Shown one piece after another: positions 1 through 64,000 of a stretch of 64,000 bases of DNA. Numbering within the stretch: the first letter of the stretch is position 1; each line of letters begins with the position of its first letter. The position numbers were made by a program, and so were the translations under genes. Origin of the DNA: Narthecium ossifragum (lineage: Eukaryota; Streptophyta; Magnoliopsida; Dioscoreales; Nartheciaceae); the NCBI GenBank assembly GCA_963920575.1, contig OY986964.1, positions 18,231,987-18,295,986 of the forward strand, given 5' to 3'. The notes beneath the pieces were generated by a model that was not told the DNA's origin, did not search any database, and saw nothing but the letters and a program-made list of their open reading frames with translations.

Positions 1-668
1 ACTCTTGAGTAGAGGAGTTACCTACTCAGTGATGTCTTTTCCCACCAAACAGTGTTCAGTGTCCTGTTGAGAATCAACAGTGTCGTTTTCTGCTACTGAG
101 TGTGACTTGACATGTGACCAGCCCGGCTGGAATACCATGATCGTGGGCCTCAGGGACACGCGGTGGGGTTATGGGACCCCTGTATACACCCAGGTTCTAC
201 TTGAGGGCGACACTGTTGCGTTTCCCTCTTCCTTCTGTGTGTCGTAGTGTAGATCCCTACTGAACTTAGTGCTCACTCCTACCCGGGCTGCGTTTTGCAG
301 GTGCAGGCGTCAGCTCTTCCTCTGTGGCCCCTACCGGGCAGTTGGTCGGCGGTGCGGCGGCGCCTGGTGGCTTTTGAGAGGTGGCAATATTTATTGCTTT
401 TACACCTTTTGCTAGTTAGTCTCCTACGGGAGTGATGTTGTATTTTGAATCTTCCCCTCTCCGAGGATTTGTATATTAACACTTTGAGTTTTAATCTGTG
501 GTTCGAGGTTATGCTAATCATTGTTGTTTTAATTGAGGGTGCTTTTGATGAACTGTTAGGGAGACCAATAGGTTAGAGGGAACCCTCGCCAGCTTTGTTT
601 TTCGCGTTTTGTAGGTTTCGGTTCGCGTCGCCCGGCCCGGTTGGGCTTTCTCGGGTCGGGGCGCGACA
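1..668 (+). mobile_element. 3' part of a family-A LTR, cut by window start
   Basis: It aligns with about 4468-5143 of the complete A LTR: the ACTCTTGAGTA start, the block ending CCCGGGCTGCGTTTTGCAG, then the terminal GGGTCGGGGCGCGACA. It ends with CA at 668. The next five bases (TGTCT, 669-673) should be the right target-site duplication; the left copy lies outside the window. Whether it is a solo LTR or the 3' LTR of a full element cannot be seen. It interrupts the H ORF, which resumes at 674. Confidence 0.85.
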
Positions 669-673
669 TGTCT

Positions 674-1106
674 GATATTTTTATTGCTATATCTTTGAAA
701 ACATTAATGATGAAGGAAATGTGGACAATAGTAGCTATATTTATCACAACAAAGTCAAAATTACAATTGAATGGTTAAATGAGATACTCAATACACCAAA
801 TGAAAGAGAGTGCACCTATTTTACTTCATATGAGGATCTTCCAAAATTTGATAAAGATAGGCAAGGGAGAAGGGCTATCCTTAGACCTAGTCTAGTTGAA
901 AAAATTCCCATTAAATTAAATGACCTAAATCAAAACTATCGCGAGCTTGCCCACTTACTAGGAACAAATTTATTTCCCAAGGTTGGCCACCATTATTACT
1001 TGAAGCCCATTCATGCCTATATCCTTTCATTCATGGTTAGGGAGAAGCCTCAAAACTTAGGCTATATCATCCTCAAAGATATGCTTAACCTTACGGGTAG
1101 GCAATC
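674..1106 (+). pseudogene. Athila-like element H, 3' ORF (plant-transposon/env-like domain), first visible part
   Basis: This open frame has no start in the window because the LTR at 1-668 interrupts it. It contains IEWLNEIL, a TSYEDLPKF segment, FPKVGHHYYL and INLGY-like QNLGYIILKDML. That order is what I know from the 'putative plant transposon protein' domain (PF20167-like), often found in the 3' or env-like ORF of Athila-type elements. The frame is broken at 1107 by A0 and continues in phase at 14810, so the two halves are one ancestral ORF. Its molecular role is unknown. The family assignment comes from memory of the motif pattern and has not been searched. Confidence 0.7.
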
Positions 1107-2667
1107 TGTCGCGCCCCAATCCGCGTAGGCCCAACCGGGTCGGGGACGTGAACTGAAACCGAACTAAATGCGGAATAATTTTGGCGAAGGTTCCCTCTAG
1201 CTTACTGCTTTCCCTAAACAATTCATAAGCACTCTTATTTAACAATAATTCTAAACCTCAACAATATAAAAAGATAAATTCAATTCCTCAAGAGGGTTAA
1301 CATTTGTACAACATACTCCCATAGGAGACTAACTATACAAAAAGGGTATAGACAACAATCACCGCTCCTCAAGCACCGCCAAACGCCGCCGCGCCACCAA
1401 ACACCTGCCCGGTAGGAGCCACCGAAGAAGAGCTAACGCCTGTACCTGCAAAACACAGCCCGGGTAAGAGTGAGCAACTAAGTTCAGTAGGGTTCTATAC
1501 TACGACACACAGGAAGAGGAGGGACACAAAACAGTGTCGCCCGCAAGCTAGGCCTAGGTGTGCTACGGGGTCCCATAACCCCACCAGTGTCTCTAGGTAT
1601 CCAACCATGGTCACCTTAACGAATTAGGCACATCCCGGAAACACCCAGTACAATAGAAAGAGAACACTGCTGGGCAGGAAAAGCCTCTGTCGGGCAGGCA
1701 CACCCTCTGCCCAAGGATGAGACGTCGACACCGGCTGCACCCTTAGCACCTGGCTCGAGGCCGACACGACCTCTATGCCTCAAGCAATAAGAGTATTGAA
1801 ATCATCTAAGCTTATCATCAAGATTGACAGAATACTACCATCCAAACCTGAACCACGCTACCAACCACGGCCATAGAGCTAAATCCGAGCTACCCGAAAG
1901 CCTCGGATCAACGATCGACCCATCGCCCACGCCATATCACTATGCATCTAATGCACACCGATATGCATGCCATGATCATGCGTAGGTAAAGAGGTAAGCA
2001 TGCAACAATATGATAAAATAATAAACAGGTCCAACGAGACTGTTGCAACGATACCACCGACAACTGCCAGCCAACGCGCAGTGGGTCCCGGAATTATGAC
2101 GATATCGCGATCGTCAACAGCGAACCCCTGCAACGGGAAGCAACCCAGAAAACACAGATTAACATATAATATTATTTAATCATACAGATCCCGTAATTAG
2201 AGGCTAAGCGACCTTATTGATCCGATACCCAAACGATGTCGGATTCGAAAACCAACTTACACAAAACCCGAGTAAACATGCTGGGATCGACATATCCAAA
2301 ACCGGGAAACATCTGACGGCTCGATCACCGGGAAAACGCTAATCAAAACCATCAACATCACTAATTTCCTCTAATTGCTGCAACGCAGTCCATCCGAAGG
2401 AAAATCATAGAAATTCATCGAAAAATCAAAAAATTATGAAACAAATTGAATCTGAGAGTAGACTCAAAGATCTAAAACTCTCATGTTCATCATAAATCAA
2501 GATAATGCATGTACTGGCCGAAAAACATGCCGCAAGCCGGTTGCTCTTCAAGAACAGCAAAAACCGGAAAAGTCGAGGGGAAACATGCCAAAATCCTACT
2601 AAAACCTCCATAAAAAATTCAAGGAACTCAAACCAGCAATAAAACTACCCTAGACGCATATATCAAC
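1107..2667 (-). repeat. 3' LTR of A0, distal part (terminal end)
   Basis: The plus strand starts TGTCGCGCCCC, the complement of the LTR end GGGGCGCGACA. It contains the conserved U5 block (about 1440-1500) and an AT-rich inverted-repeat zone near 2160. It stops at TCAAC (2663-2667), the left TSD of A1. The rest of this LTR resumes at 11725. Confidence 0.88.
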
Positions 2668-2943
2668 TGTGAGGACCTGTCTCTCTACTCCTGGGTCGAC
2701 CGGCTGGGTCGGACCCGTGGCTCGTTTGATTTGTTTCGCGCGCGATCTGGTGGATCGCATTGTTTCTTGGACCGCAAGGGCAATTTGGTAAATTGTGCCT
2801 TGTTAGTTTGTTTCACACCCACAAGTGCACACACAGACCTTGTTTTGTGTTAGTGTTTGATTAGAATGGTTAGGTTGACCTGGGATCGAAAGATCCAAGC
2901 TTGGGCTAGTGTTTTAGCCCAAGTTTGTGTTTCTGGGCAAGAA

Positions 2944-3026
2944 GATTGATCTTTCTTGCTAAGGAGATCGATCTTCCTTGCTAAGGAGATCGATCTTCCT
3001 TGAGAAGAAGATCGATCCTTCTGTGG
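2944..3026. repeat. TCGA-centred palindrome cluster in the A1 5' LTR
   Basis: There are four copies of GATCGATC or GATTGATC, two of them in a 22-bp tandem unit with the spacer CTTGCTAAGGA. The palindrome is AGATCGATCT. The 3' LTR carries the same cluster at 7012-7092. It starts about 275 bp from the LTR 5' end, where other A copies carry different palindromes. Confidence 0.9.
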
Positions 3027-3099
3027 CAGAAAGTTTTGACGGTGGAGTTGAGAGGACGGCCGCCGTTGGCCGTCGCTCTCCCCTGTCAGAGGGAGAGAG

Positions 3100-3245
3100 G
3101 ACTTTCTCACCTCTCCTCCCCCTTTTCCCCTCCTTCCCCGGCTTTCCCCCTTCCTTTCGTTCTTCTTCTTCCTCTTCTTCTTCTCCTTCTTCTTCCTCTT
3201 CTTCTTCTCCTTCTTCTTCCTTCTTCTTTCTTCTTCCTGCGAGCT
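3100..3245 (+). repeat. Pyrimidine-rich (TTC/CTT)n tract
   Basis: A long C/T-rich stretch in the A1 5' LTR, mostly TTCTTC and CCTC units. It is repeated at 7180-7300 in the 3' LTR and as A/G-rich sequence in minus-strand copies (11930-12060, 40190-40370, 56105-56285). The long open frames across it are low-complexity artefacts. Confidence 0.85.
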
Positions 3246-3984
3246 CTGCTTCCCTTGTTTTTCTGGCTACCTTCTTCTTCTCCGTTCTCCCTCCTTCGGC
3301 CACCGTTTTGGGCGTTCCAAAGCTCATTGGATCCGTGGCGACATGAGGAAGATCCCTGGTGTGGTTTGGAGCTTTGTTGGTGATTGGTTTGCAGGGAATC
3401 AGCCGAGGAGTACGTTTCGGGTAGGTTTCTACCTACGAGAGTTATTTTTAGGTTTTCTCTAGATCTAGCCGTTAGATCTTCTTGTTCTTTATGTTATTGG
3501 CTTCCTCTTACTTAGTATAATTTCTGGTTTAAGTTTCATAAGCTTTGGTTGAGATTTTAGTAGGATTTAAGCATGTTTAATCTGGGATTTTTCGGTTTCT
3601 ATTGTTCTTGAAGAACAGCCGGTTTGCGGTGAGTTTTTCGGTGGGTACATGCATGTTCTTGGGTTATGATGAACATAGAGTGATAGATCTTTAAATCTAC
3701 TCTCAAACCCAACTGATTTCATAAATTTCTGATTTTCCTACGATTTGTTATGAATTCCATACTGGTGGGCTGCGTTGCAGCAAGTAATGGTAAGTTGGTT
3801 TGATTAGCGGTTTTGATTAGTGTTTTCCCGTTAATCTAGCTGTTGGAGGTTTCTCCATTTTGGATATGTTGATCCCGGTATGTTGATCTACTGGTGTCTA
3901 AGTTGGATCTCGAATCCGACGTCGTTTGGATGTCGGCTCGACGGGGTCAATTAGTCTCTAAGTAGAGGATTTTTGGTGATTTAA

Positions 3985-4017
3985 ATAATATTATATGTTC
4001 GAAAGATATAATATTAT
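3985..4017. repeat. AT inverted repeat in LTR A
   Basis: ATAATATTATAT (3985-3996) and ATATAATATTAT (4006-4017) are perfect reverse complements around a 9-base loop. The same structure occurs in other A copies near 10560-10592, 39461-39492 and 55941-55972. Confidence 0.85.
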
Positions 4018-5146
4018 ATTTTACTGTTCATCGAGGTTTTCGGGGTTCCTTCCCGTTGCAGGAGTCCGTGGTTGGCGGTCACAGTACCGTCGTAATACCG
4101 AGACCCGCTGCGGATCGGCTGGCAGCGGTTGGTAGTACCGCTGCAGCGATGCGGTTGGACTTGTATGCTGCCTTATCATACTGTTGCATGCTTATCTCTT
4201 ATCTTGTGTATGATCATAGCATGCATTCTCTGTTGTGCATTAGTTGCATGGTTAGGGCATGGGTGATCTGTGGGTTGCCATCCCAAGGCTTGAAGCTCGG
4301 ATTTAGCCCTAGGACCGGGGTTGGGTAGTTTGGACCCGGTTCGAATCGTGGTGTCCAGTCAAACTTGATGATAGGCCTAGATGACTGGTATACTTGTTGT
4401 TTGATAATTGTAGAGGTCGTGTCGGCCTCAAGTCGGATGCGTAGGTGTAGCCGGTGTTCCACTGTGACGACTCTTGAGTAAAAGGAGTTGCTTACTCAGC
4501 GGTGTCATTTCTCGCCTACAGTGCCGTTCCCTGCTTGTGAGTCTACAGTGTTCTTTTCTGCTTACTGAGTGTGACCCGACATGTGACCAGTTCTTCTGGA
4601 AGACCATGATCGTATGATCTCAGGGACAGGCAGTGGGGTTATGGGACCTCTGTATACACCCAGGTCTTACTTGAGGACGACACTCTTGCGTTTTCCTCTT
4701 CCTTCTGTGTGATGTAGTGTAGAACATTACTGAGCTTTATGTTCACTCCTACCCAGGCTGCGTTTTTCTGGTGCAGGCGTCAGTTCTTCTTCTCTGGCCC
4801 CTACCGGGCAGTTGGTCGGCGGTGCGGCGGCACCAAGCGGAAACTGAGAGGTGGTGATCCTTTACTGCTTTTATCCTATGTTAGATTGTCTCTCACGGGA
4901 GTAACGTTGTATTTGAATCTTCCCCTCTCCGAGGATATGTATATTAAATTCACTTGGGTTTTGTAATCTGTGGTTCTAGGCTTGTAATTTAATTATGTTT
5001 TTTAAATTGAGAGTGTTTTGATGAATTGCTAGGGAGACCAATAGGTTAGAGGGAACCCTCGCCAATATTTTTTTTTCGCGTTTCGTTAGGTTCCTGTTCG
5101 CGTCACCCGCCCCGGTTGGGCTTTCACGGGTCGGGGCGTGACAGCT

Positions 5147-5158
5147 TGGTATCAGAGC
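5147..5158 (+). promoter_or_regulatory. Primer-binding site, tRNA-Met initiator type
   Basis: TGGTATCAGAGC lies three bases after the 5' LTR end (5143). It is complementary to the 3' end of plant initiator tRNA-Met, the usual primer of this group of Ty3/gypsy elements. Confidence 0.9.
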
Positions 5159-5322
5159 ATAGGTTGTAGATCCCAGGGTTAGGATCAGTATTCGGTTTGT
5201 TCTATATCTAGAACATCCGTGCATGTTGTTCTGTGATGTGTTATGCTTTTTCGCTTCCTGTTTGTACTGGGTGTTTTACTATTTCTAACAAGTGGATACT
5301 TGTTGTTTCTGGTGGGTGTGCA

Positions 5323-6662
5323 GATGCCGAGGAGTCGGGTACGTCGTTCCGTTGTGAGTCGTGGCCGGTCGCGTGAGCAAGGCACCGCCCGACAGGCTCC
5401 AGTAGCCACGACAACTTTACCCCGAGACTCTGCACCAGCATCAGAGACGAGTGTTGAGTTCGCGGTGGGGGAAAACGCTTCTCTTTTCACCGAGAGGGTT
5501 CTTTCGCCACTTAGCGAACACGCTGTGACGGCAGCGGTGATAACCTTCCAGGAGCTGAACCCGCCCAGGTTCAATGGCGCTGAGGGTGATCTGGCAATAG
5601 CGGACGACTGGCTGAGAGGAGTCAATCATGTCCTCGACGCTTTTGTTCATCCAGGATGACCGGGTTCGGGTCAAACTGGCGGCGTTCCAGCTCGACGGGG
5701 ACACTTTGGACTGATTAAGTACTGTCTTGGTCGTCGAGAGCGGGAGTGACCCCTCGTGGGTCACATTCCGTTCATCTTTTCTCGACGCGTACTTCCCTCA
5801 GAGTGCGCGTAAGGCCTTGGTTCGGGAGTACCTCAGCATCTCCCAGGATACGCAGTCAATGACGCAGTATGCAACGAGGTTTACCAGGCTCGTCAGGTTT
5901 GCAGGTCCAGTGGCGAGTGATCCTCTTGCAAGGGCGCGGCAGTTTTAGTGGGGGCTACGGCCAGAGATCAGGCTTCTGATGGCGGTGCGGTATGCTGACG
6001 CTCTCAGGGAGGTAGTGAACTGTGCCTAGTCAGTGGAGGCCGTACTGCGGGAAGCAGGGCCTCGGGCAGTTCAGCCAGTGTTCCCCTCGAGTTCAGGGCG
6101 CGCCAGCCAGCTGCAGTAGTCTCAGAGCTGAGTAGGACCGTGGCGGGAGGAGACCCGCTCACGACGTCATCAGCCCTATCGCACCAGCCAGAGGACGTCG
6201 GCGGAGACAGTCCAGAGGCAGAGGAGGGGGCGAATGACGAGGATGATCCCGAGCTGCAGTTCTCAAGGGATGAGCATCAGGAGCAGTCAGTCGGTGAGTA
6301 CGACGAGGACCAGCCCCTCTCGGGGGCAGAGGTGGAGCCTCAGCATGAGGCGTTCGCAGGGTTTGGTCAGGTCCAGACGGCAGAGCAGAGACCCATGACG
6401 TACATTGGGTGTGGGCAGCCGGGGCATTTCCGGAGAGACTGCCCCCTGTGGAGGACGCGGACCGGGCGGCACCGGATGCAGGTGGGTCTGGGGCCGCATT
6501 CGTGCTATCAGTGTGGCCAGCAGGGGCACTATCTCCGAGAGTGCACGACGCTGCGAGGCGGAGGCCGTGGCAGTAGCAGCGGAGACCAGTAGAGGCGGCC
6601 GGGTTGCCATCAGCATCAGCGTCACATCAGCAGGTACCCTTTACCGCTTTGTAGTATCCTGT
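5323..6662 (+). pseudogene. gag: gag of A1, frameshifted, fused to the last codons of pol
   Basis: Gag is the capsid/nucleocapsid precursor. An N-terminal frame starts MPRSRVRRSV at 5323 and contains FQELNPPRFNG before a stop near 5657. Later fragments carry YATRFTRLVRFAG (about 5865) and LARARQF (about 5930), then two zinc knuckles: one lacking its first Cys (CGQPGHFRRDC, near 6415) and one complete (CYQCGQQGHYLREC, near 6500). Stops and frameshifts separate the fragments. The frame then runs straight into SAGTLYRF and the polypurine zone, so protease to integrase is missing. The join lies at CAGCAGGTA (6639-6647), the same type of join as in element E. Confidence 0.85.
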
Positions 6663-6735
6663 TAGGCGTTGTTTTCGTTTTCGAGCCCTACCCTTATCGA
6701 ATTTCGGGACGAGATTTCCTTTAAGGGTAATAGGA
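6663..6735 (+). other. A1 3' untranslated and polypurine-tract zone
   Basis: It contains CGAATTTCGGGACGAGATTT and then TTTAAGGGTAATAGG just before the 3' LTR. The same wording precedes 3' LTRs in A0 (minus, 12516-12560), E (minus, 35896-35940) and B (63950-63997). Confidence 0.75.
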
Positions 6736-8241
6736 CGTGAGGACCTATCCCTCTACTCCTGGGTCGACCGGCTGGGTCGAACCCGTTGCTCGTTTGATTT
6801 GTTTCGTGTCGAGCGCGCGATCCGGTGGATCACATTGTTTCTTGGACCGCAAGGGCAATTTGGTAAATTGCGCCTTGTTGGTTGTTTCACACCCGCCTGT
6901 GCACACACAGACCTTGTTTGGTGTTAGTGTTTGATTAGAATAGTTAGGTGGACCTGAGATCGGAAGATTCGAGCTTGGGCTAGTGTTTTAGCCCAAGTTT
7001 GTGTTTCTGGGCAAGAAGATCGATCTTTCTTGCTAAGGAGATCGATCTTTCTTGCTAAGGAGATCGATCTTCCTAGAGAAGAAGATCGATCCTTCTGTGC
7101 CAGAAAGTCTTGACGGTGGAGTTGAGACGACGGCCGCCGTTGGCCGTCGCTCTACCCTGTCAAAGGGAGAGAGGACTTTCTCCCATCTCCTCCCCCTTTT
7201 CCCCTCCTTCCCCGGCTTTCCCCCTTCTTTTTCTTCTTCTTCTTCCTCTTCCTCTTCTCCATCTTCTTCCTTCTTCTTTCTTCTTCTCGCGAGCTCTGCT
7301 TCCACTGTTTTTCAGGCGACCTTCGTCTTCTTCGTTCTCCCTACTCCGGCCACCGTTTTGAGTATTCCAAAGCTCGTTGAATCCGTGGCGACGTGAGGAA
7401 GATCCATGGTGTGGTTTGGAGCTTGGTTGGTGATTGGTTTGCGGGGAATCAGTCGAGGAGTGTGTTTCCAATAGGTTTCTACCTACGAGAGTTGTTTTTG
7501 GGTTTTCTCTAGATCTTGTCATTAGATCTTGTTGTTCTTTGTGTTGTTGGCTTCCTCTTGCTTAGTATAATTTCTGGTTTAAGCTTTATAAGCTTTGGTT
7601 GAGAGTTTAGTTGGATTTAACAATGTTTAATCTCAGATTTTCCGGTTTCTACTGTTCTTGGGTTTTGATGAACATAAGAGTGGTAGATCTTTGACTCTAA
7701 TCTCCAACCGAACTGATTTCATAATTTTCTGATTTTTCAACGATTTGTTATGAATTTCTTACTGGTGGGCTGCGTTGCAACAAGTAATGGTAAGTTAGTT
7801 TGATTAGAGGTTTTGATTAGTGTTTTCCCGTTAATCTAGCCGTTGGAGGTTTCCCCATTTTGGATATGTTGATCCCGGTATGTTGATCTACTGGTGTCAA
7901 TGTTGGATCTCGAATCCGACGTCGTTTGGAAGTCGGATCGACGGGGTCAATTTGCGAGGACCCGTACCTCCAACCCGGTCCGACCGCGTTAGGTCGAGGG
8001 TTTGGGTTTGTGGTTTGGCCCTGTTGGCCTTGGGATGCGATCGGTTGATTGCATTGCTATTTTTGACCCCAGTGGTATTTTGGTAAATATGCTCCCTGGT
8101 GGTCAGTTTCACACCCGCGTTACACACACGGCCTTGGATTGATGTAAGTGTTTGAGTAGAACCTTAAGGGCGCTTCCGATCGGAAGATCGGAGCTCGATC
8201 GGGAGAGATCGAATCGGACGGCTGTGATCGATTCCAACTTT

Positions 8242-8250
8242 CTATTTAAG
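8242..8250 (+). promoter_or_regulatory. TATA-like box of the solo B LTR
   Basis: CTATTTAAG follows a GATC-rich stretch and precedes a CT-rich leader (CTCTTCTCCTTTCTCCC). The other B copies read CTATAAATA at 37629-37637 and CTATTTAAG at 59595-59603, in the same context. Confidence 0.6.
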
Positions 8251-8796
8251 CTCTTCTCCTTTCTCCCTCTTTTCTTTCTTCTTCTCCTACCGTTCTCTTT
8301 CTCTCTCTCTCTCCATCCGGCGGTACTAGGGCTTCGGAGCGTGGCTTTTGATGAGCGGATTCTGGCGATCGGAGTTGGGGGATGCGTGGAGGAGCTTAAA
8401 TAGGTTTGTTTCCGTATTATCAAGTAGGTGTTTCTACCTCGATCTTGTGATCGGGTTCTCCTAAGATAGGTTTATTGTATTTTCGTTGTAGGAATACTTG
8501 ATAGAATGTTATGTAACTTGTAGCATGTGTGTTATAGCTTGCTTTGAGTTTTCCTATCGTGTGATTTCTTTATTTTAACGGCTTGTTTCCGTATTATCGC
8601 CGTTTTGTCGGTTTTCGGCCATTGAGACCTAGGTTTGAGACTTAACCATCAAAATCATGTTTTAATTGTACCATTAGTTTCCCCATCATCTTTTACACAT
8701 GCTTGCAAAGTTTCGTCAACTTCCAACAAGATATGATCATTCAAATCCAAGAAATTAGATTTCCGACACTATTCTGAGGAACTGTGCCTTGGGGCT

Positions 8797-9105
8797 GACG
8801 GTCGATCGGTGGATCAACCGTCAAGCGTTAATACGCTTCTTTCGGGCCTAACGGTCGACCGTCGGATCGATCGTCGGGCTTTGTCGCGATTTTGGCCTCC
8901 CATGACCGATGCCCAGATCGACCGTGGTTCCTTCTCCTTTTTCATTCCGTCTCACAGTCGACCGTCGGATCAACCGTCGCATCGTCCGTGAGGCTCTGTC
9001 CTGTTTTGGGCTTCATACGGCCGATGTGTCGATTGACCGTGACCCTTATGGTTTCCCTCTTTTTGGTCTCACGGTCGACCGTCAGATCGACCGTGGGCCC
9101 TTGTA
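8797..9105. repeat. TCGACC palindrome array in the solo B LTR
   Basis: Dispersed copies of CGGTCGACCGTC, GGATCGATCG and CAGATCGACCGT; the best unit is the 12-bp palindrome ACGGTCGACCGT. Equivalent arrays lie at 38158-38331 and 56736-56803 (B 5' LTR split by A3), 60135-60450 (B2 LTR) and 34822-35096 (E, minus). Confidence 0.85.
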
Positions 9106-9327
9106 CATTGTTTTTCTGGCTTTTCTTGAATGGATTTCATTCGTGATATACATCTAAGCATGTTGGGAAGTTTACACATCGTTTTTATGGAGTTTTTAAA
9201 GGAATTCTATCGAGATTGAGGATCGATTCGTGTACTTTCCCTTTTGGGTGAAATTATGGTTTTGATTGCATTTAAATACGGGATTTGTTAGTAGTTTAAA
9301 TGCTTATAGCTTTCCTTAGCCGTTAGC

Positions 9328-9485
9328 TAACTATGAGTGTTAGCTAACGAGGTATTGTGGAACCTTAACCCGTTGCCGGCGTGTGCCGAGGGCTATTGTA
9401 TAACTGTTGGCCAGTTACCTGCGGGGTAACTGTGGAACCTTAGTCTGTCAAGTGCAAGAGAGCACTGAAGACTATTGTATATCTG
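9328..9485 (+). repeat. Hairpin train with an imperfect duplication in LTR B
   Basis: GTTAGCTAAC appears twice, followed by two related units that each run from GTGGAACCTTA to CTATTGTATA. Between them, CAGTTACC (9412-9419) and GGTAACTG (9425-9432) form a perfect 8-bp stem. A further AGTGC/GCACT stem lies in the second unit. Copies are at 57038-57190 and 60676-60835, and in E on the minus strand near 34500-34600. Confidence 0.75.
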
Positions 9486-11724
9486 TGTTTACTGTTTGGC
9501 TCTAATCATTGTTTGGTTAGTATAGATTATCTGTATTTGAGGCCTTTGCTATGCTCACCCCTGTATGATTATTGTCATGTTGTTGCATGCCTATATCTCG
9601 TTATCTGTGCCTGAGCATTGCATGCATTCTTGTTTGCATTAGAGGCATATGAGGTTAGGCGGGCGATGGGTTGACCGCCGATCTGAGGCTCTCGGGTAGC
9701 TCAGATCTAGCCTTAGTACTGCGGCTGGGTAGTCAGGATTAGGGCGTGATTGTTTGATCAGAATCTCATGTTATTGAGAATGTACGCTAGTTGACTCTGA
9801 TCAATGTTTTGAGGTTTAGAGGTCGTGTTGTCTTCCCAAGGCTAAGTCCTAAGGATGGTTGTCGGTGCCCCTGACATGGTCCCCAGGCAGTGGCTTCCTG
9901 CTGGGTAAGGGTGATCCTACTGGTTATGGTTCTCTGTTTCCTCCCAGCGTGTTTGGTTGATGTATCCCAGGGTGGTCGGTTGAGAAGGGTAGGATCCCTT
10001 GGGGTAGTCGACAGGGGCTGTGGACCCCGTGGCATTCCTTAGGCTTGAGCGGGAACTCAATACTGTTGTTGTTTTCCTCCCTTCTGTGTGCCGTAGAGTA
10101 GAACCCTACTGAGCTTATCGCTCACTCCTACCCGGGCTGCGTTTGCAGGTGCAGGCGCCAGTTCTTCAGCAGTAGAGCCGGCGGGATCAGCTTTTGGCGG
10201 CGCGACTACATCCAGAGGTGCTTGAAGTTGCTGGAGGACGATTGTTGTACTTTGGCAGTTTTGTAAATTATAAACGTCTTCGAGAATCATTTTGGAATAT
10301 TGTATAATATCTTTTCCCTTGGAGGAATTTGATAAGAATTGTATCAGATGTTTAAATAGTATAACTTGATGTATTTATGAATTGAATTACAGTTTACCTC
10401 TGGAATATAAATTGTTTAAATTTATCTGTCTTTTCCGCTTTGTATCGCGCCAGTTGAACATGAATAGTGTAGGTTTCCCCTCATGTCTCGGCTCAGATGG
10501 GTTTTCTGGGTCGGGGTGTGACACGATTAGCCTCTAAGTAGAGGATTTTTGGTGATTTAAATAATATTATATGTTCAAAACATATAATATTATATTTTAC
10601 TGTTCATCGAGGTTTTCGGGGTTGCTTCCCGTTGTAGGAGTCTGCGGTTGGCGATCGCTGTACCGTCATAATGCCGGGACCCGCGGCGTATCGGCTGGCA
10701 TCGGTTGGTAGTACCGCTGCAGCGATCCGGTTGGACTTGTATGCTTCCTTATCATACTGTTGCATGCTTATCTCTTATCTTGTGTATGTTCATAGCATGC
10801 ATTCTCTGTTGTGCATTAATTGCATGGTTAGGGCGTGGGTGATCTATGGGTCGCAGTCTCGAGGCTGGAAGCTCGGATTTAGCCCTAGGACCGGGGTTGG
10901 CTAGTTTGGACCCGATTCGAATTGTGGTGTCTAGTCAAACTTGATGATAGGCCTAGATGACTGGTACACTTGTTGCTTGATGATTGTAGAGGTCGTGTCT
11001 GCCTCGAGTCGGATGCTGAGGTGTAGCCGGTGTTCCACTGTGACGACTCTTGAGTAAAAGGAGTTGCTTACTCAGCGGTGTCATTTCCCGCCTACAGTGC
11101 CGTTCCCTGCTTGTGAGTCTACAGTGTTCTTTACTGCTTACTGAGTGTGACCCGACATGTGACCAGTTCTTCTGGAAGACCATGATCGTACGATCTCAGG
11201 GACAGGCAGTGGGGTTATGGGACCTCTGTATACACCCAGGTCTTACTTGAGGACGACACTCTTGCGTTTCCCTCTTCCTTCTGTGTGACGAAGTGTAGAA
11301 CCCTACTGAGCTTTATGCTCACTCCTACCCAGGCTGCGTTTTGCTGGTGCAGGCTTCAGTTCTTCTTCTCTGGCCCCTACCGGGCAGTTGGTCGGCAGTG
11401 TGGCGGCGCCAGGCGGAGTCTGAGAGGTGGTGATCCTTTACTGCTTTTACCCTATGTTAGATAGTCTCCTACGGGAGTAACGTTGTTTTTGAATCTTCTC
11501 CTCTCCGAGGATATGTATATTAAATTCACTTGGGTTTTGTAATCTGTGGTTCGAGGCTTGTAATTTAATTATGTCTTTTAAATTGAGGGTGTTTTGATGA
11601 ATTGCTAGGGAGACCAATACGTTAGAGGGAACCATCGCCAATATTTTTTTTCCGCGTTTCGTTAGGTTCCGGTTCGCGTCGCCCGGCCCGATTGGGCTTT
11701 CGTGGGTCGGGGCGCGACATCAAC

Positions 11725-12515
11725 ACCAAGAGCACCCAAATCTATCTGCCAGTTTAAGAGAAAACCTATATTTAACCCATGTAGGAAGAAACCTACCGCA
11801 CTAAGCAAATCTCAACTGAATCCCCACTATTCGAGCAATAAATCGGCTTCAAAGCAAGCTACGGGTCTTCCTCACGCTGCCACGAATCCAATGAGCCCTC
11901 AAGCACTCAATTTGATGGCCGAAGGAGGGGAACGGAGGGAAGGAAGGATGCAACCGGAACAGGGGAAGGAAACCAGAGCCGCGGAAGAGGTAGAAGGAAG
12001 AAGAAGAAGAAGAAGAAGAAGAAGAGAGGGGGAAGGAGAAAGAGGATAAGGGAGAGGAGAGAAGATTTTTCTTCTCACCTCTGACAAGGAAGAGCGACGG
12101 TCAATGACGATCGTCCACTCAGAAAAGCCACCGCCTTACTCGACGGTCGACCGCCAGATCGACCATCGCCCAAGTTGGTTGGTCGACTCGATCAACCACG
12201 ATCGATTGAGCGATTGACCACCAACGGTCAACCATCGCCCAGAAGCTGAGAGACTGTCCTATCGACCAGCTGTCACACCCAAACTTGGATCCAGCTGTCA
12301 CACCCAAACTTGGATCCTCAGATCCCAAGCCCACCTAGGGTTCTAGCAAACATGGAAACCAAACAAAAGGGGTTGTGTCTTCACCACGCGGGTATGAAAC
12401 AAACCGACAAAGTCCAATTTACCAAATTGTCATTGCGGTCAACAACGAGCCACAGGCCCGACCCAGGTGGTCGACCCAGGTGGTCGACCCAGGAGTAGAG
12501 AGGCAGGTCCTCACA
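11725..12515 (-). repeat. 3' LTR of A0, proximal part (LTR start)
   Basis: It continues the LTR split by A1 and ends with CCTCACA (plus strand), the complement of the start TGTGAGG. It includes an A/G-rich tract (11930-12060), a GGTCGACC-type palindrome cluster (12140-12285), a tandem copy of CAGCTGTCACACCCAAACTT (12267-12315) and a doubled GGTCGACCCAGGT near 12470-12490. Confidence 0.9.
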
Positions 12516-12757
12516 TCTTAATACCCTTAAAGGAAATCTCAACCCGAGATTCGATAAAGGTAGGGCTCGGAAACAGAAAAGCAGCTACACTAGAAGACAG
12601 GACAAGAGGTACCTCAAGAAGGAAACAAGTGTGGATACTCCAGCCGCATGCTCGCCTCACACTCCCAGGTCATTTCCTCGATGCCTCTGTGCCTCCACAG
12701 TACCTTGACCAAAGGAATCGTCTTGCCTCGCAAGACCTGATCCCTCCGGTCAAGTAC
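12516..12757 (-). pseudogene. A0 polypurine zone and pol C-terminal tail
   Basis: On the minus strand the tail reads ASMRLEYPHLFPS then a stop, as at the end of Tekay-type pol. It is followed by the untranslated polypurine zone adjoining the LTR at 12515. The frame is not continuous with the chromodomain fragment because of a stop at about 12758. Confidence 0.75.
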
Positions 12758-13205
12758 CTAAACTAGCTGCTCAACGAAAGTCACGTCTGCCTCAAGCTCG
12801 ATGTCATCCACCCTAATGACATGAGACGATTCCGTGTGATACTTCCTCAACATCGACACGTGGAATGTCGGATGCACAGCTGACATGTGCCGAGGAAGGT
12901 CCAAGCGGTAGGCTACCTCGCCAATCCTCTCTAGAATCGTGAACGGCCCGACAAACCTTGGCGCCAACTTGCCACCGCTACCAAACCTGACTGACCCTCT
13001 ATACGGCGATGCTCGCAGGAACACTCTGTCGTCGACTGCGAACTCTAGCGGTCATCGCCTCTGATCTGCATAACTCTTCTGCCGGCTTTGAGCTGTCAGA
13101 AGTCTCTGCCTGATCTGTACTAGTCTCTTTGACGACCTCCTGACGATGTTTGGACCGGTGAGTGAAGCCTCTCCTACCTCTGTCCAACACTTTAGGGAAC
13201 GACAC
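12758..13205 (-). pseudogene. pol: A0 integrase C-terminus and chromodomain remnant
   Basis: The minus strand carries FVGPFTILERIGEVAYRLDL, PTFHVSMLRKY and SHVIRVDDIELE, the C-terminal integrase and chromodomain pattern of chromoviruses, which is thought to guide insertion into marked chromatin. The frame breaks near 13024, and upstream residues continue in another frame up to 13205. It is not functional. Confidence 0.85.
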
Positions 13206-13900
13206 GACCTACCGTACAATGCCTCGAAAGATGATACTCCAAGACTGGATTGGTAGCTATTGTTCTAGGCGAACTCCACCAAGGGAACGTGCTCCTCCCA
13301 GTTGCCTCCGGCATCGAGGACACATGCTCTCAGCATCCCCTCTAAGATCTGGATCGTCCACTCTGACTGCCCATCTGTCTGCGGATGAAAAGTCATATTG
13401 AAAGTGAGGAGTGTGCCAACTGCCACCTGAAAGCCTCGCCAGAACCTGCTGGTGAACTTGGGGTCACGGTCTGACACTATAGACACTAGAACTCTGTGTA
13501 GTCTGACCACCTCCCTAACATACCAACTACCCAACCTGTCTGTCGAGTCTGTCGTCCGCATAGGCAGGAAGTGCGCTGACTTGGTCAATCGATCAACGAT
13601 GACCCAAATCGCGTCATTCCCCCTAAAAGATCTCGGTAGCCCGGTCATGAATTCCATCGTGATGTACTCCCACTTTTACTCAGCCAGTGGAAGGGGATGA
13701 AGTAACCCTGTGTTCGCTGGTGCTCTGCCTTGACCTTTCCACAGGTAAGGCAGTGCTATATGAACTCTGTCACTACCGTCTTCATCCCAGACAATCAGAA
13801 CTGCCGCCGCAAGTCCTGGTATGTCATGGTGCCCCCGGGATGAACTGCAAAATGAGAGTGATAGAACTCTCGTAGGACGTCGTCTCGTAGAACTGGATTT
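13206..13900 (-). pseudogene. pol: A0 integrase core and zinc-binding remnant
   Basis: Integrase inserts the cDNA into the genome. Minus-strand fragments show HPGG and LTCGKVKAEHQ from the zinc-binding domain (about 13700-13850), then MEFMTGLPRSF, IVDRLTKSAHF, SDRDPKFTS and DGQSEWTIQ (13265-13657). The two Asp and the Glu expected of a D,D,E core are still visible. Several stops interrupt the zinc-binding part. Confidence 0.88.
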
Positions 13901-13914
13901 GCCAGAACCGCTAC

Positions 13915-14437
13915 TCAGCCTTTGAATCGTAGCCCTCCGTCTAACGTTACAGTCCAGTCCCCGTCTTCACCCTCCATGCCTGTCGATGTGCACAACTCCT
14001 CGAGCTCTGTATCTCTGCGCTGCGCCTCTATCACTCTGGCTATAACTGTTGACATACTCTGCACTGTGTAGAGGAAACTGGTGGAACCCTGATCCTCGAA
14101 ATCGAGCCCCAACTGGTTCACTGTCTCCAATGCCTGCCACTGCCGCGCTGATAACCCTACCACTGCTACTCTGATCTCTCTCACATGTCTGCTTGGCTCA
14201 TCCGCTACGACATTTGCCTTACCAGGATGGTAATGTAATTCGAAGTCGTAGTCCTCCAATAGCTCCATCCAGTGTCGCTGCCTTAGGTTGAGGCCACGTT
14301 GGGTGAAAATGTGCCTCAAACTCTTATAGTCTGAGAAGACAGACCACTGTTGCTAGCTCTAAGTCATGGATCGGATAGTTCCTCTCATGGTTCTTCAGCT
14401 GACAAGAACCATATGCAACTACGTGTCCCTCCTACAT
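13915..14437 (-). pseudogene. pol: A0 RNase H remnant
   Basis: The minus strand reads [16 protein letters not shown], then [20 protein letters not shown] and [18 protein letters not shown], a typical Ty3/gypsy RNase H. The usual ADALSR motif has decayed to ADEPSR. A stop lies between the two parts near 14353. Reverse transcriptase, which should lie to the right, is gone; the sequence changes to LTR at about 14438. Confidence 0.88.
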
Positions 14438-14804
14438 GAGCGATGGCCAACGGCGACCGTCCACTCAGAAAACCCACCGCCTTACTCGATGGTCGACCGC
14501 TAGATCGACCGTCGCCCAAGTCGGTAGGTCGATCGAGCGATCGACCACCAATGGTCAACCATCGCCCAAAAGCTGAGAGACTGTCCTATAGACCAGCTCT
14601 CGCACCCAAACTTGGATCTTCATATTCCAAGCCCACATAGGGTTCTAGCAAACATGGAAACCAAACACAAGGGGTTGTGTGTGCAACACGCGGGTGTGAA
14701 ACAAATCGACAAGGCACAATTTATTAAATTGCCCTTGTGGTCCAAAACGAGCCACGGGCCCGACCCAGGCGGTCAACCCAGGAGTAGAGGGGCATGTCCT
14801 CACA
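14438..14804 (-). repeat. 5' LTR remnant of A0 (367 bp)
   Basis: It aligns with the start of the A0 3' LTR (about 12090-12515), including the GGTCGACCG palindrome zone and the terminal CCTCACA. TSD CAATC follows at 14805-14809. Only the first part of the LTR remains. Confidence 0.88.
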
Positions 14805-14809
14805 CAATC

Positions 14810-15280
14810 CCTACCCTTTGGAGGACTCCTAACCAAAATCTTTCACGCTCTTACCCTCGACCTTACCATTGATGATAGAAGACCTCTTACTCAACCCTTC
14901 AGTAAATCCACCTATAAGAGGATGTTAAAAACCAAGCAAGCCTTATGATTTATTGTTCGTGGCGATATGAGTAGTGATGAGGAAGGAGACCATCAAGGAG
15001 AGCATGATGAGCGAACTATAGGGGGAGAAGAAGGTGAGCCCAGATTTCAAGGTGAATCCTCCTCCCATAGCCAAGCTCGTCGCACCACGACATAAGGACT
15101 TGATGAGCTAGAAGCAAGATTGGAAAGGATAGAAGTCAATTAAGCCCAATATTATGGTGAAATCAAAACTTCCCAAGCAAACATCACGGAGGATCAAGAG
15201 AAAGTATCCAAGCAACTTGAAGACATCTTCACCTACATCAAAGACAGATTTCCACCTTCCACACCTTCACTTGATTGATC
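14810..15280 (+). pseudogene. Element H 3' ORF, second part, with a coiled-coil-like tail
   Basis: It continues in phase from 1101 (LTGRQ then SLPFGGLLTKIFHALTLDL), the conserved second half of the plant-transposon/env-like domain. Three in-frame stops (near 14947, 15093 and 15140) show decay. The tail has acidic and charged heptad-like sequence (LDELEARLERIEV and EKVSKQLEDIFTYIKDRF) that could form a coiled coil. The frame closes after PPSTPSLD near 15278. It is the last coding region before the H LTR. Confidence 0.7.
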
Positions 15281-15467
15281 TTAAATCCCTATAAGCTTAT
15301 ATGTACTTGTTTTAAATAAGTGAACATGCTAAAATTCAAGTTATTTTGTCATTATATCTTAAATGGAACTTTCATATCATTTTAGAGATATATGACTTGT
15401 GTGTCTCCTTAGAATTCATTTTAGAAGACATTTTATGAAAGAAATTGATGCATAGATTAAGAGGGAG
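15281..15467 (+). other. H 3' untranslated region and polypurine tract
   Basis: This AT-rich stretch has no recognisable coding. It ends GATTAAGAGGGAG directly before the LTR start TGATGAG at 15468. GAGGGAG is the likely polypurine tract. Confidence 0.7.
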
Positions 15468-16043
15468 TGATGAGTTGTGAAATATTCATAATTAAACCCC
15501 TTAATTTACCTTTGTTAGGCCTAGATAATTGTATTTAATAGTTTTTAGTTTATTTCAGGTTTAATCATGATTTGAGAACAAATACAAGATTTTCGGCTAA
15601 AAAGATGAATTTATGCATAAAGATGGCTTCGTCTCATGTAAGGAAATAAATCGCCAGAAATTCTGTATAAGTCGACATATTTTGAAAATTTAGACCGTGA
15701 TAGACGACTTCAAAATCTACATCTTTCATGTTGGACACTTTTCCATATTCCTGATGGATTGATACACATTTTGAAGAATATAAATATATATCGATGCTGG
15801 AAAACTGTTCGGTCGATGTTCAGAAGAATATTCAGAAAATATTCCAGATAACTCCAAACGTTATGAAATCTTTGGGATATGACAGAGAACTTCCTAATCT
15901 ACATCATTCGTGTTGGATAAGTTTTCAAATTCCAGCCTGATTGGACCCAGTTGTGATCGGAATTGGGCTGCCAGAGTTAATTCAGGAAATCTGAGTTGTA
16001 ATATGAGTCCAAGTTAGCCAAAACTCTAATTTCGGGAGTTCTC

Positions 16044-16053
16044 ATATAAATAG
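16044..16053 (+). promoter_or_regulatory. TATA box of the H LTR
   Basis: ATATAAATAG in the context GTTCTCATATAAATAGGG. The H3 LTR has ATATAAAAAGGG at the matching place near 62593. Confidence 0.6.
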
Positions 16054-16615
16054 GGTTATTCCATCCGAATATCTTATCTTTTTGACAATCTTTGGAGAAG
16101 GAAAGAGAAGATGGAAAGGGCGTGGATGGTGACGACCTTCTTCCCCAACCCAATGGCTTTCATCTAAAGATGAGTGGCTAACTTCTTGTATTTAGGAATC
16201 TCATGAAACCCTAGTGTAATTTTGTTTTTTCTTTAGTTTGAATCTTGAAATGTTCTCAAGACATGATCTTATGAATATGTTTTTCATTGTTAATAGAGTT
16301 GAAGGAACATAATTCCCTTGACGTGCTTTTCAATCCTACTTGATTTCTGTGATTGATTGTAGAGATTCATTGAATGCTTTTCATGTGATTTATGCTTTGC
16401 TATTGAGATAGGCTATGCTATGCTAGGATAGGTTGTGCTAAGATCATTAGGAGTAGAATAAACTAAGGTAGTTGTAGGATCGAAGACAACCTATACAAAG
16501 GAAAATAGGCTATGTCGTTAGAAAAATAAATCTTATTTTAGGGATTCATGTGAGCTTGTAACCATATGATCTATAATGATTGAGAGAAGGGAACAAGATA
16601 ATAACTAGAGAAGAC

Positions 16616-18125
16616 TGATAAATAAATTTTATATCTCACAAGTATACGAATCGGTGCAATCAGTATAGTAGCAAGACGAGTATCGTACCCACAGAGATTT
16701 GTAAAGATTATTAGAGTGAAACGCTAAAGAACAGAAAAGAAAGAAAATAAGGAAGGGAAAATAGGAATATGAAGTCTCGAAAATAGATGATCTAATAACG
16801 AAATAAGAAAACGATGGAAATATGATGGATGAATACTAAGGTTCCGATTTCACCATAACATCCTCATTCTATGCATTGAATCAATCAATATCTCAGTTTA
16901 ATTCCAAGGGCTCGCTCTTCCGGTATGATGATCTGTTCGATCGCGGTCTTCACCAAGTACCCTCAATTAACCCTAGCTAATAAACCCATATCTAAGGATC
17001 AATCAAGAATCCATTAAGATCTGAAGAACAATTATGAACCAAGAAGTGTCTTAGCTTGAACCCGGCTTCGACTAAATCTCATTCATTCATAGATCCTGCA
17101 AGATTAGGGAATGAACCATCGCCCAATCTCTCATAAAACAATCTATAATACTTCTATTGGCCAGATAAACGTATTTAAGATCTCAGTTATAATAATGAAT
17201 GAAACTAGGAAAATAAACTGATTAAATAATCATGATCCAATAACATAGAATGATTCAGTTAGGCTACATCGGTTCCTTAGCAAAGGTATTAGCCACTCAT
17301 GTTCATAAAAACAACCAAGATATTCATACGAAAGATAAGAAAGAAAAACCCTAGATATTCATGCGGTCTTCTCCCCTCTTTCCGGCCTTCAAAACTCCTC
17401 CAATAGTGCTGGCTAACCTCCTTCAAAAGTCTTGGACGACTTCCTTAAATAGGTGTAAGAAACCCTAACTTTGCTTCAACTTTTGGATTAAATCTGGTCC
17501 GTTCGTTTTCAGGTCGTCCGACAAGAGATCGATCTTCTTTAGGATAAAGATCGATCTTCTTTCTTTTCACAATTTTCGTAACCTGGTTCGCCCCGACTAA
17601 GATCGATCTCTTTAAGGATAGGATCGATCTTCTTTCTCCTTAGACTAGGCTCCTTCCAACACGCCCAGGTTCAGATCGATCTTTTCAAGGAAGAGATCGA
17701 TCTCTTTCATCAATTGTTGACGACGCCCACAAAGGATCGATCTTTCAAGTAAAGAAGATCGATCTTTTATTTCGTGCATCTTTCTTCAGCTATTCTGCCC
17801 TGCGCACTGGTACGAAAAACACTGTAATTTCCTCTATGCATCTCCAAATCACGAACCGTAAAATTCTCCAGAAACTAGACTTCAAGAGCTTTCCAACCAT
17901 ATATGGCCCATCATCTGGTTATTCATGAACAGGTACAGTTTAATCTTTCAAATTGATTCATGTAATCTTTTCAGCTTCTTTGCTCCTTTTTCCTGCATTT
18001 TCCAAACAACTATGTGAAGCAACATATAAATATAAAAATAGTAATAAAGATGTTGATTAAGGATAATAATCTAACAATTGAGATGGTTATAAGGCTATTC
18101 AGAGTGCACTTTCATGCACTCATCA
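16616..18125 (-). repeat. 3' LTR of D (1510 bp)
   Basis: The plus strand starts TGATAAATAAATTTTATATC and ends CATGCACTCATCA. It carries a GATCGATC cluster (17523-17772) and a TATA-like CTATTTAAGG on the minus strand near 17448-17458. Confidence 0.92.
17523..17772. repeat. Palindrome cluster in the D 3' LTR (AAGATCGATCTT type)
   Basis: Seven GATCGATC copies, mostly within A/T-flanked AAGATCGATCTT or AGGATCGATCTT, directly upstream of the TATA-like box (minus strand). The D 5' LTR has the matching cluster at 32124-32375. Confidence 0.9.
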
Positions 18126-19325
18126 CACCCCCCAACCAGCTTATTGCTAGTCTCTAGCAATTCAAAGCACATGAAATATAATTAAGTACACTAGCGGTTC
18201 AAGGATGTAGACAAGCATGATAAAAATTCTGCCTTATCAAGTCAATAATGTTTTACATAGTACAGAGCATGAAAACATCCTATACTCATACATATACTAG
18301 CAACACATGAAATCAACTTCTACACATCAAACATGCCAATCACCATCCAGAAGAACACATGTGATGTGACAAATAAATGTTACCTACAGAAGCAACTTCT
18401 ACCCACCATTAGTCCAAACACACCACTATCTTCCGGACCAATCATCTAACCTTTGCATTTAAACTACAGCATGTTTTTTTTCTTTTTCTTTTTGAACTAT
18501 TAGACACTTTGCCTTTTTACGCGAGCACTATCCGCTTCCTGAGGCGCAGAGACCCGGTTACTTAGCAAAAGACATAATAGTTTTTTTTTTGTTTTTTTTA
18601 GCTATCAGTAGTTCTACCATTTTACGCGAGCTCCCTGCTTTCTGAGGCAAGAACACCCGGTTACTCAGTAGATCACCTAATAGTCGTTTAGGCACAGCTT
18701 ATTAAAGCTCCATAACTTTTTCTGCATGCTTTCTCAACATACTAGCTAAAGTTGAAATCATGGTCCAGATTAACAATAGCATGCTCATTCCTCTGGTGAA
18801 TATAATTGCCACTACACATAAAGTGTTCGTGTGTGAAGCACATGTTATTCTACCTTCAGGCTAACGCGCATGCAATCAATGTATAGGCCAATCCATATGA
18901 AAGCAGCATGTATAATAAGCATAAAAATTTCAGCTCATGCACAATTTAACACTACTAGACCCACAAGGTAGCATGAATACAGTCATGAATGTCTACACCC
19001 CCCAACCTGAAATTAACATTGTCCTGATTGTGTGCATCGTAAACAATAACATACGTAGGAGGTAGCTATCCAAATTTTCATAGAAAGAAGAGACAACATA
19101 ATATAAATAGGAAAGAGGCCACCTGATAGAGTAAGCGAACATCTCCTCAAGGATCTTCAAGGTGGTTGAAATCCTAAAAGAAAAACAAAAGAGAAAACAT
19201 AAAACTGAAAACTAAAACTTAAACTTAAAAACTGGTCACCTTGGTGGGTTGCCTCCCACCCAGCGCTTTATTTAACGTCTAGGCAAGACGTACTGCAAAG
19301 CCTTATGGTTCAGCCAGGTTTGTAT
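18126..19325 (-). other. D long 3' UTR with duplicated module
   Basis: Non-coding. It starts at the polypurine tract (GGTTGGGGGGTG on the minus strand, beside the LTR). Two copies of a module (18508-18566 and 18611-18668) read, on the minus strand, AGTAACCGGGT, a GCCTCAG-like middle, then CTCGCGTAAAAAGG, separated by homopolymer A/T runs. The coding-proximal end matches C 47517-47600. Confidence 0.8.
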
Positions 19326-19585
19326 GGCTGTAATGCTTCAAGCGGTGTGACGACCTCCTTTGCTCTCTTATAACTGTGCAAGTCATCCTTCGCCATCGTC
19401 AAATCCACTTCCAGTGTAGTCTTCACTTGCTCATGTCTGAAATTAGAGAACACCAATGAATCTACAACATCTAATTAGAAGCAATCAAAAGAGTTTGAAG
19501 GATAGGACATAGACTCAAACACTTTAAATTCAACAGTTTCACCTAAAACTGTCATGCTAAGCTTACCATCCTTCACATTAATTAT
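19326..19585 (-). pseudogene. D gag-protease C-terminal fragment
   Basis: Minus-strand sequence collinear with C 47270-47515 (TMTVLGETVEFKVFESMSYP-like region and the tail of the ORF). It is separated from the protease core by the solo LTR at 19586-21991, which sits at TSD ATTAT. Confidence 0.8.
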
Positions 19586-20914
19586 TGTCACGCCCCGACC
19601 CGCGTAGGCCCAACCGGGTCGGGCGACGCGAACCGGAACCTAACCTACTACGGAAATTTTGACGAGGTTTCCCTCTAATCGTAGTGGTTACCCTAACAAT
19701 TCACAATCATCATGTATTATACAAATATTACAAACTCAAAGACTGAACTAGAATAGATACATGTCCTCAAAACAGGGAAATTATACATTTATCACTCCCG
19801 TAGGAGACTATCTATAACAAAAGGGTGAAAACATAGATCGCCGCTCCTCAAGTACCGTCAGACGCCGCCACGTCACCAAACACCGGCCCGATAGGGGCGA
19901 CCGAAGAAGAGCTAGCGCCAGTACCTGCAAAACGCAGCCCGGGTAGGAGTGAGCACTAAGCTCAGCAGGGACACTACACTACGACACTCACAAGGGAGGG
20001 AACACAACAATGTCACCCTCAAGCAAAGGTTGGGTGTACACAGGGGTCCCATAACCCCACCGCGTGTCCCTGAAAGGAGACTCCAGTCATGTTCTCCAGT
20101 CAGACTGGTCACATACTGGGTCGCACTCAGCGAGGCAGACCAACACTGCCATCTCACTAGTAGGAAACCAACACTGCTAGGCGGGCAACCAACACCGCTG
20201 AGTAGGCACTACCTCTACCCATGAGACAGTCAACCGGACACCGGCTACACCTCAACACTCGGCTCGAGGCGACACGACCTCTATAATCATCAAGCAACAT
20301 GTATTCTGGTTATCTAACCCTATCATCGAAAACGACTGAATTCTACAAATCGAGTCCTGGACCAAACTACCCGCAACGGTCCTAGAGCTAGATCCGGACT
20401 ACCCGAAAGCCCCGGATCGGCGGTCAAACCACCACCAGCGTCCTACACAGATGCAACTAATGCGCAACACAATGCATGCGATGAACATACACATGAATAA
20501 ACATGTAAGCATGCAACAATATGTGATGATATAAATAACAAGGTCTGGGCATGGCACCCTGCCGGCCCGGAGTGGTGAACAGATAAATAAGGTCTAGGGA
20601 CTGCTGCAGTGGTACTACCACCAACTGCCAGCAGTACACCACAACACCTGCACCGGGAAGCAACCCCGCAAACAACAACTCACATATATCACAGATAAAG
20701 CCCTCGGCGCACCCCGACATGCGAGGCTAAGGAAAGCTGTAGGGCTACTCGCCCGTTTATTCTAAACATCCCGGGAGTCATCACTCCCCTGGTTCACCAC
20801 TGCCCTATTATAGGGCTACCATGCTTAAACATATATACCAAGTATAAGACAGTAAAGAAAACAGTACATGCAAAGCCCCGCGGGCAAAACCGGACAAATT
20901 CTCTCTCTCTGCCG

Positions 20915-21238
20915 TAGACGGATCGATCCCTTCCCAAGGGAAGGATCGATCCCTCTAATGGCAGAGAGCAAACTCTCCATATCGTGCCGAGTCCGATCGA
21001 TCCGTCCTCCCAGGACGATCGATCCGACTCGCGATAGGGAACATCCTCCCTGCCACGCCAAGGAGGATCGATCCCTCCCTCCAAGGGTCGATCGATCCTA
21101 CTCGCGACGAGGGGATCCCATGCTACCCAAGGCACAAGGATCGATCGCCCCCACCCGGGAAAGATCGATCTGGCTCGGGTTCAGCATGATCAACAAAGAA
21201 GGATCGATCCATCTCACAGACGTATCGATCGCGTTGGC
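20915..21238. repeat. Palindrome cluster in LTR A4, distal
   Basis: About ten GATCGATC cores spaced 20-40 bp apart, mostly as GGATCGATCC or CCGATCGATCCG, some as inverted pairs around CCCAAGGG or CCTCCCAGG. It is much larger than the A1 cluster. Confidence 0.9.
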
Positions 21239-21597
21239 TTCTCCGGCATCCCTCCGGCGAGAAATACCGTCGGAAAACTCCACCAAATCCCACCAAAACC
21301 TGGAATCTAGTAGTACGAAAGATCACGAATCCAAAACCGGTGGAAAAACTATAATCTAACATGTATACAACAAGATCTAATCAAAAGAAACACAGACAAC
21401 CGGAAAACCTCCAAAAGCCCGGAATAAATGTAGGTAGGATCCCTACCTAGGCAAGAGCAGCTTCAATCCCAGCTGCTAGGCCTTGGATCGTCCACAACCT
21501 CTTCGAAATCCAGGAAGTTTTAGCTCAAGAACTCGGATTTCCTAAGAGATTCAAGGAAGAAGGTTGCGTTTGTTTTATAGGCAAACGAACCGACTTA

Positions 21598-21785
21598 GCA
21601 GGATCGATCCGTCCAAGGAGACTGATTGATCCAGCAAAGAGAACAATCGATCCAGCCAAGAGACCGATCGATCCTTCTCTGAGTCCGATCGATACGTCCC
21701 AAGAGACCGATCGATCCTTCTCAACGATCCATCTTCCGGGCATTGAACGATCGATCCTTCTAGCAAGGAAGGATCGATCCCTCTT
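21598..21785. repeat. Palindrome cluster in LTR A4, proximal
   Basis: Eight or nine cores (GGATCGATCC, CCGATCGATCC, AACGATCGATCC) about 206-393 bp from the LTR start. This is the position that carries AGATCGATCT in A1, GCGATCGATCGC in A3 and GGTCGACC in A0. Confidence 0.9.
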
Positions 21786-21996
21786 TCACAGGAAGCTGGA
21801 CTTGGGCTAAAACTTAAGCCCAAGCCTGGATCTTTCGATCCCAGGTCCCACTAACCATTCTAGCCAAACATTACCATAAACATGGTCAGTGTATGCACAC
21901 GCGAGTGTGAAACCAGCTGACAAGGCGCAATTTACCAAATTGCCCTTGCGGCCCACGACGAGCCACATAAGTAGAGGGACGGGTCCTCACAATTAT

Positions 21997-22268
21997 AGTT
22001 TCGGCTGTAGCCATGAATGGACGTCCCAACAAAATAGGTAACTTTCTATCATTCAATGGTGCCTAATCCATATCCAATATCACAAAATCAGTAAGGATAA
22101 TTAACTTATCAACTTGTACTAAGATGTCTTCTACAATGCCTAATGGATATTTAATTCAACGATCTGCAAGTTGTAGAGACATAGTAGTAGGTTTTAATTT
22201 ACCAACACCTAGCTCAAGGAAAACAGAGTAAGGCATCAAATTAACACTAGCTCCTAAGTCAAGCATTG
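21997..22268 (-). pseudogene. D protease fragment
   Basis: The minus strand is collinear with C 46977-47220: a DLGASVNLMP-type active-site region at the F-side end (about 22240-22268), LQLADR, and an ILLGRP-type segment near 22030. Retroviral-type aspartic protease cleaves the Gag polyprotein. Small changes and the flanking insertions make it non-functional. Confidence 0.8.
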
Positions 22269-22834
22269 TGGCGTAGGGTAAAACATGGAAGGTGAACCTC
22301 TCAACGGGAGAGATAACCGAACTCTCTATGGGAGAGAAAGACCAAAATTCTCAAGGGGAGAAAACAAAACCCTAATTTTCTTATTCATCAAAACTGACTC
22401 CTTACAAACCCTAGGCCTCCTTTTATAGATTTAAGGAAAGACCAACGTAACTAAAACATGGACTCAACCCTAATCCAAGTATTAACCCGGAATTCATGAA
22501 TAAAAATAAACCCTACTCAAACTAGGACTTTGCCAAAAATAGAAACCGATAAAACTGCCATAAAAGGAAAGTTTTCACTAAAACTGCGATTTAGAGCAAA
22601 AGGAGACGGAATTTGGCGATTTGACAAGCCGTCGTGGAGAGATTAAAGATCTCTGACGATAAATGACCGGCTCATCGACCCGGTCGTTTCGACTGGTCAT
22701 ACGCCCCGATCGGACGGTCGGATCAAAAGTTATGGCCTTCCAAAGGCCTCAATCGTACGGATGGAATCCGACTGCGTCTGGATCGCCTTGGAAGCGGATT
22801 GGACTCAGTCAGGTCCGGCCCTGGTCCTGCATCA
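22269..22834 (-). repeat. 3' LTR of F (566 bp)
   Basis: The minus strand starts TGATGCAGGACC and ends TACGCCA. A TATA-like TTTATAAAAGG in the 5' LTR is altered to CTATAAAAGG here (22420-22431, minus). The last part of the pol frame overlaps its first 112 bp. Confidence 0.92.
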
Positions 22835-23097
22835 TCCTCCCCTGGTTGGAAAGGACTCGTCCTCGAGTCGGAATCATCCAAAACCCCTTTGTATGGCACC
22901 AAATGCTTCACATTGAACGTGTCTGAAATCTGCAAGTGAGGAGGAAGCCGGACCCGGTAGGCATTATCATTAAACTTCTGGGGGACTTAACAGGGACCGA
23001 TCTTTTTATCTCCCAGCTTGGAATATTCCCCTGCCGGCAGTCTTTCTTTGGTCAAGACTACCCATACTTCATCCCCAACGTCGAAAGAGACCCGGCG
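22723..23097 (-). pseudogene. pol: F pol C-terminal tail beyond the stop, entering the 3' LTR
   Basis: This is the same frame as the 1362-aa ORF after its TGA at 23098-23100. It reads SFDVGDEVWVVLTKERLPAG, then KKIGP, a second stop (TAA, 22987-22989), then KFNDNAYRVRLPP, ISDTFNVKHLVPY and DSRTSPFQPGEDDAG, crossing the LTR boundary at 22834 and stopping at 22723. This is the integrase C-terminal and tail region of chromovirus pol. Two point mutations (one a CGA-to-TGA type) separate it from the main ORF. Confidence 0.8.
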
Positions 23098-26000
23098 TCA
23101 GTGCTGATCTGCCGCACTTTTATACCTGGCATTGGTGATCTCCAGTTGAGACTTGACCTGATCCTGGATGGTATGGAGATGCTCGATCAAGTCCTCAGCT
23201 TTCAGGCTTGGTCGACTGGGCTTGGAAATTGGAACCAGATCCAATACCCCCATAAGATTAGAGCCATATACAATTTCAAAAGGACTCAGGCCGGTCGACC
23301 GATTTTTGGACCGGTTGAAGGCGAATTCGGCTTGACTCAAAGCTGCATCCCACATCTTTGGGCGGCTTCCTGCGAGGCTCCTCAAGAGGTTGCCGAGGCT
23401 CCTGTTGACGACCTCTGTCTGGCCATCAATCTGGGGATGATAGGCACTGCTGAAGCTCAATTTGGTACCCAGCTTCTGCCACAAACACTTCCAAAAGTTG
23501 CTCATGAACTTGACGTCGCGATCAGAAGTGATTGACCTGGGAATCCCATGTAACCGCACCACCTCTTGGAAATATAGGTGAGCGATCCGCGCGGCATCCA
23601 TCGTCTTTCGACAGGCTATGAAATGAGCCATCTTCGAAAACCTGTCGACCACCACAAAGATGGAATCCATATGGCGAGCTGTACCAGGTAGGCCAAGGAC
23701 GAAGTCCATGCTGACGTCGATCCACGGCGCATCAGGGACAGGGAGAGGCAGGTAGAGTCCTGCGTTGGTGGTTGCTCCCCGAGATAATTGGCAGATATGG
23801 CATTGCTCCACGTATCTGGATACGTCTCTGGACAACTTTGGCCAATAGTAGTTGCTAGCCACAAGAGCCAGCGTCTTGTCGCGCCCAAAGTGCCCCTCGC
23901 GGTGCAGCTCCTGTAGAATCTGGCCTCGTAGAGAACAGTCAGGTACACAGAGACGAAGGCCTCGGAATAGGAAACCATCCTGCACGCTGAAATCCGTGCG
24001 CCGCCCCTGCGTGACCTCAGCATACACGCCTCCAAAAGATGGATCATCCGGATAGAGGTCTTTGAAAACATCAAAACCCACGACCTGTGCCTCCAGTGTA
24101 GTCAGTAGGTTGGCGAGCCGGCTCAGTGCATCAGCAACCCGGTTCTGCGTGCCCGCCAGGTGTCGAAGAGAGAAGGTGAACTCTTGCAGGTAGGCCACCC
24201 ACTTGGCATGTCGCCGGTTGAGTTTGTGTTGGCCGTGGAGAAATTTGAGAGCCTCATGATCGGTGTGCAGCACAAACTCCCGTTGCACCAGATAGTGCCG
24301 CCAATGCTTCAAGGACTGCACAATAGCGTAAAATTTCAGATCATAAGTAGAATAGTTTTTGGTGGCACCTGATAACTTCTCACTGAAGTAGGCCACGGGC
24401 CGTCCTCCCTGGCTGAGCACCCCGCTGATGCCGACGCCCAACGCATCGCAGTTGACTTCGAAAATCTTCTCGAAATCCGGCAGTGCAAGAACTGGCGCCT
24501 CCGAGATCCTCCGCTTCACCACTTGGAAGCTTTCTTCCGCGGCCTCGGTCCATTGGAAATTCCGCCCTTTAAGACACTCGGTGATGGGGGCTGTCCACGA
24601 GCTGAAATTGTGGATGAAGCGCCGATAGAAGGAGGCCAGTCCGTGGAAGCTGCGAACATCATGGAGACTTCGCGGCGAAGGCCAGCTCCGGATTGCCTCC
24701 ACCTTGCTGGGGTCCGCGCTAATACCACCTGAAGAGACAATATAACCCAGAAAACATACCCGGTCAGTCAGGAAGGTGCACTTCTTCTGGTTGGCGAACA
24801 GCCGCTCCTGCCGCAACGCCTCGAGGATAGCCTGCAGGTGCTTCAGGTGTTCCTCCTCAGATGCGTTGTATATCAGGATGTCATCGAAGTACACGACGAC
24901 AAATCGACCCATGAAAGGTCGGAGGACTTGATGCATGAACCGCATGAAGGTGCTGGGCGCATTGGACAGGCCGAAGGGCATCACCAGCCACTCATATAGT
25001 CCATCCTGGGTCTTGAAGGCGGTCTTCCACTCGTCCCCCGGCTTGATGCGGATCTGATGGTACCCGCTCTTGAGGTCTATTTTTGAGAACAACTTGGAAC
25101 CCGCCAGTTGATCAAGCATATCGTCCAGCCTTGGTATGGGAAATCTGTATTTGATGGTGATCCGATTGATAGCTCTGCTGTCGATGCACATCCTCCAGGA
25201 ACCGTCCTTCTTGGGTACTAAGAGGGCAGGGACGGCACATGGACTGATGCTCTCCTGTACATACCCCTTCTCCATCAATTCCGCTACCTGCCTCCTCAGT
25301 TCCTCGAGCTCCTTCGGACTCATCCGGTACGCTGGGCGATTGGGTAGACTGGCTCCTGGGGTCAAGTCGATTTGGTGCTGGATGTCTCTAAGGGGAGGCA
25401 ACCCTAGGGGAAGCTCCTCAGGTAGCAGATCGATGAACTCTGCCAGGAGGGGCCTCACAGGTTCGGGGACCTCCACGATCGTCTCCGGCTCGCCTGGCAG
25501 CAACGCATAGATGACTGGCTGCTCCTTCATTTCTTCTAGGAACTGCGACCGGGACAACATAGTTACTGCGCGGCCTTGCTTGGGCTGGGGCCGCGGCTCC
25601 TCCCGTCTCGGCGCTAAGGTTAGACGTTGATCCTTGACCCGCAAGGTATACGTGTTCCTCCGCCCGTTGTGGACGACAAATCGGTCGAATTGCCAGGGAC
25701 GTCCCAACAAGAGGTGGCACGCGTCCATGGTCACCACGTCACACCATACACTATCCTGATAATTGGAACCAATGGAAAAAGATACCAGGCAGCGTTTATC
25801 GACTTTTACCTCGCTGCCGCGTTTGAGCCACGAAAGTCGGTAGGGAACTGGGTGGGCTTCCGTTGGCAGTTGCAGCTTGGTCACCGCGTCGTCCGCGATG
25901 ACGTTCTCACAGCTTCCATTGTCCACGATCATCTTACAGACCCGTCCGCCGATGGTGCACGTGGTTTGGAAGATGTTGGTTCGCAACCAGGTGTCATCAA

Positions 26001-27186
26001 CCTCCTCCTCCTTGGGTGACAGGAAGCTCTTCCGCAGGATCAACGTCTCCTGGCCGTCCCCGTACAGGATCTCCCCTTCATCGCCATAGTCATCGAAGAC
26101 GGCCTCGGTCTGGTCCGCATGCTCCTCCACTTCTCCCTCAATAAGCAGAGCCTTCCCTGGTCGGCTGACCGGTAGGCTACAGTCTGAGGCCCGATGCCCT
26201 ACTTCCCCACAACGGAAACACCTGAAGGTGGATCCCGATGTCGGATTTGGGAGAGCAGGCCGCGGCCCCGGTGGCTTTACTGGCGGAGCCGGGTTCTGTA
26301 GCGTCGGGTTCTGTGGTGCCGGCGGTGGTCGTGGCATCCGCCCCACGGTAGACACCCTCGTTTGCTGCCGTTCCGCCGTCAACGCTCGCTGGTAGGCTTC
26401 GGATACCGTCCACAATGCGTGAAGGCTGGGCGCGTCCTGGAGAGATAGGCGCAGCCCCCCGAGGTACCTAGCGACCGTCTGCTCCTCTGTCTCAGAGAGG
26501 TCGTTCCTGGGAAGCAACTGATAAAATTCTTCAGTATACTCCTCAACAGATCGCGTACCTTGGCGTAACGTGTGTAGCTTCTGGAAGAGGGACTGAGTGT
26601 AGCCGAAAGGAAGGAAGTGCTCCTTCAACTTTTTCTTCATCTTCTCCCAGTTTCGAATCTTGCCCTTCTGCTGCTTCTCCCGAGCCCTCTTCAGTTGTTC
26701 CCACCACGCTGAAGCTCGGCCCTTCAACTTGTTAGACACCAACTTCACCTTGATGTCGTCGGGAACCTCCCGAAACTCAAAAATCCGCTCCACTTGATGA
26801 AGCCAGTCCATGAAGATCTCGGGCTGCAACCCTCCCGCGAACTCAGGTATGTCTACCTTGAATCCGTAGTCCATGGCATGATCCCGCTGGTCATGGCGTC
26901 GAAATGGGGGTGGATCGGCGTACATGTTATGGAAGGAGGACTCATCCGAAGACAACTCCTCTTCCTCTTCCAGCGATGGTGTCCCATCTCGATTCTGATG
27001 TTGTAACTGGAGTTGGAGGGCAGCCACCTGTCGTTGAAGATCAACGATGGTTGCTTGTAACACTCCTTGTTCCCGTGGGGGCGGCCCCTCATTGACCGGA
27101 GGACGGCCACGCCTTCTGGGCGGCGGCGACGGCGGTGGAGATACACTAGGCGGCCGTCGAGCAAGGGCTCTGGTTCGAGGCGGCAT
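23098..27186 (-). CDS. gag-pol: F gag-pol polyprotein, 1362 aa, C-terminally truncated by a stop
   Basis: The ATG lies 43 bp from the 5' LTR, and the start MPPRTRALARR is followed by a Pro/Arg-rich segment. Order: capsid region with FMDWLHQVERIFEF and ASAWWEQLKR (about 120-270); zinc knuckle C323/C326/H331/C336; aspartic protease with D422 in IVDNGSCEN; reverse transcriptase with YFDD at 766-769; RNase H with D914; integrase with an HHCC zinc site (about 1045-1090) and a catalytic D1181/D1222/E1258 triad, the last two 35 residues apart. All catalytic residues I checked are present. The missing piece is the integrase C-terminal tail. The gag wording and LTR overlap favour CRM; Reina or Galadriel are alternatives. 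Confidence 0.93.
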   Translation of the reverse strand: MPPRTRALARRPPSVSPPPSPPPRRRGRPPVNEGPPPREQGVLQATIVDLQRQVAALQLQLQHQNRDGTPSLEEEEELSSDESSFHNMYADPPPFRRHDQRDHAMDYGFKVDIPEFAGGLQPEIFMDWLHQVERIFEFREVPDDIKVKLVSNKLKGRASAWWEQLKRAREKQQKGKIRNWEKMKKKLKEHFLPFGYTQSLFQKLHTLRQGTRSVEEYTEEFYQLLPRNDLSETEEQTVARYLGGLRLSLQDAPSLHALWTVSEAYQRALTAERQQTRVSTVGRMPRPPPAPQNPTLQNPAPPVKPPGPRPALPNPTSGSTFRCFRCGEVGHRASDCSLPVSRPGKALLIEGEVEEHADQTEAVFDDYGDEGEILYGDGQETLILRKSFLSPKEEEVDDTWLRTNIFQTTCTIGGRVCKMIVDNGSCENVIADDAVTKLQLPTEAHPVPYRLSWLKRGSEVKVDKRCLVSFSIGSNYQDSVWCDVVTMDACHLLLGRPWQFDRFVVHNGRRNTYTLRVKDQRLTLAPRREEPRPQPKQGRAVTMLSRSQFLEEMKEQPVIYALLPGEPETIVEVPEPVRPLLAEFIDLLPEELPLGLPPLRDIQHQIDLTPGASLPNRPAYRMSPKELEELRRQVAELMEKGYVQESISPCAVPALLVPKKDGSWRMCIDSRAINRITIKYRFPIPRLDDMLDQLAGSKLFSKIDLKSGYHQIRIKPGDEWKTAFKTQDGLYEWLVMPFGLSNAPSTFMRFMHQVLRPFMGRFVVVYFDDILIYNASEEEHLKHLQAILEALRQERLFANQKKCTFLTDRVCFLGYIVSSGGISADPSKVEAIRSWPSPRSLHDVRSFHGLASFYRRFIHNFSSWTAPITECLKGRNFQWTEAAEESFQVVKRRISEAPVLALPDFEKIFEVNCDALGVGISGVLSQGGRPVAYFSEKLSGATKNYSTYDLKFYAIVQSLKHWRHYLVQREFVLHTDHEALKFLHGQHKLNRRHAKWVAYLQEFTFSLRHLAGTQNRVADALSRLANLLTTLEAQVVGFDVFKDLYPDDPSFGGVYAEVTQGRRTDFSVQDGFLFRGLRLCVPDCSLRGQILQELHREGHFGRDKTLALVASNYYWPKLSRDVSRYVEQCHICQLSRGATTNAGLYLPLPVPDAPWIDVSMDFVLGLPGTARHMDSIFVVVDRFSKMAHFIACRKTMDAARIAHLYFQEVVRLHGIPRSITSDRDVKFMSNFWKCLWQKLGTKLSFSSAYHPQIDGQTEVVNRSLGNLLRSLAGSRPKMWDAALSQAEFAFNRSKNRSTGLSPFEIVYGSNLMGVLDLVPISKPSRPSLKAEDLIEHLHTIQDQVKSQLEITNARYKSAADQH

Positions 27187-27213
27187 GGCTCCTCTTCCCA
27201 GGAACTTCGTATA

Positions 27214-27226
27214 GCTCTTGATACCA
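27214..27226 (-). promoter_or_regulatory. F primer-binding site
   Basis: The minus strand reads TGGTATCAAGAGC three bases after the 5' LTR end, an initiator-Met-like site with one extra A. Confidence 0.8.
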
Positions 27227-27229
27227 CTC

Positions 27230-27795
27230 TGGCGCAGGGTAAAACGTGGAAGGTGAACCTCTCAACGGGAGAGATAACCGAACTCTCTATGGGAGAGAAA
27301 GACCAGAATTCTCAAGGGGAGAAAACAAAACCCTAATTTTCTTATTCATCAAAACTGACTCCTTACAAACCCTAGGCCTCCTTTTATAAATTTAAGGAAA
27401 GACCAACTCAACTAAAACATGGACTCAACCCTAATCCAAGTATGAACCCGAAATTCATTAATAAAAATAAACCCTACTCAAACTAGGACTTTGCCAAAAA
27501 TAGAAACCGATAAAACTGCCATAAAAGGAAAGTTTTCACTTAAACTGCGATTTAGAGCAAAAGAAGACGGAATTTGGCGATTCGACAAGCCGTCGTGGAG
27601 AGATCAAAGATCTCCGACGATAAATGACCGGCTCGTCGACCCGGTCGTTTCGACTGGTCATACGCCCCGATCGGACGGTCGGATCAAAAGTTATGGCCTT
27701 CCAAAGGCCTCAATCGTACGGATGGAATCCGACTGCGTCCGGATCGCCTTGGAAGCGGATTGGACTCAGTCAGGTTCGGCCTTGGTCTTGCATCA
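27230..27795 (-). repeat. 5' LTR of F (566 bp)
   Basis: The minus strand starts TGATGCAAGACC and ends CTGCGCCA. The TATA box TTTATAAAAGG is at 27380-27390 (minus). It also carries GATC-rich dyads near 27660-27690. Confidence 0.92.
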
Positions 27796-27800
27796 CATTG

Positions 27801-28684
27801 CCTCCCCTATTTTTGTATCACCAATAGTAATATTAATGTTAAAACTCCCTGTATCCTTAAACTTGGGTGGAAGCTTCCTTTGTAGAACCTCGCTTGTCGT
27901 CTCTGAAACCATCACCTTTTCATGAGGTTCATACTTACGTTTAGAAGTACGTAGTTCTTTGAAGAACTTTGGAAAGGCATCAAGCAATGGTGAGTTCACA
28001 TTAACCTTAGATAGAATATCATAAATTTCAGAATATGACTTATCCATTTTGGCTTTCTTTAGGCGGCCTGGAAAAGGAATTGGCGGCATATATGGTGGAG
28101 TGTTGTGACGAACCTCCGTATTTGAAATTGCTCTCTTTCCATGCTTAAAAGAAGATGTGGCCAGCGGTGGCCTCTTCGAGGGCTCTTCCCTCTCGACTTC
28201 CTCAATTTTATCTTTACTACACATATCAGTAACTTCAGCATTACTATTATTATCAATTATCTTACCTGAATGAAGAACAGTAACTGCGTTGGCTTGCTCA
28301 GGTTGGTTTGGAAATCTGCCTAGGACATGGGCTCGTACAGCATCTGCAAGCTGTCCCACTTGAACTTCCAACTTCCCAATGGATGCTGCAACATTCTTCA
28401 ATCTGCATCATGTCGAGCAATGGCCGAATCTTGTTGTTCCATCCTTGAGTCAACTTCTGCATAAAAGCTAACATAGTCACTTCCAAAGACGACTTAACAG
28501 GTGGGTTAGACTGATTAACAGTAGGCATACTAGTATTAGCAGTATTTTTCCATGAAAAATTCGGATGCTCCCTCCAACCAGGATTCTAAGTATTTGCATA
28601 AGGATCAAATCTAGGTCTCGGGCTATAAGCATTCATCAAATTAGCTTGTTCTTGCACATATTCAGGAAATTCACTACCAAAAGG
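27801..28684 (-). pseudogene. D gag-protease middle fragment
   Basis: The minus strand is collinear with C 46065-46960: NPGWREHPNFS-like region, SSLE..MLAFMQK, KNVAASIGKLEVQVGQLADA, PPYMPPIPFPGRLKKAKMDK and HEKVMVSETTSEVLQ. A small deletion near 28400-28415 shifts the frame. In C this Gln/Ala-rich coiled-coil-like stretch links the nucleocapsid to protease. Confidence 0.85.
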
Positions 28685-30279
28685 TGATGTTCCCTAGACT
28701 CTACCACAAGTGCATGGGTCGTGACAAGTAGAATAGGGCAAAAAGAGTATCGTTTCCACAAGGAGGATGATTCAAGTACCAATGTATCCAAATTCTTATA
28801 TTATCTAAGCAATCCAAACGAGATATAATCACTGACAAAACTGAACTGAAAGCAAATAAATATTAAATAGAAGAGTATGAAAGGTTTCTAGGATTTGGAT
28901 TTCATCGATTGAATCTCTTCAATGAATTTTAATCTGGTTGCAGAAAATAGAACTTTGTTAATTATCATGACTGAATTCCCTATTTTTATGTGAAATCCTC
29001 TTTCAAGGTATAACTCAAATACCTAAATTAATTCTATGTCTACTTTCGTGATCACAGGAATTAATTTAGATTCATTGGGCTCTTAGGAATCCTTAAAGAA
29101 AAGTCACCTTGTCATATATTTATTTCTAACATATACTACCAAGGTTTGATGAAACCACGAACTAATGTTAAACTTCAACTTTCGTTACTTCGTTCAACAT
29201 CTGAAACATACAAGTCATGGCTAGTAACTTGCAAGAAAAAAAAACGATTTCATCAAATTGCAACTAACAAGAATATTCTCAACAACCCAACTCAATTCAA
29301 ATCAGAAACTCAATGACTTCATCCAAACCCTAGAATAAGAAAACTAGGTATTCATGGTTGAAAGAAAGAAAACCAATGTTTCATTAATACACATCATCAA
29401 TCAGAACTAGGATGGAGAGAATAGAATGAAAACTCTGATCCTCTTCTTCTGGTCGTCCTCCTCTTTCTCAGCTCGTCCTCTTCTTTCTCTGCTAGTCCTC
29501 TTCTTTCTCTGCTACTCCTCTTCTTTCTCTGCTGCTCCTTTTTCTGGCCGTTCCCTGTTCCTCTCTCTCTGCTCCTCTAGCTGGCCGTTCCCTGTTCCTC
29601 TCTCTCTGCTCCTCTAGCTGGCCGTTCCCTGCTCTTTCCTCTATTCTCTTCTTTATTCCTCCCAGCCATCTTTCCTAAAGTGTCCACCCTTTCTTCCATT
29701 AACCACATACCAATCCCACTAATCAAGGAAAGATCAAATAAACTCCTAATATAACTAGGAAATGTGGTGCTCCCAGCTGGGATCTTCATGAATCAAATCT
29801 GGACTTCACAAAATGAATCTCGTCCAACCCAAGTGCAGGTGCAGCAATTCCGAGTCTGATGGCTTCATCAATTTTTCTGTCTTTATTCAGCCTGAATCAA
29901 CAAAAACTCCAAACATCAAAGTTGTAGCGCTCTTCCTTAGCTTTCCAACGCATCCTGGATCATCCCAATCAGAGTTTGTATGAAGAAGTTATGTTCAAAT
30001 TACTAACTGCTGTGCAGAATGTCCAGAATTGCTCAATTAGCTTCGTTTTGCACTTTAGGTCTTCAATTGCATCCAGGCCTAGCCCGAATTCTGCTTCTTC
30101 TCATCAGCCAAAGTTCAAATGATTCAATATCTAAATACCTGCAATTATCCAAAAATTCCCAAGAATTAAGTAAATGCAGAAGTCACCTAAAATTCTTGAT
30201 AAAAGAGCAAGGAATGATGTAAAACACTTGAATCTGACAATCAATCTTAAGAAGATGTGTGGAAATAATTCCCGCATCA
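28685..30279 (-). mobile_element. Solo LTR 'G' (1595 bp) of another Athila/Tat-like family
   Basis: TSD AAAGG at 28680-28684 and 30280-30284. The ends are TGATG...CATCA. Read on the minus strand, the terminal part has GTGGAAACGATACTC, close to the GTGGGTACGATACTCG wording near the ends of the C and D LTRs, which suggests orientation and class. It contains no coding region. A CT-rich tandem zone lies at 29440-29635. Confidence 0.85.
29440..29635. repeat. CT-rich tandem repeats in LTR G
   Basis: About four copies of a 24-bp unit with CTCTTCTTTCTCTGCT, then two or three copies of a 36-bp unit with AGCTGGCCGTTCCCTG. Confidence 0.85.
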
Positions 30280-30284
30280 AAAGG

Positions 30285-31214
30285 ACATGAATCAAACCTA
30301 TGACCAACAATATTGCAAATTGAACAAACCTATACCAGTTTTGCTTGTGTGGACATCATCGCGTCCATCTTCTTGTTGAGGGATGCGATTTGCCTTGCCA
30401 AATCATCGTCCTGGTTAAGCTCATAGATGCCTCTCGCCTTATTCCTCGTGTCTCTCTGCTGTGAGTTGGATCCTAGCATCTCATAAATTTCGTATGCCTC
30501 TGGTGGTGTCCTTTTGAAAATCGCTCCACCTGCAGCATTATCTGCCATAGTTTGACAAGAAAGATTTAGTCCATCATAAAAATATTACATCTGATTTTCT
30601 AAAGAATAATTATGATGAGGACATTGCATCAAAAGCATCTTAAATCTATCCTATGCTTCATGGAATAGTTCTTCATCAGATTACTGAAAATTTGGAAATT
30701 TCCTTCTCAAGTTAGTAGTCATAGCATGAGAATAAAATTTGCTAACAAACTTGTTATAAATTGCATCCCAAGTAGTTAGTGATCCAGGAGGCAACGACAT
30801 CAACCATCTCTTTGCTTTATCTTTAAGAGTATAGGGAAAACATCGCATCCTCAGTTGATCTTTAGTAATGCCACCTAGTGGAAAAGTCTGAATAGTAGCA
30901 TAATAATCTTTCACAAACGTTAGTGCATCCTCAGAAGGTAAACCATGAAATTCAGGAAGCATAGAAAAATGTAGATTTTTAAGTTCATAATTCCTAGCCT
31001 CTGCAGGTAACGCAATGCACGAAGGTGAGGTAGAAATAGTAGGCCTCGCATACTCCTCCAAAGGACGTAAATTGTTATTAAGCTCCATCTCCTCTTGAAC
31101 ACCTAGATCTGATGTGGACAGGCTATATTTGCTAGATCTCTTCTTCCAACCAATTTGATCTACTTTATCGTTCAAGGGCAATAACTTTTCTTTCCGTGAT
31201 CGGTGACCATGCAT
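30285..31214 (-). pseudogene. gag: D gag N-terminal fragment
   Basis: It starts MHGHRSRKEKLLPLN at 31214 and is collinear with C 45099-46030: LKNLHFSMLPEFHGLPSED, DKAKRWLMSLPPGSLTTWD and MADNAAGGAIFKRTPPEAYE. A stop after RRKFPNFQ (30681) and another near 30580 break it. The adjacent knuckle Cys codons are near 30310. This is the capsid part of an Athila-type gag. Confidence 0.88.
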
Positions 31215-31239
31215 TCACTACTAATAAACTCTAATCAAA

Positions 31240-31257
31240 TCCCCAGCAACAGCGCCA
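31240..31257 (-). promoter_or_regulatory. D primer-binding site, tRNA-Asp type, mutated
   Basis: The minus strand reads TGGCGCTGTTGCTGGGGA, two C-to-T changes from the tRNA-Asp(GTC) complement preserved in C. Confidence 0.85.
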
Positions 31258-31263
31258 AAAACT

Positions 31264-32727
31264 TGATGAATAAATTTTATATCTCGTAAGTATACGAATC
31301 GTTGCAATTAGTATAGTAGCAAGACGAGTATCGTACCCACAGAGATTTGTAAAGATTATTAGAGTGAAACGCTAAAGAATAGAAAAGAAAGAAAATAAGA
31401 AAGGGAAAATAGGAATATAAAGTCTCGAAAATAGATGATCTAATAACGAAATAGCTTTGGGTTCCTCATTCTATGCATTGAATCAATCAAGATCTCAGTT
31501 TAATTCCAAGGGCACGCTCTTCCGGTATGATGATCCGTTCGATCGCGGTCTTCACTAAGTACCCTCAATTAACTCTAGCTAATGAACCCAAAGCTAAGGA
31601 TCAATCAAGAATCCATTAAGCTCTGAAGAACAATTATGAGCCAAGAAGTGTCTTAGCTTGAACCCGGCTTCGACTAAATCTCATTCATTCATAGATCCTG
31701 CAAGATTAGGGAATGAACCCTCGCCCAATCTCACATAAAACAATCTATAATACTTCTCTTGGCCAGATAAACGTATTTAAGATCTCAGTTATAATAATGA
31801 ATGAAACTAGGAAAATAAACTGATTAAATAATCATGATCCAATAACATAGAATGATTCAGTTAGGCTACATCGGTTCCTTAGCAAAGGGATTAGCCACTC
31901 ATGTTCATAAAAACAACCAAGATATTCATATGAAAGGTAAGAAAGAAAAACCCTAGATATTCGTGCGGTCTTCTCCCCTCTTTTCGGCCTTCAAAACTCC
32001 TCCAATAGTGCTGGCTAACCTCCTTCATAAGTCTTGGACGACTTCCTTAAATAGGGGTAAGAAACCCTAACTTTGCTACAACTTTTGGAATAAATCTGGT
32101 CCGTTCATTTTCAGGTCGTCCGATAAGTGATCGATCTTCTTTAGGATAAAGATCGATCTTCTTTCTTTTCTCAATTTTCGTAACTTGGTTCGCCCCGACT
32201 AAGATCGATCTCTTTAAGGACAGGATCGATCTTCTTTCTCCGTAGACTAGGCTCCTTCCAACACGCCCAGGTTCAGATCGATCTTATCAAGGAAGAGATC
32301 GATCTCTTTCATCAATTGTTGACGATGCCCACAAAGAATCGATCTTTCTAGTAAAGAAGATTGATCTTTTATTTCATGCATCTTTCTTCAACTATTCTGC
32401 CCTGCGCACTGGTACGAAAAACACTGTAACTTCCTCTATGCAGCTCCAAATCACGAACCGTAAAATTCTCCAGAAACTAGACTTCAAGAGCTTTCCCACC
32501 ATATCTGGCCCATCATCTAGTTCTTCATGACCAGGTACAGTTTAATCTTTCAAGTTGATTCATATAATCTTTTCAGCTTCTTTGCTCCTTTTTCCTGCAT
32601 TTTCCAAACAACTATGTGAAGCAATATATAAATATGAAAATAGTAATAAATATGTTGATTAACGATAATAATCTAACAATTGAGATGGTTATAAGGCTAT
32701 TCAGAGTGCACTTTCATGCACTCATCA
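31264..32727 (-). repeat. 5' LTR of D (1464 bp)
   Basis: It matches the 3' LTR except for a replacement near 31453-31464: about 57 bp of the 3' LTR are lost and AGCTTTGGGTTC stands there. The same 12 bases occur as the reverse complement at 31584-31595. The palindrome cluster is at 32124-32375. Confidence 0.92.
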
Positions 32728-33033
32728 AAGACTAATAACGAAATTAGGGCCGATTGAGTAATTCATAAGTAACTACTTTATTGATTCGAATAGTTCAATT
32801 TTTTATTTCTTTCCTTTATTAGTTTGGATAATTCTATTCTATCTTTGATTCTTTTGCTTAGATTTAGGGTTTTGCGAATCGATTTCAATCTTTCATGGTA
32901 AATTCGTTGTGGTTCGACTCTGGACTTCATAGATATTCTACCTAGTAGTGTAGTGATTGAATAAGGATATATAAATTTCTAAATTGCATTTTGCGTTTGA
33001 TTTAATTACACCGCTTCGCGAGCGATCAATTTT

Positions 33034-33051
33034 TGGCACCGTTGCCGGGGA
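33034..33051 (+). promoter_or_regulatory. H primer-binding site, tRNA-Asp type
   Basis: TGGCACCGTTGCCGGGGA follows the LTR end at 33028 and differs by one base from the tRNA-Asp complement in C. Confidence 0.85.
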
Positions 33052-33484
33052 ATTTCGACGGTCGATTGATTGATTTTCTCTTGACTCTTTTTCTTTGCCT
33101 AGTTAGCTTTTTATCCTTTTTATTTTTCCCTTTCTTTATTTTACACTTTTTAGGATTTATTTGACAATTTTCTGGAATTGTTGGAGCATTAAATCAGAAT
33201 TTTTCTTGGAGGGAGAAGCCCGTCAGCCGCTTGGAGTGATCGGTCAGACATGAATCCGACCGATCGGAATTGTACAGTCTGCTTGCGTTACTGCGACAAA
33301 CGATCGATCAGCTAGACAACCGATCAATCGTCTGGAAACTGATTGATCGGCCGCACCGTCGATCGATCATCCACATGGCACTAATGTACGTATTCTAACC
33401 TGGAACTTTTCATTCAGTTGTGGTGTTCCGTAGTTTTCTCCTCTTCTCCAAAACTTATGTTTTCTTTTTCTTTTTCTTTCTGGG
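33052..33484 (+). other. H 5' leader with GATC dyads
   Basis: Non-coding leader between primer site and gag, T-rich at first. GATCGGTC, CCGATCGG, CGATCGATCA, TGATTGATCGG and TCGATCGATCA occur at 33236-33372, another palindrome cluster but outside an LTR. Confidence 0.7.
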
Positions 33485-33594
33485 GTGTGCATGAACTTGT
33501 ATGCAAAGTTGAAGGGCCATAATTTTCGTTTGACACCTTTTGACCATGAGATTGAAATCCCTAATTTACCTCCTGATTCTTCCTACACAATGGT
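33485..33594 (+). pseudogene. gag: H gag N-terminal fragment
   Basis: A short frame, MCMNLYAKLKGHNF, FDHEIEIPNLPPDSSYTM, cut at 33595 by element E. The continuation lies after about 36207. The start codon choice is uncertain. Confidence 0.6.
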
Positions 33595-36207
33595 TGTCAC
33601 GCCCCGCCCCAAGAAATCCCATCCAGGGCGGGACGTGAGGGGGGGAAACCTACACCTGTTCGCTTCTGATCAGGCATGATACAACAATAATCACAATAAT
33701 TGAAATGCTTGATTTCGGATGGCATAATTGAAATCTAAACACATACTATTCCATTAACATCAGAGTTGTATAGATCTAAATCAAAATTACTCAAAGATGG
33801 AAAAATATATATATAAACTTATCCTCGAGGGATACAGTATACAAAACTATCAAGCTATACGTTCAGATCCTTAGTCACCTCAACGCCCTCCAGAAGTCGA
33901 CGCTCTGCCAAAAGCTGATCTACTGGGAGCTACGGAAGCACTGACGTCTGCACCTGCAAACGCAGCCCGGGTAGGGTGAGCATAAAGCCCAGTAGGGTTC
34001 TACTTTACGTCACACTCAAGAAAGGGGAAACTGCAACTGAACCGTCTCCTTACCAAGCATAAGGTGCAACTATTACAAGCATGCACATGCGACGAGTATC
34101 TCGCATGCTCTGGACGCTCTCTAATCCCCGACCACGCCAGGGATAATGCCAGCTCTAGGCGCTCCCAAACGTCGACCATGCCGGGGATCACGCGGGCTAG
34201 CGCTCCCCAAACGTCAAGAACATAAAGGTAAAGGACACCCACACTCAAGCTTGGCAAGGGAGAACAGTATGATCTCTAAACCTCAAGAACCAAGATCCGA
34301 TAAGTCAAAAGCACCACAATCTCACTCTAGACTTGGTTACCCAACCTCAATCCTAGAGCTAGACCCGAGCTACCCGAGAGCCTCGGATCGGCGATCAACC
34401 CATCACCCATGTCCTATCCTAGGATGCACCTAATGCAAACAGATGCACACACCTATACAAGCATCTAACCAATATGTCTCTATATGCCACAACAATAATT
34501 ATCAGTTCAACAGTTTGTGCAATAGCCCTCGGCACACGCCGGCAACGGGCTAAGGTTCCACAATACAACGTAGGTTAGCACTCATAGCTAGCAAACAACT
34601 AAGCACAGAAGAAGCATTTAGGTTTACCATCCGACTAGATATTTAAATGCAAGACAAACCATAGATTCGCCAAAAAGGTAAACTCCCGATCAAATCCCAA
34701 ATGTAATCAAAATCCATTGAAAACCCTGTGATAAAAACATGCATGCTTCCTAACATGATTGGGTATCTATCATGAATGAAAACCAATCAAAGGAAGCCAG
34801 AAAACATTGTTCTAGGGCTCACGGTTGATGCGATGGTCGACCGTGAGGCCACGGTCGATCCGATGGTCGACCGATGGTCAACCGTGAGGCCACGGTCGAT
34901 CCGACGGTTGACCATGAGCTCATGGTCAATGCGACGATCCACCGTGAGACTAGTTGGGGAAAAAGATAAGGAATCATGGTCGATCGAGACATCGACCTTG
35001 GGAAGCCAAAAAGAAGACAGAGCCTCACGGTCAATGCGACGGTCGACCGTGAGGCCAGAATTAAACGTGCCAACACCTTACGGTCGATTCGACTGTTGAA
35101 GGCCAAGCCTGGTGGGCAGTTCCTAAGAACAGTACCAAAAATCCAATCTCTTGGATTTGATCTATCAAAGCTCATAAGAACTCGATAAAACTTCGCAGGC
35201 ACGTGCAAGAGATGGTGGGGAATCTATAGGTATGAAGAAAACAGGATTTTGACGGTTAAAGCCCAAACCTAGGTCTAAACGGGCAAAACCGACAAAACCA
35301 GCGATAATACGAAAATCGTCCGATAAAATACAAAACCATTCGGTAGGAACACTCTATGCAAGCTATTACACTAACGTATTACACAACATTCTAACATGCA
35401 AAACTATATAAAAAGCACAATCAACATATCCTAGTAAACCCGACCACACGATCGGGGTAGAAACACCTACTTGCACAAGCAGGGCAACTCCTCCACGTAT
35501 CCCTCACGTCTGATCGCCAAGATCCACTCCTCGAAGATCGCGACCCGAAACCCTAGCACAGCCGCCAAGGGAGAGAGAGAGAGAAAACTCCAGGAGAAGA
35601 AGGAAAGAGAGAGAAAGTCAGGGTATTTCTGCCGTCCGATTCCATCTTTCTCGATATAGCTCCGATCTTCCAATCGGAGGCACCCTTAAGGTTCTAATCA
35701 TTCACATACATCAATCCAAGGCCGTGTGTGCACTACGCGGGTGTGAAAACGAATACCAGGTGTAATTTACCAAACTGCCCCTGGGGTCACAAGAGCAAGA
35801 TGATCAACCTGATCGCCCCCGACGTGAAACCAAACTAACAAGGAACATCCCTCGACCCACGTGGTCGAGCAAGGTTAGAGGAACGAGTCCTCACAACCTA
35901 ACATCCTTAAAAGAATTTCATCCCAAAATTCAATAAGGATAAGGCCTACAAGAAAACAAGCTACTCCTAGGGGCACTAACGCCCACAACAAGGGAGAAAA
36001 CTACCTGCTGGGGCCTGCTGAAGCAACTGCTGGGACTGGTAGGATTGGTAAGATGGTTGCACCTCGTCTGGATACTCTCGGTTGGGTAGCGCGCACACCT
36101 TCCCTCGGTAGTCTACTCTGCCTCTGCCTCTACCGCGACCTCTGCCAGTTCGTGCTCTCTGCTGATCCCAAGGTGCTCCGCCTCGACCTCCCTTTGGCAC
36201 TACAATC
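33595..36207 (-). mobile_element. Element E: truncated family-B-like gag-only element
   Basis: The 3' LTR is 33595-35895 (plus strand starts TGTCACGCCCCGCCCC, ends GAGTCCTCACA), then a polypurine zone, then a gag C-terminal fragment (minus) that stops at the H gag boundary near 36207. No 5' LTR and no right TSD matching ATGGT (33590-33594) are present, so its 5' part was deleted. Palindrome array 34822-35096, hairpin train near 34500-34600, U5 block near 33940-34010. Confidence 0.85.
35896..36207 (-). pseudogene. gag: E gag C-terminus fused to the pol terminus
   Basis: The minus strand shows RG repeats (TGRGRGRGRGR), then DEVQPSYQSYQSQQLLQQ, joined directly to APAGS and the 3' untranslated zone. 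Compared with A3, where [13 protein letters not shown] leads on to protease, everything from protease to the pol end is missing. The join is at CAGCAGGT, as in A1. Basic RG-rich tails in gag usually bind RNA. Confidence 0.75.
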
Positions 36208-37340
36208 CGGGGAAATGAGAACCACAATAACAATAGAGAAGGCCCTATTAGGAATCATTTTTTACCTGGACCTTACACTTATGCCTCCTGTATTAACCCA
36301 CCTGCCATTACTGCCACACATTATGAGATTAAGCCTAATTAGATTACTGCTTTACCTTCCTTTTATGTGCGTGAGAATGAGGACTCTTATGGACATTTAG
36401 CCAACTTCCTTAAGATTCTTTTCATGTTCAAATTTCAACATTTTAATGATGATGTCTTTAGGTTAAAGCTTTTTCCCTTCTGATTGAAAGATAAAGCTAA
36501 ACATTGGCTTCAAACACTAATGCTAAACTCGATTTCGACATGGGACCAACTTCAGGATGTCTTTGTTAAAAAAAACTTTCCCATCATTAAAACTCAGAAC
36601 TACCGTTCCATGATCATATCTTTTAAGCAATATGAGGACGAGCTTTTTCATGAAACTTGGGAAAGATTTAGGGACCTTTTAAGAGGATGTCCTCATCATG
36701 AGGTAACTGAATGACAGCTCGCACATTCATTCTATAATGATCTTAATGATCGAGATAGAACTATGTTCGAAGCTTGCTGTAGGGGTGTTATTCTTCGTAA
36801 GTCTTGGACTGAGCTTTGAGAGATATATAATAATCTTGCTGAGAACTCACAACATAATGCCTCAATTTATAGGAATCGGCCTACCACTATTCGTAATTTT
36901 AGGGGAATTCATGAAATTGCTTAACTTATTGTTTGCTCCTACACCATTTTAGACTCCACCTGAGACATGTGCCCTCTGCTCTAGTCCTCAACATCATATC
37001 ACTAAATGTCACTTGGCTCCCAACTTTCCTGACTTTGTTCAAGAACACGTCAATGCAACATATGGCTTTTCTAAACCTCAACACAATCCTTATTCTAATG
37101 CTTATGACCATGGCTAGAGAAATCATCCCAACTTTAGCTGAAAACCACCACAGTCAGGAGCCTTTTTAGGGCAGAGTAATACCACTAATTCCCCCTCCGC
37201 TTTTTCATACCCTCCATATTATCCGCAGAATACATCTCATCCGCATCCTCCTGAACCATCATCTGACCAGACATTGAGTACAATCATGAGTACACTTGCA
37301 AACATGAATGAAAACATTAGTGATAACAAGTCTGAGTTTA
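36208..37340 (+). pseudogene. gag: H gag, main part (Athila-type)
   Basis: One frame with many stops: SLPSFYVRE-like region, LKDKAKHWLQTL, STWDQLQDVFVKKNFP, ETWERFRDLLRGCPHHE (36490-36710), then SFYNDLNDRDRTMFE, and a knuckle CALCSSPQHHITKC near 36970-37010. In-frame stops are near 36331, 36481, 36712 and 36818. It ends where B begins at 37341. The capsid order matches C, but the sequence is diverged. Confidence 0.85.
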
Positions 37341-38328
37341 TGTGAGGACCCGTACCTCCAACCCGGTCCGACCGCGTTAGGTCGAGAGTCTGGGTTTATG
37401 GTTTGGTTCGGTTGGCCTTGAGATGCGATCGGTTGATCGCATCACTGTTTTTGACCCAGCGGCATTTTGGTAAATATGCTTCCTAGTGGTCAGTTTCACA
37501 CCCGCGTAGCACACACTGCCTTTGATTGATGTATGTGATTGATTAGAACCTTAAGAACGCTTCTGATCGGAAGATCGAAGCTCGATCGGGAGAGATCGAA
37601 TCGGACGGCTGTGATCGATTCCAGCTTTCTATAAATAACCCCTTTCTTTTCTCTCTCTCTCTCTCTTTCTTCTTCTCCTGCCATTGTCCCTCTCTCTCTC
37701 TCTTCCTCTCTCCAACCGGCTGAGCTAGGGCTTGGAGGCGTGATCTTCAGGGAGCGGATCTTGATGATCGGATTTGGGGGATGCGTGGAGGAGCCGCCCT
37801 GCTTGTTCAAGTAGGTGTTTCTACCTCGATCTTGTGATCGGGTTCTCCTAGTATAGGTTTAATGTGTTTTCGATGTAAGAGTACTTATAAGAATGTTGTG
37901 TAGCTTGTTGCATATGTGTTGTGGCTTGCTTCAAGTATTCCTACCGTGTGATTTCCGTATTATCGCCGTTTCGTCGATTTTTGACCGTTTTGACCTAGAT
38001 AGGAGATTTAACCATCAAAATCGTATTTTCTTCACACCATTGGTTTCCCCATCATTGATTATGCATGCCTGCAAAGTTTTATCGATTTCCAACAAGATTT
38101 GATAATTGAATCCAAGAAATTGGATTTCTGGCACTGTTCTAAGGAACAGTGCAATAGGCCGGACAATCGACCGTTGGATCGATTGTCAAGCATTGATACG
38201 CTTTTTCTTGGCCTCACGGTCGACCGTCATGCGCTGTCGCGTTTTGGTCTCCCAGTGTCGATGCTCAAATCGACCATGGGTCCTTACCCTTTTTCCACCT
38301 CACCTCACGGTCGACCGTCGCATCGACC
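37341..38328 (+). repeat. B 5' LTR, first part
   Basis: It aligns with the solo B LTR from 7953. TTTTGGTAAATATGC is near 37465, a GATC cluster at 37566-37622, the TATA box CTATAAATA at 37629-37637, a CT microsatellite at 37640-37710, and a TCGACC array from 38158. A3 interrupts it at TSD GTGGC. Confidence 0.92.
37629..37637 (+). promoter_or_regulatory. TATA box of the B 5' LTR
   Basis: CTATAAATA directly follows the GATC cluster ending GTGATCGATTCCAGC. It is the best TATA among the B copies. Confidence 0.7.
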
Positions 38329-38333
38329 GTGGC

Positions 38334-40768
38334 TGTAACGCCCCGGCCCTCCACTGGGCCCCGTCCCGCGAAAGCCCAACCTAACCGGGCGACGCGAACC
38401 GGAACCTACAAAACGCGGAGAACAAAGCTGGTGAGGGTTCCCTCTAACCTATTGGTTTCCTTACCAGTTCACCAAAAGCACCGCCAATTAAAGATACAAC
38501 ATTGATTAGCAAAACCTCGAACCACAGATTTAAAACTCAAAGTGTTAAATATACATATCCTCGGAGAGGGGAAGATTCAAATACAACATTACTCCCGTAG
38601 GAGACTAACTAACATACGGTAAAAGCAGTAAACGATCACCACGTCCCAAAGTACACCAGGCGCCGCCGCACCGCCGACCAACTGCCCGGTAGGGGCCACA
38701 GAAGAGGAACTGACGGCTACACCTGCAAAACGCAGCCCGGGAAGGTGTGACCACTAAGCTCAGTAGGGATCTACACTACGCCACACAGAAGGAAGAGGGA
38801 AACGCAACAGTGTCGCCCTCAAGCCAGACTCGCGTGAGCTACAAGGGTCCCATTACCCTTCACCGGTGATCTCTAGGCATATCCAACCATGGTCACCCCA
38901 ACGGACTGGGCCCATCCTGGATACACCTAGTGTCGCAGGATGCCAGCTGTGGTCACCCATCACGGACTGGGCCCACACTGATCCCCTACTGGCAGGAACG
39001 GACACTACCCAAAGAATAAGACCCGCCACCAGTGGCATCCTCAACACCTGACTTGAGGCCGACACGACCTCTACAATCATCAAGCATCAGGTGTACCAGT
39101 CCTCTAAGCCTATCATCGAATCGACTGGACACCACAATTCAAACCGGGTCCAAACCACCCAACCCCGGTCCTAGGGCTAAGTCCGAGCTTCCAGCCTCGG
39201 GACGACGACCCAAAGATCACCCACGCCCTAACCAATGCAACTAATGCACAAAACAACAATGCATGCTATGACATACACAGATAAGAAGGAAAGCATGCAA
39301 CAGTATGACAAACATCATATAAGTCAACCGGATCGCTGCAGTGGTACTACCGACCGCTGCCAGTCGCGGCGGGTCCCAGCATTACGATGGTACCGCGGCC
39401 GTCGACCGCGGACTCCTGCAACGGGAAGCAACCCCGAAAACGATGGTGAACGATAAACAATATAATATTATATTCCGAAATATAATATTATATTCAAAAC
39501 TCTCAAAGCCTCTACTTAGGGGCTAATTGATCCCGTTGATCCGACATCCAAACGAAGTCGGATTTAAGATCCAACTTAGCCATCAGTAGGTGTATATACC
39601 AGGATCAACACATCCAAAATCCATAATCATTCAACGGTTGGATTAATGGGAAAACATCAATCAAAACCGTTAATCAAACTAACTTATCAATTAATTGCTG
39701 CAACGCAGCCCTCCAGTAAACAATTCATAACAAATCGTAGGCAAATCGGAAAATTATGAAATTTGTAGGGTTAGAGAGTAGACTCAAAGATCTACAACTC
39801 TTATGCTCATCACAACCCAAGACCTTGTACGTACCGGCCGGAAAACACGCCGCAAGCTGGCTGTTCTTCAAGAACAGCAGAAAACAGAGAAACCGAGCTT
39901 AATCATGCATAAAAACTAATCAAAACTTATCCAAAGATCATGAAACTTAAATCCGTAATTCTACTAGGCATACGGAATCCAACAAGACAAAGATCAACAA
40001 GATCCAACGGCTAGATCTAAAGAAAACCCAAAAACAACACAGTGGGTAGAAGAACCTACCGAAGAACGCTAATCCCTGCTGATCCCTCACAACCAATCAC
40101 CAACAAGCATCCAAACCACACCAGGAGTCTTCCTCTCGTTACCACGGATCCAACGAGCCTTAGAACACCCAATTTGATGGTCGGAGGAGGGAGAACGGAA
40201 GAGAAGAAGCTCGCCGGAGGAGAAGGAGAGAAAACAGAGCCTTCAGGTGAGGAGAAAGAAGAGGAAGAAGAAGGAAGGAAGGGAAGGAGAAAAGGAGGAA
40301 AGGGGGGAGGGGACAGCCAGGGGAAGGGGGAAAAAGGCGAAGGAGGGGAGGGAAAGTCCTCCCCTTCTGACAAGAGAGAGCGACGGCCAACGGCGGCCGT
40401 CCTCGCGAAGCAGAAAAGCCACCGACGCGATTCTGATCGATCGCTCCAAGGAGCGATCGATCGCACGCGCCCCGGATCGATCCCAACACCAAGTCGGATT
40501 GATCCGAACGGGTCAAACCCACCGACTCGCTCACGAGTCCGATCGATCGTTCCGAGGAGCGATCGATCGCTCAAGGGTCGTCAGCTGCCCAAAGGCAAGC
40601 TTCCGCGCGCCCGACCTGGGATCTCCCGATCCCGGGTCCACCTAGCCACTCTAAACAAATACTAACACATACAAGGTCAGTGTGTGCACACGCGGGTGTG
40701 AAACAAACTAATAAGGCACAATTTACCAAATTGCCCTTGCGGGTGTGAAATAAACCAACAAGGCGCAA
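38334..40768 (-). repeat. 3' LTR of A3, truncated at its start
   Basis: The plus strand starts TGTAACGCCCCGGCC. U5 block at about 38720-38780, AT inverted repeat 39461-39492, A/G-rich tract 40190-40370, palindrome cluster 40430-40572. At 40692-40768 a 47-bp near-tandem duplication (GCGGGTGTGAAA...GGCGCAAT) ends abruptly at the X fragment. Confidence 0.9.
40430..40572. repeat. Palindrome cluster in A3 (GCGATCGATCGC type)
   Basis: It includes a 28-bp perfect palindrome made of GATCGATCGCTCC, AA and its reverse complement, starting at about 40436. A near repeat with TTCCGAGGA in the centre lies at 40540-40572. The A3 5' LTR has the same pair at 56354-56494. Confidence 0.92.
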
Positions 40769-41000
40769 TGACTGCAATTTGCAGAAATTTGCGATCTCAA
40801 GATATACATGATTGCACTCTACTCGAAATTAAAATCGCAGTTTCCACGAAATTTGTGATTTCAAAAAAAAAAATCACGGCAAAGGCCGCATATATAGGCA
40901 AGCTGTTTATGACAAATACCAGTGAACAAGTCACTAAAAATTTTCGAGCCCTGCCTGTTCAAATTACATGAATTTTACGTGCAGGCCTAGAGGGGGCATC
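40769..41000 (+). mobile_element. 3' end of a Tat/Ogre-like element interior
   Basis: Non-coding sequence ending in the polypurine tract AGAGGGGGCATC directly before the LTR start TGTTGACATCG at 41001. Its left edge (40768/40769) is a deletion join to the A3 LTR, so the rest of the interior and the 5' LTR are lost. Confidence 0.7.
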
Positions 41001-41165
41001 TGTTGACATCGATTTTAGCTAAGGCTAAGTCGGCTACATTTGCAGAAGTCCCCGGGCTGAATCCACACGCACCAAACCCAAATTGGCGCACACACAGTCG
41101 AGTCCATCCAAATCTCTTACATATCCCCGGTTTTGACGGCATCCTATACAAAAATGTAGGAATAA

Positions 41166-41706
41166 GGATATTTTGGTAATTTTACCCGTCCAAGGGTATT
41201 TTGGGAATTTAAACCAAAATGCATGTCTAAACTCCCACAACACTCCAAAATTGCCCTTACATAGCTTTGATGGCATCCTAAATAAGCTGTGTAAATATAA
41301 GGGCGTTTTGGTAATTTTCCACCACACCTGGGAAATTACAGAAGATTCCCTGAAATAAATAAGGGAAAAATCCGAAAATTCAAATAAACCCAAACAAATA
41401 CCCGACTTCAAATTCGTCTAAGTCCCGGCAAAAATATACGTGCACCACATAATGCGCGCACGTTTCCACGACACGCACAGAAATCGCGTCGCCATGCGTC
41501 GCGCTTTAATAACCAAACCGAAAGGGTATTTTGGTCATTTAACCCCAAGGGGCATTTTAGTCATTTCAAACCTTCAGGGATTTGAAAATCCGGAACAGAG
41601 ATATTTCATCTGCGCCGGAGACATTTGGGTCCAAAATATATGGCCGATAAAAAGGATATTTTGGTAATTTACACCCGGCTTGTCCGGGGATATTTCAGTA
41701 AATTTT
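41166..41706 (+). repeat. GGNTATTTTGGTNATTT series in the U3 of LTR X
   Basis: Copies at 41166, 41194, 41301, 41524, 41549, 41654 and 41687 (approximate starts), plus one in reverse near 41246. Spacing is about 25-220 bp. The copies are more similar to each other than the sequence between them. Confidence 0.85.
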
Positions 41707-42057
41707 CCAAAGTATTATATGAAATATCGAAATTAAAATTTAAATAAGACATTTCAAATATCCGACAAATTCGACAATTATTCAGATAATTCAAATCTGA
41801 ACATTTGAATTTCAAATTCGAATTTCAAAACAAAATGTCTACCCATATAAAATCAGCCAAATCAAATATATATCATACCATATGGGAAATCATCATATTC
41901 AATTATGGTGGGATTGCATTCCCATACCATATAAAAAAAATCAGCATCTCTAAATATGGTGGGATTATATGTGCTATCCTTATATAAAAGGATTAGCATC
42001 AATTAGTATCCCTAAATCAGGATTCTCCATCCCATATTAAGAGATCACCTCTTGTGC

Positions 42058-42067
42058 CTATAAAAGG
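42058..42067 (+). promoter_or_regulatory. TATA box of LTR X copy 1
   Basis: CTATAAAAGG in the context TTGTGCCTATAAAAGGAGG; copy 2 has it at 50973-50982. Transcription should begin about 30 bp downstream. Confidence 0.75.
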
Positions 42068-43739
42068 AGGAGGGTGAAGGCTGGCTGAGTGGTTGGCAAA
42101 TGGAGGGAGAAAAGGCCGGCAAATTGAAAGAGAGAAGGCTGACAGAAAGGGAGGAGGAGGATCGACCGCGGACACTCAAGCAAAGAGAAGATCTGGCGCA
42201 CCCTCATCCAGGAAGCTCCGTCGCCATTACCGGCGCCCACCTTACTCAAGCCTGAGGACCTCTCCGACGATGCCCTCATCCCCAACCTCGACTGGCAAAT
42301 ATAGGAAGGAAGGATCGGCTGGCGAAATAGCAAAGAAGCAGAGAAAGAAACAAAGGCTGGAAAGAAAGACAAGTCAAAGAACAAGGAGGAGAGAAGGCCG
42401 ACGGGGAGAGAAGAAAGGAAGAGAGGAGGAGCGGCGCCATCGCAGTCGCCCACCTTGCTCAAGCCCGAGGACCACCCTCGCCGTCGCCGTCCGGCCTGAG
42501 GATCTCCGCTCCAAACCCAAAGGCGTCTTCGCCGCTGCTGCCCAACCAGAGAAACCCATCGCCATTCTTCATCCAACCCACAAGCTCGTCGGAGGCTTGA
42601 AGACGAAGATGTTCTGGTGACGCTCCAACGTTGCGCACCACCGGACGACGTAGATCCCGCCAACGCAGCCGGAACCCATCGAGACGCTCGCGTCTCTGGG
42701 TCGACGCTGTAAGAGGCTCGTCGATCCCGCGACTCAAGCTCCACTCTCCTGCTCGCCCTGCGGCCTAGACCTCAAGCAAGGTGCTCCAACCCGCTTCCTC
42801 GACGTTCACTGCGATCGGGCCTACTCTCCCTCATCTCCGGCGGCTTCGAAAGACAAAGCTTCCCATGTTTCCCCTATTCCAACCGACGGAAACCAAAGGA
42901 GCTCATTGCCCAGCCAGAGGAACCCATCACCGTCGTCGTCCTTGATCCAGTCAAGAGTACCGTCGTCGTCATCCTCTGTTCCAGCCAGCAGAAACCAAAG
43001 AACCCATCGCTGTCATCCAGCCGGAGGAACCAAAACAAAGCCGTCTCCGGCCCAAGGAGGGAGTCCCCTCACCTTCCTCAACCCAAAGAAACCCGTCGCC
43101 GTTCTCGAGCCATCCGTGAAGCGTGAAGCATACCTCCAGCGAGATCCACGCCGCGGTTTCTCCTGCCTCCGTCCATCTCAAAGCTTGGACGCCTCTTCAA
43201 CTCGACGGCCGTCCGTAGCCTCAAGCGCGCGGCATCAAGCCTACACCCAACAAGATTCTCCCCCCTTTCCAGCAACCAGCACGATCAACACAAGGACTTG
43301 GTGAACAGCGGAGCTCCATCCCCTCTGCTCGACGCGCGGCCCAGCTTTGACGCGTGAACAACACAAGCTTCGATAGCTAATGAGGGCATGAAAGTGCACT
43401 CTAAATAGCCTTATAACCATCTCAATTGCTAGATTATTATCTTTAATCAACATCTTTATTTCTATTTTTATATCTATATGTTGCTTCACATAGTTGTTTG
43501 GAAAATGCAGGAAAAAGGAGAAAAGAAGCTCAAAAGAGTGCATGGATCAACTTTAAAGATTAATCTGTACCTGCTCATGAAGAATCAGATTTTGTGCCAT
43601 ATATGGTTGGAAAGCTCTTGAAGTCTAGATTCTGGAGAATTTTACGGTTCGTGATTCCGAGTTTCCTAGAGGAAGTTACGGCAATTTTAGTACCGATGGC
43701 GCAGTCTGAATGGCAGCACAGTAAATAAGCTGGAAGTCC

Positions 43740-44163
43740 GAGCGATCCTCCGATCGATCGGACTACGCAAAAACGTGACAGAACCTATTTTTTTTGGCTG
43801 AACGAAGTCCAATCGATCTCTCCATCACTCCAAAGAAGTCCGATCGATCCGACACCAATGGTCCGATCGATCGGACTCGGGAAAAGCCAAAAACAGCTGA
43901 TTTTTACTCAACCGATCGATCCAACACTCATAGTCCGATCGATCGGACTTGGGAATTAAAGGTTGACAGAACGTATGCTTTTTAGAGGAGCAGAGTTCGA
44001 TCGATCCGTCCATCGATCGGACTCAATAATAGCTAGAGAAGATGGATTTTTACGCATCCGATCGATCCAGCGCTTATAGTTCGATCGATCGGGCTCGGGC
44101 GAAGCCAGGAATTGATGTTTTTAATGAGACGGATCGATCCAACACCTAAAGTCCAATCGATCC
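43740..44163. repeat. Palindrome cluster in the C 5' LTR (CCGATCGATCGG type)
   Basis: About ten cores. Four are CCGATCGATCGG, and 43932-43949 is an 18-bp perfect palindrome, AGTCCGATCGATCGGACT. It sits just upstream of the TATA box. The 3' LTR carries it at 49070-49494, with single-base differences such as GGACATGGG for GGACTTGGG. Confidence 0.93.
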
Positions 44164-44214
44164 TACGTTTCCAGTGAATTAAATCAACGATTTTGATTTA
44201 ACCCGAGTTTAGGC

Positions 44215-44224
44215 CTATAAATAG
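44215..44224 (+). promoter_or_regulatory. TATA box of the C 5' LTR
   Basis: CTATAAATAG, about 50 bp after the last palindrome core. The 3' LTR copy is at 49546-49555. Confidence 0.8.
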
Positions 44225-45055
44225 GATACTTAGGGTTATCAAAAAGGACTTTTGGAGGACTTTTTGGCAGCGTTTGGAGGCGAAGAGAAGGGTTCCAGGC
44301 TTGGTTTTCTTTTCTTATTTCTTCTTTATTTCTTCATTAGTTTTGTTGCCCTCATGGTGAACATGAGTGGCTAGTTTCTTCTCTAAGGTACCGATGTAGC
44401 CCTAACTGAATCATTCTATGTTATTGGATTATGATTATTTTATCAGTTTATTTTCCTAAATTTATTCATTATTATAACTGAGATCTTAAATACCTTTATC
44501 TGGCCAATAAAAGTATTATAGATTGTTTTATGTGAGATTAGGCGAGGGTTCATTCCCTAATCTTGCAGGATCTATGAATGAATGAGTTTATGTCGAGGCC
44601 GGGTTCAAGCTAAGAGTATTCTTGGTTCATAATTGTTCTTCAGAGCTTAATGGATTCTTGGTTAACACTTAGTTATGGGTTCATTAGCTAGGGTTAATTG
44701 AGGGTACTTGGTGAAGACCGCGGCCGAACGGATCATCATACCGGAAGAACGAGCCCTTGGAATTAAACTGAAATCTTTATTGATTCAATGCATAGAATGA
44801 GGATGTTATGGTGAAATCGGAACATTAGTATCCATCCATCATATTTCTATCGTTTTCTTATTTCGTTATTAGATCTTCTATTCTCAATACTTCATATCTC
44901 TTATTTTCCCTTTATTATTTTCTTTCTTTTCTGTTCTTTAGCGTTTCACTCTAATAATCTTTACAAATCTCTGTGGGTACGATACTCGTCTTGCTACTAT
45001 ACTGATTGCACCGATTCGTATACTTGCGAGATATAAAACTTATTCATCAAGTTTT

Positions 45056-45073
45056 TGGCGCCGTTGCCGGGGA
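45056..45073 (+). promoter_or_regulatory. C primer-binding site, exact tRNA-Asp complement
   Basis: TGGCGCCGTTGCCGGGGA is an 18-base match to the 3' end of plant tRNA-Asp(GTC), CCA included, as I recall that tRNA. It lies six bases after the LTR end. Confidence 0.88.
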
Positions 45074-45098
45074 TTTGATTAGAGTTTATTTGTAGTGA

Positions 45099-47516
45099 AT
45101 GCAAGGTCGCCGATCACGGAAAGAAAAGTTGTTGCCCTTGAACAATACAGTAGATCAAATTGGTTGGAAGAAAAGATCTAACAAAGACAGCCTGTCCACA
45201 TCAGATCTAGGAGTTCAAGAGGAGGAACAAGAGGAGATGGCGCTCAATAATAATTTATGTCCTTTGGTGGAGTACGCGAGGCCAACTATTTCTACCTCAC
45301 CTTCGTGCATTGCGTTACCTGCAGAGGCTAGGAATTATGAGCTTAAAAATCTACATTTTTCTATGCTTCCTGAATTTCATGGTTTACCTTCTGAGGATGC
45401 ATTAACTTTTGTGAAAGATTATTATGCTACTATTCAGACTTTTCCTCTATGTGGCATTACTGAAGATCAATTGAGGATGCGATGTTTTCCTTACACCCTG
45501 AAGGATAAAGCTAAGAGATGGTTGATGTCGTTGCCTCCTGGATCACTCACTACTTGGGATGCAATTTATAACAAGTTTGTTAGTAAATTTTATTCTCATG
45601 CCATGACTACTAACTTGAGAAGGCAAATTCCAAATTTGCAGCAATCTGATGGAGAACCATTCCATGAAGCATGGGATAGATTTAAAATGCTTTTGATGCA
45701 ATGTCCACATCATAATTATTCTTTAGAAAATCAGATGCAATATTTCTATGATGGATTAAATCTTTCTTGTCAGACTATGGCAGATAATGCTGCAGGTGGA
45801 GCGATGTTCAAAAGGACACCACCGGAGGCATATGAAATCTATGAGATGCTAGGATCAAACTCGCAGCAGAGGGACACGAGGAATAAGGCGAGAGGCATCT
45901 ATGAGCTGAACCAGAATGATGACATGGCAAGGCAAATCGCAGCCCTCAACAAGAAGATGGACGCGATGATGTCCACACAAGCAAAACCGGTTGAGGTTTG
46001 TTCAATTTGCAATATTATTGGTCACAGGTTTGATTCATGTCCTTCTGGTAGTGAATTTCCTGAATATGTGCAAGAACAAGCTAATTTGATGAATGCTTAT
46101 AACCCGAGACCTAGATTTGACCCTTATGCAAATACTTACAATCCTGGTTGGAGAGAACATCCGAATTTTTCATGGAAAAATAATGCTAATCCTAGTATGC
46201 CTTCTGCTAATCAGTCTAACTCACCTGTTAAGTCGTCTTTGGAAGCGACTATGTTAGCTTTTATGCAGAAAATAGACTCAAGGATGGAACAACAAGATTC
46301 AACCATTGCTCGACAAGGTGCAGCCATTGCTCAGCATGATGCGGTACTAAAGAACGTTGCAGCATCCATTGAGAAGTTGGAAGTTCAAGTAGGACAGCTT
46401 GCAGATGCTGTACGAGCCCATGTTCCAGGCAGATTTCCAAGCCAACCAGAGCAAGCCAACGCAGTTACTAGTCTTCGTTCAGGTAAGATTATTGATAATA
46501 AAATTAATGCTGAAGTTATTGATGAGTTAAATGATGATGCAAGTGAGGAAGTTGAAAAGGAGGAACGCTCGAAAAGGCCACCATCGGCCACATCTGCTTT
46601 TGATCATGAAAAGAGAGCAAATTCAGTTCCGGAGGTTCATCACAACTCTCCTCCACCATATGTGCCGCCAATTCCGTTTCCAGGCCGCCTGAAGAAAGCC
46701 CAAATGGATAAGTCATATTCTGAAATTTATGATATTCTATCTAAGGTTAATGTGAACTTACCATTGCTTGATGTGATTAGGAAAATACCAGCCTTTCCAA
46801 AGTTCTTCAAGGAACTACGTACTTCTAAACGTAAGTATGAACCTCATGAAAAGGTGATGGTTTCAGAGACGGCAAGCGCGGTTCTACAAAGGAAGCTTCC
46901 ACCTAAGCTTAAGGATCCAGGGAGTTTTAATATTAATATTACTGTTGGGGATACAAAAATAGGGGAGGCAATGCTTGACTTAGGAGCTAGTGTTAATTTG
47001 ATGCCTTACTCTGTTTTCCTTCAGCTAGGTGTTGGTAAATTAAAACCTACTACGATGTCTCTACAACTTGCAGATCGTTCAATTAAATATCCATTAGGCA
47101 TTGTAGAAGACATCTTAGTACAAGTTGATAAGTTAATTATCCCTGCTGATTTTGTGATATTGGATATGGATGATGCACCATTGAATGATAGAAAATTGCC
47201 TATTTTGTTGGGACGCCCATTTATTGCTACAGCTGATACTAAGATTAATGTGAAGGATGGTAAGCTCAGCATGACAGTTTTAGGTGAAACTATTGAATTT
47301 AAAGTGTTTGAGTCTATGTCATATCCTTCAAGCTCTTTTGATTGCTTCTCAATAAATGCTGTAGATTCATTGGTGTTCTCTAATTTCAGGCAGGAGCAAG
47401 TGAAGACTACATTGAAAGCGGATTTGAAGATGGTGCAGAATGACTTGCATAGCTATAAGAGAGCACAGGAGGTTGTCGCACCGCTTGAAGCATTACAACC
47501 ATACGAACCTGGCTGA
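45099..47516 (+). CDS. gag-pro: Gag-protease polyprotein of C, 805 aa, intact
   Basis: It starts MQGRRSRKEKLL, 26 bases after the primer site, and runs to a stop after ALQPYEPG. The Athila-type capsid region spans about 75-260 (LKNLHFSMLPEFHGL, DKAKRWLMSLPPG, TTWDAIYNKFVSKF, EAWDRFKMLLMQCPHH). The zinc knuckle is C301/C304/H309/C314. A Gln/Ala-rich coiled-coil-like link (about 380-450) follows. The aspartic protease has D627 in LDLGAS and ILLGRP near 702-707. There is no pol after it. Gag would form particles around the RNA and protease would mature them; reverse transcription and integration would come from elsewhere. No frameshift or stop, unlike D. Confidence 0.95.
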   Translation: MQGRRSRKEKLLPLNNTVDQIGWKKRSNKDSLSTSDLGVQEEEQEEMALNNNLCPLVEYARPTISTSPSCIALPAEARNYELKNLHFSMLPEFHGLPSEDALTFVKDYYATIQTFPLCGITEDQLRMRCFPYTLKDKAKRWLMSLPPGSLTTWDAIYNKFVSKFYSHAMTTNLRRQIPNLQQSDGEPFHEAWDRFKMLLMQCPHHNYSLENQMQYFYDGLNLSCQTMADNAAGGAMFKRTPPEAYEIYEMLGSNSQQRDTRNKARGIYELNQNDDMARQIAALNKKMDAMMSTQAKPVEVCSICNIIGHRFDSCPSGSEFPEYVQEQANLMNAYNPRPRFDPYANTYNPGWREHPNFSWKNNANPSMPSANQSNSPVKSSLEATMLAFMQKIDSRMEQQDSTIARQGAAIAQHDAVLKNVAASIEKLEVQVGQLADAVRAHVPGRFPSQPEQANAVTSLRSGKIIDNKINAEVIDELNDDASEEVEKEERSKRPPSATSAFDHEKRANSVPEVHHNSPPPYVPPIPFPGRLKKAQMDKSYSEIYDILSKVNVNLPLLDVIRKIPAFPKFFKELRTSKRKYEPHEKVMVSETASAVLQRKLPPKLKDPGSFNINITVGDTKIGEAMLDLGASVNLMPYSVFLQLGVGKLKPTTMSLQLADRSIKYPLGIVEDILVQVDKLIIPADFVILDMDDAPLNDRKLPILLGRPFIATADTKINVKDGKLSMTVLGETIEFKVFESMSYPSSSFDCFSINAVDSLVFSNFRQEQVKTTLKADLKMVQNDLHSYKRAQEVVAPLEALQPYEPG

Positions 47517-48708
47517 ACGTTAAGGCTTTGCAGTACGTCTTGCCTAGACGTTAAATAAAGCGCTGGGTGGGAGGCAACCCACCAAGGTAACCTGTTTTTA
47601 AGTTTAAGTTTTAGTTTTCAGTCTTATGTTTCTCTTTTGTTTTTCTTTTAGGTTTTCAGCCACCCGGAGGATCCTTGAGGAGATGTTTGCTATTCTATCA
47701 GGTGGCCTCGTTCTTATTTACAGTATCTTGTCTCTTCCTTCTCTGGAAATTTTTGGATTGCCACCTCCTACATATTTTATTGGATAAATGCACACATTGA
47801 GGACAATGTTGATTTCAGGTTGGGGGGTGTAGACATTCATGACTTTATTCATGCTACCTTGTAGGTTTAATAGTGTTAAATTGTACATGAGCTGAAATGT
47901 TTATGCTTATTTTACATGCTGCTTTCATATGGATTGGCCGATACATTGATTGCATGCGTGATAACCTGAAAGTATAACATCATATGATCCACACACGAAC
48001 ACTTTATGTGCAGCGGTAATTATACTCACTAGAGGAATGAGCATGCTATTGTTAATCTAGACCATGATTTCAGCATTAGCTAGTGTTGAGTATTGCATGT
48101 AGAAAAAAAAAAGAGAAAAAGTTCTGGAGCTTGATTAAGCTGTGCCTAAACGACTGTTAAGTGATCTACTGAGTAACCGGGTGTTCTTGCCTCAGGAAGC
48201 GGGGAGCTCGCGTAAAAAGGTAGAACCACTTATAGCTATAAAAAAAAAACTAATAAGTATTTTGCTAAGTAACCGGGTCTCTGCGTCTCAAGAAGCGGAG
48301 AGTGCTCGCGTAAAAAGGCAAAATGTCTGATAGTTGAAAAGAAAAAAAAAAGAAAGAAAGAGTATGCTGTACTTAAAGTGCGAGGGTTGGATGATTGGTC
48401 ATGAAGATAGTAGTGTGCTTGGACTAATGGTGGATAGAAGTTGCTTCTGCACGTAACATTTATTTGTCACGTCACATGTGTTCTTCTGGATGGTGATTAG
48501 CATGTTTGATGTGTAGAAGTTGATTTCATGTGTTGGTAGTATGTGTATGAGTATAAGAAGTTTTCGTACTCTGTACTGTATGAAACACTATTGACTTGAT
48601 AAGGTAGAACTTTTATCATGCTTGTCTACATCCTTGAACCGTGGTGTGCTTAATATATTTTATGCGCTTAAAATTGCTAGAGACTAGCAATAAGCTGGTT
48701 GGGGGGTG
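47517..48708 (+). other. C long 3' UTR with duplicated module and polypurine tract
   Basis: Non-coding, 1.19 kb. Two modules (48171-48229 and 48265-48325) share AGTAACCGGGT, GCCTCAGGAAGCGG-like and CTCGCGTAAAAAGG; each is bordered by poly-A runs (48100-48120, 48240-48250, 48340-48355). The end AGCTGGTTGGGGGGTG is the polypurine tract next to the 3' LTR. Confidence 0.85.
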
Positions 48709-50380
48709 TGATGAGGGCATGAAAGTGCACTCTAAATAACCTTATAACCATCTCAATTGCTAGATTATTATCTTTAATCAACATCTTTATTCCTATTTTT
48801 ATATCTATATGTTGCTTCACATAGTTGTTTGGAAAATGCAGGAAAAAGGAGAAAAGAAGCTGAAAAGAGTGCATGGATCAACTTTAAAGATTAATTTGTA
48901 CCTACTCATGAAGAATCAGATTTTGTACCATATATGGTTGGAAAGCTCTTGAAGTCTAGATTCTGGAGAATTTTACGGTTCGTGATTCCGAGTTTCCTAG
49001 AGGAAGTTACGGCAATTTTAGTACCGATGGCGCAGTCTGAATGGCAGCACAGTAAATAAGCTGGAAACCCGAGCGATCCTCCGATCGATCGGACTACGCA
49101 AAAACGTGACAGAACCTATTTTTTTTGGCTGAACGAAGTCCGATCGATCTCTCCATCACTCCAAAGAAGTCCGATCGATCCGACACCAATGGTCCGATCG
49201 ATCGGACTCGGGAAAAGCCAAAAACAGCTGATTTTTACTCAACCGATCGATCCAACACTCATAGTCCGATCGATCGGACATGGGAATTAAAGGTTGACAG
49301 AACGTATGCTTTTTAGAGGAGCAGAGTTCGATCGATTCGTCCATCGATCGGACTCAATAATAGCTAGAGAAGATGGATTTTTACGCATCCGATCGATCCA
49401 GCGCTTATAGTTCGATCGATCGGGATCGGGCGAAGCCAGGAATTGATGTTTTTAATGAGACGGATCAATCCAACACCTAAAGTCCGATCGATCCTACGTT
49501 TCCAGTGAATTAAATCAACGGTTTTGATTTAACCCGAGTTTTGGCCTATAAATAGGATACTTAGGGTTATCAAAAAGGACTTTTGGAGGACTTTTTGGCA
49601 GCGTTTGGAGGCGAAGAGAAGGGTTCCAGGCTTGGTTTTCTTTTCTTATTTCTTCTTTATTTCTTCATTAGTTTTGTTGCCCTCATGGTGAACATGAGTG
49701 GCTAGTTTCTTCTCTAAGGTACCGATGTAGCCCTAACTGAATCATTCTATGTTATTGGATCATGATTATTTTATCAGTTTATTTTCCTTGATTTATTCAT
49801 TATTATAACTGAGATCTTAAATACATTTATCTAGCCAATAAAAGTATTATAGATTGTTTTATGTGAGATTGGGCGAGGGTTCATTCCCTAATCTTGCAGG
49901 ATCTATGAATGAATGAGTTTATGTCGAGGCCGGGTTCAAGCTAAGAGTATTCTTGGTTCATAATTGCTCTTCAGAGCTTAATGAATTCTTGGTTAACACT
50001 TAGTTATGGGTTCATTAGCTAGGGTTAATTGAGGATACTTGGTGAAGACCGCGGCTGAACGGATCATCATACCGGAAGAACGAGCCCTTGGAATTAAACT
50101 GAAATCTTTATTGATTCAATGCATAGAATGAGGATGTTATGGTGAAATCGGAACCTTAGTATCCATCCATCATATTTCTATCGTTTTCTTATTTCGTTAT
50201 TAGATCTTCTATTCTCAATACTTCATATCTCTTATTTTCCCTTTCTTATTTTCTTTCTTTTCTGTTCTTTAGCGTTTCACTCTAATAATCTTTACAAATC
50301 TCTGTGGGTACGATACTCGTCTTGCTACTATACTGATTGCACCGATTCGTATACTTGCGAGATATAAAATTTATTCATCA
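48709..50380 (+). repeat. 3' LTR of C (1672 bp)
   Basis: Starts TGATGAGGGC, ends TTATTCATCA. Palindrome cluster 49070-49494, TATA box 49546-49555. The next ten bases (AGTTTTTGGC, 50381-50390) equal the first ten bases after the 5' LTR, not a TSD. Confidence 0.93.
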
Positions 50381-50390
50381 AGTTTTTGGC

Positions 50391-52700
50391 ACAGAAATCG
50401 CGTCGCCATGCGTCGCGCTTAAATAACCAAACCGAAAGGGTATTTTGGTCATTTAACCCCAAGGGGCATTTTAGTCATTTTACACCTTCAGGGGTGTGAA
50501 AATCCGGAACATAGATATTTCATCTGCGCCAGAGACATTTCGATCCAAAATATATGGCCGATAAAAAGGATATTTTGGTAATTTACACCCGGCTTGTCCG
50601 GGGATATTTCAATAAATTTTCCAAAGTATTATATGAAATATCGAAATTAGAATTTAAATAAGACATTTCAAATATCCGACTAATTCGACAATTATTCAGA
50701 TAATTCAAATCTGAACATTTGAATTTCAAATTCGAATTTCAAAACAAAATGTCTACCCATATAAAATCAGCCAAATCAAATATATACCATACCATATGAG
50801 AAATCAGCATATTCAATTATGGTGGGATTGCATTCCCATACCATATAAAAAAAAATCAGCATCTCTAAATATGGTGGGATTATATGAGCTAGCCTTATAT
50901 AAAAGGATTAGCATCAATTAGTATCCCTTAATCAGGATTCTCCATCCCATATTAAGAGATCACCTCTCGTGCCTATAAAAGGAGGAGGGTGAAGGCTGGC
51001 TGAGTGGTTGGCAAATGGAGGGAGAAAAGGCCAGCAAATTGAAAGAGATAAGGCTGACAGAAAGGGAGGAGGAGGATCGACCGCGGACGCTCAAGCAAAG
51101 AGAAGATCTGGCGCACCCTCATCCAGGAAGCTCCGTCGCCATCACCGGCGCCCACCTTGCTCAAGCCTGAGGACCTCTCCGACGAGGCCCTCATCCCCAA
51201 CCTCGGCTGGCAAATAAAGGAAGGAAGGATCGGCTGGGGAAATAGCAAAGAAGCAGAGAAAGAAACAAAGGCCGGAAAGAAAGACAAGTCAAAGAACAAG
51301 GAGGAGAGAAGGCCGACGGGGAGAGAAGAAAGGAAGAGAGGAGGAGCGGCGCCATCGCAGTCGCCCACCTTGCTCAAGCCCGAGGACCACCCTCGCCGTC
51401 GCCGTCCGGCCTGAGGATCTCCGCTCCAAACCCAAAGGCGTCTTCGCCGCCGCTGCCCAACCAGAGAAACCCATCGCCATTCTTCATCCAACCCACAAGC
51501 TCGTTGGAGGCTTGAAGACGAAGAGGTTCTGGTGACGTTCCAACGTTACGCACCACCGGACGACGTAGATCCCGCCAACGCAGCCGGAACCCATCGAGAC
51601 GCTCGCGTCTCTGGGTCGACGCTGTAAGAGGCTCGTTGATCCCGCGACTCAAGCTCCACTCTCCTGCTCGCCCCGTGGCCTAGACCTCAAGCAAGGTGCT
51701 CTAACCCGCTTCCTCGATGTTCACGGAGATCGGCCCTACTCTCCCTCGTCTCCGACAGCTTCAAAAGACAAAGCTTCCTCTGTTTCCCCTGTTCCAGCTG
51801 ACAGAAACCAAAGGAGCTCATTGCCCAACCAGAGGAACCCATCACCGTCGTCGTCCTTGATCCAGTCAAGAGTACCGTCGTCGTCATCCTCTGTTCCAGC
51901 CAGTAGAAACCAAAGACCCCATCGCTGTCATCCAGCCGGAGGAACCCAAACAAAGCCGTCGCCGGCCCAAGGAGGGAGTCCCATCACCTTCCTCAACCCA
52001 AAGAAACCTGTCGCCGTTCTCGAGCCATCCGTGAAGCGTGAAGCATACCTCCAGCGAGGTCCACGCCGCGGTTTCTCCTGCCTCCGTCCATCTCAAAGCT
52101 TGGACGCCTCTTCAACTCGATGGCCGTCCGCAGCCTCAAGCGCGCGGCATCAAGCCTACACCCAACAAGATTCTCCCCCCTTTCCAGTAACCAGCACGAT
52201 CAACACAAGGACTTGGTGAACAGCGGAGCTCCATCCCCTCTGCTCGACGTGCGGCCTAGCTTTGACGCGTGAACAACACAAGCTTCGATAGTCCAGCTTC
52301 GACGCGTGAACAACACAAGCTTCAACGGCCCGGCCTTCGACGCTCGGACGACGCTTTCCCTCTTCCAGCTGGTACATCTTCACGACAACAATTGGACCTT
52401 GGACGGCTCTTCCCAAACTCCGGCGGACTTGAAGTCTCGGCGACAAAGATATCCTGCATGGCAGTGAACGTGGTGGTCCAAGACCTCACGTCATTCCATT
52501 TTCCTTTTATTATTATTATAGGAAAATATTTATTTTTATTGGATCTAGAATCGGGGGTGTTCCCTACGGGGATGTAAATGATGGATCTGCCGACTTGGCG
52601 ATCGGCAAATCCAATTTCCTGAAATGAAATTAAAATATGATTTGCTCGGAAATAAAATAGAGACCTCGTCCCAACGAGATCGACGTTTTATCCACGAACA
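50391..52700 (+). repeat. LTR X, copy 2, without an insertion
   Basis: It begins at the equivalent of 41477 in copy 1 and runs through the site where C interrupts copy 1 (CTTCGATAG, then TCCAGCTTCG, near 52280). It continues to a probable LTR end CACGAACA at 52700. TATA box 50973-50982. ORFs here (for example minus 50973-51491) are leader artefacts. The next bases (ATGAG) belong to A3 reverse transcriptase. Confidence 0.82.
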
Positions 52701-53460
52701 ATGAGATCCATGAACGCTGCTGGTGCGTTCGTCAGCCCAAACGGCATCACCACGAACTCGTATAGGTCGTACCGAGTCCGAAACGCCGTCTTCGGGATGT
52801 CGCAATCCAAAACTCTCAACTGGTGGTAGCCGGTGCGGAAGTCGATCTTTGAGAACACTGAAGATCCTCGCAGCTGGTCCAACAAGTCGTCGATCCTCGG
52901 TATTGGATACCGGTTCTTCACGGTCACCCTGTTGAGTCGCCTGTAGTCTATGCAAGGTTGAAGGGTACCATCCTTCTTCTTTGCGAACAACACTGGCGCC
53001 CCCCAGGGAGACATGCTAGGACTGATGAAACCTCTGCTGGTAAGCTCGTCTAGCCGAGTCCTCAACTCACTCTGCTCTGCTGGACTCCCTCTGACCCAAA
53101 CAGGGACAGGCTGGCCAGCAAGGCTGAAAGCTCGCTGCCACGCCTTCCCACACCACAAGCAAAGGAATCGGCTGAAAACCGATCCCCCAACAACACAAAC
53201 TGTGTCCCATCGGGTGTCCAAGCGACCACCCTCCGGCGACCACAGTCGATGATAGCTCGGTATGCTGCTAACCAGTCCATACCGAGTATAACGTTGAAGC
53301 CTGTCATGTCTAGCACCCGCAGGTCTAGACAGACACGGAGGCCTCCAACCTCCAAAGAACAAGATCGGTAGACCCGGTCTACCCTGACTGTGCCGCCGAT
53401 CGGTGAGTCTACAAACTGTGCCACCTCTAGCCAACTCGTCTCTAACCCTCTGAGCACGGA
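52701..53460 (-). pseudogene. pol: A3 protease end and reverse transcriptase fragment
   Basis: The minus strand has [16 protein letters not shown] and [14 protein letters not shown] (protease end), then, after a shift, [61 protein letters not shown] and [13 protein letters not shown]. It stops there at the X LTR, before the catalytic YxDD. The protease active-site DSGATHSF segment expected upstream is absent: the frame goes from [10 protein letters not shown] directly to [12 protein letters not shown], an in-frame internal deletion. Confidence 0.88.
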
Positions 53461-54720
53461 TGGCTCTGCCGCTGCCTGCTGGTACTGCTGCGGCTGCTGG
53501 TACGGCTGGTAAAGCTGAACGGTGTCCGGCTGCTCATGCATTGGGAGAGTAACCACACGACCTCCCTGGTTGCCTCCACCCCTGGAGCAGCTCGGTCCAG
53601 CCGCTGACCTGCGCCAACCACTGCTCCCCTGCCAAGCACTGGGCCCTCCGCCCCTACTGCCCTGCGGCACAGCGCCCCGCTCTCCTTGCAAGGAACAGTC
53701 TCTACGGTAATGCCCCAGCTGCCCGCACTGGAAGCAGGTGACTGACGCGCCCGGCTGCTGACGCCCCGGAAGAGCAAACACAAGCCCCCGCTGGCCGCCT
53801 CCACCTCTGGAGCGGCCCGGTCCAGCCCCTGACTCGCGCCCACCACCGCTCCCCAGCCTGGCACCGTACCCCCCGCCTCTACTGCCCTGCGGCATAGCGC
53901 CCCGCACTCCTCGCATGAGACAGTCCTGGCGGAAGTGTCCCGGCTGCCCGCACTGGAAACAAGTGGCTGATGCGCCACCAGGCTACTGACCCTGGCCTCT
54001 CCCTGACGGAGCTTGCCCAGACGGCCCGGACGTCAGGGGAAACTGGTATGGCGGACTCGGCAACTATGGCTGGAACTGGTGCGGGCGCTGCGACCGCTGC
54101 TGAAAGCGTTGCTGATGCCGCAGGTTCCCTTTGCCGAATCCCCCTTTGAACTGGGGTCTCTGGGGTGCACTGGTAGAGGATGCCGGTGGAACTGCCCGGC
54201 ACCTCTCGTCCCGCAACTGCGCCCCTACTACCAAGGCGCAGTTCAGAACTGCTGAGTACGTCTGGAAGCGATAAGAACTGGTCCGTCGTCTGATCTCTGA
54301 CTGAAGCCCCTGCTCAAACTGACGTGCCCTGGCCATTGGACCTGCTGACCCACCACTGAACCTAGACGGGTCCAGCTACAGAAAGTCCAACAAGACCGCC
54401 GCAGCGGTCCGCCTGTCGACAGGAGGGAGAACCCTCTCCTCGGCAAGAAGGGCCTCCTCCCGTGCGACCGAAGCCGTCGCTGGTGATGGCTCAGTCCGTC
54501 TAGCTCTGACCTCCCTGACAGGTGCTACCCTGTCTGGTCGGGCGGGTCGACCAATGTGCCCCACCCCGACCATCAACCGAAGGTCAGCTTCGAGCTCCCG
54601 ACATCTGCGCAATCACCAACAACAAACGAGCGTCCACTCGTTCGAAACCCAAGACAAAACAGCACAACATAAAGCGGAAAAAACACAACACATAAAAAAT
54701 GAGCATGCACGGATGTTCTA
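53461..54720 (-). pseudogene. gag: A3 gag, frameshifted
   Basis: Minus-strand pieces: EEALLAEERVLPPVDRR (54430-54600), RARQFEQGLQSEIRRRTSSY (about 54300), then knuckles CFQCGQPGHFRQDC-like near 53930 and CFQCGQLGHYRRDC near 53710, each followed by RGG-rich sequence, then the Gln-rich [14 protein letters not shown]. Several frame changes separate the parts. The order is typical of Tekay/Del gag; the long Gly/Arg segments between knuckles probably bind RNA. Confidence 0.85.
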
Positions 54721-54788
54721 GACATAGAACTAACCCATTCCACGCTCAACTCGACTGAAACCTGATCCTAAACCCTGGGATCTACAAC

Positions 54789-54805
54789 CTATGCTCTGAT
54801 ACCGT
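54789..54805 (-). promoter_or_regulatory. A3 primer-binding site, mutated initiator-Met type
   Basis: The minus strand reads CGGTATCAGAGCATAGG next to the 5' LTR end at 54808; A1 has TTGGTATCAGAGC here. Confidence 0.8.
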
Positions 54806-54807
54806 AC

Positions 54808-56705
54808 TGTAACGCCCCGGCCCTCCACTGGGCCCCGGCCCGCGAAAGGCCAACCGGGCCGGGCGACGCGAACCGGAACCTACAAAACGCGGAAAACAAA
54901 GCTGGCGAGGGTTCCCTCTAACCTATTGGTCTCCTTAACAGTTCACCAAAAGCACCCCCAATTAAAGATACAACATTGATTAGCAAAACCTCGAACCACA
55001 GATTTAAAACTCAAAGTGTTAAATATACATATCCTCGGAGAGGGGAAGATTCAAATACAACATTACTCCCGTAGGAGACTAACTAACATAGGGTAAAAGC
55101 AGTAAACGATCACCACCTCTCAAAGTCCACCAGGCGCCACCGCACCGCCGACCAACTGCCCGGTAGGGGCCACAGAAGAGGAACTGACGGCTGCACCTGC
55201 AAAACGCAGCCCGGGTAGGTGTGAACACTAAGCTCAGTAGGGATCTACACTATGTTACACAGAAGGAAGAGGAAAACACAACAGTGTCGCCCTCAAGCCA
55301 GACTCGAGTGAGCTACAAGGGTCCCATTACCCTTCACCAGTGATCTCTAGGCATATCCAACCATGGTCACCCCAACGGACTGGGCCCATCCTAGATACGC
55401 CTAGTGTCGCAGGGTGCCAGCTGTGGTCACCCATCACGGACTGGGCCCACACTGATCCCCTACTGGCAGGAACGGACACTGCCCAAAGAATAAGACCCGC
55501 CACCGGTGGCATCCTCAACACCTGACTTGAGGCCGGCACGACCTCTACAATCATCAAGCATCATGTGTACCAGTCCTCTAAGCCTATCATCGAATCGACT
55601 GGACACCACAATTCAAACCGGGTCCAAACCACCCAACCCCGGTCGTAGGGCTAAGTCCGAGCTTCCAGCCTCGGGACGGCGACCCAAAGATCACCCACGC
55701 CCTAACCAATGCAACTAATGCACAAAACAACAATGCATGCTATGACATACACAGATAAGAAGGAAAGCATGCAACAGTATGACAAACATCATATAAGTCA
55801 ACCGGATCGCTGTAGCGGTACTACCGACCGCTGCCAGCCGATCCGCGGCGGGTCCCGGCATTACGACAGTACCGCGACCGTCGACAGCGGACTCCTGCAA
55901 CGGGAAGCAACCCCGAAAACGATGATGAACGATAAACAAAATAATATTATATTCCGAAATATAATATTATATTCAAAACTCTCAAAGCCTCTACTTAGGG
56001 GCTAACTGATCCCTCACAACCAGTCACCAACAAGCCTCCAAACCATACCAGGAGTCTTCCTCTCAATGCCACGGATCCAACGAGCCTTAGAACACCCAAT
56101 TTGATGGTCGGAGGAGGGAGAACGGAAGAGAAGAAGCTTGCCGGAGAAGGAGAGAAAACAGAGCCTTCGGGTGAGGAGAAAGAAGAGGAAGAAGAAGAAG
56201 GAAGGGAAGGAGAAAAGGAGGAAAGGGGGGAGGGGACGGCCGGGGGAAGGGGGAAAAAGGCGAAGGAGGGGAGGGAAAGTCCTCCCCTTCTGACAAGAGA
56301 GAGCGACGGCCAACGGCGGCCGTCCTCGCGAAACAGAAAAGCCACCGACGCGATTCTGATCGATCGCTCCAAGGAGCGATCGATCGCACGCGCCCCGGAT
56401 CGATCCCAACACCAAGTCAGATCGATCCGAGCGGGTCAAATCCACGGACTCGCTCACGAGTCTGATCGATCGTTCCGAGGAGCGATCGATCGCTCAAGGG
56501 TCGTCAGCTGCCCAAAGGCAAGCTTCCGCGCGCCCGAGCTGGGATCTCCCGATCCCGGGTCCACCTAGCCACTCTAAACAAATACTAACACATACAAGGT
56601 CAGTGTGTGCACACGCGGGTGTGAAACAAACCAATAAGGCGCAATTTACCAAATTGCCCTTGCGGTCTACAACGAGCCATAGGGGTAGAGGGGCAGGTCC
56701 TCACA
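54808..56705 (-). repeat. 5' LTR of A3 (1898 bp) with an internal deletion
   Basis: It matches the 3' LTR (38334-40768) but lacks about 552 bp. In the 3' LTR, TGATCCC occurs at 39528-39534 and 40080-40086; here only one TGATCCC remains, near 56007. Palindrome cluster 56354-56494. It ends CCTCACA at 56705. Confidence 0.92.
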
Positions 56706-56710
56706 GTGGC

Positions 56711-58237
56711 CCTTATGTTTCCCCATGTTTTTGTCTCACGGTCGACCGTCGGATCGACCGTCGCATCGACCGTGGCCTCACCGTCGACCGTCGCATCGAC
56801 CGTCAACCCCTGAATAGTGTTTTCTGGCTTCCTTTGATTGGTTTCTCGTTCATGATAGATACTCAATCATGTTAGGGAACATGCATGATGTTATGGAGGG
56901 ATTTTCAATGGATTTCTATCGAGTTTGGGAAATTGAATCGTGTGTTTATCTTTTTGGTGGATTTATGGGTGGACTTGTATTCAAATACTTGGTTGGATAG
57001 TACTTTAAATGCTTAATTGGTTGCTTAGTCATTAGCTAGCTATGAATGCTAGCTAACGTTGAATTGTGGAACCTTAACCTGATGCCGGTGTGTGCCGAGG
57101 GCTATTGTATAACTGTTGGCAAGTTACCTGCGGGGTAACTGTGGAACCTTAGTCTGTCAGGTGCAAGAGAGCACTGAAGACTATTGTATAACTGTGTTTA
57201 CCGTTTGGCTCTAATCATTGTTTGGTTAGTATAGATTATCTGTATTTGAGGCCCTTGCTATGCTCACCTCTTTGGCTAGCTGCAGGCTATGCCTAGCCCT
57301 GTATGATTATTGTCATATTGTTGCATCCCTATATCTCATTATCTGTGCCTGGGCATTGCATTCATCTTGTTTGCATTAGAGGCATATCAGGTTAGGCGGG
57401 CGATGGGTTGATCGCCGATCCGAGGCTCTCGGGTAGCTCGGATCTAGCCTTAGAACCGTGGCTGGGTAGTAAGGATTAGGGCGTGATTGTAATTGAATCT
57501 CATGTTGTTGAGGATTTGAGGTAGTTGACTATGATCAATGCTTTGAAGTTTAGAGGTCGTGTTGTCTTCCCAAAGCTAAGTTCTAAGGATGGATGTCGAT
57601 GCATTACCGAACATGGGTCCCCAAGGCATGGGAATCCTGCTTGGTTAAGGGTGATCCTGCATATTACTGTTACATGGCCTCCTGGTAACTTGTTCAGGAG
57701 GGGTTTCATAGCAGGAGCCCTTGGGACATCGACAGGGGTGGTGGAACCCCGTGGTATTCCTTAGGCTTAAGCGGGGAGACAACACTGTTGTTGTTTTCCT
57801 CCCTTCAGTGTCCCGTAGAGTAGAACCCTACTGAGCTTATTGCTCACTCCTACCCGGGCTGCGTTTGCAGGTGCAGGCGCCAGTTCTTCCTCAGTAGAGC
57901 CGGCGGGATCAGCTTTTGGCGGCGCGACTACGTCCAGAGGTTGCTGCCGGACGACTGTTGTACTTTTGATAGTTTTGTATATTATAAACATCTTCGAGGA
58001 TCTTTTTGGATTATTGTATAATATCTTTCCCTTGGTGGAGTTTGATAAGAATTTTGTATCAGATGTTTAAACAGTACACCTTGATGTATTTATAAATTGA
58101 ATTACATATTACATCTGGAATATAAATTCTTTAAATTTATCTATGTTTTCCGCATTGTATCGCGCCAGTTGGAGATGAATAGTGATATGAACCCTCATGC
58201 CTCGTCCTGAATAGGTTTTTTGGGTCGGGGTGTGACA
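56711..58237 (+). repeat. B 5' LTR, second part
   Basis: It continues from 38328 after the TSD. It has a TCGACC array (56736-56803), hairpin train 57038-57190, U5 block near 57825-57880, and end GGGGTGTGACA at 58237. Confidence 0.92.
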
Positions 58238-59305
58238 ACTTGGTATTAGAGCAGGCTGTAGGTCCCAGGGATAGGATTAGGCTTACGGTTAAGGCTTTGA
58301 GTGTGGAATGGGATAATTCTAGGTCTAGAACATCATTGCTTGTCTGTTTGCGATTGCGTGTGAGGTGTTTATTTATCTGTTTGCTGTTGTGCTTTGTTGA
58401 TGTCCGGTTGCGTCATGACGTCTCAGGGGGAGATGTGCATGCGCGCCAGTCACGTCCGTTCCCTCGCCTGACAGCGTCTCCCCCCGTGCTGGAGACGACC
58501 GAGTAGGGATTGGGAGTGTGTTACCTCTGTGCTCTTGGAATCCCAAGAGGTGGACCCGTTGTGGTCCAGAGGCGATGTTTGAGATCCTTCGATAGTAGAG
58601 GACTGATTGAAGGAGGTTACCCGGATCCCGGATGTTTGGGACATCCTGGAGTATCGCTTGCTTGAGAATCTGTTGTTTTCTTGCCTTCCCAGGAAGCGAT
58701 TCGTAGTGCCGCTTATCGGGGCCACTAGGGACACTGTTGGTTGTGTGTTGAGAATAGTTCGCATGTTGTTCTCTGGCACCTACCCTTGGAGGGTGGTGTA
58801 GTTGGGAGTACCCTCCTCTGGTTCTGGGTACTCGCACCACGTGGCGACATGTGGATTGGCTGGCTCATCTGGTTTGGTATGCTAGAGCGACAGCAGGGTG
58901 CAACCTGGACTGTGCGCTAGCTAATGAGATAGGTGACTTGAGAGTTGACACCGGGCAGTTGGTCGGCGGTCGTGGTGAGTTACGGGGTTGTCGTTCCTGC
59001 TTCTGGGGAATGGCAGGGTGGCCGTTGGTAGAGACAGTGGTTTCAGCATCAACGACAGCCATGGCAGCAGCAGCGTCGTGCCAGTTCTTTGAGAGGTGAC
59101 CTGGGCCACCACACTGAGAGGGATTCCACCGAGTGCTCAAGTGTTAGACGCCAGGTACCTTTCCGCCGACGGTGCTCGTGGCGCCTCGCGGCCGCAGAGC
59201 GGCCAGGCCTGGCACACGACGTGGGGCAGAGCAGTGGGTTGATACGTCAGTTGGGGTAGATACCTGGGGCAGACGCAGGAATTCAGATTCCAGGTAGAGG
59301 CTAGC
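58238..59305 (+). pseudogene. gag: B primer site and heavily decayed gag
   Basis: TGGTATTAGAGC (58241-58252) is an initiator-Met-type primer site with one change. No long frame follows. A damaged zinc knuckle can be traced near 59078-59140 (CQFFER, then after a one-base shift DLGHHTERDSTEC), with two Cys replaced and the frame broken. The rest is unrecognised. It ends at CTAGC (59301-59305), where a second B LTR begins. Confidence 0.55.
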
Positions 59306-61132
59306 TGTGAGGACCCGTACCTCCAACCCGGTCCGACCGCGTTAGGTCGAGGTTCTGGGTTTGCGGTTTGACCCGGTTGGCCTTGGGATGCGATCGGTTG
59401 ATCGCATCGCTGTTTTAGACCCCAGTGGCATTTTGGTAAATATGCTCCCTGGAGGTCAGTTTCACACCCGCGTTACACACACGGCCTTGGATTGGTGTAA
59501 GTGCTTGAGTAGAACCTTAAGGGTGCTTCCGATCGGAAGATCGGAGCTCGATCGGGAGAGATCGAATCGGACGACTGTGATCGATTCCAGCGTTCTATTT
59601 AAGCTCTTCTCCTTTCTCCCTCTTTTCTTTCTTCTTCTCCTGCCGTTCTCTTTCTCTCTCTCTCCAACCGGCGGTGCTAGGGCTTCGGAGCGCGGCTTTC
59701 GAGGAGCGGATTTCCGCGATCGGAGTTGGGGGATGCGTAGAGGAGCTACCCTGCTCGATCAAGTAGGTGTTTCTACCTCGATCTTATGATCGGGTTCTCC
59801 TAGGATAGGTTTATTGTGCTTTTGTTGTAGGAATACATGTTAGAATGTTATGTAGCTTGTAGCACATGTGTTGTGGCTTGTTTCAAGTATTCCTACCTTG
59901 CGATTTTCGTATTTTAACGGTTTGTTTCCGTATTATCGTCGTTTTATCGGTTTTCGGCCATTAAGACCTAGGTTTGAGATTTAACCATCAAAATCATGTT
60001 TTAATCATACCATTAGCTTCCCCATCATATTTTACACCTGCTTGCAAAGTTTCATCAACTTCCAACTTGATTTGATCATCCAAATCCAAGAAATTGGATG
60101 TCCGGCACTGTTCTGAGGAACTGTGCCGTGGGGCTGACGGTCGATCGGTGGATCTACCGTCAAGCGTTAATACGCTTCGGGCCTGACGCTCTGTCGCGTT
60201 TTTGGCCTCCCACGTTCAATGCCCCGATCGACCGTGGTTCCTTCTCCTTTTCATTTCGCCTCACGGTCGACCGTCAGATCGATATACCGATCGTCCGTGA
60301 GGCTCTGTCCCGTTTTAGGCTTCCCACGGTCGATATACCGATCGACCGTGACCCTTATGCCTTTCCCTCATTTGACCCCCACGGTCGACCGTCGGATCGA
60401 CCGTGGCATCAACTGTGGCCTCACGGTCGACCGTCGCATCGACCGTGGGCCACTGAGCTGTGTTTGCTGGTTTCCTTTGATTGGTTTTCATCCATGATAG
60501 ATACCCAATCATGTTAGGAAGCATACACGTCGTTTTCATGGGATTTTCGAGGGATTTCTATTGATATTGGGAATTGAATTGGGCGTTTGTCTTTTTGGTG
60601 GATTTATGGATGGATGTGCATTTAAATACTTAGTTGAATGATATTTTGAAATGCTTATTGTTGCTTAACCGTTAGCTAGCTATGAGTGCTAGCTAATGTG
60701 GAATTGTGAAACCTTAGCCTAATGCCGGCGTGTGCCGAGGGCTATTGTAGAAATATGGGCCAGTTACCTGTGGGGTAACTGTGGAACCTTAGTTTGTCAG
60801 GTGCAAGATAGCACTGAAGACTATTGTATATCTGTGTTCAATGCTTTGCTCTAATCATTGTTTGGTTAGTATAGATTATCTGTAATTGAGGCCCTTGCTA
60901 TGCTCACCCCTTAGGCTAGTTATAGGCAATGCTTAGCCCTGTATGATTATTGTCATGTTGTTACGTGCCTGTATCTCGTTATCTGTGCCTGAGCATTGCA
61001 TGCATCTTATTTGCATTAGAGGCATATGAGGTTAGGCGGGCAATGGGTTGATCGCCGATCCGAGGCTCTCGAGTAGCTCGGATCTAGCCTTAGGACTGCA
61101 GCTGGGAAGTCAGGATTAGGGCGTGATTGTTT
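59306..61132 (+). repeat. Second B LTR (B2), truncated at its 3' end
   Basis: Starts TGTGAGGACC and aligns with the solo B LTR up to GCGTGATTGTTT (61121-61132), then stops matching. GATC cluster 59526-59586, TATA-like CTATTTAAG 59595-59603, TCGACC array 60135-60450, hairpin train 60676-60835. No polypurine tract precedes it, so it is not the 3' LTR of B but an insertion or a rearranged copy. Confidence 0.85.
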
Positions 61133-62024
61133 AACACTTTTACTATGATTTAAGGATAGCTTGACATATCCTAATGCACATGTTCACTTCCACATGTTAA
61201 GGGGTTGATATTAGATTCTAAGCATGACACTAGGATAGATTTACAATTCTATATCATGACACAGAAAATACATGAACACATGCAATTATCTAAGTATGCG
61301 GAAAAGAAAAAAAAGAAAAAAAAGGGATTTTCAACTTAGTAACCGGACAGTGTGCCTAGCTAGCATGGTGTTCACGTAAAACGGTTGAATTTCCTGAAAA
61401 AAAAAAGAAGAAAGAAAAAAAAAGATTTTCAACTTAGTAACCGGGCAGTGTGCCTAACCAGCGTGGTGTTCGCGTAAAACAGTTGAAATTCCTACGAAAA
61501 GAAAAAAGAGAAAAAAAAACAGATATTGTTATGTGATAAGTGGAAGATATGTGCTTGGATAGGATTGTGATCTTGAATAGTTGAAGTGTTTAGATATAAT
61601 TGATGCTCTGAAACATGTGGAACCTCATTCACACACAGGAGTGTTAAAGTTATTTTTAATCATGATTAAATATGTTAAAGTGTTGGAAATATGTTATGAC
61701 ATGTTTTGATTTACTATATTCTTATGTGATAATGAGTTGAAGGATGCATTTATAGATATGATTTCTATTTCATGCATTAGAGTTGATGAATATTATAATC
61801 GAATTCTAATGACATATTCAAGGGAATGTATAGATGTTTGTGGGTGTCATCCCTGAAAACCCTCAGGAGACTATAACTCCTCCACTGGGGTAACCCAGGG
61901 GTTTAAAGGCTTGTTGCACATGCTAAGTGCAATCGTGAGACCTACGAAAGTGGCTAGTTAGATTTATTGATTTCTTTTTATATTTTCTTTGCTCGAAGAC
62001 TAGCAAAGTGTAAGTTGGGGGGTG
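61133..62024 (+). other. 3' UTR of Athila-like element H3 with duplicated module
   Basis: Non-coding. Two modules (61336-61395 and 61427-61490) read CTTAGTAACCGG, GTGTGCCTA, GGTGTTCGCGTAAAAC and are flanked by AAAAAGAAAAAA runs. It ends TAAGTTGGGGGGTG, the polypurine tract. Its 5' side is fused to the B2 LTR at 61132. Confidence 0.75.
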
Positions 62025-63456
62025 TGATGAGTCACTAAATATTCATACTTAAACCCTGTAATTTACATTTGTTAGCCCGAGAGTGTTTGTATTTGATAGT
62101 TTGTTAAGTGATTTCAGGTTTAATGAATATTGAAGTTAGAAAATACAGAAAATGACTAATATGTGGAAATTACGCTGCTCCGCTATCCGTTTGGAAAGAA
62201 TTCACCAAATTCTCCAAATAAATCCTAAATTCCTGAAATTTGGAGGACTTATCGAAGACTTCAAGATGCACAACTTTCATGTTGGACACTTCACGAGATT
62301 CCTGATGGTGTGATAGCCGATTTAAAGAATACATGAAGATACATAAGCTGGAAGACTGGTCCGTCGACGCCCAGGAGAATATTCGCCAAATATTCCAAAT
62401 AAGTATAAATAATGTTAAATCTTTGGGATAGGACAGAAGACTACCTACTCTACATCTTTCATGTTGAGCACATTTCCAAATTTCAGACCGGTTGAACCCA
62501 GTCGCGACCGGAAGAAGCTGTCAGGATCGAACCAGGAAATCCGAGTTCACTAGAGGTCTAACTCAACCCTAAAACCCTAATTCCGGGAATTAAGATATAA
62601 AAAGGGTTTTGTGGCTGGAAAACGGGAAGCCTCCATAGAGAGAAAAAGAGGGATTAAGGGTGCTGAAGAAGACGGAGATGCGGCGTGGATCCCTAACCTT
62701 CTTCATCGAATACATGGATCTCATCGAAAAGATGAGTGGCTAATCTCTTTACTTAGGGATCTCATGAATCTATAGAGTAGCTTCTTTGTATTTTCTATTT
62801 TGATTCGTGTTATCTTTTCAAAGACATGATCCTATGACTATGGTTTTATCTTATAAAGAGTTGAGGGAACAGAGTTCCTCGACGTACATTCAGACCTACT
62901 TGATTGTTGTGCTTGATGGTAGAGATTCGTAGTATGGTTTTTATGTTGCTTTTGTGCATGCCTTTGAGATAATCTATGCTAGATGAAGATAGGTTGTACT
63001 CAGATTAAGTTCGAAGACAATCTATGCTAAGTTTGGATAGGTTATGCCTTAGGGAAGCAATAGCATTATTTTAGGGATCCATGTAAGCTTAAGAAGCTGT
63101 GGATCTATAATGTCAAGATAAGAAACAAGAGGATAACTAGTGAATACAGGAAGTAAAACTAAAGTGGATTGAGTAATCCCTAGGTTTTCTCTCATTGATC
63201 TATTTCAATTTCGTTAATTGTTTTCTTAATTAGTTTTAATTAATCAGTTCCTAAAACCCAAATCAATCCTTTTTCACTTTAGGATTAGAGTGTTGAGAGT
63301 TAATTATGGTGTTCTTTGTTAGTCAAAGTTTTCCCTGAGGATCGACCCCGTATTTCACCATTATTCCATCTTATTAATTTAGTGTTGAAAGAAAGGTTTA
63401 CAAATTTCTAAATTGCGTTTTGCATACGTTTTAACGACGACGTTTGTGAGCGATCA
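62025..63456 (+). repeat. LTR of H3 (1432 bp)
   Basis: Starts TGATGAGTCACT, ends GAGCGATCA, and is clearly related to the H LTR (15468-33028), though diverged. TATA-like ATATAAAAAGG near 62593. It is followed by CCTCCTAGC, not a primer site, so it is the 3' LTR of a 5'-truncated element. Confidence 0.85.
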
Positions 63457-63997
63457 CCTCCTAGCTGGGTTTGCCTACTTCCGCAGTTGACAGCTCAACA
63501 CCGGCATTGCAAGTTTTGGGGCAGAGAGATCAGTGCAGATCAGATCAGATGTGATAGCCGTTAGAGTTCGCAGTTGGCAGCAGAGGGTTTGCTTACAGAT
63601 TGGCTCTATTTACGCACTTGTCAGTTGCGTGTACTACCACCACATGTTCGGTGTTGAGGAAGTACATTCCATATCCGTCCCACGTGATCAGACACGACGA
63701 CATCGTGGTCGAGGAGAACATCGCCTACATAGAGCAGCCAGCGCAGATTCTGAACAGACGGGATCAGGTGCTGTGAGGCAGATCGATACTGTTGGTGATG
63801 ATCAGGTAGAGGTGTGGTAGTGCAGAGAGCTTGACATGGGACCGAGGGGATCGCATGTGCCAGTAGTTTCCCCGACTGTTTGACCCAGCAGGTAATTCCC
63901 TTTTTGTGGGCGTTCGTGCCACTAGGACTAGTTGGTTCCTCTTTTCTGACCCTACCCTTGAATTTCGGGACGAAATTGTTTTTTAAGGGTGATTGGT
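63457..63997 (+). pseudogene. pol: End of B pol (chromodomain) and polypurine zone
   Basis: In a frame beginning about 63655 the sequence reads RKYIPYPSHVIRHDDIVVEE, then AQILNRRDQVL and a stop, a decayed chromodomain like the one in A0. Further on, PRLFDPAG near 63875 is the usual pol end, and the segment finishes with GAATTTCGGGACGAAATTG and TTTTAAGGGTGATTGG, the family's polypurine zone. Integrase and reverse transcriptase are missing from the window. Confidence 0.75.
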
Positions 63998-64000
63998 TGT

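Follow-up and report, generated by a model that had tools for sequence, protein, structure and literature searches.

Why do LTR groups that show no match to each other carry clusters of palindromes with one and the same core? The palindromes named in the original prediction are present where it placed them, and their number in the window (the whole 64,000-nt stretch of DNA analysed) was set against Markov simulations of order 1-3, 40 per order. The window has 96 TCGA-centred palindromes of 8 bp or more against simulated means of 18-24, a large excess over random expectation, and 28 of 12 bp or more against 1-2. For palindromes with other centres the counts agree with expectation or exceed it slightly: 242 of 8 bp or more against 211-247, and 72 of 10 bp or more against 53-63. 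GATCGATC occurs 67 times where 1-6 copies are expected, and GGTCGACC 19 times where 0.6-2 are expected. This excess rules out simple chance as the source of the palindromes.

The constant core of the arrays is GRTCGAYC, not TCGA alone. There are 106 exact sites in the window, namely the copies of GATCGATC and GGTCGACC together with 13 of GATCGACC and 7 of GGTCGATC. The centre had been said never to change; this is partly true by definition, since 30 further sites have a centre resembling CpG decay. The 18 stretches that hold 96 of the 106 exact sites cover together 4,538 of the 64,000 bases, a figure that describes clustering and is no independent test because the stretches were drawn around the sites.

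Arrays and their host elements

The 18 stretches lie in LTRs of the Ty3/gypsy groups A/B and C/D, apart from one in a presumed leader, and the LTRs of the two groups do not match each other in self-comparison. Element C has one long frame with gag (PF03732, Retrotrans_gag) and a protease match just under the cut-off, and many of its relatives among the matches listed carry PF03732 with PF17917/PF17919. Retrotrans_gag is also found in the A1-A2 interior, and SH3_Tf2-1 beside LTR A0; we take all these domains to be of Ty3/gypsy type. Relatives of the C gag frame were not confirmed in viral and prokaryote contigs, and one stretch of LTR A1 gave no match to plasmids. The sole two Rfam gathering-score matches in the window are both to snoR71, one in D and one antisense to the C gag frame.

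How are the arrays built? Array A1 (2944..3018, + strand, in LTR A1 at 2668-5143) consists of units of about 22 bp of the AAGATCGATCTT type, and A2 (7016..7092, +) is of the same type, in an LTR that starts near 6736 and is interrupted by solo LTR B1. A3 (40434..40572, -) is of the GCGATCGATCGC/GGATCGATCC type with 6 sites, one with a decayed centre, and A5 (56357..56495, -) is its near copy. At the position typical of A arrays lies A0 (12140..12267, -), of GRTYGAYC type, with a shorter relative, A6 (14490..14560, -). LTR A4 has two arrays, the upstream one (21601..21780, -) with 8 sites including imperfect ones, and the downstream one (about 20915..21230, -) with doublets of 22-24 bp spacing that recur at intervals of about 73 bp. 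C1 (43749..44163, +) is of the CCGATCGATCGG type, and C2 (49080..49494, +) lies in the 3' LTR (48711-50390) of the same element. D1 (17523..17766, -) has four doublets of the AAGATCGATCTT type, and D2 (32128..32366, -) lies in the other LTR of D (about 31264-32727). The B arrays are B1 (8800..9093, +), with CACGGTCGA-N8-TCGACCGTG-like units, B2 (34822..35089, -), B3 (38165..38329, +), B4 (60139..60445, +) and B5 (56738..56809, +). A small GATCGATC cluster (33302..33372, +) is in the presumed leader of another element fragment, downstream of a primer-binding-site-like motif (33035); this cluster and the second A4 array had been overlooked before.

Exact GATCGATC sites number 9 in C1, 8 in D1 and 5 + 9 in the two A4 arrays, with only 3 in A1 and only 5 in A3. 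Units within one array had been thought to agree, which is not so: A3 mixes GAGCGATCGATCGCTC, CGATCGATCG, GGATCGATCC and GCGATCGATCGC, and the C flanks are also mixed. The arrays are real, but not every LTR carries one: none was found in the LTR pair 22269-22834 / 27230-27795. Could they be an artefact of assembly or library, given that GATCGATC is named in PMC5288721 as the ligation junction of proximity-ligation (Chicago) libraries? The chance of this is practically nil: the sites match in register between the two LTRs of one element (C, 438/446 identical), the linkers are specific and structured, spacings of 22 and 73 bp recur, and GGTCGACC types are present as well.

Promoter position, spacing and folding

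Clusters had been predicted to end just before a TATA box in B, C and D. This is correct for C, where the box at 44216 lies 57 bp past the last core centre, and for D, where a TATA-like box at 17452 lies 78 bp past it, but the B array is downstream of its TATA-like box by about 540-850 bp in B1, B3 and B4, the copies that were scanned (about 560-850 bp in B1, with the box at 8242). A case missed before is the upstream A4 array, whose last core is 26 bp before the TATA box at 21579. Thus in three array types (A4, C and D) the array precedes the box, which follows the last core by 26-78 bp. The second A4 array is downstream of the box, and a lone ATCGAT stands ahead of the TATA-like box in B3 and B4. 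The stretches scanned in A1 and A3 gave no TATA-like match.

Spacing, arms, linkers and pairs were tested in six arrays (A1, A3, A4 upstream, A4 downstream, C1 and D1), with the near copies A2, A5, C2 and D2, as well as A0, A6, the five B arrays and the 33.3-kb cluster, left out; P values of the array tests are uncorrected. Gaps of 20-24 bp between neighbours make up 26 of 42 and are found in each of these six arrays, all of GATC type, and C, D and one A4 array are arranged as doublets. Sites in A1, A3, A4 upstream and D keep good helical phase (mean cosine 0.73-0.85); there is hardly any in A4 downstream (0.13) and C (0.15). The arms are complementary at the level of the array: position 1 beyond the core gives 24/39 against 12.8 expected, which 0 of 5,000 across-array shuffles reach, though among eight positions the signal is clear only at 1 and 4. 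Within-site co-variation of the arms beyond the array average is absent (79 against 81 expected), leaving site-by-site correction of the palindromes unsupported.

Do the arrays act instead as RNA or single-stranded hairpins, paired sites folding to stems that have an RNA function or are diced by the host into small RNAs? Folding is more stable in nine array segments than in their dinucleotide shuffles (z -2.6 to -8.3), against z -1.9 to +1.7 in seven control segments (40 shuffles each), but any palindrome gives such stability. The linkers are self-complementary (90 against 66, sd 4.4), clearly so in four A arrays and not in C or D, and CTTG occurs in 13/26 linkers against 1.6 expected, CAAG in 0 against 0.7. 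Small RNAs of maize Sireviruses are reported in excess on palindrome-cluster regions (PMC10760457), which also fits folding. Against it, pair-specific co-variation is missing (inner arms 66/130 against 64 in within-array shuffles, outer arms 64 against 62), so that doublets as co-varying hairpins were dropped, and no Rfam family matches any array at gathering score. We consider the hairpin explanation rather unlikely.

Base composition was compared as well. CpG observed/expected is 0.78-1.68 in seven arrays, six of them CpG-rich and A1 the lowest, below the window's 0.84; in four LTR remainders it is 0.54-0.84.

Inheritance and replacement of the arrays

Are the arrays replaced as units, as was proposed? 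The statements that follow come from one window with few independent arrays and one clear pair, C and D. The flanks of the C and D LTRs are 90-93% identical (277/309 and 622/667), whereas their arrays align with 244 matches in 505 columns against 227 (sd 3.3) for shuffled sequence, and array, TATA box and leader together are only slightly more similar than shuffled sequence. The differing U3 module spans about 43698-44375 in C and about 17288-17805 in D, in otherwise near-identical elements. Replacement of the array as a unit is well supported for this pair. In family A the picture is less simple. A1 and A3 are 86% and 74% identical in the flanks and 45% in the array (72 matches against 68.4 shuffled, sd 2.8), and the array is far more divergent than the flanks in A1-A3 as in A1-A0. 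The linkers of A arrays keep a weak similarity (A1-A4 upstream, reached in 0/500 shuffles; A1-A3, p 0.03), so fast turnover in place is possible for this family.

Exchange of arms copy by copy does not agree with the near copies, which retain their array at 95-98% identity (95/99, 147/153, 438/446 in C, and 273/286); the arms are therefore inherited. Nor is exchange across unrelated families borne out. With cores masked, four of eight comparisons of A-type with C/D arrays give p <=0.02 uncorrected (best A1-D1, 0.004), but the reverse-strand control is also high in three of these four, and this weak signal was rejected.

A further explanation is neutral turnover of tandem repeats and quasi-palindromes, in which slippage and template switching make and homogenise units without function. 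Template switching targets palindromes; the units of an array stand in tandem, resemble each other and are shared by near copies; and the weak linker similarity among different A arrays would be expected. Cores are no better kept than other sequence between near copies (8/240 changed against 199/4,748, p 0.6), which also suits neutrality. For core CpGs the change is 4/30 against 40/205 elsewhere (p 0.6); with no difference and low power, hypomethylation or selection could not be read from CpG decay. However, neutral turnover leaves the same 8-bp core in two otherwise unmatched LTR groups unexplained, and correction at the level of the site predicts the within-site co-variation that is absent. 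We judge it unlikely.

The reading we still prefer is that of dyad sites for a dimeric protein, in promoter-proximal arrays of putative binding sites evolving modularly. The arrays would serve Ty3/gypsy LTR retrotransposons as cis-regulatory "repeated motif" boxes, with tandem or paired GRTCGAYC dyads bound by a dimeric protein (or family), likely encoded by the host, that would activate or tune LTR transcription; modules may be replaced by recombination or template switching and then homogenised in tandem. We hold this to be somewhat probable, because one core is in large excess in two mutually unmatched LTR groups and is kept where the remaining array sequence differs (C-D, A1-A3), because arms are complementary at array level with gaps of 20-24 bp in all six arrays, because a TATA box closely follows the last core in three array types, and because a like architecture with the same CGGTCGACCG is described in a grapevine Sirevirus (PMC2829016). 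Several points count against it: the TATA box is upstream of the B arrays (in the three scanned) and of the second A4 array, phasing is near absent in A4 downstream and C, arm complementarity is clear at two positions only, and cores are not better preserved between near copies. A literature search for the GRTCGAYC core found no factor. We put forward as a tentative suggestion that one host dimeric factor (or small family) is a common transcriptional entry of unrelated LTR lineages in the plant studied here, and perhaps of both Ty3/gypsy and Ty1/copia elements in eudicots, with elements switching arm specificity by swapping whole promoter modules. If one host factor binds the shared core, unrelated retrotransposons have come to use one switch, by convergence or by exchange. 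C and D offer a natural pair of LTRs set apart mainly by the promoter module.

Comparison with known systems

VANDALs are DNA transposons, not LTR elements, which already weighs against the arrays here being targets of a VANC-kind anti-silencing protein co-evolving with its motifs. The likeness is in the arrays: VANC target motifs (YAGTATTAY) stand in tandem repeats that vary between related copies, with units diverging together (PMC5735166; see also PMC10398659), much as here. But the cognate protein of VANDALs is known and encoded by the element, while no extra protein was recognised beyond the long frame of C, the interiors in the window being partial or broken. We hold this reading to be quite improbable.

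A second comparison is Tnt1, a Ty1/copia element. Subfamilies of the Tnt1 superfamily are extensively similar except in the U3 regulatory region, and modular evolution was proposed (PMC1838419). C and D are likewise similar outside the regulatory region; many copies were compared there and one clear pair here, and the word palindrome is absent from the main text of that paper.

The closest system is the Sireviruses, for which palindromic "RM boxes" ahead of the TATA box, with a proposed regulatory role, were published in 2010 (PMC2829016), contrary to the statement that no LTR feature of this kind had been described; a maize follow-up is Bousios et al. 2016 (cited in PMC5311732 and PMC10760457). 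An RM box is there a dyad palindrome repeated in the LTR, with at least 8 copies per element and clusters defining CpG islands, and the cluster begins 200-400 bp from the LTR start, with the TATA box close behind (PMC2829016). A4 upstream, C and D have this arrangement; A1 sits 200-400 bp into its LTR and lacks a TATA-like match, and for A3 the LTR start was not found. The signature CGG-CCG of RM palindromes, absent in Tnd-1, is carried by the grapevine palindrome CGGTCGACCG; Table 3 of the same paper lists it along with the TCGA-centred ACAATCGATTGT of Tnd-1 (PMC2829016). ACAATCGATTGT has 0 occurrences in the window, and CGGTCGACCG has 11, 10 inside arrays and one outside at 23292; it is present in B and A0, and the signature is absent from A1 and D palindromes. 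Both systems have multi-copy dyad-symmetric palindromes that gather in the upstream half of the LTR, with a TATA box soon after them in several types; the arms are element-specific around a common core, and the arrays are rich in CpG (six of seven measured here). Differences are the main core (GATCGATC here), the doublets of C, D and one A4 array, the location of the B arrays and of one A4 array downstream of the TATA box, and the different modules of two near-identical elements. Sireviruses are Ty1/copia, and RM boxes were called specific to them, absent from the classic retrotransposons of that paper's Ty1/copia set (PMC2829016); the hosts here are Ty3/gypsy by gag and SH3_Tf2-1 domains, to which the RM-box idea would extend if our reading is true. 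Palindrome clusters before a TATA box are thus already known from another plant retrotransposon group, and new here are the Ty3/gypsy hosts, the shared GRTCGAYC core and the swap between C and D.

Palindrome excess and host elements

Are TCGA-centred palindromes more frequent in the window than chance would give? Expected numbers were taken from Markov simulations (orders 1-3), and the original prediction, which named the comparison of unit counts with random expectation among its checks, holds on this point: 96 such palindromes of at least 8 bp were observed against simulated means of 18-24, and 28 of at least 12 bp against 1-2. For palindromes with other centres the counts are about at or a little over expectation: 242 against 211-247 from 8 bp upwards, and 72 against 53-63 from 10 bp upwards. 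The feature is real and non-random. There are 67 occurrences of GATCGATC and 19 of GGTCGACC; the shared core GRTCGAYC has 106 exact sites, 96 of them inside 18 stretches totalling 4,538 bases, whose limits we drew around the sites themselves, and 30 additional sites have a centre with the look of CpG decay. The motif is not restricted to LTRs: at 33035-33372, in what is presumed to be the leader of a further element fragment, a small GATCGATC cluster comes after a primer-binding-site-like GGCACCGTTGCCGGGG.

The window holds nested retrotransposons in flowering-plant DNA, and LTR families were defined by its self-comparison. Family A LTRs are about 2.4-2.5 kb long and begin with TGTGAGGACC; B is a relative of A, and the LTRs of C and D measure 1.5-1.7 kb. 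Both LTRs of element C are present (43380-45059 and 48711-50390, 98.3% identical). Element D, on the minus strand, has LTRs at about 16616-18125 and 31264-32727 (93% identical), and its interior is divided by what look like later insertions. A Retrotrans_gag domain in C and in the A1-A2 interior, and SH3_Tf2-1 adjoining LTR A0, point to a Ty3/gypsy affiliation; from primer-binding sites and LTR ends, A/B would be Tekay-like and C/D Athila-like. Of 249 relatives of the C gag frame 120 were listed, and the top proteins among these come from Prunus, Ipomoea, Cuscuta and other eudicots with 50-57% identity across most of the length, and a few exceed this over about 1/4 to 2/5 of the length only. 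A 1.9-kb sequence flanks C in two copies of the same orientation (41475-43376 and 50389-52291, 96.5% identical), one touching each LTR end, which would fit insertion of C at a tandem-duplication junction or a very long target duplication made by C. Rfam matches to snoR71 (RF00097) exceed the gathering score at 30607-30714 (+) in D and at 45612-45717 (-), antisense inside the C gag frame; this family may include retrotransposon gag sequence among its members. The element nested in D at 22269-27795 has an open gag-pol frame of 1386 residues and 566-bp LTRs (96.6% identical) with no array in them.

Change of arrays within and between families

How do the arrays, the clusters of these sites within LTRs, change relative to their surroundings? 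C and D have LTR flanks identical at 277/309 (left) and 622/667 (right) positions, and interiors at 87-95%. Between the flanks lies a divergent segment (C, about 43698-44375; D, about 17288-17805), in which the array alignment gives 244 matches in 505 columns against 227 (sd 3.3) after shuffling, and promoter plus leader 128 against 114 (sd 3.1). Judged from these alignments, in-place divergence at the flank rate cannot explain the segment. Most simply, array, TATA box and leader were replaced as one block, whose source was probably a distant relative, given that some similarity persists; much faster in-place change is, strictly speaking, still conceivable.

In family A, the flanks of A1 and A3 are 86% and 74% identical while their arrays give 72 matches, about the shuffled level (68.4, sd 2.8); for A1 and A0, with weaker flanks (70% and 62%), the arrays give 66 against 65.9. 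Three of the six array pairs among A1, A3, A4 and A0 are not above shuffled; those above are A1-A4 (86 against 76.9, sd 2.5), A3-A4 (116 against 102.8, sd 2.8) and, slightly, A3-A0 (93 against 88.7, sd 2.8). With cores masked, A1 is clearly related to the upstream array of A4 (21601..21780, minus strand; 0/500 shuffles reach the score) and weakly to A3 (p 0.03). Family A arrays therefore diverge much more quickly than the sequence on either side of them, whether through replacement or turnover. Between near copies the arrays are retained (A1/A2 95/99 identical positions, A3/A5 147/153, C1/C2 438/446, D1/D2 273/286); within a subfamily, array type is inherited. Just downstream of A-type arrays stands an inverted repeat, GACGGCCGCCGTTGGCCGTCGC (about 3055-3076, 7129-7150 and 40380-40401), which A1, A2, A3 and A5 share unchanged and which has diverged in A0 and A6, whereas the arrays change.

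Were cassettes also exchanged among unrelated families, as had been proposed? In eight core-masked comparisons of A with C/D arrays, uncorrected p ranged between 0.004 (A1-D1) and 0.84, and was at most 0.02 in four (A1-D1, A4 upstream-D1, A3-D1, A3-C1). The similarity mostly fails the reverse-strand control, which was also high in three of these four (p 0.010, 0.038, 0.012); A3-D1 passed (p 0.88). C1-D1 gave p 0.33 in the same core-masked test. Exchange between A and C/D is not counted as shown, and shared purine/pyrimidine arms would give such scores.

Architecture and possible function

In six GATC-type arrays (A1, A3, A4 upstream, A4 downstream at 20915..21230 on the minus strand, C1, D1), 26 of 42 neighbour gaps measure 20-24 bp, and doublets of sites recur with a period of 72-74 bp in C, D and A4 downstream. 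CTTG stands in constant orientation in 13 of 26 linkers (1.6 expected), often in those of the A arrays and D and in 0/4 of C. In B arrays, CACGGTCGA faces TCGACCGTG with core centres 12 bp apart. A TATA-like box follows the array end by 26 bp in A4 upstream, 57 bp in C and 78 bp in D, and the scan found none near A1 or A3. An array just before the TATA box had been claimed for B, C and D: this stands for C and D, overlooks A4, and is wrong for B, where the three copies scanned (B1, B3, B4) have arrays about 540-850 bp downstream of the box.

The reading we adopt, with moderate confidence, is that the arrays are cis-regulatory dyad sites, which a putative dimeric DNA-binding protein, most likely host-encoded, would bind. 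It is supported mainly by a core that stays constant while the array remainder changes, in two mutually unmatched LTR groups, by recurring spacing and, in three array types, by a place close to the promoter. Counter-evidence comes from the B and A4 downstream arrays, which lie downstream of the TATA box, and from helical phasing, good in four of six arrays and near absent in two. Comparison of near copies also shows cores to be no more conserved than the remaining positions (8/240 changed against 199/4,748; for CpG, 4/30 against 40/205).

Might the arrays act through folded stems instead? Strong predicted folding supports this: 9/9 arrays have z from -2.6 to -8.3, and the seven control segments from -1.9 to +1.7. 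Pair-specific co-variation, however, is absent.

Beyond the 8-bp core, the two arms of a site are complementary at position 1 in 24/39 sites against 12.8 in across-array shuffles, at position 4 in 25 against 19.1 (p 0.008), and over positions 1-4 combined in 79 against 56 (p 0.0002); positions 2, 3 and 5-7 singly show no significant complementarity, with position 8 borderline (p 0.05). Shuffling right arms inside an array removes the excess (79 against 81). Thus each array has a loosely palindromic arm type without co-variation of single sites, and the claim that all units of an array agree was too strong.

Comparison with known systems

The original prediction knew of no such LTR feature, yet palindromic repeated LTR motifs are already published as the RM boxes of Sireviruses. 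In PMC2829016, RM boxes of 13 Sireviruses are palindromic, have at least 8 copies, start 200-400 bp into the LTR, carry a CGG-CCG signature with element-specific arms around, and form CpG islands; the mean distance from island to TATA box, which lies past it, is 37 bp. Table 3 there lists the grapevine Sirevirus motif CGGTCGACCG, found 11 times in the window (10 in arrays), and the TCGA-centred Tnd-1 motif ACAATCGATTGT, found 0 times. Passages of PMC5311732 and PMC10760457, citing a 2016 paper, describe maize Sirevirus LTR palindrome clusters as small-RNA hotspots, and the former, citing a 2016 paper, states their rapid evolution. Related statements in other papers concern variation targeted to U3 in the Tnt1 superfamily (PMC1838419), U3 tandem repeats of retroviruses and Tnt1 (PMC3601003), and VANDAL elements, in whose tandem target arrays the units diverge jointly (PMC5735166). 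Among titles and abstracts of the open-licence papers listed, no description of arrays of this sort in Ty3/gypsy LTRs was found.

The arrays resemble Sirevirus RM boxes and probably work like them; since their host elements look Ty3/gypsy, they are not RM boxes strictly speaking. What is new is this lineage of hosts, the GRTCGAYC core common to two LTR groups within one genome stretch, and the apparent swap of a module between C and D, two elements that are near-identical elsewhere.
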